A stretch of 64,000 nucleotides of DNA from assembly GCA_963921795.1 (NCBI GenBank), contig OY997658.1, positions 52,902,397 to 52,966,396 on the forward strand. Direction: 5' to 3'. The DNA is from Nannobrachium achirus. Its lineage: Eukaryota > Chordata > Actinopteri > Myctophiformes > Myctophidae. The translations under genes and the position numbers were made by a program. Positions 1 through 64,000 of this stretch are shown here, piece by piece (the stretch's first letter is position 1; each line of letters opens with the position of its first letter). The notes beneath the pieces are model-generated. The model did not search any database. It saw only the letters and a program-made list of their open reading frames with translations, and was not told where the DNA came from.

Positions 1-523
1 TAATGGAGAGAGAAAAGAAATAATGCTTTGGATTCGGAGTTCAGCAAAACTGTAGTTACTTACTCTTGCTGTCTTTTTCTTTTGTCCCCTTAATAATTCC
101 TCTTGTTTTAGGGGGGTTCCTATACTTGTTGGGGGATAACAGAGAAGCAGTTATCTGTAGTATGTCCATGCATACACTCACATCTATTATAATTTTTTTC
201 TTTTCTTTTTTTTCCTTTTTTTCACTCAATGCTTCATTGTCTCTTAAACTCAATTCGTGAAATTAATACTTCTCACACTGTTTTTTTTTTTCTCCAAAGG
301 AAAGGCAGCCTTATGGGCACCAACTTCCCTAATTAAATGATCAACAGCCTATATCAAATGTTGGAAAAGAATAACTGCATTATTTATTTAAAATCATATC
401 ATCCACCACAGTTACAGGGTAGGTAAGCATCCATTTAAAAAGTGAAAGATTTCTATTACACTAAAATTAAGATTGCTATTAAATGAGAATTCCAGACTAG
501 ACGTTTTATTACGTTAATCTGAT
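1..523. other. AT-rich non-coding sequence, nothing recognised
   Basis: The stretch holds T-rich and A-rich runs and short frames on both strands with no recognisable protein. I see no repeat termini before the hAT target duplication at 524-531. Confidence 0.6.
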
Positions 524-781
524 GTTATGATCAGTGGCGTAGCAACCCCCCGTCGAGCCCTGATGCAAGGTTTTCACCATGCATGGCCCCCCAAATGTAG
601 CCCTACCACTTTACATTTGTGCAACAAGAGAAAAGCCAATGTCATGTTAATTGAACATTTTAGAATATTAAATATCATCCATTAAGACAACTACATTAAT
701 GACGGCACACAGTTTAATTGACGGTGATGCATCACTGCATGCAGTTCCAGTGTGTTCTATTCTCTTCTATAGGCAACTTAA

Positions 782-2090
782 AGGACAACTTTGTTTTTTA
801 CAACAAGGGTTCATATTTTAGATTGTAATTAGAGAAAAGAAAAAGTGAGTGTTAAAATGTTTTCATTTGCTTCGTTCTATTGTTTTATCGCGTTTACTGT
901 GTTAAAATGTGGGGCATGCGTAGGCATGGGGGCATGCGTACAAGTGGCTAAATATGTCTTTTTAGACACAATAAGCTATCAGTTTCTTTATTGCTATTTA
1001 CAGTAACACTTCTAGCCCCCATAAGTCACATCCAACCATGAAAGGTTGCGTTGTATCTTGGGAATGGGCTTATTCTGTGTAAAATTACATATTTATCCAC
1101 TTGTAAGCATGCCCCCAACCACTGAAATAAGAATCTCTAAAACAATAGAAAGAAGTAAATGAAATAATGTTAACACTCATCTTTTCTTTTCTTCATTCTT
1201 TAATTACAATCTAATATGAACTAGTGTACGACCGATATATCGGCCGCCGATTATCGGTACCCGATATGGCCTTATTTGGGCATATCGGTTTATATCGGTA
1301 TCGGTGAAATTTCCCGCCGATATAATAAAAACTAAGCCTAGCGCATTGAACAGTGTATGAGGGCTCTGAATGATGTAATGACCAGCATTGTCCAGCAGAG
1401 CGCGCCCTGCCACATGCCACATATAAGCAATGAGCCTTCAACCTTTCAGTCCATCAGCCGTCTCGACATGACTCTTTTTAGAGACGTGTAATCGATTCAA
1501 AGATGCGCTGCAGCCCTGCATGATTATGCACCAAATGCAGTGAGGTGGCATATGGCATAATAAACTAGCCGTTCAGTTCAGTGTGGATTCCAATGCAGTG
1601 ATTCAATGTGGGGTGGGATTTGTCTGTGTCACTCAACGTCCATGCTATGGTTCTGCTAGCTACCAAACAAGCTAATACTCTAACGTTCCGTCGACCCCTA
1701 GTGCCTTGCCGCTAAAGAGTCATAACGTCTGTGGTTATGTGTTAAAGAGTCATAAAGTCCATGGTTCTGTGTTCCTTCCCCAATAGTAGGCTGTGTATAA
1801 TCCATAGACTGGAGATCATAATAAGTGCGCTTCCCTCCTCCGTTACTGTATGGTGAATTGACGTTGTACTGTGTTTGTGTCAGCCGAGCCCAGGGACGGA
1901 TTAACCCCCCGCGAGGGCCGAGCCCAGGGACGGATTAACCCCCGCGAGGGGGCCCCCCCTAAAAAAAAAGCCCCCCCCCCCCCCCCCCCCCCCTAAAAAA
2001 AAGGGCCCCCCCCCATCGTATTGGATCAAAAAAAGTCATATCGGTCGGACACTAATATGAACCCTTGTTGTAAAAAACGAAAGTTGTCCT
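782..2090. mobile_element. TTAA-flanked foldback element (T2/Kolobok-like), nested in the hAT
   Basis: Both sides carry TTAA (778-781 and 2091-2094), and the ends read AGGACAACTTTGTTTTTTAC inward. The inverted arms are about 110 bp: the left arm runs through roughly 890 and the right arm lies at about 1130-1221 plus 2055-2090. The right arm is interrupted by the hAT at 1222-2054. TTAA plus AGG termini match the general form of T2-type Kolobok MITEs (TTAAAGG); assignment to Kolobok rather than piggyBac is inference. A partial relative lies at 42475-42590. Confidence 0.75.
1222..2054. mobile_element. hAT-type non-autonomous element, innermost of the nest
   Basis: The left end TAGTGTACGACCGATAT is matched by the right end, which reverse-complemented reads TAGTGTCCGACCGATAT. 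A perfect 8-bp direct repeat ATATGAAC (1214-1221, 2055-2062) flanks it. The left subterminal region is rich in CGATAT motifs. Near the right end a roughly 30-bp GC-rich unit containing GAGCCCAGGGACGGATTAAC is tandemly duplicated (about 1886-1950), followed by long C runs. No transposase frame is present. Confidence 0.88.
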
Positions 2091-2528
2091 TTAAGCCAGC
2101 ATTAGATTAATTACTTAACTCACCTGCTACTGTAAGTAAAGTAGGACAAAATACTTTTGCCCCAAAGTTTTGTGTTTGTATTCAATTATGCCTGTGTTGT
2201 TTTTACGTACAGAAGAACACATGCAGGTATGGCGAAGCCAGTTCATCAAGGGGCCCAATAGAAATCTGTTTCCTCTCAAAATGGTGAGCAAAAACACCAA
2301 GTCAAAACAAGAGTATTTTTAAAGGATATTTGTAATGCGATCTGTTTTATTTTGAAATTGTACTACTGGAAATAGTCAATATTTTCTCAGCTGCCTTTGC
2401 ATGTCTGTATACATTATTATTTTATTTTACCAACAGCACGGGTGGTTCACTCACTGGGCCCCAAATGATGCTGGGCCCCAACGCAATTGCCTTGTCTGCG
2501 TCACGGTAGTTACGCCCCTGGTTATGAT

Positions 2529-3600
2529 ATCCGAGAATGATCGGTACAGATTTTATTTTATTTTTTAATAACATTTTTATTTATTATTTTTAACGGTGGA
2601 TTTTTTTGTCCACCGCAGCTCCGACCTTGATCTAAATCACTAATTTATATCGCTCGTCAATTCATAATGGCGGAGATGTCTCCACAGAGATTTGTCCATA
2701 TTGGAAGGACAAGGAAACATGCTAATCCGTAAATCATAATATATTATTTTATTCTCTTTTTGTACACTGTAAACCCCCCAAAATCCCTAAGTAACTTCAG
2801 CATTCTAATCGAAATTGGTATGATAGTCTGCAAGGAAGAGAGAGGAACATCATTACTCCATATAGAATCCCACCAGACAACACACTTTTAGCATAAACTT
2901 AAACTGTCAAATTGTGTTGTGGTCAATCCCAACCCAAAGAACATCCCTTTTCTAAGTAACACTGCATAAATAACTCCTTGTTAAATGGTTCATCTGCATT
3001 ATTAGATGCAAATAAAGTAATTACACCTCCCACAGTTTGAAAAAGTCCCCTGCATATAAATAGACATCATTATGGAGTATACGGTGGATGTGTTTGCTGC
3101 ACATTGCGACCTTTGGAGGAAAGCAATTCCAATCTAAATTGATTGCTATGGGATTATCCTGGATTTATTAAATATTAAAGCATTGACTTTTACTAACATC
3201 CAATGGTTTATTCAAAAGAAAAAAGGAAATTGTCATAAAATGTGCATGGACCATAATTAATTACCACACTAGTACTCAATCAATTATGATTTTCATTAAA
3301 TATCATAATTAAGTATGCTTAAACTGATTGATGCAGTTTAAATCTCTCATTAACAAAATATCCTGCTCTAGCCATCATCAGAAGATAATTAATTACCTAT
3401 CAACCAAGCCACAGGAAAATTACTGATCATTTATTGGACATTATCTTAAAACTGCTCATTTTTAGGAGCATATTAATTATGGCAACATACCGATGTAGTG
3501 ATCAAAGAAGTTCCACTCTTCACATGCCCTCATGTTGCTGTCCCAATCCTGACTACTAATTGAAGCCGAGGCCGAATTGGCCTGAATCGCATGAAAGAAG
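2529..3600. other. AT-rich non-coding sequence with TAAT-rich block
   Basis: No element termini or coding potential are seen. The part from about 3210 to 3480 is dense in TAATTA/ATTAAT motifs (homeodomain-type cores), so a conserved regulatory element is possible but cannot be shown without alignment. Confidence 0.5.
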
Positions 3601-3659
3601 CCTCACAGCACATGGTTGGTTCTACAGACTCCACATTTCGCACGCATGCAGCTCAGATC

Positions 3660-4160
3660 TTTGCCCATGTTCTTAGCTAGGCCCGACCCGAACAACGTTT
3701 TTCTGGAACCGGCACGAAAGGTTCGAAATCTCCTGATGTCTGATATCAGGCCTTCCCGGAAACAGGCACAAGCGCTGACTCATTGTGACATCACTTCTGT
3801 TGACTCATTCTGACATCACTCCTGTGCAAATAGACGATTCTTCCACACTTTCACTTTGCACTCTAGGTCAAATATGCGGAGCTGATGTCTGACATCAGGG
3901 TGTTCAGGAACCGGCACAAAAGGCTCTGACATCACGTACACCACATGAGTGCCCGGCCTCGACCTACCCGATACGCGTTTTTCCGGAGCTGGTGCGAAAG
4001 TTTCTGAATCTCCATATACGGAGCTGATGTCTGACATCAGGATTTTCCGGAATCACAGACAGATACAAAGATCTCCATAATGGGCATAAAGGGACAAAGA
4101 CAGACAGATACAGAGATCTCTTTTTTCCACGCTGCATCTGTACAGGACACTGTGATGCGA
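3660..4160 (+). mobile_element. decayed relative of the Helitron-like family at 52777-53745
   Basis: The stretch shares ordered blocks with 52900-53300: a GACCCGAAC...TTTTTC(T/C)GGAACCGG block, TGACATCAGG, GACTCATTGTGACATCACTT, and then GACAGACAGATACAGAGATCTC units. The blocks are repeated twice here (about 3680-3830 and 3890-4060). Neither a clear 5' TC end nor a clean 3' CTAG end is seen, so the copy is truncated or rearranged. Confidence 0.55.
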
Positions 4161-4651
4161 GCGCAGCGCGAACCAGCTGCTGATCCAAGTGAGAACTCCT
4201 TCCGTTAATAGTCCCCAGTCTGAAAGGCCTTAACCCAATATGAGTAGGCCTTTAAGCAGTATTATGTATCCAATAAACCACCATGCTATCTGTGATACTG
4301 ATGACATCACTGAAACTCCCTGTGTCATCAGGTGAGGATTTGGCCCCTCCCTGCCCCCTCTAAAACAGAGGGTTAGGGTATTTCCTTTAATTATGCTTTA
4401 GCTATTGACCTCTCTTTCATGTTTAGTCTTCTGAAGTGACGTTATCTTGTTAACACAAGTGTTAAATAGCTCTATTCAAATTGTAATCATTGTTATAGGT
4501 TGTTTGTTCAGTAACATGGGATTCCAGCTCTTCAGAAAACAGAAAAAAAAAATCGGGTTGGGATTCCAATTTCATCAGGTGATAAAACTCATACAGGATA
4601 CAGTATAGTGACATTTGAAGTGAGAGGTAATAGGAATATATAGGAAATATA

Positions 4652-4809
4652 CACCCACACTCTGTCTTCACTTGCTCAATAAAGAATGAATTTAATAAAT
4701 ATTGCAACATTTCGGTCAAAAACCTTCCTCAGGCATCTCTAAGTCTCAAAAGGGTTGCAATATTAAATACATTCATTCTTTATTGAGCAAGTGAAGACAG
4801 AGTGCAGGT
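4652..4809. repeat. foldback repeat with about 56-bp arms
   Basis: Arms at 4652-4708 and 4754-4809 are near-perfect inverted copies. The left arm contains ACTCTGTCTTCACTTGCTCA and the right arm its reverse complement. The loop is about 45 bp and contains CATTTCGGTCAAAAACCTTC. No convincing target duplication was found. The AACATTTCGG-type loop resembles a dispersed fish repeat, an inference from memory only. Confidence 0.75.
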
Positions 4810-5086
4810 GTCTACTGTCTATTCTTCTTACCTGTTGCGGCTGCTCCACCAAAGCACTTGCCGTTGAGTCTTTAATCAGGTGTGCGAATGGCTTTGATAA
4901 TTGCATGTAAAAAAAAAAAGAAACACCACAAAATATCCCTTACCCATATATGGACATATTGTGTCAGTTTAACCAGTCCAACTTAAACAACCAACTTAAG
5001 CAAATGAGTTCTGTCCTGTTCGAATTCCGCCCTTCCACGACCTTTCCCTTAGGTGTCTTACTGGTAGTTTAGTATGTATGTATTAA

Positions 5087-5139
<53 letters not shown>

Positions 5140-5340
5140 TGAGATTTCCAGTTTCCAGTTCCAAGTTTATTATTATTAAGTCGATATTAAGTTTGTCTAC
5201 ATGTAGTGCTGAAATGGTCCGTACTGTTTGCTAACAAATGCCAGAAAGGACAACAGGAACACAATCATGCTTTAAACCATTAGCATTAGCTATATAGCAA
5301 CATGTTTTTTTTTGTTTTTTTTCCAGAAAAGTCTTAGATT
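4810..5340. other. non-coding sequence with one CArG-like site
   Basis: No gene is seen. A perfect CCATATATGG lies at 4944-4953, and an AT microsatellite at 5091-5140 is listed separately. Confidence 0.5.
5091..5140. repeat. (AT)n microsatellite
   Basis: About 22 uninterrupted AT units are bounded by CTC on the left and AAATATGAG on the right, making the tract nearly self-complementary. Confidence 0.95.
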
Positions 5341-5356
5341 TAGAACAGTGGTTCTC

Positions 5357-5395
5357 AAAAATAGCAGATGTACAAGCTCACATGTAGATAATAGC
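5357..5395 (+). repeat. decayed copy of the AGCAGATCTACAAGCTCACA hairpin repeat
   Basis: The left arm reads ATAGCAGATGTACAAGCTCA and is followed by a decayed right arm (ATGTAGATAATAGC). It lies directly behind CAGTGGTTCTCAA (5347-5359), which looks like a hAT left end whose partner I could not find. Confidence 0.6.
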
Positions 5396-5840
5396 AATGG
5401 CAAAAATAATCATAATTTAATATTTCTTTAGACCAAATTTGTTACAAAAGCTTTTCAAGAATGCCATCTAACAACAGTTTTACGATTTGTGTTCACAGTG
5501 GCACATAAGTAAACATAGCATACTGTATATTAACTGCTGCAATGGGACCTGCAGTGTGGCTGTCTGTGGGTGTCATAAACAATGCAAGCTGTGAATACGA
5601 AGGAACCTGCCACCACCGATATAGACATTTCGGCAAAGGTATATATTTGGAAAGTGTGAAATGTGTTGACATCACATTCCAGAAAAGGCCAACTTGTACT
5701 TCTTATCCACCAGGAACACTCTGAGAAAGTATCCTAAACAATGTCAGATGTCTGGTGCAGCCAATAATAACCTCTGAGCATTACGCCGCAGTCTCTCCAC
5801 TCCACACACAATCCCTGTACCGCCTCCACTGTGTCTCAAC

Positions 5841-6388
5841 CAGGGACGTGCTGGGCCCCTGATTCAGCCCGGGAAAAAGAGTTGGAGAGGCCCTCATTGT
5901 GTGCTATAGAGAGAGATCTCTCTCCATAGCGCTGCTGCTACTCAAAGATTTGCCATTTCAGATCATGACAAGTGACAAGCCAGTGGGCCAATTACATGAG
6001 TTACATTTTGTCGTTGTCGGGTGGAAACCTTATATGTCCAAAACCGTTTGTTTTGTATTTATCATTTAAAGAAATCATTAAACTAGTGAAAACAGACGAT
6101 CTACAAGCACACAACGCCTCGCACCGTTTTCACTACTTTTGTGCGACGGCCTTGTATGATGAAGCAGGGCTTTGCTTTGCGAAAAAAATTACACATTTGA
6201 AACTTGGAAACACAAGGTTTCTTCTGCCCGACAGTGACGCTTTACTTTGTTGGCCGCCCAGCCCCCAAAATGGAACGAAGGCCGACATTTTATTTTAATT
6301 TTTTTCCTAATGGCCGGCCTGGACCGGTCGGGAATGAACCGGCCGTTCGGGAGTTGGCCCGCTTTTCCCAATGGCCAGCACGTCCCTG
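5841..6388. mobile_element. TIR element of unassigned superfamily with 22-bp flanking direct repeat
   Basis: The ends are perfect 14-bp inverted repeats, CAGGGACGTGCTGG. The flanks 5819-5840 and 6389-6410 are 22-bp direct repeats differing at one base and ending in CTGTGTCTCAAC. The interior (about 5998-6215) shares a block with 32395-32590, including CCTTGTATGATGAAGCAGGG, and contains a hairpin-repeat relic. No transposase is present. The CAG...CTG ends suggest hAT, but 22 bp is far longer than a hAT duplication. Confidence 0.7.
6085..6133 (+). repeat. hairpin repeat with inverted loop and missing right arm
   Basis: AGTGAAAACAG and the arm GATCTACAAGCACACA are followed by ACGCCTCGCACC and then directly by GTTTTCACT. 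The loop is the reverse complement of the loop in the copy at 32440-32507, and most of the right arm is gone. Confidence 0.75.
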
Positions 6389-6410
6389 ACCACCTCCACT
6401 GTGTCTCAAC

Positions 6411-7114
6411 TCATCCTGAATTACGTGAGCACACCAATGTATAACATTTGATGTCATGGAAGGGACACAAATAAAAGGAGGATTAAAGATACGAGAATGA
6501 GGTGAATGGAGCGCTTAATTCTCTGTGAGCGAGCGAAAGGGAGACACTAGAAGATGACACGGAGAGACGGTTAGGAACGGGGAATATTCAAAGTGTTAAC
6601 TTGTGTGACGTTGTAATTTCGTTTTTTCAACCATAGCTGTGTTGTGGCACAGTGGCAGTCAGCAAAATTACTATTATTACTATAAAATTACCATCACTGT
6701 CAAATACATATGGAGTAAAATCATCACGATTTTTACTCAGCTACACGTAATTGTATTTCTCATATACTTACTCAACCTTAGTTGATACAGTATAATTAGT
6801 TCTGCAATATCTACAATAGAAAACCATGTGATTGCTTAGACATTAAGTCCACACTTTCTGTCAGCAGTCTGCACATTTTGACTGAATTCTCTCTTTTTTT
6901 AGCTGATTGTAAAAAAAATGCAATTTTTTCATGAATTATGAATGACAGTTTAAGCAGGCCAAGAGTGGTAGCCTATCAGGTTAATGCGTTAAGCATAACT
7001 CTGTGGGCTGAATAATAAATGCTCTCAATGCCAGGTTTGTATGCAGAAGGATTCTCTCGATCATCATGTCCCGTAATTAACCAAATACATGCCTGCTGTC
7101 TCTTGTAGGCTATA
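6411..7114. other. AT-rich non-coding sequence
   Basis: No coding potential and no element ends are recognised up to the hAT target duplication at 7115. Confidence 0.5.
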
Positions 7115-7122
7115 TCTTACAT

Positions 7123-7801
7123 CAGTGGTTCCCAAACTTTTTAGCTCGAGAGACCCAAAAGAGAAATTAGACGTTTGCCCGGGACCCAAACTATTGAAAA
7201 CGGCAGATCTTCAAGCTCACAATGTGGCTATTTTCTCTTCTTCTTAGTTTGTTCTAAATTATGGAATTTCTTAGATTTTTCTTTTATTTTTTAACAGAAT
7301 TACTTACCAAGGCGTATTAAAATCAATGCATTTTTTTAAATTCAGGAATATCTTTTGAAAGTGTTTTGAAAAAATAATTAAAAACAAAATGTACAAAACA
7401 AAAATTAAGGGACCACAAAATGCTATGTTCTACCATTAATCACTGCTGTTCTCCATCGCCCTCTGCAGGACACACCATTGTAATGCTGATAAATCTGCTA
7501 ATTCATAACCATATACATATTTATATATATAAATATATATAAAAACACAATTGATGATTTCAACGGCACAAATTAGAGCACATCCAGCACTAAAGAATGA
7601 GACCCTTTTGTCCCGATTTGGAGCCAAAACATTGGGGGTGCAAGACTCAGCAAAACTATAACTTAGAATATCTCAAAAATGATACCAGCACAAATTATAA
7701 AATTTACGGCACAATTCAGCACTAAATAATGACACCATTTTTATATATGTTTTCAACATATGGGGTGCCAACTTCACGGAGGTAGTGCTTGGGAACCAGT
7801 G
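7123..7801. mobile_element. hAT (Charlie-like) non-autonomous element
   Basis: The left end CAGTGGTTCCCAAACTTTTT is the widespread Charlie-type hAT terminus. The right end, reverse-complemented, reads CACTGGTTCCCAAGCAC. Flanks TCTTACAT (7115-7122) and CCTTACAT (7802-7809) match at 7 of 8 bases. No transposase is present. A hairpin-repeat copy sits at 7196-7235. Confidence 0.85.
7196..7235 (+). repeat. hairpin repeat, right arm shortened
   Basis: GAAAACGGCAGATCTTCAAG and CTCACAAT are followed after two bases by GGCTATTTTC, so the outer right arm remains and its inner part is deleted. It lies inside the hAT at 7123-7801. Confidence 0.7.
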
Positions 7802-8117
7802 CCTTACATTGTCCCTTCCCATTCAGACTAGTGAGACTCATTTCTCTGTACCATGTGTGCCTTTATGCTCTGCACACACGTCACCATGTTGGCCAACAAC
7901 ACATCTCTGAACCGTCGCCATTTATGTATAGTGACTCGGATTCCTGTTGCGTCATTCGGCTTTTCCAAGTGGCAGGGAGATAGAGCCAGGTGTTGCCATG
8001 CCTACCAGCACTATTCCTGTACCCCCCCCATCCCCATCCCCATCCCCCTCCTCCCCACCCCCTGCCTGCCACTCATCTGCATAGATACTCTGACGCCATA
8101 TTTAACATGATCTAAAG

Positions 8118-8523
8118 CAGTGGTTCTCAACCTGTGGTTCAGGAAGTGGTCCCCAAATAATTTTGGGGGGTCCCCAGATGATTAGCTTAATGTGTAACAT
8201 TGTTTTGTCTCTCAACACTAAACAAACCAACATAAAGTTTAAGTACATATAGAGGGTATCTGCACATTTCTAAAGTGACAATTCAAGGACTTTTTAATAC
8301 CTCTAAAATGAGAAATTAAACATTGGCCAAATTGTCAAACATTAGAGGCAGAAATTGTGAAAATAGACGATCTACATGCGAGCATGTAGATTGGCTATTT
8401 TCACAATAGAACCGTGTTATACACAAGGTAATTCCTCAACTCTTAGTGCTCATAGGGTGGGGGGTCGCCAGTTAAAATATGATTATTTTGGGGGTTGTGG
8501 CCTGAAAAGGTTGAGAACCCCTG
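8118..8523. mobile_element. hAT non-autonomous element (406 bp)
   Basis: The left end is CAGTGGTTCTCAACCTGTGG and the right end, reverse-complemented, is CAGGGGTTCTCAACCTTTTC. A perfect 8-bp flanking repeat ATCTAAAG lies at 8110-8117 and 8524-8531. No frame is present. A complete small hairpin repeat sits near its right end. Confidence 0.93.
8354..8407. repeat. complete hairpin repeat (54 bp)
   Basis: ATTGTGAAAATAG at the left is answered by CTATTTTCACAAT at the right. Between them GATCTACATGC / GCATGTAGAT completes the stem with almost no loop. The outermost ATTGTG/CACAAT pair is specific to this locus, so the palindrome extends into flank sequence. Confidence 0.85.
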
Positions 8524-8531
8524 ATCTAAAG

Positions 8532-9406
8532 CTCTGGTAAAAAAAAGCAGCAGTTTGGGGGGATGGGGGGAGACAGCAGGGGAGAGGTAGAGTCCCAACT
8601 TCATCTTCTAGATTAATCCCTGACATCTGGTGCATCGCAAGGCCTAGTTAGTAACCCTCTGCCCGTTTCAAACTATCACTTTCAGAGTAAAATGAGCACA
8701 GATTTGACCGCATTGAATGTGTTTCATTGCACGTTTATCACAATACAGCATGAGGTCAAATGCATGAAGTCATCGCTTTTTTATTTATTCTGTGCATTAT
8801 GTAGATGTTTATGCGTTTGTGTATTAATAGTTTAAGAAATACAGTGTGGCCTGCATATATCCCGTGTAGACCTTTTTGTAATCAACTATGACTGATCATG
8901 CACATGAGGCACGTGATAAGGTGTGAGACCGCAGCGCATATGAACGTATACCCGGAAGCGGGTACAGTGAAAGGTGAGCATATTGCATCGGGAGGGGATA
9001 AAAAAAAAGGGAGGGGGGGAAGGTGGTCCTTGACACCTATTGGTTGATTTAACAGAGAGCCCTGGTTGCAGACTGCACTGAGGAAGACAAATTGATTGTG
9101 GGGAGAGAATAGACAGAGAAGGTCATGGGATGGTGCTAGAGTCAGCTAGGTACTGTCTACTAACTGTGAGCTCCTTATCCTGGCTAAATGCTGCTACATC
9201 ATTATGTTCACTTTAGGCCTTGAAGGTCCCAGCTCATAAAGACAGCTCCTGATTGATTGATTGATTGATTAAGTACTTTCTTAGGAGTTTGCATATAGGA
9301 AAAGGTACAGGACAGTGCAGTTCACTGATACTAAAAGGATAAAGATCACAAGAAAGCTCGCTGGCTTGTTTAAATTGGGATCCCTTGTATGCAATTCTCA
9401 TGCAAC
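8532..9406. other. non-coding sequence, nothing recognised
   Basis: Short G-rich runs and a four-unit GATTGATT tract (about 9250-9270) are present. No gene or element end was found. Confidence 0.5.
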
Positions 9407-9409
9407 TAA

Positions 9410-9674
9410 AGGCCGTTGCACACTGCTGCGTTTTTCGGGCCAAATATCGCAGTGAATTTCGGAGCGCGGAAAAACAAAAATCAACCTCACGTTATGACAA
9501 TCACGTTTGCACACTGCTGCCTGTTTCGTATTTATTTTTGGACCAGGGTTGATTTTCGCAACTGGGTCCCCTGCTCTCTCTCTCTCTTCTCTCTCTCTCC
9601 TTGGCCTGAAACGTGCTTTAGAGGATTTGGGATTTCCAAAACAACGAAAAACGCAGTGCAATGTGCAACCAGCT
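9410..9674. mobile_element. PIF/Harbinger-like MITE (265 bp)
   Basis: The ends AGGCCGTTGCACACTGCTGC and, reverse-complemented, AGCTGGTTGCACATTGCACT are flanked by a 3-bp TAA on both sides (9407-9409, 9675-9677), the target size of PIF/Harbinger. A second internal block GTTTGCACACTGCTGC (about 9507) partly repeats the left terminus. It has no transposase. Confidence 0.7.
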
Positions 9675-9677
9675 TAA

Positions 9678-10610
9678 ACCCACATCTGACCCACAGCCAC
9701 CCAAGCTCACGTCAAACACTTGCCAATGCCTCCATTTAGAAATGTGTACAGGAACGTTGCTGTAACTATAAACACAAAATCAGCAGGAATCGCAGCTTTG
9801 TAAATGTATTTTCAAATAAATATTCCTGTATGCTTTGTTTTTTACATACAGTATAATTTATAATGTGCACTATAAATCAAGTGTAGGATCGCCAAAACAC
9901 TTCCTACTAAAAAGGGGTTCTGTTAAAGAACCACCTGAGATATAATGTTTGTTTATGGCTCTGTAGGAGGCTAGCCTTGTATAGGAGCATTATGTGCCTG
10001 TTGTTGTGTCCATATATGGGCATGTTACGTTTGTGACGCCCCACATCCACAGTCCACCCACGAGGCAATGTTAATAGGCCTATAGGATTGTCAGACAAGA
10101 AGACATTTGATTCTGGAACCAAACTTGTCAAATACTCAGCTATGTCAATAATAGAGTTTGACAGTGTAAAATTGCATGGATTGTTTGCTTAATTTCATTG
10201 AATCTGTCACAGCCGGCGGCCGATTCTATTTCAGTTCCAGACAAATATGCCATTTGATACATTTATTCTGTATTTCCATGGGTGTCTTCTCATTGATTGG
10301 CAGAAAAGAGAAGAGGTATGGATAATACCAGGCAATTCATGGGAGGCGAAGGTTATTCTTGGTAGGTTCTTCATCATAATTCAGGCCATTTACAGCAGTT
10401 TTTGCCATTTGAAGAAATCAAACCATCAATCCAAATTCAACGAAGCGTGCAGGAAGTGAGTCCCTGTATCTTGTGCGTAACCTGCCAGCGCCGTGCCCCA
10501 TGTACCCCACCACACACAGCCCAAGTGGCATGCCCTGTTTAACAGTGCATATTTCACTGCACTTACCGGTACCTCGATTTTTGTGGTCCTCTCACTTCTT
10601 GTGCATGTTG
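9678..10610. other. non-coding sequence with one CArG-like site
   Basis: No gene is seen. A perfect CCATATATGG occurs at 10010-10019. Confidence 0.5.
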
Positions 10611-10652
10611 TGCACGCACGCACGCACACACGCACACACACACACACACACA
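10611..10652. repeat. (CACG)n/(CA)n microsatellite
   Basis: GCAC units pass into CA units immediately before the element at 10653. This obscures any target duplication there. Confidence 0.9.
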
Positions 10653-11775
10653 CAGGGGTGGCTCGGTATCAACATTTTGTTATCGCGGTTACCGTCCTCC
10701 CATTTACCGCCGGTATTGCGATAATTACCGCACCCCCGTATCTATTAATTAAGGTTCGGCAAGACAAAATATTCCTATCATCTGCCCAAAATTCGTCTCT
10801 CCACGGTCCTATAAGCCCGACTGCTCGAGTTCCCCGTACAGCACAGTGGGTCTGGCTTTTGAAAGTAGCAGATCTACAAGCTCACAACGCGTCGCGTTCG
10901 CAACGCGTTCTGAGCTTGTAGATCTTTGCAGTGTCGGGTTACTATAGTAACGTAGGCTACAGAGGCGTCAATTGGGTATGGCAAGCTATGGCACCTGCCA
11001 TACCTAGGCTACAGGGGGAAATAATAAAATGTACTTTCATCGTGCCTGTTGCTAAGGTATGGCAACATGACTGGTGTCTGTCATGTTGCCATACCTTAGC
11101 TTTTTCTGAACTGACGCCACTGGTAGGCTACTGGGGCTTCAGACACTGCACGTTGTTTGTGAACAAACCAGATGAGACGGGTATAGTGATTGTGTACGGT
11201 CTGTGATTATGCAAACTCACGTCTCAAATCGCATTGATTGAGTGGTGTAAACATAGTAAACAGGTTTTAGTTACCAGACTTGACAGAAAAGGTTGTAGTC
11301 GAACAACGACGGGCACACGCGCTACTGTAAAAGTACTCACGTCTAGCGCTGGTTTCATTTTCGGTTTTAGTCCTCGCGCTCCGCCCGTATGAATAAAAAA
11401 GAAACGGCCACGAGGTATGTATAAACATACTTGTGTGAGTTGTGTCGTGTGGATTATGGAGAAAGTTTAACGCTGCTGTCTGCTGACGCTACGAGGCTAC
11501 TGCACTGCTCCAGTGTCTAGTCTACTGTGTCTCACTCTCTGTCGGAGACTGTGACGGCCAAGCTTCCAATTGTTCCAAACATATGGTGCGCGGCCCAGAG
11601 CAGAGCGGCATGAAGCTCATGCGGTCCTCGCTTCTCCCCCGTTTTAAAACTCGCTCGTTCTCAATAAAAATAGACTATTTTTTGTCTTTTTTGACCGCGG
11701 TAAGGACCCTGACACCGCGGTAGGCCGCGGTATACCGCGATACGGCGGTACGGCGGTTACCGAACCCAGCCCTTG
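10653..11775. mobile_element. hAT-like TIR element with CGGTA-rich ends
   Basis: The left end is CAGGGGTGGCTCGGTAT and the right end, reverse-complemented, is CAAGGGCTGGGTTCGGTAAC. Both subterminal regions repeat CGGTA/TACCG words, as transposase-binding regions often do. The flanks lie in CA-repeat sequence, so the 8-bp duplication cannot be confirmed. No transposase frame is present. A second inverted block, GCTAAGGTATGGCAACATGA and its complement, lies at about 11050-11100. Confidence 0.6.
10860..10931. repeat. complete hairpin repeat (72 bp)
   Basis: The left arm has AGCAGATCTACAAGCTCACA then ACGCGTCGCG. The right arm, reverse-complemented, reads AGATCTACAAGCTCAGAACG. The central part holds two ACGCG words. 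It lies within the TIR element 10653-11775. Confidence 0.85.
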
Positions 11776-11779
11776 ACAC

Positions 11780-12308
11780 CAGTGTTGATTTCGTCTACTA
11801 AAACTCTGACGAAAAATGTTTGTCGACTGCATTTTTTTCACTGACGAAAACTAAATAAAAACGAAGCCGTGATGACTAAAACTAAGACTAAATATATTGA
11901 CAATTTCGTCAACAAAATAAAAACTAGACTAAAACATTAGGGAGAGCCTAGTGGAGAAGAGAGTCATTTTATGTTTGGTTGTTCTCAGGTATTGCGTGCT
12001 GAAAATAGCAGATCTACAAGCTCACAACGCGTCGCAGCGTGACACGTTGTGAGCTGGTAGATCTGCTATTTTCAGCACACAACCAAGTGTAAAATCAGTC
12101 ATTATGATGACAACAAGGCCTGCCAAAATACATTTCAGTCGACTAAATCAACTGTAGATTTAGACGCCTAAAATCTTATGATATTTAGTCGACTAAAATT
12201 AGACCAAAACTAAAAACTTTTCAGGTGACAAAAATTAAAACTAAATTACAGGTTATTCAAAAGACTTTGACTAAAACTAAATCAAAATTCACTGTCAAAA
12301 ACAACAGT

Positions 12309-12309
<1 letters not shown>
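11780..12309. mobile_element. hAT-like repeat of ACTAAAAC/GTCGACTAAA words
   Basis: The left end CAGTGTTGATTTCGTCTACT and the right end, reverse-complemented CACTGTTGTTTTTGAC, enclose many GACTAAAACTAA and GTCGACTAAA words. This resembles a very abundant fish DNA-transposon repeat (from memory). The flanks are CA repeat, so the target duplication is uncertain. A complete hairpin repeat interrupts it at 11996-12078. Confidence 0.6.
11996..12078. repeat. complete hairpin repeat (83 bp), best-preserved copy
   Basis: The left arm GTGCTGAAAATAGC then AGATCTACAAGCTCACAACG is matched by a right arm with only two mismatches, around the loop GTCGCAGCGTGAC. The outer GTGCTG/CAGCAC pairing is peculiar to this copy. 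Confidence 0.9.

Positions 12310-12370
<61 letters not shown>
12310..12370. repeat. (CA)n microsatellite
   Basis: About 30 uninterrupted CA units. Frames through it are artefacts. Confidence 0.97.
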
Positions 12371-12374
<4 letters not shown>

Positions 12375-12646
12375 TAATAGCTCCCTATTTTTGCACAAAT
12401 GAGTGTAAGACTATCATTACACAGACGGGGACAGGGATGGGCACGGGGATGGGGATGGAGACAAGGGGGGGGGGGGGGGGGGGGGGGTTGATTGAGCTCT
12501 CCCAGTGTGACTTCCCTGCAGGAACTATCCATTACCATTTCTCTGACCATGTCCTCTGCGGGTAATTCTCTCCTGTGCAGCCTCAACCCCTTCTAATGGC
12601 TGTCAGTTGTAGGGAGCCAATTAACATGTTGTGTGCCCATGAGAAG

Positions 12647-12683
<37 letters not shown>

Positions 12684-12917
12684 CCCACCTCCACACAACA
12701 CTTTCCTCCATCCTCCTCGGTTTCGCTTTCCTCTGTGTCTTGTTTTCTTCTTGGTTTTTTTTTTTTTTTTTGTCACACTGGCTAGCTGGTGGGTAGAGCC
12801 AGGAGGCTCAATTACCTTTTAAGGATGTTAGCGGCCGCGTGCGCTCACGTCAGAACCGTCTCCTATAGCTTCCTCCGCCATTAGAGACCCCGGCCTGCTA
12901 AGTGCGTGAAGTTGGGG

Positions 12918-12948
<31 letters not shown>

Positions 12949-13747
12949 CAGAACAGGAGGAGGTGTTGTGCTGGTGGCGTGCAGCGGCAACAAGGAGGTG
13001 GGGGTTGAATTTCTAAGTGATCTAATCCGGTGTGTATCTGCAGGAGAGTCTCGCTATTGTTGTCCCCTGTTTCCCCTGGAGAAAGCGTAAACTCAATCTC
13101 TATCTCTTCTCTGCACAAACTGGTGATGAACGGATAGACTGATGAATGGATAGGTGGTGGATGGTAGGGCGGGCGGGCAGACAGACAGACAGACAGACAG
13201 ACGCCATTGCCCTCCTCTGTTGCTAATGGATATATTCTGTAAGCATCTGCTGGACACACACGCACGCACGCACGCACGCACGCACACATTCCCTCTGCAG
13301 TGCTCTAAAAGTGACAGGAGTCTCATTTCTCTCCAAAAGCCCTTGAATATGATTGAAAATGATTAAGGATTACTGTGATTATGCTAAGCATACATTTCAT
13401 ATCTTACTCACCATACCTGTAACTTTCACTAGCCCCCCTCCAAAAATATCTAGGCCTATAGGCTATATATTTTTTTTTATTTGGGTTGGTGGGGGCCAGC
13501 CAGTAGCCCCCCGCGGGCCGCAAATGGCCCGTGGGCCGCCTATTGGGGTACCCTGGTGTAAACAGTGTTTGGCTCCAGCTCCCCACTCCCCAGCAGTGTC
13601 ATCCTTTGCCAGACAAGTGTGCACTTGGTTCCATGTATTGTCACATGCATTCGCCCCGGCATTGTTATCCAGACTGACTTCAAATGAGTGAGCAGGTGCC
13701 CATGCAGTGTCATAGGATGTTTAAAAGGCCTCTGTGTTTCTTTATTA
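12371..13747. other. non-coding sequence with homopolymer and short tandem tracts
   Basis: It contains a G run at about 12465-12487, a C run at 12648-12680, a T run near 12757, a G run at 12914-12939, CAGA units at 13176-13202 and CACG units at 13255-13287. At about 13500-13555 GCGGGCCGCAAATGGCCC resembles an internal block of Charlie-type hAT repeats, without ends. Open frames here are low-complexity artefacts. Confidence 0.6.
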
Positions 13748-13755
13748 CTTGTTGA

Positions 13756-13850
13756 CAGGGGCGCTGGAAGTGGGGTGCTGAGGGAGCTGCAGCTCCCCTG
13801 GTGGTGGGGAGGAGAAAAATAAATGTTTCGATTGAGAGAAAAAAAAAGAA

Positions 13851-13881
<31 letters not shown>

Positions 13882-14457
13882 TTTTTTTTATTTTTTTATA
13901 GGCCTATATATACACACACAGAGCTATATTAAAACAATAATGTATTTGACTTTGGGGAATAAAATATGTTGAAAAAAGGTGTTTGATTATCACATGGTCA
14001 CCTAATCACCTTGCCACCTCCGGTCAGAAGGGAAGTCAAATTTAAATCTTGTTTTAAAATAAATCCTGCTTTGATGGCACACCAAAGTCTATTTATTTGA
14101 GAACTAGAAACTGTCTGTAGGCTCATTATTGCAAACTAACACTGTTGTATATGGGTAATAAAAAACTGTAGAAAACTGTTACAAAGATAATACCTGATTT
14201 TGTAGTGTGTGCGTGAGTGACTGTGTGTGTGTGTGTGTGTGTGCGTGTGTGTGTGTGTGTGTGCGTGTGTCTGTGTGCTGTGTGTTGCACTGTATGCTAA
14301 AATAACTAGTAGTTATACAGCTCCTTGTTACACCGTAGTGCAGGGAATAAGCACCCGAAACCGTAATAAAAATAACCCAAAACCGGATAAAAAACGTGAA
14401 TTTTCCAACTCCTCCAAGCTCAGCTCCCCTTGGGATTTGGGAGTTCCAGCGCCCCTG
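13756..14457. mobile_element. hAT non-autonomous element (702 bp)
   Basis: Perfect 14-bp inverted ends CAGGGGCGCTGGAA are flanked by a perfect 8-bp repeat CTTGTTGA (13748-13755, 14458-14465). The interior is AT-rich with AT and TG microsatellites (13850-13871, 14217-14275). No transposase is present. Confidence 0.93.
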
Positions 14458-14465
14458 CTTGTTGA

Positions 14466-16046
14466 GCATCAATCAAACCGCTCTCAAAGTCGCTTACAAC
14501 TTTGAACAACGACAAATGCACTTCATCGATACAAACATCCATGGTGGGCGGGTGCTCTATTCCTGCGCCACCCGAGCATGATTAGACTTTTAAGAAGAGG
14601 GGTGAACCAGGCAAGGGCATTCTCTTTGTAGTTGGTCCTCCACCAGGGGTCACTGTTGTGCAGGGAGATCCCTTAACCCCTACTGAAGAGATCGATGAGT
14701 ACGTCTCCATATAGGAGTCACTCCTTTCCTCTATTGCTCTTCCTTTGCCTCTTCCTGCCTTTGTTCTTTCTTTCTTACCTGCATGTCTCTGTCCCTTCCC
14801 TCCACTCTGTTCATATGTGATGCTCTCAAGTGTGCGTGCGTGCGTGTGTGCGTGCGTGCGTGTGTGCATGTGTGATTATACTGTCCAGTGTGGAACACCA
14901 GCCAGTGTTTCTGTTGTTGTTTTAATCTGTGCTGAAGTCATAATCAAGACAATAGATATTATTTGGTAACCCTAACCCTAACCCTTTATAATTATGTCCC
15001 CCCTTGCCAGAGGGATGCAGCAAACAGGCAGAGCTCTCTAATAATAGATGATTATATGGTTTAGCATGATGTGCCCAGTTCAACCACGACTGCTTGTGTC
15101 CTAATATTTCTACTATGTGTGGTGGATACGCAGGGGTACAAATAAGGTACTTTAACATCTTATTTATGATGAAACATATGTTTACTTTAAATTAATTGTA
15201 TAGTGTGTTTTGCTCTCGTAATCCCTCCAGTGAGAACAATTTATTTGGATCAAACTGATCCCAATCCCATGTTTTTGTTTTGAACTACCCGTTTTGAAGA
15301 TTTGATTCAGATTAAAGCTTAGATTTGATATCCTGATTTCTGATCCCAATCTCTGATCCCAATCCTGATATTTAGTTTATACCCTTAATCAGATAGGGAT
15401 TTAAAGTTTTGACCTCATGGGCCAGGCTGGAGATAGGTTTGGTGACATTAGTTACCCTGCAAGGATAGCGTTCGTCAGTGGTGGCACTGATTGCTACGGG
15501 ATTTGATTAACTGTCTACTCCAAATAAGATAGTAAGACAATAGAATTGAGATAACATCACATTCTCTCCATGGGTCAGTGGTAGGCCTATTGTGGTTTCT
15601 GCACTTCTCTCAGATGTTATGCCTCACCTATAGGACATTTCCAGTGTTCATTGTGTTCATTCCACTGTGCTATTTCTTAAAGCAATTATGACATGATGTT
15701 TTTACCAAAAATACAATTCTTTGTCCTGGTCCTTAAAACGTGTATTAAAAGGTTTTAATTGAAAATTCCATCCAGTGAGCCATGGCATTTTTTTTCTCCT
15801 CTCTCTCTGTGTTCTGAGGCCTTTTGACTAGCAAAGATAATATACCTAGATTCCTGTATGGGTGGCGTAGTTCAGGCACTTTCCTGTTAACCGTTGCCTC
15901 TCAATGGAACGCAACAACCAAAGCGGTAAATGGTGCATTGGAACGATACAAACACAGTGGAACATAACAGCAAAGGTGATACACCCTCCCCTACAACCAC
16001 ACCCTCCCCTGAACGATGGGATTACAGAAAAAAAAAACACTGAATT
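14466..16046. other. non-coding sequence with a short telomere-like tract
   Basis: It includes TGCG/TG units at about 14830-14875, three CCCTAA-type units at 14969-14987, and repeated CTGATCCCAATC words at about 15240-15370. No gene was recognised. Confidence 0.5.
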
Positions 16047-16072
16047 TGTTTGTAGATCTGCTGTTTTCAAAC
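16047..16072 (-). repeat. half copy of the hairpin repeat
   Basis: TTTGTAGATCTGCTGTTTTC is the right arm only. It lies exactly where the TACTTTTACTTT repeat begins. Confidence 0.65.
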
Positions 16073-16241
16073 ATTTTGTACTTTTACTTTTAGTATGCTA
16101 CTTTAAGTACATTTTGATGCCAATACTTTTGTACTTTTACTCAAGTACATTTTGAATTCTGGACTTTTACTTGTAACGGAGTACATAATACTGCAGTATT
16201 GATTCAGAATGATTGGTCAACCCACTGAGGAGAAAATGGAT

Positions 16242-16243
16242 GC

Positions 16244-16316
<73 letters not shown>

Positions 16317-16317
16317 G
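16242..16317. repeat. (CAGA)n microsatellite
   Basis: About 19 uninterrupted CAGA units. Confidence 0.97.
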
Positions 16318-16828
16318 TGGTAGAACTACTGAATTCTCCCTTAATTCTTCAAAGCAGCTCTAATATACTATAAGAAGGGAAGTGAGCTCTATAAGCAGAT
16401 GGGTTTCTTTCTGAATTAGCTGCTTCCCTAATTAAGACCTAATATTTAGCAAAGGGGTGTCAGGGTAAACACGACCCCCATCCCCCTCTTAACCCCGCCG
16501 TTCTGTTCACAGGTCATCTTCCCGCCATAGGCAATCTCTTCATGATGACTCTTAACTAGGACAGCGCCGGCCCTTTCAGAGGGCGGCCTGTGGGCAAGAC
16601 TCTACGCTAAAGCTCATTAGTCACCTTCCTACACAAATTTATTCACCGCAGATTACAAACCATGGATTTAATTGCGGGGAAAACCATGGCCCGGTAAATC
16701 ATTCATTGATGATATGCACTTTTCATCAGTGCTGCTATTTCTCCAAGCGGTACGAGAAGAGCAGACTCAAACTAATAACTGCACATTATCATCAGTGACG
16801 GAAAACATTAATCACATGTTGTACTTAA

Positions 16829-17098
16829 AGGAGTGGTGACACCGGCCCGAAATTTAACATTATGGTACAGTAGGTCACGTGGTCTTTGTTGAAACGGTTT
16901 GGAAAGGGGGTGGAGCTCAAAGTATGCAGTATGGGGGCTCTGTGTTGCTGCCGACACGCCCATACAGCTACTGTAGCTGTATGGGCGTGTCGGCAGCATC
17001 ATTTGATTGGATAATTTAACATGGGGGTACATGACATCATTAAAAAAAATGCTAATTTGATAGCCATAATTAGCTGTTTTGGCCGTGTCACGCCCCCT
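16829..17098. mobile_element. T2/Kolobok-like MITE (270 bp)
   Basis: TTAA lies on both sides (16825-16828, 17099-17102). The ends AGGAGTGGTGACACCGGCC and, reverse-complemented, AGGGGGCGTGACACGGCC give TTAAAGGAG and TTAAAGGGG. These match the TTAAAGGRR terminus known for T2 MITEs of the Kolobok superfamily. It contains the perfect palindrome at 16946-16998. Confidence 0.8.
16946..16998. repeat. perfect 53-bp palindrome
   Basis: The arms 16946-16971 and 16973-16998 are exact inverted complements of 26 bp around a single central T. The left arm begins TGCTGCCGACACGCCCATAC. Confidence 0.97.
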
Positions 17099-17227
17099 TT
17101 AAATAAAAGTAAAAGTAACGAAATTCATAATGTTCTTGAGTAAAAGTATTAAAGCATCAAAATGTACTTAAAGTGCCAAAAGTGAAAGTACTCATTATGC
17201 AAGTTTTCAAATGTATAACATCTTTTT

Positions 17228-17278
17228 TAAATAGCAGATCCACAAGCTCACAATGCAAATTGTGAGCTTAGGCTATAG
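17228..17278. repeat. hairpin repeat with partly decayed right arm
   Basis: AATAGCAGATCCACAAGCTC and ACAATG are followed by CAAATTGTGAGCTTAGGCTAT, giving an inner stem CACAAT/ATTGTG. It lies inside the ACTTTTACTC composite repeat. Confidence 0.75.
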
Positions 17279-18303
17279 GGTTTCAAATGGCCAAAAGGTA
17301 TATAGGGCTGAAGTGGTTAATGTATGCTTGCTGTGTAATAATAATCAAAATCTACTAGTAACTAAGTAACTAGTAATTAAAGTTTTCAAATAATTGTAGT
17401 GGAGTAAAAGTACACTATCTGGAACCGAGATCAGGGTTTCCGCTAGGCATTTTTGGGGCCGGCCACCTTGGCCGGCAGGATTATATTTTACCGGCCAATC
17501 AATTAATTTATCGGCCATATTATATTGAACGTCACATACGTGTTTGCAGATGAGATACTGTATATGCATGGTGCACCCAACTGATAATTACACCATTTTA
17601 TGTTTGCGCTGGGCTTCCTTCCTCTTTATCACAGATGCAATTGCAATAGCCTATGTTCCAACAAAATAATATCCTAACTATCTACTTATGTAGAGGTATC
17701 GCTTGCCAAAAAAAGAAGTGAATAGGTTAAAGTGCGCGCGCAACTCAAGCGAACCGTTTGCGCGCCCTGCCAAACAGTGGCCTACAAATTAATAAGTTAA
17801 TAGCCTAGTAGACTATATGATTTTGGCTTCACGTCTCATTAAACCTTTTACACACAACATTTGTTTTATTTTGTTAATGATGGCGCAAGGAAGGTTGACT
17901 TGCCTCTGTTGCTTTGACCACGATGGCATCACATCCATGCGACCAGAAAGTCATGTGCGTGCAGCGTGCTTGTATAGTCTAATATCCATGTGATTCCACA
18001 GAGTTCGGGTCCCTTTTTGCCAGACCCAGGGGGTCGGCCTACATAAGGCTTTGTCGGTCTGTCGGTCTGTCGGTCGGTCGGTCGGTCCCTCTTTTCCTCA
18101 GTGTCCCTCTTTTCCTCAGTGTGCCTGTGTTTGCCTCTGACTGCTCATCTGCCCCTCCCTTCCCTTGCTCGGCTGATTGCCTTGAGTGCCGTCACCTGTA
18201 CGGGACCAGCTGAGTTGAGTTGGCTGACGAGCTGCTGAGACTATAAATTCCTGTGTGTTCATGTGTTAGTTCAGTGCTGCAAAACATTTGCCCCACAGCC
18301 ATA

Positions 18304-18338
18304 CTAGTGAAAACAGCCCATCTACAAGCTCACAAACA
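18304..18338 (+). repeat. hairpin repeat, left arm only
   Basis: CTAGTGAAAACAGCCCATCT then ACAAGCTCACAAAC; no right arm follows. Confidence 0.65.
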
Positions 18339-18396
18339 TTTCCAGCTGCTCAGCCTATAAAATCCTGTGTGTTCATGTGTTAGTTCAGTGCCATAC

Positions 18397-18431
18397 TAGT
18401 CAAAACAGCCGATCTACAAGCTCACTACGCT
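18397..18431 (+). repeat. hairpin repeat, left arm only
   Basis: CTAGTCAAAACAGCCGATCT then ACAAGCTCACTACG; part of the tandem unit. Confidence 0.65.
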
Positions 18432-18636
18432 TTGTTGCTGAGACTAAACCCTTAGCACTACAGAAAAAGAATCAATGAATACATGAAGCTAGTTAGCATT
18501 TGTTTTTGTTTTTTAGGTTTTTTCAGAACTTTGATTATATTGTGTTTTTTCTAGATAGATATCCATTTGCATTTGTTATATTGTTGATGATGTACTGACA
18601 TATTATCTTGTTTATTATTGTGATGTTATCTGCTTA

Positions 18637-18692
18637 TTGTAAGTCGCTTTGGATTAAAAGCGTCTGCTAAATGCCTAAACTGTAAACTGTAA
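18637..18692 (+). repeat. LINE/SINE 3' tail (L2-type)
   Basis: TTGTAAGTCGCTTTGGATTA then AAAGCGTCTGCTAAATG is the conserved tail shared by many fish SINEs and their partner LINEs. It is followed by a short CTGTAAA tandem. The body is not recognisable here. Confidence 0.75.
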
Positions 18693-18733
18693 CTATAAAA
18701 TCCTGTGTGTTCATGTGTTAGTTCAGTGCCATA

Positions 18734-18769
18734 CTAGTGAAAACAGCCGATCTACAAGCTCACTACGCT
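18734..18769 (+). repeat. hairpin repeat, left arm only
   Basis: CTAGTGAAAACAGCCGATCT then ACAAGCTCACTACGC; part of the tandem unit. Confidence 0.65.
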
Positions 18770-19014
18770 TTGTTGCTGAGACTATAAAATCCTGTGTGTT
18801 CATGTGTTAGTTCAGTGCCATACTAGTTTTAATTGCGGGTCTGGCACAACCAGGTGACCTGGTCTAGTTTATTATCGTCTACTTTTAGATTACCTCGGAA
18901 GAACCCCAGTTCTGTTCTGATTATAACACTAAACCCACGCTGATTGTTACAAGGTGCTGGAACTGTCAGCTGTGAAACCTGATGTGTGATTCTCCGTAAG
19001 GCCGTGTGCGTGTC

Positions 19015-19086
19015 TAAAATAGCAGACATACAAGCTCACAGCGCGGCGCGTTTCGCCTTGTTGTGAGCTTGAAGCTCTGATATTTC
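19015..19086. repeat. complete hairpin repeat, moderately diverged
   Basis: The left arm AAAATAGCAGACATACAAGC then TCACAGCGCGGCGCG is paired with a right arm CTTGTTGTGAGCTTGAAGCT then CTGATATTT. It lies in the hAT 17432-19687. Confidence 0.75.
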
Positions 19087-19142
19087 CAATGCGCGTAACC
19101 ATCGTACGACGAATATAGTCTGATCTAATGCGCACAGCACAG

Positions 19143-19414
19143 TAGAGATGGGATTTATGGCTCTTTGAAGTGAGCCGGATCTCTGGGATCCGTTCCTTTC
19201 AAAGAACCGTTCAAAAGACTGGCTCATTCTAGTAGTTACTTTGTAGATTTTGATTATAATTACAAATAACTTCAACCCTATATGCTTTTATTTCGGACAT
19301 ATATAGGTACATATCTGCCATTTGAAAATAGCTGATCTACAAGCTCACAATGCTATCGTTCATTTCAAAGAGCCGTTCAAAAGACTCGATTCGTTCGCGA
19401 ACGTCCCACCTCTA
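19143..19414. mobile_element. small hAT nested in the 2.26-kb hAT
   Basis: The ends TAGAGATGGGA and, reverse-complemented, TAGAGGTGGGA are flanked by CAGCACAG (19135-19142) and CAGCGCAG (19415-19422), 7 of 8 identical. Subterminal AAAGAACCGTTCAAAAGACT and its relative AAAGAGCCGTTCAAAAGACT recur at both ends. No transposase is present. Confidence 0.85.
19322..19352 (+). repeat. hairpin repeat, left arm only
   Basis: TTGAAAATAGCTGATCTACA then AGCTCACAATG, with no right arm, inside the small hAT 19143-19414. Confidence 0.65.
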
Positions 19415-19784
19415 CAGCGCAGCATGAAGCAGCAGCAGTGTCGGTGAACTCCGCTGTCGTCAGACAGACTCACAGAACATGATACAAATTTAAAATTATG
19501 ATAGGTTTTAATGGTTGTAGATTTACTACTTTAGACAAATAATTATGTGTATAATAAGATTAAATGATAAAATAGCCTAAGAGGCATTTTCCCAGCCGGC
19601 CACGGTGGCCGGTGGACTTTATAATTACCGGCCAATTAAACATTTAACCGGCCAATGGCCGGTAAATACCGGCTAACGGAATCTCTGACCGAGATGTAGT
19701 GGAGTAGAAGTAAAAGTATTGGAAATTGGAAATACTCAAGTAAAGTACAAATACCTCAAAATTGTACTTAAATACAGTACTTAA

Positions 19785-20488
19785 AGGCCCTGTTCAGGGA
19801 ATTAAGCTATTTCTTTATAGAAACATTTTTCAAGTAGAATGACTATTTCTGAACCACTGTTAAAAAAATTGGAACTTTATATTGCAGCATTGTGATATAA
19901 GACTGCTTTACGTTTTTTAATCATAACTGGGGTGTCATATTTTAATGCTTGTCACCGTGGTGCGCAAAACTGCGCATCACGGTGATAGCTATTAATTAAT
20001 TACTTTTGATAGGCTACTGAAAGCCTATGAGATCAGTTACTAGGCAGATTCATCCCTTCTTCCTGCTAGCCTGGTCGCTAATGTCCACTGTTGTTGTTGC
20101 TGCTGCTCCTGCAGTGCTCTCTCCCCACCAACCCCCCCCCCTACTCAAGTCAAAGTACCTCAAAATGATACTTAATTAGAGTACTTGAGTAAATGTACTT
20201 AGTTACTTTTTTGAGTAAAAGTACTTTTTTAACACCCCTGAAAACGGAAGCAGATACTTCCATGAGTGGGTGTGGCTTCATGCTGTACATGGGCCACGCC
20301 CCTACAGCCCTTGGCAGAAAGGCCAGAAAAATATGTATTGGATTTCACACATTTTTGAAACGTAATTTTTCAAAAATTTAGATTTTTTCATCATTCAAAT
20401 TTTGTCTGTTGGTTAATAATACATTACTCTGTTGTGTGACAAACTGGGAATACCCTTGTTATCATCTTTATTTGACTGAACTCCCCCT
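19785..20488. mobile_element. TTAA-flanked T2/Kolobok-like element (704 bp)
   Basis: TTAA lies at 19781-19784 and 20489-20492. The ends are AGGCCCTGTTCAGGGAA and, reverse-complemented, AGGGGGAGTTCAGTCAAA. It holds a near-perfect hairpin at 19952-19985 (TCACCGTGGTGCGCA paired with TGCGCATCACGGTGA) and a partial ACTTGAGTAAATGTACTT repeat at about 20140-20240. No transposase is present. Confidence 0.7.
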
Positions 20489-20512
20489 TTAAGTAAATGT
20501 ACTTAGTTACTT

Positions 20513-22137
20513 TACACCACTGTTCTATGCTCCTTTAGCTGTAATGGCAGACTGCAGTCAGGTGGTGTTGCTGCGACTCGAGGATGATGAATTGATTGTG
20601 TCCCCTTTCTGACCTTCCCAAGAGTAAAACACCCTCATTTGTCTGTCAATAATATATTTAAATATAGTCTTGGAGTTAGAAATTACAGCCAGACAAAGGC
20701 AAAAATGTATTATGGTCTTTGTTTAACTGGGCTGAATAATAAGATGTGGAATTGTGGATATTAGGCTTTCAAGAAGGGTACGGCACTATATTGAAATAAT
20801 ACGCTGACCTTCCTCCCAAAGAGAAGTCATTTTCCAGACATAGTGTGTCCCCTTTTTTGTCTCTGGCAAATAGATTTTATTTGGAAGCTGTCACATAATA
20901 CATACCAGGAGATTCAAGAGATATTTTCTTCACTATCCTATCTTTAGTCTGTGTCGCTTATCCATTATTTTATCCAATGCTTCACTGATTACTTCTTCTA
21001 ATGTTAATAATTAACCTGATGATGTGGCTGCAATATGAATGCTGTAATCGGCACACAACAGGACTGGCTCCAAATGTTGATAGGTTATTAATATGCAATT
21101 ATGTTTTAAATGAAGATAGATTGATCAATTGAACATTGAATTAATTGTCTTCCTTTCATGAGTTTGGAGATTATGGAACATAACTAAACTGGATGTGGAT
21201 GAGGTGATGGACATGGACAAGGGGGGTCAGATGATGGGATTTATGAAAAGGAAACGAAAAAAGAAAAGGAGAAAGTAAACCTTACCTGTGAACACTATAA
21301 CGTTGAATAATGTGAGGAGCTGATAGTTGTCACTGTTGTTTGTGTTTGTTTGTTTTTTTGTTGAAAACTGGATGTAATAAAGTAATAGACATAGACAGGG
21401 TGGACAGATAATGGGAATAATGGGAATAACTGACTGGAAAAATCGCACCCGTGCAAAGTGAGTGGTGCAAACTAATTCCTGTAAGGGCGCCTGCGCGAAT
21501 CAGTGTTGATAGGCATGCATGGCAATATTCTTTGTGTTGTGTATGATGTCAGTCTAGAGGTCTGCTCAGACTATATAAGGTTTTCGTGTGTCCTGACCTT
21601 TACACCGGCTCAAAACGAACACCTCCCAGGATTCGAAACAGCAACCATAGACTGCAGGGTTTAATGTAGCGTGGTCGCTGTCTTGAATCCTGGGTGGGGG
21701 TCGATTTGCGCCAGAAAGGTCCAGGATATGCGGTTGGTCAGACTTTTTCCCTCTAACTTTGACTGACGGCCAACGCCAAGAAGTGCTGGGTTGCCTCTTG
21801 GAAACAGATTATGTCGGGAGTATATTATGCGCAACATACCAGCCAGGTTTGTTAGTATCCTTGACCAGACCAAAGGCTAATAACAATTTATCGTGCAATG
21901 AATGTGCACATTTATGTGTCACCAGAAACTCCATTTTGAGTAGCCGAGATGCAGGAGAATCTCCTAATTGTCGCTGTCTGAAACCAGATAGAGCCAAATA
22001 GAGCTTCTTGTGGGTTATAAAGCAAGGGGGAGACAGAGGGAGAACAGACAGGAGGTCAGACAAACAGCCTGGCCATTAACAGCCTGGTGGCAGTCAAAGA
22101 GTGAATAGAAGAGAAAAATAATGTACAGAGGACCCAC
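20513..22137. other. non-coding sequence, partly TAAT-rich
   Basis: The section from about 20990 to 21160 is AT-rich with TAATTAA/TTATTAA motifs and could be a conserved element. A roughly 70-bp block at about 21255-21330 recurs at about 23365-23445, sharing ATGTGAGGAGCTGAT. The block ACTATATAAGGTTTTCGTGT (about 21571) is TATA-like but no gene follows. Confidence 0.45.
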
Positions 22138-22266
22138 CTGTACAGAGGACCTAAGGAGAGACCCACCTGTACAGAGGACCTAAGGAGAGACCCAACTGTA
22201 CAGAGGACCTAAGGAGAGACCCACCTGTACAGAGGACCTAAGGAGAGACCCACCTGTACAGAGGAA
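22138..22266 (+). repeat. 29-bp minisatellite, about 4.5 copies
   Basis: The unit TGTACAGAGGACCTAAGGAG then AGACCCACC repeats with a single A/C difference in one copy. Confidence 0.95.
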
Positions 22267-22640
22267 TAAAAGAGAATTGGAACCTGTTCCAGCAGATCAC
22301 TATGAAGGCTATACAGAAACTGTCTTAGAAGATATCACTCTCTCTTTCTCAGAACAGGAGAAGAAACGTAATATCACCGAGGACCTTTTCGTCAAGCTGT
22401 GGTACAACCGTTTAATCAAGCCAGAAAGGAATTTCACAGACTGATCCCTCCCAGAAGAATGGTAAGAGCCATGCTAGTAGCCCTAAGGGCAATCAAACGA
22501 CGAATCCATACAGAGGACGGAACCATCTCTGGACAGAACCAGCTCTGCCACCAGAGCCTGATGACTCTGGTGGTCGTCAGTTAGGCAACCAGGGACCTTA
22601 TTTGCCTCTAGATTTTTGTTTATGACCCTATACTAATTAT
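22267..22640. other. non-coding sequence after the minisatellite
   Basis: Short frames only. The phrase CAGAACCAGCTC also occurs in the LTR element interior (about 26692), so this may be retroelement debris, which is weak evidence. Confidence 0.35.
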
Positions 22641-23358
22641 TTCGGCAAAGCCGAAGTATTTGAATTTCATACCACGATTATTTTGACCAAAGAATCATCT
22701 GTTATCCTGGGGCGGAACATTTGGTCTAGTTAACTCATGTTACCCTCATTAGTGACAGCATAATCTTTTTTTCCAAAAGCTGTTTATTTGTATTTTAAAT
22801 TTTTTGGAACCACAGACCTTGCAGCAACAGCTGTACAACCAAGTACAACAGCTGTCAGCCAAGTACAACAACTGTCAGCTATGTTCAAGACCACTGACTT
22901 GACTGAATCTTTCAAGAAGAGCTGGGACCGAAGAGCCCGAAGAACTGGGCAATCAGTGGATACCCAGTGGATATTGTGTTTATTTGTATTTTAAACTTGT
23001 ATTAGTTGGCTATCATTTATAACCTGTAAGATCTTCCACAGTCTGTCTAAAAGTGTGGTTATTTTATCGCTTATAAGTGAATATTCATCTAATACAATTT
23101 TGAAATTCAAGGTTAGCACCGCTCAATAATTTTTTATGAAGTATCTAGGCGGCCTAAACGCGTTATGACGTATTTTACGCGGCCTAAACGCGTTCTAAAT
23201 CAGAGTTAACCAATCGGGTGCCTATGTGACTATGACATCATGGACAGATCAACAGAATCGAAGTGTTTCATTGGTCTAGCGGACTCATGTCATCATCATT
23301 TGTGACATCATGGTTTTGGTAAAAAAGCGGTCTATAGGAGCGGTTAGCACCGCTCAAA
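22641..23358 (+). repeat. candidate hairpin-ended repeat element
   Basis: It begins near a TTCGGC-AAA-GCCGAA hairpin (about 22650) and ends with GAGCGGTTAGCACCGCTC (about 23339-23356), a 7-bp stem with a 4-base loop, followed by an A run. A half copy, GGTTAGCACCGCTCAAT, lies at about 23102, and a related ending at 29043. The interior contains two CGGCCTAAACGCGTT blocks. A Helitron-like or Helentron-like nature is possible but unproven. Confidence 0.35.
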
Positions 23359-24459
23359 AAAGAAAAGAGAGAGAAAAAAAGAGTAAACCCTGTTTGTGAA
23401 AAGTATAATGTTGAACAATGTGAGGAGCTGATGGTTGTCATTTGAGTGATAAAAAAAAAACAATGTCATTCAGTGTAACACTGATAGAACAAATATCAAA
23501 GGATGGAGTTAAAGATGGTATATATTTTTGCTATGCATTTTAATCAGTGTAAGATATCCACATAGAAACTGTTTCTTATAATACCTTAGACATGGAATAA
23601 AGCTTTGACAGTAACAAGTAGTGCCAAGGTTATTTTTACAGCTATATACAGTACTACATACAGTAAGAAGAGGCATGTACAAACTGGTGTTCATGTTATG
23701 TTCAGCTAAAACTTTGCAGCTTGTTACAAGCTGATTATTAATAAAAATCAATAAACACAATGCTTAGTAATAACTCAATATTATACCAAGTGTATGTCCT
23801 ATACTGTCTGCAGACTGTTGTGGTGGCTTCTCGGTCAGTGATTTTCAACCTTGTTTTATTTATTTTAAGGAACCCTAGCTTCATATGCATTAGACCACAG
23901 GTCTGAGATAAGCCTTTGATTCAGAACACATACTGTGAATTACTCAGCATGAGAGAATAATTGCACACAAGAGGGCTGAGGTCCTTTAATAATTCACATG
24001 GACAGATGTCACATCTTGATTCTACTGTAGATTCTGCATTATGAGAACAGCAATTCCCTTTGTGGGAATGTGGCTATATAAATTGTACAATACAATACAG
24101 TGAAGGCCTCTCTACTGCTGAACCTTTATGAACTGTGATGACCAGTCGCTGATTAGTTAGTTATGTACACATCTCTCAGCATGAACCTGGCCTGACCTCG
24201 ACTCTCCCACACAGCTCTTATGTTCATAATTAGTTTCATAGTGAGAGGAAATTCATTTTCACAAGCCTCACGGCCCCCAACTGACAAGCACTGCAGATGG
24301 ATATGGATGGCACTCATTCAGCTATAATTACCCAAACATGTATAATTTTTTAACGAAATGGCATAACTAAAAGTTGTTTCTAACGTGATTCAGGCATAAC
24401 ACTCACAGTTAGTGGACTGGTTTTCTGTGAACCTGTCGGCGGTTAGCCTCGGGTACACG
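23359..24459. other. non-coding sequence, nothing recognised
   Basis: A-rich start, otherwise unique-looking sequence. It ends at the LTR-element target duplication GCTAC (24460-24464). Confidence 0.5.
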
Positions 24460-24464
24460 GCTAC

Positions 24465-24772
24465 TGTAGAAAAGAATATACGACCTTATTCGGAGACAAT
24501 ACGATATGACATTGTGATGTCATACATGACATCACAATTAACCATAAGAAGGGCCTACTCTCTCAGACCAGACGAGTTTTGGATTAAACCATATTAGAGA
24601 TCGGATCAGAGAGAGTTCAAGGAACCAGGCCTGGGCCCCCAAGCCTTATAGGTGACTGTTGTTGAACGACACATGGCATATGGCTCTTATACTTAATAAT
24701 TACAACCTTGGCAGGCGAGTAGCGCGCCTATATTCAATATAATAAACCCTACATATTGGATTCTTCGCTACA
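24465..24772 (+). repeat. 5' LTR
   Basis: It starts TGTAGA and ends CTACA, with AATAAA at 24741-24746. A perfect palindrome with 12-bp arms at 24512-24537 contains TGATGTCAT and ATGACATCA, near-CRE sequences. Confidence 0.9.
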
Positions 24773-25667
24773 TTTGGTGGCCATTACAAATCGCGACGAG
24801 CCATTCAACCGCCATGACGGACCGACAACAACAGGACACCCGAGGGATAGAGGCCTTCCAACAAGGCATGGTCACCCACAAACATGGTCACACACGACGA
24901 CCTCCTAAGGTTTGAGCAGAGCATGCTAGACGTGGTTCCACCCTGCACCCGGACACCACAACCCTTCAATCAGTACTCACATCCGTCCTTGCTCAGGAGC
25001 GCCATGTGATGAACCATGATCAAACTCTGGCACGCCGAGCCTCCCAACTCCACCGACGCTAATTGCGCAGACCTCGTCGGCAACCTACCTTAGCCGATCT
25101 GCCTGACTTCGTGTCGGACAACGCTGAGTCGCAACGATACTTTGTAGCCAGCTGTGACCAGCTTCCCCTTGCTACCCATCCGCAAGACCAATACCACCTC
25201 CGAAGAGATGGTAGATTATTGCATCACTCCCGCGGCAGGCCCTCGCGTAATAAGGCCCTCATCCGTGTTGTGGTAATCGGCTGGACCATGGAAATACCCC
25301 ACACATCGATGGCTAACCTCGATATAGGGGGAGAGACGGCGGCCATTAATCTCGAGGGTCAGCCATAGCCGATTTCCTTGTCCAAACATTACCCTTCCTA
25401 AACTGAACTTCAGCCGGACGTGGCAGAACTAATCAAGCAGTAGAGATATCACCAAGAACTGCATACCATCAGAAACAGTATTCCAGATGACCTGGAATCT
25501 TAAAGACGGCATTCAAAGGGAATCACCTTACAGTCTGCCATGAGAGTAGTGTTCACGTAGTGTATTTGTGGTTTGTATCCCAAGTACTTACGTAGTTCAC
25601 TTATAGTTTACGAAGTGTAAACTCAGATAGAAGCTTAAGAAGCCTATCTTTAAGGCCTTGTATGGTC

Positions 25668-25805
25668 ATATACCTCAAGTCACTATATGCCTCACCGATT
25701 CAATTCCACGTTTGAGAAGTAAGTGTTTGAGAAGAATATACCTCAAGTCACTGTATGCCTCACCGATTCAATTCCACGTTTGAGAAGTAAGTGTTTGAGA
25801 AGAAG
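25668..25805 (+). repeat. 68-bp tandem duplication in the LTR-element interior
   Basis: Two near-identical units contain CCTCACCGATTCAATTCCAC and GTTTGAGAAGTAAGTG. Confidence 0.9.
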
Positions 25806-26704
25806 ATAGCTGGTGCAAAAGTAAATCACTCAGTATCTTGCCACCGAGATATAGACTTTAAGTAAGCCTAACTCTGTGAGCCTTCATCGCTGTTGCAGAT
25901 TTTTAGTAAATCCACCTCAGTGAGCCTCGACCACAAGCTTTAAGTAAGCTTGCTCGACGCACCTATTGCCCTGAGTAAGCTTTTGGTAAGTTTACTCCAG
26001 CGTGCCCCTATTGCCCTGAGTAAGCTTTTGGTAAGTTTACTCCAGCGTGCCCCATCATTGAGATAAGAGATTTTTGGTAAATCCACCTCAGTGAGCCTCG
26101 ACCACAAGCTTTTAGTAAGCTTGCTCGACGCATATAGCAGTGAGTCTTCCTCCTGCATTCACAGTGTATCCGCAGTGCACACAGCGCTTACCTACCAGTA
26201 GCCAATGGTAATGTGTTAAGACTTGGTGTACTTACGGACAAAATTTACCTCAGTTGGACTAGCCTCATAGCTATCGTAGCTATTGTGTGTGATTTTTCCA
26301 TCTGGATCCCAGCTACGTGCGATCAAAGATCGCCTAGCTAGATTGAACAAAGTAGAGCCAATAAGTTGCCTGCTATTGCAAAGATAGAAGCCTTTGCCTA
26401 TCTTTAAAATCTAAAATGATCAAGAGATCATTCAAGACTCAAGACGTCGACGAAGACCAACAACGAAGACCTAAGCCGGAATGGCATCAGGCATTAGAAC
26501 CAGGGCATTTGAGTATCACCATAGCTCTCATCACTCTGAAGATCTTTCTTGCCCATCACAACATCCACCAGCCTCCCTACAGGTACATTGGCATTACCAC
26601 CGAAGGAGGTCTTTCCCAATTACCGTATGTTGCCTATTACACCTGAACTTACAACTTATGAAGTACAGATAATATGTACACAGCATGGAACAGAACCAGC
26701 TCCA

Positions 26705-26940
26705 TTACCCAGCGAGTCGCCACTGACTGGCTAAGGCGAGGTCCCTGACCTCACAGAAGACGCCACGGCATTGTCGCCACGGCGCGGCAGAGGCGATAAA
26801 GATTAAATCATACATCAGGAATTACCCAGCGAGTCGCCACTGACTGGCTAAGGCGAGGTCCCTGACCTCACAGAAGACGCCACGGCATTGTCGCCACGGC
26901 GCGGCAGAGGCGATAAAGATTAAATCATACATCAGGAATA
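26705..26940 (+). repeat. 117-bp tandem duplication in the LTR-element interior
   Basis: Two virtually identical units start TTACCCAGCGAGTCGCCACT. Identity far above that between the LTRs suggests a recent duplication or conversion. Confidence 0.92.
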
Positions 26941-27429
26941 CCCTGCAGTACGATTGTACGCTTCTATTCGAGACCCCTGATACTCCCTGCGCCCAGACAT
27001 GCTGTCCAGGAATTCAATGTCCCAATCCCCTCATAGCTACATTACCTATTGAGATAATGTAGGGCGCGGCGGACCCTTTCATAAGGAAAACAGATGACAG
27101 ATGAACTGACAGATCCCTTACTCAGGACCCATCCAGGACAAACTGTGCTCTCAAGTCAGCCCCCGACGTCACAGCAGTACCTCTCTACTTTTCTCCACGG
27201 GACGCCGTGCAGAGAAGCAGAGAAACTACTGTACACGCCGGAGTGTCTCTTCATCCTCTCTCACGGGACGCCGTGGAGGAGAATGTAGGCTCGACTACAT
27301 GAGCGTAGATTACCTACCTCAACCACCAGAAGAGAATCACGGAGATTCCAGAAAGGAAGATAGCAAGTACGAATTCGGTCTTATTATCTTTTGAATAGAT
27401 AGTGGAACCTAACGGTTTCACGGGGGGAG

Positions 27430-27739
27430 TGTAGAAAAGAATATACAACCTTATTCGGAGACAATGCGATATGACATCATGATGTCATACATGACATCAC
27501 AATTGACTATAAGAAGGGCCTACTCTCTCAGACCAGACGAGTTTGGATTAAACCATATTAGAGATCGGATCAAAGAGAGCTCAAGGAACCAGGCCTGGGC
27601 CCCCAAGCCTTATGTAGGTGACTGTTGTTGAACGACACATGGCACATGGCTCATTCTTAATAATTACAACAACCTTGGCAGGCGAGTAGCGCGCCTATAT
27701 TCAATATAATAAACCCTACATATTGGATTCTTCGCTACA
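27430..27739 (+). repeat. 3' LTR
   Basis: It starts TGTAGA after the purine tract and ends GCTACA. AATAAA lies at 27708-27713. It differs from the 5' LTR by a few substitutions and small insertions, for example in CATCATG against CATTGTG. Confidence 0.9.
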
Positions 27740-27744
27740 GCTAC

Positions 27745-28422
27745 GTTTTTTTTATTGCGACACAGTTTGAGTCAGGGTTAGAGTCCTATTCGACTCGTAT
27801 TTCAATTATGTAGGCAAGTCAGGAAGTGACTCGGGTTTTACATTGGACAACACTGGTCCTGCCCCTTCTACAGACCAATCAGAAGCCGTGGTCTGCTTTC
27901 TCCCGTTTGCACACGGAGATAGGAGGCTTTCCAGACTGTGTAGCGAGGGAGACGAAAAATAATCAGCTGAACGTAGGGAAGCAGTCTGGATACCAAGCTA
28001 GTCTGCTGTCACCTTGCTCTCAATCTGTATAGACCAGGGGTGTCAAAGCCATTTTGGGATGATGAGGGCCACATTGGACGAAAGGTGACTTTATGAGGTA
28101 TAACCATGTACATAACCCAGACTGGTGCAAAAAAAAAAGAAAAAGAAAAAAAAAGAAAAAGAAAGAAAAAAGAAGAAAAGAAAGAATGAGAAAGACGGTA
28201 AAACTAGTTGATTAACATAATACATCTTACTCATATATACTTACAGTAATAATATCATGAAAAACAACAAATGTTTTAGTTTAGAATGCTACCTGTAACT
28301 TTGCAGAGGGTTCTGAACCATCCATTCTTCTTGCATATGGGCATGTACTGTTGCTTGAGCTCAGTTTATTGCTGGAGCCTCAGTGGATTCGGGTGATGCA
28401 ACACCCACACATTCACAGCAAC

Positions 28423-28424
<2 letters not shown>
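27745..28424. other. non-coding sequence with one hAT-like left end
   Basis: CAGGGGTGTCAAAGCCATTT begins at about 28034 and has the form of a Charlie-type hAT terminus, but no partner end was found. An A/G-rich tract lies at about 28127-28190. Confidence 0.4.

Positions 28425-28462
<38 letters not shown>
28425..28462. repeat. (AG)n microsatellite
   Basis: About 19 AG units. Confidence 0.95.
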
Positions 28463-28463
<1 letters not shown>

Positions 28464-28865
28464 GGAGTGTGGGAATAGCATGTCATGTAAACTGATGTGC
28501 TGTAGCTTGCAGTGCATCTCTCTCTAGTCTGTCTTGTCAGACAAGCTGGCCATACTACATCTCTATCTGTATTCTTTGACATTGTTCTGAACAAATAAGT
28601 AGTTATTACAAAATAATAAGTGCATTGCACATGGACATGCGTTTATGTGCATGCATGAAATGTAACAGTTTAATACGTGTTCTCCAGCATCAAACTCTAT
28701 GCGGACCAATCCAGACAATATCGGTGTGATGGCACTCCTCATTTGGTGCACTTGTAACAAGACAAGGATTATCTAGTCTCTCTGTCGAGGTTTAGTTATA
28801 ACTCTGGACTAATGCAAGATGGAAAGCAACTATAATTGGATTTGACTATCGATTTAATTTTGAAT

Positions 28866-29062
28866 TCAAAATCACTTGCAAAGTGAGCGGTGCAAACACA
28901 ACGCACGTGCATATTTCCTTGCAAAGGCTGTTCTGTGTATGAGCACCGATCCGTAGGCCTACTAATAAAAAGAGGCCAATACACACAAACCTCCAGACAT
29001 GGAGATCCGTACTAATACACACAAAGTGAAACGTACGGTAGGAGCGGTTTGCACCGCTCAAA
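28866..29062 (+). repeat. short repeat ending in GAGCGGTTTGCACCGCTC hairpin
   Basis: GCAAAGTGAGCGGTGCAAAC at about 28876 (also, with one change, at about 21454) and the hairpin GAGCGGTTTGCACCGCTC at about 29042 bound the segment. The same hairpin type ends the candidate at 22641-23358. Confidence 0.35.
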
Positions 29063-29345
29063 AATGTACTGCTCTAAAGTTCAATAAAGAATTATCCACA
29101 AAATGTCCTTTCATTCACAGCTTGAAGTGTGAGCTCTACTAGCCAATTGGATCTGATGATCCAACGGATATGTCCACATACCGTTGTTTCCTGTTGAGAT
29201 TGGCACATATCCTGGGGCAACCTGCCAAGGTCACACAGGTCTTTTTTTTTCTTTTTTACTCTCAAAAAAGAGGTGCATTTGAAGCTACATTGCAGCGCGG
29301 TGAGGTCAGCAGATAAAGTGACATGAGTGAGAGGAAAAAACCTGG

Positions 29346-29600
29346 GTGAAATCTGCCAATCTCAAAAGGAAACAACGGTACAGGCATATATGGATATCAG
29401 CGGTCCAAAACCCGCCCATCCAACCAATATTCCCATGGGCATGCCAATATACAGGGTATGGGTTTTATACATGTACTAATGTCATCAGTGTACTCCATAT
29501 GGGTGTAAAAGGGACACAGGTAAACAGACAGATACAGAGATCTCCATATATGGGCACAACGGGTACTGACAAAGCCCCCAACAATATTGGTGGGATCGGT
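29346..29600. repeat. relic of the CCATATATGG/GACAGATACAGA repeat family
   Basis: GGACACAGGTAAACAGACAG and GATACAGAGATCTCCATATA match units of the array at 53125-53600. A perfect CCATATATGG lies at 29544-29553. Ends are not resolved. Confidence 0.55.
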
Positions 29601-30176
29601 GGTGTGATGTAGGTGTGAGGGTCGCATACCGGCCCGAATCTCTAGTTTTTCAAATCTCCTCATGGTGGCGCTACAACAGCCCACTTCATGTTTTGGCCTA
29701 TAACTCTTGAACCGTAGGTCATACAATCAATATAATTTTTTCCCCCCTGGATTCCATGGATCATGACCCAACTTTATGGAGCCTGTTTGTGCCAGATGAC
29801 ATTTTCTGCCATAGGCCTAGTATGTTTTCTTCAAAACATACTTTTTTGCTACAACTCCTTTTGTCTAAAACTCACACAAATCTGAGTATCACTGGGGTAC
29901 TATGCAACCTGGCCTGGCGTAGACCTTTTCTCTGAGGAGACTTTTCTAGTTTGCATGTGTTATGGTTGTCAGTAGAGGAGTAATCTAAAATGTTTTCTTT
30001 TCTTTTTTACAGAGTGGGTTCCCAGATCGGTAGAGGAGATGCTGGGTCATCAGTCAGTAGAAGCACAGACTACAAGCAAATCCAGCCAGGTGTGACTGAG
30101 TCACAATAACAAATGAAAGGTTTTTGTCTGTGTGTGTTTGTGCGTGTGTGCGAGTGTACCCAGCGTGCATGCGTAC
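29601..30176. other. non-coding sequence, probable undetermined repeat
   Basis: GGTGGCGCTACAACAGCCCA and CTCACACAAATCTGAGTATC look familiar from fish genomes, but I cannot name the family and see no ends. Confidence 0.35.
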
Positions 30177-30192
30177 GTGCGTGCGTGCGTGC

Positions 30193-30261
<69 letters not shown>
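30177..30261. repeat. (GTGC)n/(GT)n microsatellite
   Basis: About five GTGC units pass into about 31 GT units. Confidence 0.95.
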
Positions 30262-30263
<2 letters not shown>

Positions 30264-31313
30264 GACATGAAAGGGGTAAGGTATTGGCTGAGGATGTAAA
30301 TGGAAATACATATGAATACAAATTGAACACTATTATTATTGAATACACTTATTTCCATCAATAAATCAAGTGTAGCTTCAGTACCTTTTGTCCTTGGGTA
30401 GCTCAAAACCAGTTTAATCCCAGTTTATGTGTGAAGTCCAATATGATACATTATTGATAAAATGTCTTAAACCATGGCTTTATTCCAGACATAAATAGCC
30501 CTAGAGTTTTTGTGATTCGTGAGGATGTAGGGTGAGGGTCCAGCAGCATACAACAGCCCATACAGTATTGGGGTGAAGGGTGTGATGCAATGTACAACAT
30601 TTTGAACAAAATTAATATTATTTGCATATAGTGGGGAAGAATAAATGCCATGACATTCATTGTTTCAGCATGTTGTGGAGACCGGAATGGGCCCTAAGGC
30701 GGGTCAAGTACAGTACAACCTCTACTCGCTTACTTCTAAAATCGCTGCTCCAGCCCCACAAGAACACTATACGTTTGAATGGAGTGATTATTTGAGGGCA
30801 TGAGGCATAAACGTATATCTTATAAATGTAGCCATGGTGTTGACTAAGGCTTTTCTCCCCCCCCCCCCCCCCCCCCCCCCACACACACAGACACACACTA
30901 TCAACCAAGGCCAAATCCTTGCTGATGGAGAGAGTGGGGGGGTCAACTCTAGCAGTGCAAACCACGCAGACTTGAGAAGTGTGAAAGATTTAGTGCTGGG
31001 CATTTAACGTGATCATCTTTTCCCCTTTGTCAGCAGGTGCACAAATGTCTTTGCCCTTACCGTGTCCTTGATTCAAGTTTGATGGCACAGAGGGATATCT
31101 TATCTCTATGCATGTATACTATACTCTCCTGTGATTGTGTACGCCTGGTGCTGTACCCTCTCTGTTATTGTGCGGTGTAGGAAGATTATTATTAGCTCAA
31201 AGCCACTGCGGCCAAAAAGTGCTTTGCTGATTTATAAAAGTAGGAGTATATTGCTTGTTCCACTGTAAGTCAGGGAAGCTTATTGTCGGTCGACTGAGCT
31301 ACCTGGACACCAA
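30262..31313. other. non-coding sequence with a C run
   Basis: A run of about 24 C at 30857-30880 precedes a short CA tract. No gene or element end was seen. Confidence 0.5.
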
Positions 31314-32251
31314 TAATCCATGGGCCATACGAGATGTCGGTATCTGAAAGGTGATCAAAAGTAGAAAAATACGCACATCTCTTAATGAGGTGCTGGGTGA
31401 GAAATAGCACAATAGAAAAGGAAACCCGCACACTCTGCTCCAAATGACTGAATATTTCTTGACCACCTTTCGAGCTACAAGCTCTTCATCTGAAAGGTGG
31501 CAAAGGTTACCATGCATTTTTTAAAAGCTCTATATCTGTAGATTATATTTTGGTATGATAACCCTTTCTGAGACACAGCTAAATTGGTGTTATCAGCCGC
31601 TATCAGTTGGTGTCCCATTAACTTTACTATACAGGGAAAAAATATATATATATGAATCTGCTTTAACACCTGGGGAGCCAAACTCGTTCAGGGACGAGAC
31701 AAGGCCACTAGGTGTCACTGTGCCAAAAGGAGTTATCTCGTCGACAGACGAGGCAGCATAGGGTTAACTGTACAAGCTGCTGGCTGCCCTCTGAATGACC
31801 CGAGTCCATTACGTAACCCCGCAGCTCAGGCAGTGAGAGAGAGAGGCAGAAAATGGCGGAGGCAGCTTACATTGCTTCACATTCTACTTTGAAACATAAG
31901 AAGGGCTTTATCTCTGAATCAGATGAATAGAGCGCCAGGGAAGGAGAGATCTGATTGTTTTCACGGCGACACTTTACCGCGATGGTCGGCCCCGTTTGGG
32001 ATTATAGTTTCGCGAGCTTTTGTAAACAAAGGGATTATCTTCCTCAATCGTCAGCGGACACCCACGTGCACACGCACGAAGCTTCCGAGGCACTTCAAAA
32101 TAAAGCGTAAGTGAATGGTGGCGCCAGCAACAGCTAGAAATGTTATAAACCTTAGCAGCCCATGTGTTAAGTAGCATATGAGGGGTCAAACTAGGGGTTG
32201 GTAACCTTTGCCACCTTTCGGATAACAACATCTCGTATGGCCCATGGACTA
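31314..32251. mobile_element. foldback element with about 50-bp arms, itself interrupted
   Basis: CCATGGGCCATACGAGATGT at the left is mirrored at the right, and both arms continue to AAAGGTGGCAAAGGTTACC. The left arm is split at about 31351-31492 by an insertion bounded by ATCTGAAAGGTG on both sides. The interior (31840-32110) is GC-richer and includes GAAAATGGCGGAGGCAGC. No clear outer target duplication and no transposase were found. Confidence 0.6.
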
Positions 32252-32394
32252 CAACTGTAAAACCTCTGCTTTAATCTATGGATGGTTATCAGTCCTCTCC
32301 GATATTTCACAGAATTTTGAAGCGACCATGCCTCTTACTCTCTTCCCACAATTGGAAGATCTCGACTTTGCAGATGATGTGGCTTAACAACACC

Positions 32395-32590
32395 AACATA
32401 TCGTCGTTGTCGGGTGAAAACCCGACATGTCCAAAACACGTGAAAACAGCCGTTCTACAAGCACACAGGTGCGAGGCGTTGTGTGCTTGTAGATCTGCTG
32501 TTTTCACTACTTTTGTGTGACGGCCTTGTATGATGAAGCAGGGCTTTACTTTGCGAAATAACGTACACATTTGAAACTTGGAGATACAAG
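32395..32590 (+). repeat. dispersed repeat shared with 5998-6215, carrying a hairpin
   Basis: TCGTTGTCGGGTG and CATGTCCAAAAC at the left, and CGGCCTTGTATGATGAAGCA and CATTTGAAACTTGGA at the right, are common to both loci. The two copies differ mainly around the hairpin. Confidence 0.75.
32440..32507. repeat. complete hairpin repeat (68 bp)
   Basis: GTGAAAACAGCCGTTCTACA and AGCACACA, loop GGTGCGAGGCGT, then TGTGTGCTTGTAGATCTGCT and GTTTTCAC. The arms pair except for two bases. Confidence 0.88.
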
Positions 32591-32714
32591 AGAAAACATG
32601 TCTTCTGAACACCTTTGCCAAGCAAGTAGGTCAGATGAAAACAGAGCTGATGATGGTGATCAATCACTCATCAATCCAAGTAGAACACTGGCGACTGGGG
32701 GAGCACTTGTCAAT

Positions 32715-32790
32715 ATCATGCTCAGTATCATATCAGTATCATGTCAGTATCATGTCAGTATCATGGTCGGTTTCATGGTCAGTATGAGTG
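32715..32790 (+). repeat. short tandem repeat of CAGTATCATGT
   Basis: About six 9- to 12-bp units of CAGTATCATGT and its variants. Confidence 0.8.
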
Positions 32791-33891
32791 AGATGATTGC
32801 TTTAGTTATAATTTGCATTGAGGCCTGGGCTGCTGGCCTTGCGGGCCAGGCACCTAGGCTGAAAGCATGTTGTGAGTTTGACCACTATCAATAAAAGAAG
32901 AAGTCCCCAAAAATGTACCTGGCCTACAGTATGTAGACCCATTCTCTGTTTAACAGTGGTCACCAGCATGGTGACAATGACAACCATTTAAATAGTGCCA
33001 CATCAGAACAGGAGCTGTTTGAAGGGCCACTGGCTGTCACAGCAACACGCCAAAATGTTTTAAGAGCTTGGCTCTGATTCAGTACCTGAGAAAATCCTTT
33101 ATCTCCAGCTCTTAACATAAGTATTCCTACCCCACTGAGATAAGTGTCTCATAAATTGCCTTTTCTTTACCCATGGGGTTAAATTTGTGGATGTTTTCAA
33201 CCCATTCTCTCCCAGAACATTATCTTTATATTGGTAAAGTGGTTTCACCACAGCAGGGGCTTGTTGTGGTACGGTGCGGTTTATTTGTTACTCAGCCATA
33301 CAAGCATGTGCAGTGAAATGTTTGTATCACTCGCTCCACAGACTGTTCTATCTGTGACATCTGTGTGCACAGTGGACATGTCTTGCTGGCACACATGCAT
33401 ACATTGTAAAGTTAGTTCTAAAAAGAGATCTGAGACTGTATTGTGTTTGACAAAATGTCAAAATCTCAGTTTCTCCTGATGTGACAAATGTCGATTTTTC
33501 TCAAATATTACTTATTATTATTTTTCATTAGCAATGACAGGAAGCAGAAGGTCCTGTTATTCTTTCAGGATCCAAGGGAATAACATACCTAAAAGCTGTT
33601 GCAACAGATCAATAACCCATCAAGCGATACAAAGAGGGCTTTAACTCAGAGAATAAAGGGAATCAGCACGGACAGGTAAAGGCAACAATTGAATGTCATC
33701 ATCCGACCCCCTAGGGAGATTTGAGCTCCTGTGAATGTGGGTTCACTTATATTGCACATGTCACACTGCTGGGAAATAGATTGCCCACTTTCAATTCATA
33801 GTGAATCAGGCATCAGAATTGATTGGAGGAGGGGGAAAAATGTGATTAATCAATTGGTTCTGTTTTGATTACCGATCGAAATCTGGTATGA
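32791..33891. other. non-coding sequence, nothing recognised
   Basis: No repeat termini and no coding potential above background. Confidence 0.5.
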
Positions 33892-34150
33892 GGGGCAGCA
33901 GTGGCTCATGTGTAGAGTGGCCACTTGAAAACCCGGAAGGTTCCCAGTTCGATCCCGGGTTCCCCCAGAGTCAGTGTCATAGTGTCCTTGAGCAAGACGC
34001 AGAACCCCTAATTGCTCCCCATGAGCAGGTTGGTGCCTTGCATGGTTTCCTCTGCCATCGGTGTGTGCATGTGTGTTTGAATGGGTGTATGTAATACACA
34101 TCTATCTATGTGATGCGCTTTGGATAAAGGCGCTAAATAAATACACCATT
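33892..34150 (+). repeat. tRNA-derived SINE
   Basis: The 5' part GGGGCAGCAGTGGCTCATGT carries an A-box-like region. AGTTCGATCCC at 33946-33956 is a good B box, so it keeps the RNA polymerase III promoter layout. The body contains CCTTGAGCAAGACGCAGAAC. The tail TGCGCTTTGGATAAAGGCGC then TAAATAAATAC is typical of fish SINEs that borrow a LINE 3' end. It is a retroposed copy and not a functional tRNA. Confidence 0.85.
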
Positions 34151-34373
34151 TACCACTACTGTATGTTACTGTCAAATGTGACTTATTAAACTGTCTGTTA
34201 ACTTATGGAAAAGTAACATTTGAATACTGTTTAATATCTTCATAGTAATGCCAGTTGATGGCGGGCAAAACTTGATGTTGTTGTAGTAAAGATCTAAGAA
34301 GACCAAGAAGTTTATTATTGTGTTATTGCAGCAATTCTGCCATCCTACAAATATCATAACTATCTGTCTGTTA
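34151..34373. other. non-coding sequence
   Basis: Nothing recognised. Confidence 0.5.
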
Positions 34374-34440
34374 ATGAGTGAGTGAGTGAGTGAGTGAGTG
34401 AGTGAGTGAGTGAGTGAGTGAGTGAGTGAGTGAGTGAGTC
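34374..34440. repeat. (TGAG)n microsatellite
   Basis: About 16 TGAG units. Confidence 0.95.
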
Positions 34441-35217
34441 AGTCTCTCCTTTGTGTATCTTGAGAGCTACGTGACCAATCGTCTTAAATCCTTTCTATCT
34501 TTTCCTATTAAACAGTATGTGTTTTTATACAGTTTTGTAATTAATAGAATTTCTTTTTTATCAAATTAGCATGTGCATTATCCTGTGCTTGATACACAGG
34601 ACAAGGACCCTTATGTGCATGGCTCTTGCCACGCTCCAAAAAGATAATTTATTTTTTTATTTTATACCATGTTATCCATTGATGTCACCGACCCTGAAGA
34701 TAAACAAACAAACAAACAAACAAACTGACAAAAGAACATTGTGTTTTCTTTTAACTTGAGGAGGGGTATCTCATAAATATGAGGGCCTATTATTATATTA
34801 TAGGGGAGTGCAGTCAGGCATTAGAGTGATACGCACCCTATCGGCTATAATACTCCCAAAACTAACTGGTGAGAGAGTCTGTCAGCTCTAATCTCAGTTT
34901 GGTTTCCGGTGAATATGTAGCTGCAAGCCTGTCCTATTTGTACATAAATCGCAGGCATAGTTTGTGTTATTACGCCCAGAGAAATGAATGGCCTTGCTTT
35001 TCCCTAGGTCAAATTATTCTCAGGAGTCACTGTTTAGCACATCTATCCTCTGGCATGTTACTGCAGGATGAGAAATGTCTTTCCCTAATGCGCTGCATTA
35101 CAGATTTCACTTGTAAAAATGTCTCTTCCTTAGAACAGTTTTCGACACATTTGTTTTGTGGCTGCTTCCAGACAGACATTTTTATACAGGAAAATGTAGG
35201 GCATGTCGGAGAGGTCA

Positions 35218-35219
<2 letters not shown>
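34441..35219. other. non-coding sequence
   Basis: A short AAAC tandem lies at about 34702. The 144-codon frame starting at 34869 runs into the CT repeat and shows no domain. Confidence 0.5.

Positions 35220-35293
<74 letters not shown>
35220..35293. repeat. (CT)n microsatellite
   Basis: About 36 CT units. Confidence 0.97.
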
Positions 35294-35296
<3 letters not shown>

Positions 35297-35506
35297 CCCT
35301 TAATGGCCTGGCTTTTAAGTCACATGGAATTCAAGGTGATGGATGTTGCAGTATGAATGCTGCAAATCTATTCAGTGAAAGAAATAAAATAATAATAACG
35401 CCAGTGCCAGACAAATCTTTGCCTGGCACTGCTTTGGATGGCTAAGGTGACCCCAAACCAATGATAATCAATCCCATTTTACACCTACTTTAGGTAGGTT
35501 ATTTAT

Positions 35507-35592
35507 AGATGGATGGATGGACGGACGGACGGACGGACGGACGGACGGACGGACGGACGGACGGACAGACAGAGGGACGGACGGACAGACAG
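35507..35592. repeat. (GGAC)n microsatellite with GATG start
   Basis: GATG units pass into about 11 GGAC units and then a mixture of GACA/GGAC. Confidence 0.93.
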
Positions 35593-36104
35593 CTGTCACG
35601 GATATCTATCTGTCTATCTGTCTATCTAACTGTCTGTTTGTCACAACACATTTCATACATGATTGTCAGCCGGGAGATTTGAATCCGCCGTCTGCAGCGG
35701 TGTGATGGTCTGTTACTTGAAGTTGTTTTCCTCTGCCCACTGGGACCGCAGCAACTCTCTGGTCAGTCTCAATCTCTGACCTACAGTAGCTGTCCGAAAG
35801 GAGATTTCTGCCTCCAAGCTATTGTATTGATGAGGCCAATATATAACAGACATATTTATCCCAAAGCACCCAATAACAAGTCTCCATGGCCCCCTCTGTT
35901 GGCATAACATAAGAATTAATATGCTGTCCAGCATCTCCAGTCAGATGATCTTCATCGAAAGATCAATGGTTGTTTTTCTTCCAGATTGCCACAAGCATTG
36001 CTGACTTATGTAACTCCACCACCACCGTACTATACCTGCACACACTGAGATGACACCCAACCACCCACACTGGTGCACAGGGTGGCAGGTTGGCTCTCCC
36101 CCAA
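35593..36104. other. non-coding sequence
   Basis: Nothing recognised. Confidence 0.5.
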
Positions 36105-36217
36105 CAGACAGACAGACAGACAGACAGACATGCACATGCACATGCACATGCACATGCACATGCACACACACACACACACACACACACGCACGCACGCACG
36201 CACACACACACGCACAG

Positions 36218-36250
<33 letters not shown>

Positions 36251-36258
36251 CACACACC
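36105..36258. repeat. compound CAGA / CACATG / CA / CACG microsatellite
   Basis: Five short motifs follow one another: CAGA, GCACAT (five units), CA, CGCA and CA again. Confidence 0.95.
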
Positions 36259-37188
36259 TTCAGAAAACATGATAGAACACCTCATATTACTGTGCGCTAT
36301 TTTGCTGTTTAAATCCTCATTACTCATTACGAGCTAATATTAACATCCACACACATTGCAGCTTCTAACAACTGACAGCTAAACAGTACATATTAAATCA
36401 ACACAATAAAAGAAGTATCAAGCCATTGTGTATAAAAAATAACTAAAAGAATGATAAGATGGCTCCTATCATGTCTCTATTCTCATGCAGCAGCCCCTCT
36501 CTTTCTCTGTCATTGACGAGAACTCCTTTGAAACAAAGCTTTGCTTGTGTGAATTGATAGAATGGAATCAAACACACACATATACTGCATTATACAGCCT
36601 CCTTGTTTTTGCTGTGTCCACGCCGCCGGGTCTCGAGAACTGTTGGCACTTTAGAGGAAAGGCTATGGACTCGCCAAAATAAGGACAGAAGAGCTGGAAC
36701 ACGACATCCATCCATAGAGACCTGCGCTGCTTGCAGGGCTGACATGTAAGTAACTCTTTAACCGTGAATCTCTGTTGGGAATCTCTGATGACAGGTGCCA
36801 GTTTACAATCTCATAGATTTTCCACGAATGTGGGGAGAGAGAAAAGAAAGTAATGAAACATGTACGTTGCCATCACGCTGCTTAGCCTCGAAGGTTGTCC
36901 CTTGGCTTGACAAGATTACTTTTCGCAGCGGCACTGATTGCTTAGATTTTAATTGGGATGATCCAGGGGTGCTGCAGCTGTTAATCCGGCTGTCTCCCGC
37001 AGGTTAAACAAAGGTTGATCTCCATGAGACATTTTGATTGTTCTCACCTCTGCTCACCCATCCTTTCCAGAAAGCCTTCAAGAGGTGTTTAGTGTTCCTG
37101 CTTCTCTTCCCCCCAGGTTTTTTTTACCCCCCTTTTTCTCCCCAATTTAGTCGTTATGCCAATGAATTACTCCCCACACACATTTCTG
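36259..37188. other. non-coding sequence
   Basis: No gene or element end was recognised. Confidence 0.5.
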
Positions 37189-37330
37189 TGTTGTCACTGC
37201 AGTTATATCCTTCTGACTCATGCACCTGCCAGTGAGGAGCCCCCACCGGGAGGACGTAGAGCCTTGGTCCTATATTCCTCCTGCCCAACACTTCCCGCTG
37301 AGAGGTCCTGCCTCAGCCCGTAGGGAGTAC
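37189..37330. repeat. left inverted arm around a LINE relic
   Basis: It contains CACCTGCCAGTGAGGAGCCC, CTGCCCAACACT and CAGCCCGTAGG, all mirrored at 38085-38235. Confidence 0.75.
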
Positions 37331-37550
37331 GAGCAATGATCCTTACAACCCTCCCCACCAATTTTGTTCACATAGAATCCCGACAAAGCCGGATGCACCG
37401 CAGTGGATTCGTAGAGTGGCAGGGACTTTACCACTATGCCCGAGTACTCACACACAGACAGTTTCAAGCGAGAGGGAGGGTGTTGTTGCACAAGCACGAT
37501 TGGCACATTACAAACCCCCACCCCACGCCTGAACTGCTGCCCTCCACGCC

Positions 37551-38075
37551 CTAGGGCCTTGAGCTCTGCTCTGCTGTGCTGTTAGTTAGTAGCTGTCGCA
37601 CCGCAGCATGTCTGCACCCCTTTCCCCTCCTATAGCTGCACCTTGGGTTGGCCCCCACAGTAGTGTCAGTTTGCTCACTGTCAGTGTCGGGTGCCTGTCT
37701 GGTGTAGTGCCCTGCCAGACTCATCATCCTTCTTTCTCTGACCTTGTCCATGACCCGCAGGAAGTGCCATTCGTAGCATTCTTGTGTAGATGCCATCCAG
37801 GACCTTATCATGCTGTGCTGTGAGCAATTCCACCGTAGCCACGGAAATCTGCACCTCTTGCCACCATTCCGTTGCCAGTGCGATTAATGGTCCTGTCCTC
37901 CGTGTTGAATGCCATTACCGTTGTTTCCTTGGCATTGAGCTTGAGGGTCAATCTTCCTGCTCTTCTGGTTCTACATGCCAGTGGTAGTTCTTTCCCTTTC
38001 TCTGCTGTGTCCGAGACTATTGAGCAATGTCGTCAGCATAATCGAGGTCGGTGATTGTGATGGGATGTACTCTGT
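37551..38075 (-). pseudogene. frameshifted LINE reverse transcriptase fragment (RTE-like)
   Basis: On the minus strand, ITDLDYADDIA is the catalytic YADD box (about 38028-38060). It is interrupted by a stop, then continues in another frame as LKLNAKETTVMAFN (about 37905-37950). Further down, RERRMMSLAGHYTRQA (about 37690-37740) matches the C-terminal RxxRLxxAGHxxR pattern common in RTE-type and related LINEs. At least one frameshift and one stop make it dead. The clade is inference. Confidence 0.75.
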
Positions 38076-38084
38076 GCTTAGTCC

Positions 38085-38235
38085 CCCCACTGTACCTTCT
38101 CCTACGGGCTGGGGTAGTGGCACCTGTCAGCACGGAGTGTTGGACAGGAGGAGTAGGATGCCGGTGCTACATCCTCCTGGTGGGGGCTCCTCACTGGCAG
38201 GTGAGCCAGTAGAATACAACAGCAGTGACAACACA
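38085..38235. repeat. right inverted arm around a LINE relic
   Basis: It is the reverse complement of the left arm at about 80% by eye, over TGGGGGCTCCTCACTGGCAG and neighbouring sequence. Confidence 0.75.
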
Positions 38236-38843
38236 CATGAATGTGTGTGGGGAGGAATTACTGTGACAGTGTTACCATCTCCTCCGGATATGCCCTCTCC
38301 TCATCATTTGAGAATTCATTAACTTCTAATTAATCACAATTTATCTCTTTGGAAGAGTAATTGTAAGTGGAAATGCCGAGATGGCCTTTTTCAGGTTAAT
38401 ACAGTACATTGCACACTCAATTAAGAGCAAACACACGGTTGCTTTTTCTTTTCTTTTCTGAGGGACAAACCGTTGGCAGACACAATGCAATTTTCCACAC
38501 TACCCTGATGAGAAGCTCTCCACTTTTTGCCCGGTTGTTCATAATTAATCATTTCTGTCCCCAGCATTTTGACAGGGAGACATCAAAGCAGAGAACAACA
38601 GAGGTGTATGCGGATGAGGAGGAGGAAGGGGGAGGCAGGGTGGTGGGGGTGAGGATGTGATCCAACGAACCAAGAGGCAGGAAGATGCCTTGTTCCTTGG
38701 CAGAATAAATGAACAGGCTTAGTGAATTTCAAAGTCACCCAGGCAGCTTAATATAGCTTCCCTAAATGACTCAGCACATTATTTCTTTGTACCGTAGTCC
38801 ATTACACGGTGTGTTACCATTACACATTGGGTCAATATTAAGC

Positions 38844-38846
<3 letters not shown>
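38236..38846. other. non-coding sequence, AT-rich conserved-looking block
   Basis: At about 38300-38420 a TAATTAATCACAATT-type block without repeat features could be a conserved regulatory element; this is untested. Confidence 0.4.

Positions 38847-38909
<63 letters not shown>
38847..38909. repeat. (AG)n microsatellite
   Basis: About 31 AG units, followed by ACAAG and CAGA units up to about 38983. Confidence 0.97.
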
Positions 38910-38912
<3 letters not shown>

Positions 38913-39541
38913 CAAGACAATTCACAAGACAAGACAAGACAAGACAGAAAGATAAACGTACAGACAGACAGACAGAGACAGATACGGGGGTTAGCAGTGT
39001 TCTGCATAATCCCTGTAAAACAAGGCCTATCAATCATGTTACTAATCCCTTGCTCCTCAATGAAGATAACTGCTGTGGAGAGATAATATTCTCTTAACAA
39101 GTTATCCCCTCAACAGTACACCTGAAAATGGAAATATCCCTATCCCATATGACATTGACTTGATAAGAGTGTGGTGAGAGTATGGGAAGTCATCCACAGA
39201 TAAGTCGATCGTAAAGGGAGCGTGTCGATATTGCGACATAGCATCTGTTCGACAGTTCATTCTTTCGACACGGGTGAATGTTAACCTGGTGAAATCATGC
39301 TAACCTGCCGACGTGGGTGAAATGTTAACCTCTATGCCTAAACCTAACCCAAACCCTAACCCTAACCTCAGTAACCGTGACGCGGGTGACACTCATAGTC
39401 AAAAGAATGACTCGTCGAAAGAGCGAGATTTCCCCGATCAAAAAACTGTTAAGATGGCCGTGACAAAAGCCTGTAGTCATGCTGGTGTATGTTACTGACA
39501 AAAACTTTCATGTTTAGCATTTTTTTTGCATTCCTGAGAAT
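38910..39541. other. non-coding sequence with telomere-like units
   Basis: ACCCTAACCCTAACC at about 39351 is a short CCCTAA tract. Otherwise nothing was recognised. Confidence 0.5.
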
Positions 39542-39760
39542 ATAGTAAGACGCCGCAGGGCGACATGCGACCTCGCCCTAAAGGGCGGGGTCACGCCAAT
39601 TCTTGGCCATCTGGCCAGTGATGTATATCGGACCAGTTACCCATATATGTCAACAATGTTATGTCAAAACATGCCCATATATGGGCATTACCAAATATGG
39701 GCATTCCCAGACATTTCTCATGCTATACTGCGACCTTCGGTCGCAACAATGATATTTGTC
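39542..39760 (-). mobile_element. Helitron-like 3' fragment with CArG site
   Basis: Reverse-complemented, the left edge ends GTCGCCCTGCGGCGTCTTACTAT, the counterpart of the CTAG end at 48424. Shared blocks are TTGGCCATCTGGCCAGTGAT and GGACCAGTTACCCATATATG. A perfect CCATATATGG lies at 39675-39684. A GCGACC-TTC-GGTCGC hairpin is at about 39730. No 5' end was found. Confidence 0.5.
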
Positions 39761-39830
39761 ACGCACGAGTTGAGGGCTTGACTGTATAATCCAGCCATCC
39801 ATGGAGCCAGCGATGAGGAACAATACACAC

Positions 39831-41521
39831 TAGGGATGCGAATCTCGACCACTGAGACGATACGATACGCATCACGATACACTACCAGCGATACGACATA
39901 ATTGCGATACATTGAAATCTTGCCGATACGATACATCACGATTCACCCCTGACCCCGATACGATGCAATATGATTCACGATACTTTGCGATACACCCCTG
40001 GTCCTTACGATGCGATACGATTCACGATTCGGTGCGATTCAACACAATGCAAAGGATTTATATTAAAGTCCATGTAAATCTCCCCCCAAAAGAATTACTA
40101 AAAATGCATTACATTTAATTTCCAAACAATTTATTGTTTCACTGTAGTACTAGGCTCTGTCTAACAACCCAACTTATTGAAATCAGGGAGAACACTCCTT
40201 GCTGGCTGGTAGAATTGTTTGATTAATACTATATCATTATATCATTATTATATATCATTACATCCTCAACAGGTGGTCAGGGACCCCTAGGGTCCTCAGA
40301 GTTATGAGGCGGACAAATATTAATAGTTAGTTTTTACAGTAACCAATTGAACCCTAGCAAGTAGCAACCCTATAGGGGAACATTAGGCAATACATTAACA
40401 CTTATTGAGGGTTTAAGAGATAATAATTCATGGATTATAATGAATAACATAAATCCATCATATTAATAGAAAAGATAATGTGTGAACAAATAAACACTAC
40501 ATAGTAATGTATTAATGTCACTGATGATATAGTGCTGTCAAACAAGTCTGTGACAAGTTTTAATCTGCAACAGTTTTATATAATAGCCTACAGTAGTCTA
40601 AAATAGCCTACAGTGGGGGTCCCTGCTTGATCTCTCTCTTCTCAGTTAAGGATCCTTGACCTGTATTATTATTATATTGTATGAATATAAGGATGTTGCC
40701 ATTTCTAGCCAAAATGTTTTAAAACGTAGATATTTGAGTTGTAGGTCTGCTATTTAGGTGCGTGCGCGACACCGTCGAGCTGCCAAGTATAAATCAGGCT
40801 CCAGCCTCTCTTTGCAGAGGGAAGTTGGGAACAGCAGCAGCAGAAGAGTGTGCTGCCTGCAGCTACAGTAACAAGTTGTGAAACAGTGTCAAATACTTTG
40901 TTTTAATCACTAGTTGCACGCCCAGTATCGTTGTTGTAGTTCATACGTGTGTGTAGTTAAAGCGTGGATTCCGTGGAAGCTTCTGCTTTGTTTAAATCAA
41001 TTCCGTCGCAGACTCGACAAGAAGAACAAACGTGTGTGGAATGTGGATCATAATATCACGCAGCGTGCTCCAGTCCAGTGACACGACAACGGATCACATC
41101 AGCGAACATTGGACAGGGATGTTATAAAGCTAAACGTGGTACTAATCTTGCATTTTTAACCTGTGGGCTCACGAGTGCTGTCTATCTGCAGTCGGTCGGG
41201 TCGGGTGTTCACTGCGCTGCGCTGAGCAGCTCAGTGCTGCTGTAGTGTGGAAGACGCATGTCTGTAGAGTCGCTACAAGTGCTCTTTTGGGGGGAGGGCT
41301 GATGGGGCATTCAATGCGCCTCGGAAACACAGGATAGAATGAAATACTATTATGCAAAAACCGATCCAACCGTGGAGTGTACCGATCCAGACACTCACGA
41401 TACGATACATCACGATTCCAGCCGTCAATTGTACCGATCCACAGTGAATGAACCGATTCACTCATGTCGCGCACGTTTGTATCGCGATTACGATCCGTAC
41501 CGGTATATCTCCGCATCCCTA
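39831..41521. mobile_element. hAT non-autonomous element (1.69 kb) with CGATAC-rich ends
   Basis: The ends TAGGGATGCG and CGCATCCCTA are perfect 10-bp inverted repeats. They are flanked by the perfect 8-bp duplication ATACACAC (39823-39830, 41522-41529). CGATAC/GTATCG words cluster at both ends. The interior has no transposase frame, but at about 40780-41100 it is GC-richer with GTATAAATCAGGC, perhaps the promoter and 5' exon of a lost autonomous parent. A decayed hairpin arm lies at 40736-40756. Confidence 0.92.
40736..40756 (-). repeat. decayed hairpin arm
   Basis: GAGTTGTAGGTCTGCTATTT is the right arm with two changes. Confidence 0.45.
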
Positions 41522-41766
41522 ATACACACACAAGCCATCATGGGACCAGCCATAATTCTCAGAGCTATAACCAGCTGTTTCCAGACAACATCTGGGCCAG
41601 CCCAGCATGAGTACCTCCTGAGCCAGATGATTGACTCACCTGCTTCAAGTAACTCCAAGACCCAAGTCTTAGAGACATGTACTTGTGTAGTTGCTGTGGT
41701 GGAAAGAGTTACGGGCTATTCGCCCCAGGAGGCGACCAACTGCAAACCAATCAGTCAATGTTGACA

Positions 41767-41901
41767 GTGTTTAACCCCAAAATGTATATATTTATTCAAC
41801 ATCCAACGTAGCGGCCACGAGTATGTTGAATAAATATATCTAGGATTGATTCAACACGGTCTGCATAGACACGTTGACCCAACATTTTGGGGATTAAACA
41901 C
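41767..41901. repeat. foldback repeat, two-part stem
   Basis: The outer arms GTGTTTAACCCCAAAATG and CATTTTGGGGATTAAACAC, and the inner arms ATATTTATTCAACAT and ATGTTGAATAAATATAT, pair. Only one inner loop and one bulge remain. It is probably a MITE, but no target duplication is clear. Confidence 0.75.
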
Positions 41902-42322
41902 GCTTTTCCAGAAACGTATAGCGTTTTCTCTGGAGACCGGGCTGGAAGCGACACGACTTCCTGTGTTCTCACTTGGATCAGTGGGGGTCATAGTGTGCTT
42001 CTCATCTGAACGCATGTGCAGTCAGTCGCTCAAGTACACGCAAATACACATTTATATCCCTGGAAGTAAAGTGTGATATCAACCAGTCCCACTGCAACCC
42101 AACCATGCACCACATTTTATTCCAAACCTCCGTGGGTCTAACCCAACGCAATGTGTAGAGGCAGTCGGGCGTGAGGGGTCAGGGATATTAGGAAAAGGGC
42201 TGCGTGAGCGTGCGGTGGGTCCTCGCTCTATTTACGTCTGTTCCCCAGGAGACCCCCTGCACGTGTTGCAAAGATGTGGCAACAGACCCTGTCCAATAGA
42301 CCCCCCAGTGGTGCTGCATTAA

Positions 42323-42474
42323 AGGACCGGTTCACCCCTGGGACAACCAGATCTTATTTTATTAAAAATATCTCAAAACACAGATTGAACACAAAAAATA
42401 ACTCAGGATTGTGTTGATCGTGCCCCAAACAACAATAAAATAAGATCTGGTTGTTCCAGAGGTGAACTGGTCCT
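42323..42474. mobile_element. TTAA-flanked foldback MITE (152 bp)
   Basis: TTAA lies at 42319-42322 and 42475-42478. About 43-bp arms start AGGACCGGTTCACCCCTGGG on the left and AGGACCAGTTCACCTCTGGA on the reverse-complemented right, with few mismatches. The form fits T2/Kolobok-type or piggyBac-type MITEs. Confidence 0.8.
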
Positions 42475-42590
42475 TTAAGGACGTCGACTTTGTTCTTTAC
42501 TTGTAATTAGAGAAAAGAAGAGTGTTAAAATGTTTTCATTTACTGCTTTCTATCATTTTAGTGATTTTCATCTCACATTTTATTTATTTA
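42475..42590 (+). repeat. half copy of the 782-2090 family
   Basis: TTGTAATTAGAGAAAAGAAG then AGTGTTAAAATGTTTTCATT matches the left arm at about 825-875. It abuts the MITE at 42323-42474. Confidence 0.7.
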
Positions 42591-43317
42591 TTTGTTCCGC
42601 AGACCATGTTTAAAATGTGTCAAATTGAGAATAGAATGACATAATGATGACATGTATGTTCTGTCCCAGCCAAATACAAAAAAGTATTTCAATTAGGTAT
42701 TTCAAAAACATGTATTTAAAATGCTGCCAAATCTCAGCCAGGATCGTGATAGAGGACACGCCATTTCCTACAAAGTGTTACTATGCCTATTTGAAGGGAA
42801 GAAAGGATGTGTCAAACGACGTGTCATTCTGTGCAATATCTGATGGTAGGCAACAACACAGGGAAATTCTGTTCCATTTTCTGTTATGTGTTCATGTTGA
42901 AAAATTAGCAAATTGTCTTTGATTGATTTCAAAGCAAGCAAACTCCTAATGAGATCAGAGCTAGATGTCTGCAGGTGAAGTCATGTGAGTGGTATCAACT
43001 CACCCTTGATGAACATGCTGGGGGCGTAAAAATACCTCAAAATACATACCTTAAATAAATGTACTTATAGGTACTTTCCATCTCTGTTGCCAATCCATAA
43101 ACATTCAGTCAACATGGAGTGATACCTGTCATTTCCACAAAAGGGTGAGGAAAAGACAAGGCCAGATTGTGGTATATTGATTATTGATCATCTGCTCTCC
43201 CAACACAACAGGCAAAGTCGGATCCATGCCAGATTGTAGACATGAAATTACTTATTTTGATATTTTTTATCCCATGATTATGTAACCCATTTTTCAAAGT
43301 AATAAAAACCTGTCCGT

Positions 43318-43319
<2 letters not shown>
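42591..43319. other. non-coding sequence
   Basis: Nothing recognised. Confidence 0.5.

Positions 43320-43401
<82 letters not shown>
43320..43401. repeat. (CA)n microsatellite
   Basis: About 41 uninterrupted CA units. Confidence 0.97.
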
Positions 43402-43406
<5 letters not shown>

Positions 43407-45137
43407 CACTCGCACACTCGCAGACAGACACACACATGCGTAGCATGCATCCATATATAACGCACAAATTCAACTAAAAGGGCACACTCAAGTGTCGACG
43501 AACCACACACACTCACAGCATGCAATGCATGGGCCTATGTGTATGCAGCTCACCCACAGACATGCATGCACACATGACACAGGTACACATCTATACAGCA
43601 TATTCCCACACAACACTGTATGTATGTACACCAAATGTACAACCCATTAGAAACACAAATGTAAAAGGGCATTTTTTGCTACATTGCCTGCAAAATGGAG
43701 GGGACACTGTGGCATTTGTTGTTTTCTCCAGTCATGTTTTCTTCTCCTATTTTACATAAAGAAAGTAAATGCAGTAGCAGTCTGGTGCCATCAGTCTCAA
43801 TCACAGCCACTCTTCCTACTTCAATATAATTGGACGTAATGATCTCCGGATGTCACTCTGCACACTGACATGTTTCACTCTGCGACCCATCTGCTCCCAG
43901 GGTGTTCACCACGGAACAGCCAGGCGGGTTTACTCCCACACTCTGTTTCTCCTCTGCTCCTCGCCACCTCAAGATCCCGTGAGCCTCATCGCCAGCTCGC
44001 TATCCATTTTGTGTTCACTGTTCCGTTCATGTGATGATATGAGAGATATGAGACCCACTGTTTACCGGTTTGCACTGTGGCAGTGCAAAAAGGCACGGGC
44101 AACTACAGTTGTAGACAATTAAGGTTGTTTTTGTTTTGGTAGCTGATGATGAAGGCATGTGTCATCTTCTTGACCTGCGGCATGAAATAGTGCAGTGTCC
44201 TCGTGTCATATCTGTCAAATTGAGACCCCAACACACAAACACACAGACACCTAGGCCTGTTCTCTGTCATGCTAACTGTCTGAGTTTCAACTCTGCTCAT
44301 TGCCGAGCCTATTCATTAATCTCATAGAGGCGATGAGGCCCTGGAGGTGGGCGGTGTTGAAAGGAGCGCTGATCCCTATATTCACAAAGAATTCAGAACG
44401 TCACTATGCTGCCATATGGACATCAATCCTGGAGGGAATAAATATAAAGGCGTCTACAAAAAAAGAAAAAAAAGAAGGAAAAAAAAAAGAGTTAGAAACA
44501 CAAAGCAACAAAGAGAAGAGATGATAAGAAAGGCAGAATCCCGACCAAAGCAAACAACAGCCCAGGGACACAGATCTATGATCTGAAACAGATCTGAATC
44601 AAACTCGTCTTGTATGAAGACAAACAAACGTGGTCGTCCGAGGACATAGATGGAGGTGTAGAGATAGAAGGGACAAATTCAAAGCCCCCCCCCCACACAC
44701 ACACACACACATACCCCAACCCCATCTCCCCAGTGAGTCCTGACAGTGGACAACATGATGGAAGAACAAAATGGAAGCCACACAGGGAATGCATGATGGC
44801 CAACAGAGAACATGAGGTGACATGACTGCTGTGTGTAATGACGGGGGGGGGGGGGGGGGGGGGGGGGTGGCGGGGCGGGGGGAGTCAGTCATGTCACATA
44901 AGCACGTCTGTTTCAATAATTTATCAGAAGTCGTGGGCCTGAGAAATAAAACAGCAGGCGCTGTCAGCGGCATTTAAGCCCAATGCATAGCAGTTGTGTA
45001 TATCAACAATCTGTCAGCTACATTGTGCTTTGAAACCGACTTGTCACTTTCTTAAGCAGCAAACACCTCCCTGTTGAAGTGACAGAGGAACGCAGGACCA
45101 CACAGGGCAGCAGTAGAGAAGTACATAGTGTAGTTTT
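43402..45137. other. non-coding sequence with homopolymers
   Basis: It includes A/AG-rich sequence at 44455-44495, a short C/CA tract at about 44686-44710 and a G run of about 24 at 44844-44867. No gene was recognised. Confidence 0.5.
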
Positions 45138-45342
45138 TACCACATAAAGATGTTGTTTTTGCCACATAAAGATGCCATTATTACCACATAAAGATGTCAT
45201 TATTATTTATTACCACATAAAGGTGTCATTTTTACCACATAAAGATGTCGTTTTTACCACATAAAGATGCCGTTATTACCACATAAAGATGTCATTATTA
45301 CCACATAAATATGTAATTTTTACCACATGCAGATACTGAAGT
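45138..45342 (+). repeat. about 21-bp minisatellite, eight to nine units
   Basis: The unit ACCACATAAAGATGTC then RTTWTT recurs with small changes. The fourth spacing is expanded by TATTTATT. Confidence 0.93.
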
Positions 45343-45372
45343 GATTAGAATGGGTGTGGTGCTGTTAGATGT

Positions 45373-45450
45373 ACACACACACACACACACACACACGCAC
45401 GCACGCACGCACGCACACACACACGCACACACACACACACACACACACAG
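45373..45450. repeat. (CA)n/(CACG)n microsatellite
   Basis: CA units with an internal block of CACG units. Confidence 0.95.
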
Positions 45451-46552
45451 AAACCAGTGGTCCTGCAAAAAAGAATAAATAGAGAAATTAATATACAGCG
45501 CCTACAGCCAATGCCTGAATGCCTGTCATTCCTTATTTATCCATGCTTCTCTCTTTTTTCTTCTCTCATTTGTGCATTAGCTCGCTTGTCTACCCTGAAT
45601 AATGTTAGTTGCGTATAAATTACATAATTGATGTTGACAAAGCGTCTCACATTAATGGGCGACATTTAATCTCCAATAGCATAATATTGTCTGTTCCTGT
45701 ACAGCAAATATTTATCTTTTACGCGTGGCCTTAAAAGATGCTACAGATGACTCAGATTTTTCATGACTCAGGTTGCCCTCAAAACGAGGGAAGGAAAAGA
45801 GAGAGCAATGCGTGTCAATTCACCTTAGCCAAACGTATCTCCTGGTCAATGATTCCTTTGAAAAGATAATGCAATAATGTTTCTCAAAGCCAACTCACAT
45901 GCCATGGAATCCCAGTTGACGTGCCTCTCAGGTGGCCATCACAATGCCTGAATGGATTTCAAGCAAAATGCTGCGGAAGGATTCCTTTGAAAAATACTCA
46001 TTCGAATGAGGATCAAGTCATTAAACCATGGCAGCTGCGCTTGGATCTTTGTGTGTGTCTGTGATGGAATTGTGTGTGGCAAGGCTTCAGAGATAAGACT
46101 TGAAAATGATCCCCTTTCTCAGCGTGCTGGTATTTCAAATGGAAATCGAATTTCTTTCTGTCTTGCTGCTCGAGAACCGCCAATAGTAGGTCTCAGACAC
46201 TAGGCTAAATAGTGTTGGGTTCATTACTCAAAAAGATGTATTATACTCTGTGCCAAAAGTAACTAGTTACACTACTCATTATGTAACCCACAAATTTGGT
46301 AATTGCATCCCTTTACTTCAAAATTCAGACTTTTTTTTTATCAGGTTGCCATCACCTACGTCATTAGGTGCATTCGGAAATGCGCACTATGCGTACCAGG
46401 AGGGCACTCGAGTATTTGTTTGTATTGGCCAGTGTGCTCAGTGTGCTCATTGCTGTATATTCGAACGCACCCTCCCTCATTTTTCCCTTTTCCCCTCATT
46501 TGTATTTTCTTGTTTTTCCCTCATTTGCATTCATTTGTTTGTTTATGGACAC
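45451..46552. other. non-coding sequence, possible conserved block
   Basis: From about 45590 to 45790 the sequence is free of repeats and TAAT-rich, a candidate conserved non-coding element. ACTAGTTACACTACTCATTA (about 46262) resembles the ACTTTTACTC fish repeat. Confidence 0.4.
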
Positions 46553-46870
46553 CCAGAGCTCTGGGTGGGGTGGACGAGGTCGCGCCAATTCTTTGCCATC
46601 TGGCCAGTGATCGGACCAGTTACCCATATATGGAGACCCCGGGTACCCATATATGGAGATCCATGTACTGTATGGGGATATGCTGTGAGAGCCCAAACAT
46701 GCTTACTCAGTTATTTGTTATGTGAAAGTCCTATGAAAAAGTTCCTATGGAAAAATAAATAAATAATGCAATTCATTACTATGATGTGTATGACATCTGA
46801 CATCATACCCTTTTATACCATACATGGAGATCCCTGTCTGTAGAACCAGCCACACAGACATGGGCTGTCT
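46553..46870 (-). repeat. inverted copy of the Helitron-like repeat at 48110-48424
   Basis: Reverse-complemented it reads through GACAGGGATCTCCATGTATG, ATGATGTCAGATGT, TTCACATAACAAATAACTGA and CACTGGCCAGATGGC, in the same order as 48140-48390. Two perfect CCATATATGG sites lie at 46624-46633 and 46647-46656. Its terminal hairpin is missing. Confidence 0.75.
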
Positions 46871-47319
46871 TGACCAACTGTTTTGGCCATATATCGATTC
46901 TGTTGTGGTGCGACGTTGGTGTTGTGGTTAGTGCATATAACTTTTCTTTTTCTTTTTTGCTTGAGCTGGCATTGCATAACTTATCCAGTATCCTGTTGAG
47001 TGGAAGTATTTACACCTACCTCCTCTCTGCTCAGGCACTGCAGACACTGTCACTCTTTTTCTTTTTTTCTTTTTTTTTTTAGCTTTACCTGGCACATTTC
47101 TGTTCCACTTTCTATCCCCTTCTGAACCAGCCCAGCCTCCCCCACCCACATCTAGACATGTCTGGAGCCTCAGGCTGTGTCTGCTCCTTTCCCACCATGA
47201 CGACCCACAGACCTACATGGAAGCTTTGGGTGTTGCTGGCTTAACTTTAATGGAGACTTGCTGCATTTTGACATGGAGTATGACTCAAACAAAGGAGGAC
47301 TCATTCTCAAAGCTAACAT
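46871..47319. other. spacer between the inverted copies
   Basis: T-rich tracts at about 46935-47085; nothing else recognised. Confidence 0.4.
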
Positions 47320-47420
47320 GAAAGCTCCTAAACTCCCTGTCGCAGTTAGAACAGACTCACTCCCTAGCTTCCGCCGTGGCCTGAAGATCCATCTCTTCAG
47401 ACCTAACCTAAGCCCATAGC
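47320..47420 (+). pseudogene. LINE C-terminal fragment
   Basis: The plus strand encodes LPVAVRTDSLPSFRRGLKIH then LFRPNLSP and a stop. The SLPSFRRxLKxHLF pattern is the usual end of L2/Rex-type LINE proteins in fish. Only about 30 codons remain, and the stop is followed by an imperfect tandem of CCTAAGCCCATAGCACTTA. Confidence 0.6.
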
Positions 47421-47765
47421 ACTTACCGTAGCACTCACTTAGCCCAACGACCACCTAAGCCCATAGCACTTAATGTAGCACTCACCTACCCCAACGACAT
47501 GAAAGCTAGATAGCTTTTTTTGTTTGTTCATATAAAGATTTTTTACTGATTAAGCTACCGGCAGCCATTGTGGACGACATCGTGAAAATTATGCCTTTCC
47601 ATAAGTTATTTTTGCCTACATGTTCAGTATGTTATTTAACATAGTAGGCTTATGATATCATGATATTTTGAGACCTCTCTGTTGTTATCTTACACACAAA
47701 TCATTTTAGCTGGTACCCCAAGCCTTTTTTGTATGTATGTATGTATGTGAAACGGCACATGCTGT

Positions 47766-47766
47766 C

Positions 47767-47837
<71 letters not shown>

Positions 47838-47838
47838 G
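47766..47838. repeat. (TGTC)n microsatellite
   Basis: About 18 TGTC units. Confidence 0.97.
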
Positions 47839-48109
47839 GACGTGTACAATTTTTTACGGTGTGTTGGTTTGCCGCTCAATAAATATTTGGAGCGACCAAA
47901 AAAGTGAGTGCGAGCTACTTTCTTTGTTCCTAGTATTACTTCGTTGGCAGTTTTAGCAACGGAGGATGTGCGTTATTTTTCTTTGAATGGGTTTGCCGCT
48001 CTGACATCACGCTTTGACATCACTGTGATGTCATGCAGAATCTCTTTTATACCTATATATGGAGATCCCTGATGTTATCAATATTAAGCCCATATCTAAC
48101 AGGACTTCT

Positions 48110-48424
48110 TGTGGGAATGCCCATATATGGAGGAAGACAGCCCATATCTGTGTGGCTGGTTCAGACAGGGATCTCCATGTATGCATGGGCATAAAAGGGA
48201 TTGAATATGATGTCAGATGTGATAGACGTCATAGGATTTTCACATGAAGAATAACTGAGTAATCATGTTTGGGGTCTCACAGCATAATATCTCCATACAG
48301 TACATGGATCTCCATATATGGGTAGTGTACCAGGCTACCAGGGGTCTCCATATATGGGATACACATCACTGGCCAGATGGCCAAGACATGACGTGACCTC
48401 TGTCGCCCTGAGGCGTCTTACTAG
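48110..48424 (+). mobile_element. Helitron-like 3' end with CArG sites
   Basis: The right end has GTCGCC-CTGA-GGCGTC (stem with one T-T mismatch), then TTA and CTAG at 48421-48424, followed by T. A GC-rich hairpin a few bases before CTRR with a following T is the Helitron 3' signature. Perfect CCATATATGG sites lie at 48121-48130, 48312-48321 and 48348-48357. No 5' TC end was found, so the copy is partial. Confidence 0.55.
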
Positions 48425-49323
48425 TATTCATTATAACGTACCAGTATACCACTGGAGCAATATGTCTTCAGCATTGAGACATTGGATCTGATCTTAGAAG
48501 TTGCACAACAGTGAATCTTTATTGACTGTGAGCCTTGGAGAGCAATAATGTTTCCCCCCTCCTCTAATATGATTGTGTTTCTTTGTTTGAACACAAAAGT
48601 ACATCTCTTTTTTAATTTGCATCAAACAAACCTGGTCTGCCCTGCATCATGGGAAGCTTCGCCCTCTAATGTTACCAGAGCCTGAAGCACACTGATTGTT
48701 GCCGTTCTGCCAAAATTAAATCTTTTCTCGTTTCACCCTGCACTTGTCGAGACTGTTGACTGTGATTTTTCAGATTGCTTTCTTTGACTGTTTTGTCTCG
48801 GAAGCAGCTCAGATTGCCTTGGGTAATAATGTGTCACTTTTCATGTATCATGTCATTGAAGCTTGATGAAATACGTTGTGAGAGACAGTAGCTGGATTAC
48901 ATTAAAAGAGCCGCAGGGCTCCACTGAGTTCAATATTCACTCTCACTCACTTTTGGTAGCAATATAAGCCTTGTTACAGAAGAGCTTCAGATATTTATTA
49001 TGTCCTTGATTTGACAAAGGACAAGAAAAAAAGGGAAGTCTCAGAGGCTTTAAGGAGGATCATTGCTTAGTTGAGCAGCTTCTTTGTCAGGGTGTCAGGG
49101 TGAATTAGTGATCAATTGAATGTTCTCTATGCTTTTGCAAAGGATAAGTAATCAGGGCTTTTTACTCCCCATGTGATCATAATATGTTTTTACTTTTTAT
49201 TTTTTTCATCTTGCATTTACGTGGAAACTCGTTTGATGTATTTGGTCCGTCTTCACATTAACACAAGGCATGAAGACTAGAGAAACAGAAAAGTCCTATC
49301 TGATTGCATTAAACAAAGTTAAA
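48425..49323. other. non-coding sequence, nothing recognised
   Basis: Unique-looking, moderately AT-rich sequence without termini. Confidence 0.5.
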
Positions 49324-49392
49324 CTCACTTTGCCACTCACTTTGCCACTCGATTTGCCTCTCGATTTGCCTCTCGATTTGCCATTCACTTTA
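49324..49392 (+). repeat. 12-bp minisatellite, about five to six units
   Basis: CTCACTTTGCCA and CTCGATTTGCCT units alternate, so the reading frame stays open as a short leucine/proline repeat. This is an artefact of period 12. Confidence 0.9.
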
Positions 49393-50794
49393 TGCATGTG
49401 CATACCATACCCTCTAATATTGATGCTGCACACTTGCACTTTTGTTGGATAAGCATATTAGTGACACTCCACCTGAGTTGAGGGCGTGGACTTTGAATTA
49501 TCCTGGATCACAATACATGAGGCGCATGCACCATTTGAGGCTTTTTTAAATCCCTTTAAACTTTTTATTTTATTCATTTTTATTTATTTATTTATTACTT
49601 TTCCTCCATCCTTTCTCTTGCTTTTTTTCTTATAAGTGGGGAGGTGGGGTATTGGGAGTTGGGGGAAAACTGGAGGGGAAGTTTAAAAAAATAAAATAAA
49701 AACCCACAAGAAAGCACTGACCAAGATATCTTCTGACAAATTTGGTGTAGGGATGGTGAATGTATGATGCAATTTGCTAAATAAATGTATATAACGCAAT
49801 GTATTAAATTACTTTAAGTGCAAAATTGTGGAATAAAATATATTATAAAAAAGAAAAAGAAAACATAAGATAAAGTTGAAAAGGGAGGCAATTCGAGTGA
49901 ATTAAGGACGAGCAACGAATTTCCTTTTCTGCTGCATAGTTTGACCGAGGTGACCATCCACGACGACTCACAGAAAACTAGATGGTTTGAGTGGGTGTGA
50001 GTGGGTATGCATTCCTCTGACTTGTCAAAGCCCAGGACTGGTAATACTCGGCCTTGAGTGGCTGCTGTAGCCTTCTTGTCAATAGTACTGTGATTCATTT
50101 CTCCAGCAGTCTCATCTCTTTGAGTCCAGAAAGGGCACTGAGCTCCCAAGGAGCAAACAAACCTACTTAACCCTTTAGTGCTGCTTCTGCCTCACAATCC
50201 CACTCAATCCACCCACCTGGAAGCACTCTGACAGCGTCGGACACGAAGCACACCTCTCACAACCCTGTGTTCTTAATAATACTTTACTTGTCTTTGAGGC
50301 AGAAACAATAAGGTTGTGCAACATTAGGTAACTCAAAGTTCCTGACTTGAAATGTAAATTCTCATACTGACAGAGCAAGTTTACAATGTAACTTATCATT
50401 GTACCCCCCTCCCCTCCCCCAAGGATAACATAACAACAGGCAACTAGTAAAGGAAGTGTGTGTTTCCACATGAAATGTTACATGCTGTGAATCTCAATCA
50501 GTCCTTGACAGAAAGTGGAAACCCAGAATGAAGACACATGCAACCAAGGCCAGTACTTAATGGAACAGAGACTACTTTAAACAGTCAACCAAAAAAAAGG
50601 TAAACTGTGTGAGTTAATACACAACAGTGATGTCATAAACAGCAGCAGGTTGAATAAAATAAATTCATCCTGAGTGCCTGTGAGGCCTCGGAATGCAAAC
50701 ATTGAACAGCTACTGAGTTCTGCCCAGCATGATAAGCAGGTCAACGTGGACACTCGCCAAAGAGACTGACTCCTTGCGGTCAGTAACCTTTTCT
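49393..50794. other. non-coding sequence, nothing recognised
   Basis: T-rich block at 49560-49640; no gene or termini. Confidence 0.5.
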
Positions 50795-50904
50795 CCCCCC
50801 CCCCCCCCCCCCTCCCCTCCCCCCCACACACACACACAGACAGACACACACACGCACGCACGCACGCACGCACGGGTACGCACACACACACACACACACA
50901 CACA

Positions 50905-50944
<40 letters not shown>

Positions 50945-50945
50945 C
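50795..50945. repeat. C run plus CA/CGCA microsatellite
   Basis: A run of about 18 C (interrupted further on) is followed by CA, CAGA, CGCA, CA and CGCA blocks. Confidence 0.95.
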
Positions 50946-51228
50946 GAACATGTGCACACTCTGGCCAGCCTGCCTGACCCAGATATTCCAAAGTGTGTCT
51001 CCAATTGGCCCTAAAGGACTTTCATAACAGATGGCCGTCATATACCAAAGGGTGTAGATAACAGCCATTTATCAAGGCATTAGTGAGGGCGGCCGAAGGC
51101 TACCACCAGAATAAGACCACTGGACATGCGTCGCCCATCCCTTCGCCCATCCCTGTCCACACAATTGTCATCGCTGTTTCCAAAATGCTGCTCATAATTT
51201 ATTCTGCCTCCTCTGTGGAGGCAGACAC

Positions 51229-51231
51229 ACA

Positions 51232-51283
<52 letters not shown>

Positions 51284-51299
51284 CACACGCGCACACACG

Positions 51300-51381
<82 letters not shown>
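51229..51381. repeat. (CA)n microsatellite with CGCG interruptions
   Basis: About 70 CA-type units, with a CGCGCGCG block at about 51298-51308. Confidence 0.97.
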
Positions 51382-51382
<1 letters not shown>

Positions 51383-51894
51383 ATTTCCAAATTACCTTTA
51401 TTTTGGTCCCTATTACCGGTATATGGCACAGGGCACATTTTCAATTGTCTGCAGCAAAGCTCGGCGCTAGGGGCGAATTTAAACATTAATTAGACCAATC
51501 GGAGTGTCTGCTCCCATTTCCTCTATGCAGAGTGTTGGGCATTTAATTTACTTGACCCTCCATGTGTTCCTAAGAGTCTACTTCTCTAACTGAGGGTGGA
51601 GGGTGATTATTTAGTTGAGCGGCTTGCATAGAGAACAAGATGACACTAGACCAGGGCTACTCAACTTACCGTAAGATGGCTCAGGGGGCACTCAGCAAAA
51701 TACCAAAAGTCTAAGGGCCGCAAGCTAAAAATGACGGTCCTACTTTGGACATTTACAATGATTTTGTAACACACTTCATGACAAGTCTAATAATTAAGGA
51801 AACACAGAAAACAGCCACATTTCCATCTATATAAGCCAGGCCAAACCTCATTGAACCAAAAGATTGTCATGGATGGAATGATGAAATGATGATA
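51382..51894. other. non-coding sequence with one hAT-like left end
   Basis: CAGGGCTACTCAACTTACCG at about 51654 looks like a hAT terminus; its partner is not identified. Confidence 0.4.
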
Positions 51895-52227
51895 GGGCAT
51901 TCACAGAATATTCGAATATCCAAGTCACTATTTGATGTTCTCCGAAGTCGAATATCCGCTTATTTAAATATATAATATTTAAATATTATTTTTTCATGGT
52001 TTATACAGCTTGGCTAGATAGGAAGTCATAAGAATGAGTGGATGAATTGGTTAATGCAAACTTGATGTCATGATGGAGGAAGAGCCAGCTAGTCACTACT
52101 AGACCGAGAATTGCTCCTTTTTATTGGATGAAAAAAATATATATATATTTCCTGTCGTATATTCGACTATTCGAATACTTTGCGGTCGAATAATTTGAAT
52201 ACTAAAAATCACTATTCATGAATGCCC
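51895..52227. mobile_element. hAT-like MITE with TATTCGAATA words
   Basis: The ends GGGCATTCA and TGAATGCCC enclose subterminal TATTCGAAT words on both sides. The flanks TGATGATA (51887-51894) and TGATGAAG (52228-52235) agree at six of eight bases. Confidence 0.6.
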
Positions 52228-52235
52228 TGATGAAG

Positions 52236-52776
52236 TTATCAAATTAGGCTTTATTCACAAAATGTGAAGTGAACATGAAAAGAAGATCTTTTTGTAACTG
52301 CCCCTTGGAAATAAATAACACTGGCACTGAGAATGACCAGACTAATATCCACAATAGTTAGATAGATTGCAAACGTCATTTCCCAAATAACAATTACTCG
52401 TTACATGACTGTGTTTGCATAATAGTTTCTGATTCAACAGGCCTCTGGCACGATTTGGTGTCTTTCAGGTTGACATTTTCAGTAACACAAATACATAATT
52501 GATTCTGGGAGAAGAATCTGTCTGTCATTAGCCATAGTTCAGCTAGACATATTTCTTAATTATTGACTCACTGTCTGGTCTCCTCAAAGCAATTCACTTA
52601 ATCAGAAAAGACCTTGCCTGAGGTACAGAAGTGTATCACTCACAGCAATGACACACTACAGTCATCCCAAGATTGACTGTAATTAATGCAGATGGTTTGG
52701 TAACCATTTACAGATTACACTCAGGGAAAGCATTCTGGAAATGTGATGTTGTAACTCAGGGGATTACTTATACTAA
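52236..52776. other. non-coding sequence
   Basis: Nothing recognised before the Helitron-like 5' end. Confidence 0.5.
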
Positions 52777-53745
52777 TCTATCTATAAATGCGACAAATCT
52801 CTGCGTGTCTGTCTGCGTGTATGTAACCCGCGTATCTCGAGAACCGTTCGTCCCACCGGCTTCAGATTCGGCACGCGCGTTCCCCGCCGCGGCACGGAGT
52901 GCAGTGCCGGGTCTCGACCCGACCCGACGCGCGGTTTTCCCGAACCGGCGCGAAACGTTCGGAATCTCCTTATGCGGGGTTGATTGTTGACATCAGGCTG
53001 TTCCGGAGGAAATCGGCGAAAGCTCTGACTCATTGTGACATCACTTCATAAAAGGCTCTGACATCACGTACGCCACATGAGTCAACAAAAAATCTCTGTG
53101 ATTGTGTATGTAACCCACGGGCACGCGCGTTCTCCATATATGGGCATAAAATGAATGCCCCCATATATGGGCATAAAATGGATTGCAGACAGACAGATAC
53201 AGATATCTCCATATATGGACATAAATGGACAGAGGCAAACAGATGTTCAAAGATCTCCATATATGGGCATAAAATGGACGCAGACAGACAGATACAGATA
53301 TCTCCATATATGGGCATAAATGGACACAGGCAAACAGATGTTCAAAACGGGTCCTATGACAACAGGTATAATGAGGTTTGCATTAAAGGGGGAACCGGCA
53401 CTGTGTCTGCAACACAGTTGGAGGCACAGACAGATACTCCATATATGGGCATAAAATGGACGCAGATAGACAGATATCTCCATATATGGGCATAAAATGG
53501 ACCCAGAACTATAACTGCAGTGATCTCCATATATGGACATAAAATGGACGCCGACAGACAGACAGACAGATACAGATATCTCCATATATGGGCATAAATG
53601 GACACAGGCAGACAGATGGTCAAAACGGGTCCTATGAAAACAGGTATAATGGGGTTTGCATTAAAGGGCGGGGCATTCATTCCCTATTTACATTGTTCCG
53701 AGTTGGCCAGGTCGCCGACTAGCTTTCGGGCGGCCCAGCTTCTAG
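52777..53745 (+). mobile_element. probable non-autonomous Helitron (969 bp)
   Basis: The 5' end is A then TCTATCTATAAATGCGACAA. The 3' end has a 7-bp stem GGTCGCC / GGCGGCC (53710-53716, 53729-53735, one G-T pair), six bases, then CTAG (53742-53745) followed by T. This fits Helitron rules: 5' TC, 3' hairpin plus CTRR, insertion between A and T, no TIR and no target duplication. There is no Rep/helicase frame. The right half is a minisatellite with CCATATATGG sites. Confidence 0.65.
53125..53600 (+). repeat. minisatellite with nine perfect CCATATATGG sites
   Basis: Units of about 45-50 bp read CAGATATCTCCATATATGGG then CATAAAATGGACGCAGACAG. The perfect sites begin at 53134, 53161, 53209, 53257, 53304, 53439, 53480, 53527 and 53582. 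A larger unit including AACGGGTCCTATGA is duplicated at about 53281-53400 and 53550-53670. Confidence 0.92.
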
Positions 53746-53987
53746 TACAAATAAATGAACAAGATGCTGTCGAACACGTTTATAGTGATACAAGCAAATA
53801 AAAACTGAACATGGCTTCTTCTTCTTCCCCTTTCCTGTGTGTGTTATGGTCTACTTTAGCCTGGACAAGAACTACTGCCAAAATTGTCCAACTGGAAGTA
53901 AAGGAAGTAGAGGGCTACTCAACAAAAAAAAAAAAACATACATCAAGATACATAAACAGCATACATAAACATATTGATAGTCAAGGC

Positions 53988-54062
<75 letters not shown>

Positions 54063-54706
54063 TGTGCACAGAACACTTGTGGATGCTCTTACCTATTAGG
54101 CTCACTATATGTCGATGCTTTCACCCACAGGCAGAGAGAGAGAGAGAGAGAGAGCGAGAGAGCGAGAGAGAGAGAGAGAGAGTAACTGAGTAGAGTCCAG
54201 AGAGACCAGGGAAAGATAAAGCATCACATGACGGTGGCTGTAATTGCATCTGAGAGAACGGAGCACATTAAAATCCCCCCTGTACCCCGACCGCCTCCTT
54301 CCCTTGGCAGGTTTTATAGCCTCATCCTCATCCCCCCTTGATGGAATTATTAGCAGATTTGTTCCTAAGGAACAGGATGTTGGCAGAGGCCATTCAGACA
54401 CCAGCCTCCATCCCAGAGGGAATGGCAAGAAGATTCTCTGTGGTGATAGGGAAGCCTTCTGCTCTGGCACAGTGATAGACAGACACACTACAGTATGTCC
54501 ACGCCTATAGGTTGCACAGACTCCACCCAAACCAACACATGCAAGCCTGCACGCAATCCGTCAAGGTCAAGTTTCTAACATTCACTGCAAATACATGGCA
54601 CTTAAATTAGTTCATCCAAAATTTGAAGTTTTTGCCACTGGCACTGCTGGTCGTAACATTTTGCATGACAGTTGAACGAAATGACAATCTCTCTTTTTGG
54701 GGTCAG
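53746..54706. other. non-coding sequence with two AG tracts
   Basis: AG runs lie at 53992-54059 and 54131-54182. No gene was recognised. Confidence 0.55.
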
Positions 54707-54868
54707 GGGTCAATCTAGCTCTGGTCCATCGCGTCTCCTCCCGGAGACGCTCTGACAGACCCGTCGGGAAATGGCTAGACTCGAGATTGTCGGCCCCTCC
54801 GAGCGCTCAACATCAGTCAAAATAAACTAAACTACTTCACCGCAACCCGGAAATAAGCGGCAGTCGAG

Positions 54869-57800
54869 TTGGATGCACTTTATTTCATGCCAAAAATAAT
54901 GTATTTTATCTCAAGAGCCGGAGCTGTTATTCAGTCATTTATAGAAGCGTATGCATTATTTGACCCATGGCGGAAAAACAACCCTGCTACTAAACAATAT
55001 TCATTCTTCTCACCTGTGCATCATTCGTACAGTAGGATTGATTTTTTCCTGTTAGATAATAGAACTCTCCCTCTAGTAAAGGACAGTAAATACAATAGCA
55101 TTGTCATATCTGACCATAGTCCGGTACAACTGGACATTAACTTCCCAGAATGCGTCAGACCCCAACGCACCTGGAGGTTTGATCCTATGATGCTGTCTAG
55201 AGAATCCTTTAAAAAGCTAATTTCTCAACAGATTGATTTCTTCTTGGAAATAAACCAGACTCCTGACATGTCGCTATCTATAGTCTGGGAGGCTCTTAAA
55301 GCTTTTCTCAGAGGCCAGATCATATCCTATACAGCCCACGAGAGGAAAAAATACAAACAACGCTTGAACGACTTGACTGACAAAATAGCAGAAGTGGACC
55401 GTTTATATGCAGACGCCCCAACACCTGAACTCTACAGAGAAAAACTACTGTTAAAGACAGAACATGACAGCCTCACTATTAAGAACACAGAGAGGCTGTT
55501 CTTCAAATCTAGACAGAAATTTTACGAACATGGTGAAAAATCTGGGAAATTATTAGCGCATCAGATAAGACAGGCGGCAGCTAATAGCGCCATCCCTGAA
55601 ATCATAACGGCAACAGGGGAGAAGACCATTAATCCAATAGAAATAAATGACCAGTTTAAACAATTTTATACAACCCTCTATACATCAGAACCACCTGCTG
55701 ACCCACTAAGTGTCGAAGCGTTCTTAGACGGCTTAATTATACCAGAGATTTCTCCAGAGGAACAAAAGTGGATAGATAAAGAGATATCGGCAGCCGAAGT
55801 TCTAAAAGCAATCAAATCAATGCAGAGTGGCAAAGCGCCGGGGCCCGATGGCTTTTCGATCGAAATATATAAGGAATTCGCTGATAAATTAGCTCCGATT
55901 CTCAGTCAATTATACATGGAAATATTTGAGCAGTGTCACCTACCTCAAACTATGACGCAGGCCATCATATCGGTACTGCTTAAAAAAGACAAAGACCCCT
56001 TATCATGCGGCTCCTACCGTCCAATAAGCTTGTTAAATTGTGACTACAAAATCCTCACTAAAATATTAGCCACCCGTATTGAATCGGTGATTCCATCAGT
56101 AATTTCTCATGATCAAACAGGTTTTATTCCAGGCCGTCAGTCATTTTACAACATGCGTCGCTTGTTTAACATCCTATATACACCCCATTCTGAAAATCAG
56201 CCAAAGGTCACAGAGGTCGTGATCTCGCTTGACGCCGCCAAAGCATTCGACCGCGTTGAATGGCAGTATCTATTTACAGTTCTGGAGAGATTTGGGTTCG
56301 GTCCGTCGTTTCTAACTTGGATTAAAATAATATGTAAGTCACCCATGGCTGCTGTACGGACGAATAACAACATTTCTGATTATTTCCCACTTTATAGGTC
56401 CTGCAGACAGGGTTGTGGACTCTCCCCATTCCTGTTCGATTTAGCGATTGAACCTCTTGCTATAACTATTCGGACAGATGACGACATTAAGGGTATCTCT
56501 AGAGGGGGCAGAATTCATAAGCTATCGCTATATGCGGACGACCTACTTCTGTATATATCCAACCCGGCACAGTCGATACCAAAAGTATTACTTACTCTGG
56601 AGAACTTTGGCCACCTGTCAGGTTACAAGCTAAACTATTCAAAAAGTGTACTTTTTCCAATCACTCACACAGACGAAGTTTACTCCAATTTCCCATTTAA
56701 ACTTGAACTTAAAGCATTCACTTATCTAGGAGTGAGAGTCACTAATACAATGGAGGAACTATATAATTATAATTTCAAAACGCTGACTGAACGAACAACA
56801 CAAGACTTCAAGAGATGGTCGACACTACCGATTTCATTAGCTGGTCGCATTAATATAGTTAAAATGACAATTCTACCCAGATTTCTCTATCTCTTCCAAA
56901 TGATCCCTATATTTATATCTAAAGCAACGTTTAAACAATTAGACAGATTAATTTCATCCTTTATTTGGAATAATAAGAACCCCAGAATGAAAAAAATGTA
57001 TCTAGAAGTCCCTAGAGATGCTGGGGGCCTGGGATTACCCAACTTCCTCTGGTATTACTGGGCGGCGAATATTGCTAAGTTTCCATATTGGAGATACACA
57101 TATGAACACGAACAGGGCCCACACTGGGTTCACATGGAGTTACTATCCAAACCTCTGCCAATGCTCACCTCTCCTTTACCATTCGGCCAAATCACACAGC
57201 CCACAAACCCGGTGGTTAAATCCTCACTCAAAATATGGCTACAGTTTAGGAAACATTTTGGGTTAAGACAGCCAAGTAGGTTTCTCCCTGTGCTCAACAA
57301 TCCTCTCTTCCCCCCATCTGTGATGGATAATGCATTTCAGTGTTGGCATCGGAATGGATTGGTGTTCTTTAGTGACCTGTTTCCGGATGATGCATTCATC
57401 TCTTTTGAAACGCTTTGTGCAGATCACGATATACCCAGGACCCATCGCTTTAGGTTCTTTCAGATCCGTAGTTTCACCCAGAAAATGTTTACTTCATACC
57501 CATGCATGCCACCCAAGAACCATTTGGATGTTATTTTAGAATTTCGCCCCTCTGACAAAAAACAAGTGTCTATGATTTATTCTTACATAGGTGACCTGAA
57601 ACAGGTAACTTGGGATAAGGCGAAGACTGCCTGGGAGAGAGATCTGGGTGAAGAGTTTTCAGAGGAGATGTGGGAGAGCAGTCTACAACGCATTCACTCG
57701 TCTTCCATGTGCATACGCCATGGTCTGATTCAATTTAAAATACTACACAGACTCCACTATTCAGGGGAAAAGCTGGCCAGATTATTCAACATTCCGGACC

Positions 57801-58207
57801 CTGGCTGCCCGAGATGTAGCCAGACCCCAGCCTCATTAGGCCACTTGTTCTGGACATGCCCTAAGCTGGAGAACTACTGGAGAGAAATATTCGATATGCT
57901 TTCACGTATATGTGGAACAGAAATAACTCCTTCTTTCCACACAGCCATTTTTGGCATAATTCCCCCCGATTGCTCAGTCACACCTCCTCAATCGAATGCG
58001 GTGGCATTTGCCTCCTTGCTGGCTCGCAGACTAATTCTTCTTAATTGGAAATCCAAAAAGCCGCCCTCTTTCTCACAATGGCTGAAGGAGGTCCTCTCCT
58101 TCATACCGTTAGAGAAACTCAGGTATAAAGTCAAGGGAGCCAGCAAGAACTTTGTCCTAGCTTGGACCCCTCTTATTGCCTTTGCTGAGGAACATCCCTT
58201 TAACTAA
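54869..58207 (+). CDS. L1/Tx1-type LINE ORF2 protein, 5'-truncated (partial endonuclease, intact reverse transcriptase)
   Basis: This 1,112-codon frame encodes the copying enzyme of a non-LTR retrotransposon. The first 13 codons, opening with TTG, are host sequence. LINE-derived residues start at about S15, so there is no native start and the N-terminal endonuclease half is lost. The last endonuclease motifs remain: SRIDFFLLDN near residue 55 and SDHSPV near 86. Reverse transcriptase blocks follow: GKAPGPDGF near 321, SYRPISLLNCDYKILTKILA near 382, LDAAKAFDRV near 453, QGCGLSPFLFDLA near 514 and the catalytic YADD at 555-558. A C-terminal CPRC...H....C zinc motif lies near 980-997, then a TAA stop. 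The IWNNKNPR and GGLGLPN motifs are L1-like. There are no internal stops or frameshifts, which suggests recent insertion. Upstream ORF1 is absent, so this copy cannot move alone. Confidence 0.93.
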   Translation: MDALYFMPKIMYFISRAGAVIQSFIEAYALFDPWRKNNPATKQYSFFSPVHHSYSRIDFFLLDNRTLPLVKDSKYNSIVISDHSPVQLDINFPECVRPQRTWRFDPMMLSRESFKKLISQQIDFFLEINQTPDMSLSIVWEALKAFLRGQIISYTAHERKKYKQRLNDLTDKIAEVDRLYADAPTPELYREKLLLKTEHDSLTIKNTERLFFKSRQKFYEHGEKSGKLLAHQIRQAAANSAIPEIITATGEKTINPIEINDQFKQFYTTLYTSEPPADPLSVEAFLDGLIIPEISPEEQKWIDKEISAAEVLKAIKSMQSGKAPGPDGFSIEIYKEFADKLAPILSQLYMEIFEQCHLPQTMTQAIISVLLKKDKDPLSCGSYRPISLLNCDYKILTKILATRIESVIPSVISHDQTGFIPGRQSFYNMRRLFNILYTPHSENQPKVTEVVISLDAAKAFDRVEWQYLFTVLERFGFGPSFLTWIKIICKSPMAAVRTNNNISDYFPLYRSCRQGCGLSPFLFDLAIEPLAITIRTDDDIKGISRGGRIHKLSLYADDLLLYISNPAQSIPKVLLTLENFGHLSGYKLNYSKSVLFPITHTDEVYSNFPFKLELKAFTYLGVRVTNTMEELYNYNFKTLTERTTQDFKRWSTLPISLAGRINIVKMTILPRFLYLFQMIPIFISKATFKQLDRLISSFIWNNKNPRMKKMYLEVPRDAGGLGLPNFLWYYWAANIAKFPYWRYTYEHEQGPHWVHMELLSKPLPMLTSPLPFGQITQPTNPVVKSSLKIWLQFRKHFGLRQPSRFLPVLNNPLFPPSVMDNAFQCWHRNGLVFFSDLFPDDAFISFETLCADHDIPRTHRFRFFQIRSFTQKMFTSYPCMPPKNHLDVILEFRPSDKKQVSMIYSYIGDLKQVTWDKAKTAWERDLGEEFSEEMWESSLQRIHSSSMCIRHGLIQFKILHRLHYSGEKLARLFNIPDPGCPRCSQTPASLGHLFWTCPKLENYWREIFDMLSRICGTEITPSFHTAIFGIIPPDCSVTPPQSNAVAFASLLARRLILLNWKSKKPPSFSQWLKEVLSFIPLEKLRYKVKGASKNFVLAWTPLIAFAEEHPFN

Positions 58208-58478
58208 GTATTAGATTGTACTGTGCTTATCTACTCTGTCTTTTTGAAGCCACTGTTGTATGAAGGTGGCGGGAGTTGTCCCTGTCCAAGAGTGTAATAT
58301 CCTGTCCTACTGCTTACGTTTGCTTTTGTTTTTATGTTTTGTTTGTATATTGTCTGTTTTCTGTGTTTTCTTTTTAGCCTAGGGGGGGTGGGGCGGGTGG
58401 GTGGAAGGGGTTGTTTGTATGTGATGATGTTGTAAAATTTGAAAATTGAAAAATAAAGTCATAAAAAAAAAAAATAAT
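54909..58478 (+). mobile_element. 5'-truncated L1/Tx1 LINE insertion with 14-bp target duplication
   Basis: The 14-bp direct repeat AATAATGTATTTTA lies at 54895-54908 and 58479-58492. The 3' UTR (58208-58450) includes a GT/T-rich stretch and a G-rich run near 58382. AATAAA at 58452-58457 is followed by an A-rich tail. Truncation at the 5' end, an A tail and a 14-bp duplication are standard products of target-primed reverse transcription. Confidence 0.93.
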
Positions 58479-58719
58479 AATAATGTATTTTACAGAGTAG
58501 GTGGGGTGCTGAGGGGTTCACCACCACGGAGAATAGACTTTCAACAACGCAACACTACCTTTGGTTTGGTGAGTAGTGAAACAGTTTTGTTTATTTTGAC
58601 TGATGTTGAGCACTCGGAGGGGCCGACAATCTCGAGTCCAGCCATTTCCCGACGGGTCTGTCAGAGCGTCTCCGGGAGGAGACGCGATGGACCAGAGCTA
58701 GGGTCAATCAGTTGCACGT

Positions 58720-58790
58720 GTAACGCCCGGGATTCAAACCCGAGTCTCCCGTATGAAAGTCTCACTCCCGCGTGAAAGTCTCACTCCCGC
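58720..58790 (-). repeat. possible tRNA-like or SINE relic
   Basis: On the minus strand, GAGACTCGGGTTTGAATCCC resembles the end of a tRNA variable loop and T arm (GGTTTGAATCC). No acceptor stem or good A box is apparent. The duplicated GAAAGTCTCACTCCCG on the plus strand suggests a short repeat instead. Confidence 0.25.
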
Positions 58791-58853
58791 GTGAAGGTCT
58801 CACAACGCGTCGCGCTGCGACCCGTTGTGAGCTTGGAGGTTGGCTATTTTCGA
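58790..58853. repeat. hairpin repeat, left arm shortened
   Basis: CTCACAACGCGTCGCGCTGC then GACCCGTTGTGAGCTTGGAG and GTTGGCTATTTTCGA: the inner stem is complete and the right arm is present, while the left outer arm is reduced to GTGAAGGT. Confidence 0.75.
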
Positions 58854-60942
58854 TGCTTGATATCTACACAGAGAGGATTCTTTCAACATAAGATGCTGCA
58901 TTCAAGTTCAGGAGAGTTTGGACAAGGCTAAGGCAATTCTCTTGAATGCTGCCTTCAGGTATGGCATGGAAAGAGGGCATCTGCATTTCTTTCACCATAG
59001 TCAAAACTGCATTTGTGGTCTGGAGAGGGCACTTTTTACAGACAGATAGAAGGGCAGGGGCTCAAGCCCGCTTTGAAGTCTATGTGTGCACGTGCCTGCC
59101 ACCGTCCATCCAGGCTATGAGACTGTAACCACGACTACAGATCCCATCTGCGAGAACCTTTCGCAAAATTGCCAATACATATGTAAATATTGAGAAAAGT
59201 TCTAAATTGCCTGCGTCACTAACTTTTGATCAATTGCTGCTCTGGAATGGCATTCTGACACGTCGTCCAGTATAGGACAAAAACACAATTCTTAACATGC
59301 ATGAACAAAACGTTAGTCCTCCATGAATATACTTATTACTGGACTAATCTGAAAATGTGCTCTCTTGCGTCAAATTCATGTTTACATTCACTTCCATTCC
59401 AGGATTTAGGGGTGTTGTGGGAGCCATAGAATTGTATGAGCATGTGTGGCTAAATGAAGAGATTTTGTTTTGTTAATGGAAAATGCAACAGATGGCGGCT
59501 ATAAACCGCCGTCCCTGCAGAGCAGGGCCATTTTCCTGTAGAATGAAGAAGGAGAGAGGATTAAGGTTTTTACGAGTTTTTCCAATTTATTAATTCGTGC
59601 TCAGAGGGTACCGGAGGAAATAAATACATCAATAACTGCATACATACATACAAACATACCTACATACATGCATACATACATACATACAGTACATACACAG
59701 TTTCTAATTTCGTAACATGACATTTAATGTAAAATGTGATATTTGGAAATCAATGTTTTTGTTTTGTTTGTTTTTTCAAAATTATATAAGCAACACAATA
59801 CACAATAAAAAAAACAGCTTACATTTTGGCTGTGCAGGTGGAGAAAGGAAACACTAACTCAACATTATTTTATTTCTGCTATGTCCCTGTCGTGCCTGCA
59901 GACTAGGGCCAATGTAAATACAATGTGCTGCAATAATGCAATTCTCATAAAGATAATAGACTATTGAGACAATATATTATAATAGACATTCTGCCAAGCT
60001 AATCAATTAGAAAGCAAAGGGTGGAAATGTCTCGTATTCATTTTGGCAATCATGTCTTCTAAAACGGCCTCCTTACGCCATAAAGTACAATGAGACGTTA
60101 TTTTGTGTTTGCCATATGCTAGACAATCAAACAGCCAGTCTGTGGTCGAATGGACAACATCACGTGCGTAACAATAAACGTGTTAGCCTAGACAACATCA
60201 CAATAACAATTAACTTGTAATAAAGGAAATGTGGCAAAGAAAAAATGGAAGAGGCCATTCAGAGAATGGAGATTGAAAGGGCCTTCATCGTTATCATTTG
60301 GACTATTTCTATGTATATTTATTGTTGTATGTAATTGTATGTGTTTCTGTAGACCACAAGTCTGCAATTCCTTCATTACCGCTGGAGAGAGAGAGTTCAG
60401 TTCCCCCACATCTCATTTCAGCCCTATTACACATTCACCACTAATTTAGGAAAGGTTTTATATTATATCTGGCTTCTGTCCACTACACAAATATGTGTCA
60501 GAGAACGTGTAAAAATAGAACCATTTAAAAATGACTCTGTAGCCCCTTATATAAATTAATACTACCTGTTCAAGGTGGTAATTATGTGTGTCCCTCTTTT
60601 TCATTTTGTGAGGAAACGGGCAGCAAAAAGTGAACATGCTCTTCTTATTTGGATAAAAAAAACAGCCTTCAAGTTGCTTGCTCTGTGCCGAAAAATTAAA
60701 TGATTGTGAATCACACTTTTCATTCATAATAATTAGTTTTGTACCAGGTTATTCCTGTGAGCGACAGGGCAGCTCTTAAGATATCTTCTTTTTGCAATGA
60801 TACTGTAGGTTTGAATTACTGATGATCGTGGTATGCTAATTACCAGTAAACAAACCCAAATAGATTCTGAAATGCTTCACCCATGATGATTGCATGTCCG
60901 GTCCTGTGACAACATCATTTGATCAATTTCAATTTACACATT
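58854..60942. other. non-coding sequence with a CATA tract
   Basis: CATA units lie at about 59639-59696. Otherwise the stretch is AT-rich unique sequence with no element ends. Confidence 0.5.
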
Positions 60943-60990
60943 TAGCAGATGCTCTTATCCAGAGCGACTTGGTGTACTGTAAGTAAGTAA
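60943..60990 (-). repeat. LINE/SINE 3' tail, inverted
   Basis: Reverse-complemented it reads AAGTCGCTCTGGATAAGAGC then ATCTGCTAAATGTGTAAATTG, the same tail type as at 18637-18692. The body upstream is not recognised. Confidence 0.8.
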
Positions 60991-61315
60991 GAATAGCGTA
61001 ACTCTAGCCAACAAATAAATAAATAATTATCAAGCCAAGTGCAGAGAGAAGAATGAAGTGCCTTAAAGTAACTAGTATACCAGGTGATCCTGGCATCTGT
61101 CCGAATGGGAGCTTACCTACGTATCCCTATACCCCCAGCCCTACAATACTGTATGTTCCCTCAAAACTAACTTACTGTATAACCCAAAGTCTGTCTAACC
61201 TAAACTGAGGAAACATAGGGAACATATGGAACATGGGCATGACCCTGTCCAAACTAAATGCTATCCAAATAACATTCTTAACATTTGTGGTTAAGAAAAG
61301 TAGCAAAAACATAGT
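60991..61315. other. non-coding sequence
   Basis: Nothing recognised before the piggyBac-type MITE. Confidence 0.5.
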
Positions 61316-61319
61316 TTAA

Positions 61320-61938
61320 CCCTTAAGTTCTGTTCGGGTCATTTTGACCCGTTTTACATTTTCATTTGAAGAAAAAAGGTAGAAGTTTAAAATGTTTCCA
61401 CCTGAAACTCACTGGCCTTAAAGATTCTTCTGAGATGAACGTGTAAAAAAAATATTTTTGCACTACACCCATGCTACACCCCCCTCATATTTTTTGAACC
61501 TTAAGTGCTGTTCGGGTCATTTTGACCCGGAAGCACATAATTATGCACAGAAATACACAGTATTGTGCCAAAACACAGATACACAGCCCCCCTCCTTCTA
61601 ACACCCCCCTTCCGAAGCCCCCCTGTCTGATTTTCATTTTTTCCTATAAGCATGAGCAATATTGCCCAGTATTAAATTAAGTAGTTTTTTTACATGAATT
61701 CCAGCTAAATCAGTAAAAACGCCTAGCTCGTTCAGTGTTTAATGTGATATAGCAAAGCAGAAATGCAAACACCATATATATCATATGAATTGTTTGGTAT
61801 TGAGTCAAAGTCAATGTATCATGATGATTTGTTAAGTTAAAATGTATATTAGTGTTGTTTTTTTTAAACCAAATATCCCCCGGGTCAAAATGACCCGAGC
61901 AGAACGAAGGTGTAGTGAATCTGAACAGAACTTAAGGG
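61320..61938. mobile_element. piggyBac-type MITE (619 bp) with estrogen-response-like palindromes
   Basis: A perfect 16-bp inverted repeat CCCTTAAGTTCTGTTC lies at both ends. TTAA flanks it at 61316-61319 and 61939-61942. TTAA targets and CCC termini are the piggyBac hallmarks. No transposase is present. The left terminal region is partly duplicated at about 61498-61530. GGTCA-NNN-TGACC lies at 61337-61349, 61515-61527 and 61883-61895. Confidence 0.88.
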
Positions 61939-61942
61939 TTAA

Positions 61943-62514
61943 CCAGCTTGTGTCTGCATAGTAAACTAGCATCTATCAAAAACAAGCTGACAAGAAGGGC
62001 TTCAGAGAGAATGAAGTGCTAGGTAGTGAGGTGGAGTCTGAAGAGGTGAGAGTTCAGAATGGCGGACTTAACGATGCAATTAAATTGCATGTTGTCACCT
62101 CGCTGAAGATGGAATACATGATTGCACGCGGTGCAACTGATCCCACAGAGATATAGTTTGATGCAAACTTCAAGCTTCAGCTTGACACACATGCGCAGCT
62201 CGACTTGTTCCCCACCTTTTGTGCTGTAGTAATCTGATCCAGACTCCTCTCCTGATCAGTGCAGCATCCATCAAACCCTTGTGCCTCATTCTGCTTTAAG
62301 AATTCAAAAAATTAATAATAATAATTCTCTCCATGGCGGCCTTCTCTATCAGAAAAGCACTTAGTAGTGACATTTCTGAATTACTGATGATCGGTAGTAC
62401 GTCTAATGCCAAGAGACAACTCCTTCAGGTACAATCTCACAAACTCCAAAAGAGATTTCCACTCGCTTCGTACAGATGATTGCATGTCTGGTCCTGTGAC
62501 AACCGCATTTGATC

Positions 62515-62515
<1 letters not shown>
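61943..62515. other. non-coding sequence containing a partial duplicate of 60814-60930
   Basis: GAATTACTGATGATCG and GATGATTGCATGTCYGGTCC occur here (62380, 62475) and at about 60814 and 60885. Confidence 0.55.
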
Positions 62516-62576
<61 letters not shown>

Positions 62577-62582
62577 AGAGAG
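62516..62582. repeat. (AG)n microsatellite
   Basis: About 30 AG units with one AT and one AA interruption. Confidence 0.95.
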
Positions 62583-62715
62583 CACATGAAATATTTACAT
62601 GTTCATAGCTAGAGGGTATCCATGAGTAATGTGTGATTTGATGTGAGTGGACAAGGCTTCATGTGTGCTGTATATTCCATCCAATAACCCAACTTTCTTC
62701 TGAACATGCTAATGT

Positions 62716-62716
<1 letters not shown>

Positions 62717-62760
<44 letters not shown>

Positions 62761-62762
62761 GG
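62717..62762. repeat. (AG)n followed by a G run
   Basis: About 17 AG units and then about 13 G. Confidence 0.95.
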
Positions 62763-64000
62763 GACTTTGAAATTCTGTCTAAAAGTAAGCTAATTCCATA
62801 ATTCTATATACACAAACAGCATGCAAGGAACTTCAGTGAGAGACTCCTCACACTCCATGACGAGACCTCTCGACATGCTTCCCGCCTCGTTCCAACCGTG
62901 GGCTGGGTACATAACCAGAACACCTGAAGCACGGGGTGTTTCCTCGTGGATAATGAAATAAATAACAAGCTTCACACTTCATACAATGCCAGACTTGAAC
63001 AGAAATGGATTCAGTGTGACATAGGAACAGAGTAGCAGTGGGAGTCACACTCCTGAAGCACTTTTCTGCTATCAGCCTGTGTGCAATATACGACACATGC
63101 ACATGGAAGTGTCACCACTGAAAATTAAAAATTGAAACTGAACTCTGCAAAAAGCATATGCCATTTGAATGATTTGAATCACCCTGCCTGGAGAATAGCT
63201 GTTAAAGCTGTTAAATTCTAAACTGGTAGTTGGCCACAAATTACAAAAGAAACAAAGATATGCATCATCACATTTTGAATGCCCCAGGCTAAAGAGCAAG
63301 ACCACTCATCATAAGACTAATAACACTTTGCTGTGCTCTTCCAACTCCAAATCAACCGTCAATCACTGTAAGAAAACATAATTATCAATTTATAAGCCCC
63401 CTTTGCTGGTTTTGTCAGGGGATTCATAGCGTTCTCTGATTAATAAACGTAGTCTTTGATTTTGAAACACTAGTTTCTGTTGTCGTTATTTACGTCATGG
63501 TTAAATCAATTAATTTTATTTCACGAAGGAATTCAAACTCGATTTCGAACCATCACCAGACAATGTTCTGGTAAGCCGAACTGTTAGTGTGTTGCATTGT
63601 GAGCTGTTCAGTCAGTTCATATAATTGCTGTTATGAAAATAATAATATTGTCATCCATGGTCGTTAAATGCATAATGCATCCGGTTTTGTCCAATCCAAT
63701 CCAATCCACCTTATTTATATAGCTCATTTTACAACCAAAGTTTATAAAGTGCTGCACAGAAGAATCAAGGCTAAATACACTGTAAGGCTAAAATACAGAA
63801 ACAAACAACAGCAAAACAGTGAAATAAGAAAACAAAAAAGCAGCCACGTCAACAGACAGTGGAAAAAATAAAAAAGAACAAAGGCCACAGAAAACTCTCT
63901 AGTGGAATTAAAAGCCAGGGCGTTTGTAGAGTGTCTTTACGAACTCAATTGGCCCATATTCGGGGGAGCTAGGAAAGGGGGCGATAATTGTTACTGCATG
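62763..64000. other. non-coding sequence with a probable LINE/SINE tail
   Basis: At about 63686-63775, three CCAAT units then CACCTTATTTATATAGCTCA and AAAGTGCTGCACAGAAG resemble a common fish retroposon 3' region (from memory, family not named). The remainder shows nothing. Confidence 0.45.

Follow-up and report, generated by a model that had tools for sequence, protein, structure and literature searches.

The window, a 64,000-nucleotide stretch of the Nannobrachium achirus genome (assembly GCA_963921795.1, contig OY997658.1, positions 52,902,397 to 52,966,396, forward strand), carries a short palindromic repeat for which an earlier note had listed 16 sites. Fifteen of these match the repeat arm at no more than 8 mismatches of 30, while the site at 40736 is a short partial arm with 16 of 18 bases (40738..40755, reverse strand). 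All five sites described as full palindromes (8354, 10860, 11996, 19015 and 32440) were recovered as paired arms, and essentially nothing lies between the arms, as had been claimed. As a whole, the observation was confirmed: the palindrome is real and very abundant.

Several of the copies lie in or beside hAT-type MITEs. A hAT-like end, CAGTGGTTCTCAA, adjoins a decayed hairpin at 5346..5405 (forward strand). A 548-bp hAT-type MITE of family C with the TIR CAGGGACGTGC (5841..6388, forward) carries a decayed hairpin at 6087, represented by the left arm and the rest of the right arm (6085..6128, forward); this element is flanked by a 22-bp direct duplication with 1 mismatch, not 8 bp. A second family C host piece spans 32396..32590 (forward) and contains a hairpin at 32438-32509. 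Some of the listed copies, such as 6085 and 32440, belong to longer repeats, with flanks common on both sides. Another hAT-type MITE (7123..7801, forward) has the ends CAGTGGTTCCCAA and CACTGGTTCCCAA, is flanked by TCTTACAT and CCTTACAT, an 8-bp duplication with 1 mismatch, and holds a hairpin remnant at 7195. The 406-bp hAT MITE at 8118..8523 (family 8354, forward), with the TIRs CAGTGGTTCTCAACCT and CAGGGGTTCTCAACCT, bears the exact target duplication ATCTAAAG on both sides; the full palindrome at 8354..8407 is a short-loop form with the arm variant CTACATGC. The best full palindrome in the window (11996..12078), with family-specific GTGC/GCAC outside the common stem, is also its best-preserved hairpin and is surrounded by a hAT-like MITE (11780..12294, forward) with the ends CAGTGTTGATTTCG and CAGTGAATTTTG but without a matching 8-bp target duplication.

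A hairpin at 10856..10936 has one decayed arm base, and an older full hairpin at 19010..19092 has several mismatches. A single arm at 16040..16069 (reverse strand) has a flank of the fam1 hAT MITE type (CAGTGGTG...), and a decayed hairpin at 17226..17278 (forward) has a fam1-like flank. Three single left arms (18308, 18400 and 18738) lie in a local duplication at 18304..18767 (forward), with CTAG flanks resembling family C, and a further single arm occupies 19323..19352 (forward). Finally, the hairpin at 58790..58853 belongs to the CCTCC subfamily, with AACCTCCAAGC in its arm; a possible right end of its host lies near 59098 (GCACGTGCCTG).

The hairpin is a self-complementary unit of about 75 bp, with a stem, about 34 bp long, that the host families have in common, and a tip of 3 bases, whose central base is nearly random. 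Both its sequence and an A/C asymmetry between the arms recur across families. When folded as DNA, the five full palindromes fell 5.0 to 11.8 SD below shuffled sequences (for 11996..12078, -40.5 kcal/mol against -11.1 for shuffles). Across 23 aligned hairpins (of the 24 that are exactly 71 bp long, out of 53 paired hairpins), 91.2% of cells were paired, and 15 of 34 pairs were compensated, compared with 7.4 +/- 1.6 after shuffling (0 of 500 shuffles). The arms thus change in concert. Most of the compensated changes are diagnostic of subfamilies, and the figure therefore counts lineages and not independent events. The foot of the stem consists of about 6-8 family-specific bases that also tend to pair. 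Indeed, flank positions 3-8 matched at 0.456 versus 0.305 +/- 0.032 with shuffled partners, and positions 9-14 at 0.228 versus 0.258.

A search of the whole 1.66-Gb assembly with an arm 20-mer at up to 3 mismatches returned 645,931 matches (323,613 + 322,318) against 49 (23 + 26) for the reversed pattern, and exact palindromic centres numbered 65,064 against 654 for the control. The window contains 13 matches to the core 20-mer with no more than 3 mismatches, where 0.02 are expected. In 357 kb of sampled sequence, 93 kb of it chosen non-randomly around two host families, there were 168 arms, comprising 53 paired hairpins and 62 unpaired arms, against 3 matches to the reversed consensus. These counts and controls rule out a chance origin of the arm repeat. 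Arm density is 0.39 per kb in the whole genome and 0.20 in the window, which is thus not enriched. Twenty random 10-kb pieces (12.7 kb masked) gave 48 arm matches, or 0.24 per kb, and the genome mean may be raised by local clusters. At roughly 646,000 recognisable arms, on average one per 2.6 kb, the repeat makes up a major part of this genome's sequence and supplies closely spaced sites at which DNA cruciforms or double-stranded RNA hairpins could form.

For the copies with traceable borders, sequence comparison indicates that the hairpin is an internal module of at least five otherwise dissimilar small hAT-type MITE families. The drawn hosts measure 377-741 bp, with one deleted form of 228 bp, and most have 8-bp target duplications. 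Their TIRs are short and of the CA(G)NG type (CAGKG-type): CAGGGACGTGC, CAGGGGCGTCAC, CAGTGGTTCTCAACC and CAGTGGTG. A TIR together with an exact 8-bp duplication was found in family C at L006 (ACGACACC) and L040 (CAAAGTAG), in the CCTCC family at L039 (AAGACAGA), in family Y at L045 (CCCATGGG) and L005 (GTTCTTAG), and in family 8354 at L015 (TACTATAT) as well as in the window copy. The fam1 copy L049 has an 8-bp duplication with 1 mismatch, L034 has a longer duplication of 18-19 bp, and no target duplication was found for L022, whose borders are the same as those of L039. Because the short end of C is also that of CCTCC, the five families display four kinds of ends; these two may have a driver in common. 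BLAST comparison (E 1e-3) of 11 host copies from the five families gave cross-family matches only at the hairpin, running past it by no more than about 14 bp, whereas copies inside one family are about 75-98% alike. An automated search for target duplications with TIRs picked up 9 of the 53 hairpins and 28 of 300 randomly chosen positions and does not discriminate by itself; hence, the case rests on the individual hosts and alignments. For 58 of the 168 arms, the flank had no relatives in the sample. The hAT dimerisation domain (PF05699) is frequent in the genome: among 1,653 candidates, with open frames of up to 1,005 aa, 150 were scored, and all 150 exceeded the cut-off. The earlier interpretation thus survives as to an abundant palindrome that is no piece of one single transposon family, but not as to a stand-alone repeat far smaller than ordinary MITEs, since every copy with drawable borders sits inside such an element.

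The hairpin is internal in every drawn host, although its offset differs among them, and the Y host contains two hairpins where the others contain one. One flank module was found paired with four others, which had raised the idea of a universal joint at which MITE ends are freely exchanged. This idea was mostly rejected, given that the Y element (L045 1785-2279) has two hairpins; L034 looks like a Y element minus the middle between them. Family X (L007, L013) has the hairpin and inner flank in common with Y but not the outer end, a difference that weakly favours an exchange of ends.

We consider it probable that the palindrome is a passenger in several non-autonomous hAT families, amplified with them, kept paired by template switching and lost by deletion. 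By analogy with the superfamily, a hAT transposase acting in trans would copy the whole MITE, and the hairpin would owe its copy number to this passive carriage. The pairing data, together with published work, suggest that a replicating polymerase may switch from arm to arm, re-copying one onto the other; this would keep the pair matched during sequence drift and could extend the palindrome by a few bases into the adjoining sequence of each host. At least five MITE lineages of dissimilar sequence would each have acquired the palindrome as a single unit, conceivably through repair capture or its own insertion.

Copies of the hosts with and without the hairpin bear on whether it inserts by itself. 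A free-standing, ultra-short foldback transposon with its own insertion, perhaps with TA target duplication and often within MITEs, appears doubtful. Family C junctions are of the kind expected of TA duplication, reading AAAC-TA-CTTTTG when empty and AAAC-TA-GTGAAAACAGC...GCTGTTTTCAC-TA-CTTTTG when filled, and five families with dissimilar bodies have the palindrome in common with no other similarity detected. The hairpin in family C is, however, flanked by a 4-bp ACTA repeat, so deletion explains the empty copies. The 23 family C copies in sampled loci, mostly obtained with an empty-site query, comprise 13 empty, 3 remnant and 7 filled copies, and a tree of 6 copies placed three clean-empty ones in two places, in one case beside the filled copy of the window (support 0.93). 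The family C right flank has 11,080 exact matches genome-wide; of the 100 matches listed, which lie at 0.5-15.8 Mb on one contig, all adjoin hairpin sequence and none is clean-empty, which speaks for the hairpin as an integral part of this family. In family 8354, hosts without the hairpin have several junctions, some common to two or three copies, and no single empty junction was found across 15 loci. Thus, true empty sites tracing back to a single ancestral junction were found in neither of these two families, and inspection across families revealed no recurring target duplication or end sequence of the hairpin's own. These results weaken insertion with TA duplication; copies without the hairpin look like losses, and the variety of short junctions is taken to reflect repeated deletion between short repeats.

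Descent of all hosts from one ancient hAT with a central palindrome, whose flanks and TIRs diverged while selection retained the palindrome (e.g., as a binding structure for a transposase or host factor, or as an RNA hairpin), is improbable. The recurrent hairpin sequence and arm asymmetry, the maintained pairing, the consistently internal position and the identical short end of C and CCTCC all accord with it, but the bodies of different families lack BLAST similarity despite the close likeness of copies within each, and hairpin number and offset vary. An identity as a family of structural RNAs or microRNA precursors, dispersed by retroposition or transposition, is very improbable indeed. The hairpin is highly stable as RNA (down to -69.6 kcal/mol among 7 folded), and a weak match to the mir-4662 model occurs at 8354; yet this match, the best for the hairpin in an Rfam search of window positions 5000-20000, scored 24.3 bits, far under the gathering threshold of 97. 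Inspected copies had no visible poly(A) tails next to them, and the drawn hosts are DNA transposons. Viral contigs and prokaryotic genome contigs, each searched with one exact arm pattern, gave no match, as expected for a fish-like genome.

The hosts resemble known hAT MITEs in their CAGKG-type TIRs, mostly 8-bp target duplications, length and high copy number, and differ in the internal palindrome, which is the only part common to the families. A search of titles and opening lines of abstracts, mostly open-access, yielded no recognised description of this repeat. Angel and other teleost short inverted-repeat elements were reportedly described by Izsvak et al. in 1999, with a hairpin-based amplification model; they are said to be short, highly palindromic and abundant in fish, although Angel is the longer of the two and an independent element, and the palindrome here rides in several hAT families. 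Abundant hAT-derived MITEs are also reported at Atlantic cod inversion breakpoints, but as one family in tandem arrays, and the abstract does not mention a cross-family hairpin (PMC12368964). Template switching, according to published work, makes and keeps hairpins (PMC8794818), and the copying of arm from arm recalls the homogenisation of inverted-repeat arms and spacer inversion reported in RNA genes and in yeast coding sequence, in contrast to the dispersed transposon module considered here (PMC8794818, PMC8604942).

More tentatively, the palindrome that we regard as a hAT passenger may be a parasite of parasites: the 75-bp hairpin would pass as one unit from a DNA-transposon family to another of dissimilar sequence and be amplified by the transposase of its current host. 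Such transfer could happen if the hairpin inserts by itself, or if it guides the copying that takes place when a hAT gap is repaired. If so, its arms, several hundred thousand within a single vertebrate genome, would be owed to whichever transposase drives the host at the time. A palindrome common to dissimilar MITE families makes the jumping of a passenger between transposon families testable, and its many copies allow the matching of hairpin arms through template switching to be studied as a natural experiment.

Wherever both ends of the surrounding element could be located, the palindromic hairpin was found to lie inside a hAT-type MITE. Hosts bounded by a target-site duplication (TSD) were recognised in the window at 8118-8523 (ATCTAAAG) and, among loci sampled elsewhere in the assembly, at L015 8841-9267 (TACTATAT), L005 9259-9680 (GTTCTTAG), L045 1785-2279 (CCCATGGG), L006 3647-4095 (ACGACACC), L040 1878-2442 (CAAAGTAG), L039 90-531 (AAGACAGA) and, with one mismatch in the TSD, L049 406-782. 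The L045 element (495 bp) carries two hairpins in inverted positions, and that at L005 looks like a two-hairpin element whose second hairpin has collapsed. Other host copies are those at L022 730-1171, with borders as in L039 and no TSD; at window 5841-6388, with a 22-bp duplication (one mismatch; spanning 5819-6410) versus the usual 8 bp; and at L034 2566-2793, with an 18-19-bp direct duplication (span 2548-2812), which looks like the L045 element with the middle between its hairpins gone. An automated TSD and TIR test was weak alone, being positive at 9 of 53 hairpins and 28 of 300 random positions. At the sequence level, the decisive evidence on the hosts is a comparison of 11 copies from five families (C, CCTCC, Y, 8354 and fam1): within a family, copies match across their bodies; between families, matches occur at the hairpin and up to ~14 bp beyond. 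Because C and CCTCC have a common short end (CAGGGACGTGC), the five families display four kinds of ends. Outward arm flanks in the sampled sequence formed 25 multi-copy groups and 58 single flanks.

In family C, a joined-flank query retrieved contiguous copies lacking the hairpin, up to 98% alike. At first sight these could be read as pre-insertion sites with a TA duplication, a reading countered by the right flanks and the host tree. Exact right flanks number 11,080, and hairpin sequence adjoins all 100 of those listed (the first places, all on contig 1 at 0.5-15.8 Mb), with none empty. The 23 family C copies in sampled loci comprised 13 empty, 3 remnant and 7 filled, most of these loci having been obtained through the empty-site query. 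Six longer hosts, of which two were filled, three empty and one a remnant, were placed in a tree: one empty copy joins the filled copy from the window at support 0.93, and the other two empty copies fall elsewhere. This pattern fits repeated loss of the hairpin between flanking ACTA repeats. Copies of family 8354 without the hairpin (15 loci) have several different short junctions, some common to two or three copies, as short-repeat deletion would predict. Given the family C flanks and tree and these ragged junctions, the hairpin belongs integrally to these families, at least to family C, and is being lost from them.

The two arms co-vary. Of 53 pairs, 24 hairpins are exactly 71 bp; with one decayed copy excluded, the remaining 23 align gap-free as 34 paired positions and a 3-base tip. 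Pairing holds in 91.2% of cells, and compensated changes occur at 15 of 34 pairs; shuffling gave 7.4 +/- 1.6, and none of 500 shuffles reached the observed count. Diagnostic changes (GACCTCC, CTACATGC, AAGCACAC, CTCRCAGCGCGGCAC) occur in both arms of any given copy that has them. At one chosen stem position, the base is changed genome-wide in both arms in 1,999 hairpins and in one arm only in 1,227, counts that represent lineages rather than events because most of the 50 both-arm places listed look like one subfamily; 49 of these 50 are complementary. The next 6-8 bases outside the common stem depend on the family, yet tend to pair inside a copy: pairing at flank positions 3-8 was 0.456 versus 0.305 +/- 0.032 with partners shuffled (38 non-redundant of 52 pairs), and positions 9-14 show no such tendency (0.228 versus 0.258). 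In the genome, TGAAAATAGCAGATCTACAAGCTCACAA arms preceded at a distance of seven places by a base other than A have 5,737 exact matches, with 57 different 7-base flanks among 100 listed. Among 60 centres 29 nt long, taken from a list of genome-wide centres, 49 have the tip ANC or the complementary GNT; the middle base of the tip is nearly even across the four bases, despite the well-conserved stem.

hAT dimerisation domains are frequent in the genome (150 scored of 1,653 candidates, with open frames to 1,005 aa), and a hAT transposase acting in trans would supply the copy number. Template switching from arm to arm, a process described for other hairpins (PMC8794818; PMC8604942), would keep the arms matched and extend pairing into the family-specific flank. 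The palindrome lies alone in at least five dissimilar MITE families. It may have reached them when a cut or copied hairpin was taken up into a transposon gap, or may have inserted by itself; either would account for the five-family distribution. Common descent of the hosts, with similarity elsewhere fully lost, is less likely. Another idea, that MITE ends are freely exchanged at the hairpin, was mostly undone by the two-hairpin L045 element.

The assembly (eukaryotic and, judging by its repeats, probably teleost; 1.66 Gb, 564 contigs; the window is a portion of contig 21) contains 645,931 matches to the 20-base arm core at up to 3 mismatches, versus 49 for the reversed pattern, and 65,064 strict centres (CACAACG-N(0-20)-CGTTGTG) versus 654 for the control. 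The genome mean of the core (0.39 per kb) exceeds the window's 0.20 (13 matches). Twenty random 10-kb pieces gave 48, or 0.24 per kb (12.7 kb masked); both densities lie under the mean, so there is no enrichment in the window. The mean may be raised by local clusters, such as a large, partly inverted local duplication on contig 1 (2320835-2508071), in which a rare asymmetric hairpin centre recurs in eleven identical copies. Most of these are spaced at 8-10 kb; the first five lie on one strand and the following six on the opposite one. The hosts belong to a known kind; one palindrome across several hAT MITE families at such density was unrecognised among the papers listed by literature searches, a comparison with literature rather than repeat databases or other fish genomes. 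That the repeat is unnamed, as the earlier note described it, is not established.

An arm consensus scan of the window recovered 15 of the 16 sites in that note within 8 mismatches of 30; the exception, at 40736, retains part of the arm, with 16 of 18 bases matching. All five full palindromes were recovered as two-armed hairpins, folding as DNA at -20 to -40 kcal/mol (shuffle means -3 to -11). A UnaL2 LINE 3' element (Rfam RF00436, slightly above gathering) at 18626-18680 adjoins three single arms (18304-18767). An open 1,112-aa reverse-transcriptase frame (RVT_1, 6e-37) within 54715-58701 is bracketed by 126-bp inverted repeats, 96% alike, which is unusual for a LINE-like element. Minisatellites lie at 45106-45344 (~22-bp period), 53106-53668 (~47-48-bp) and 22102-22275 (~29-bp), and CA/GA/CAGA microsatellites are very numerous.
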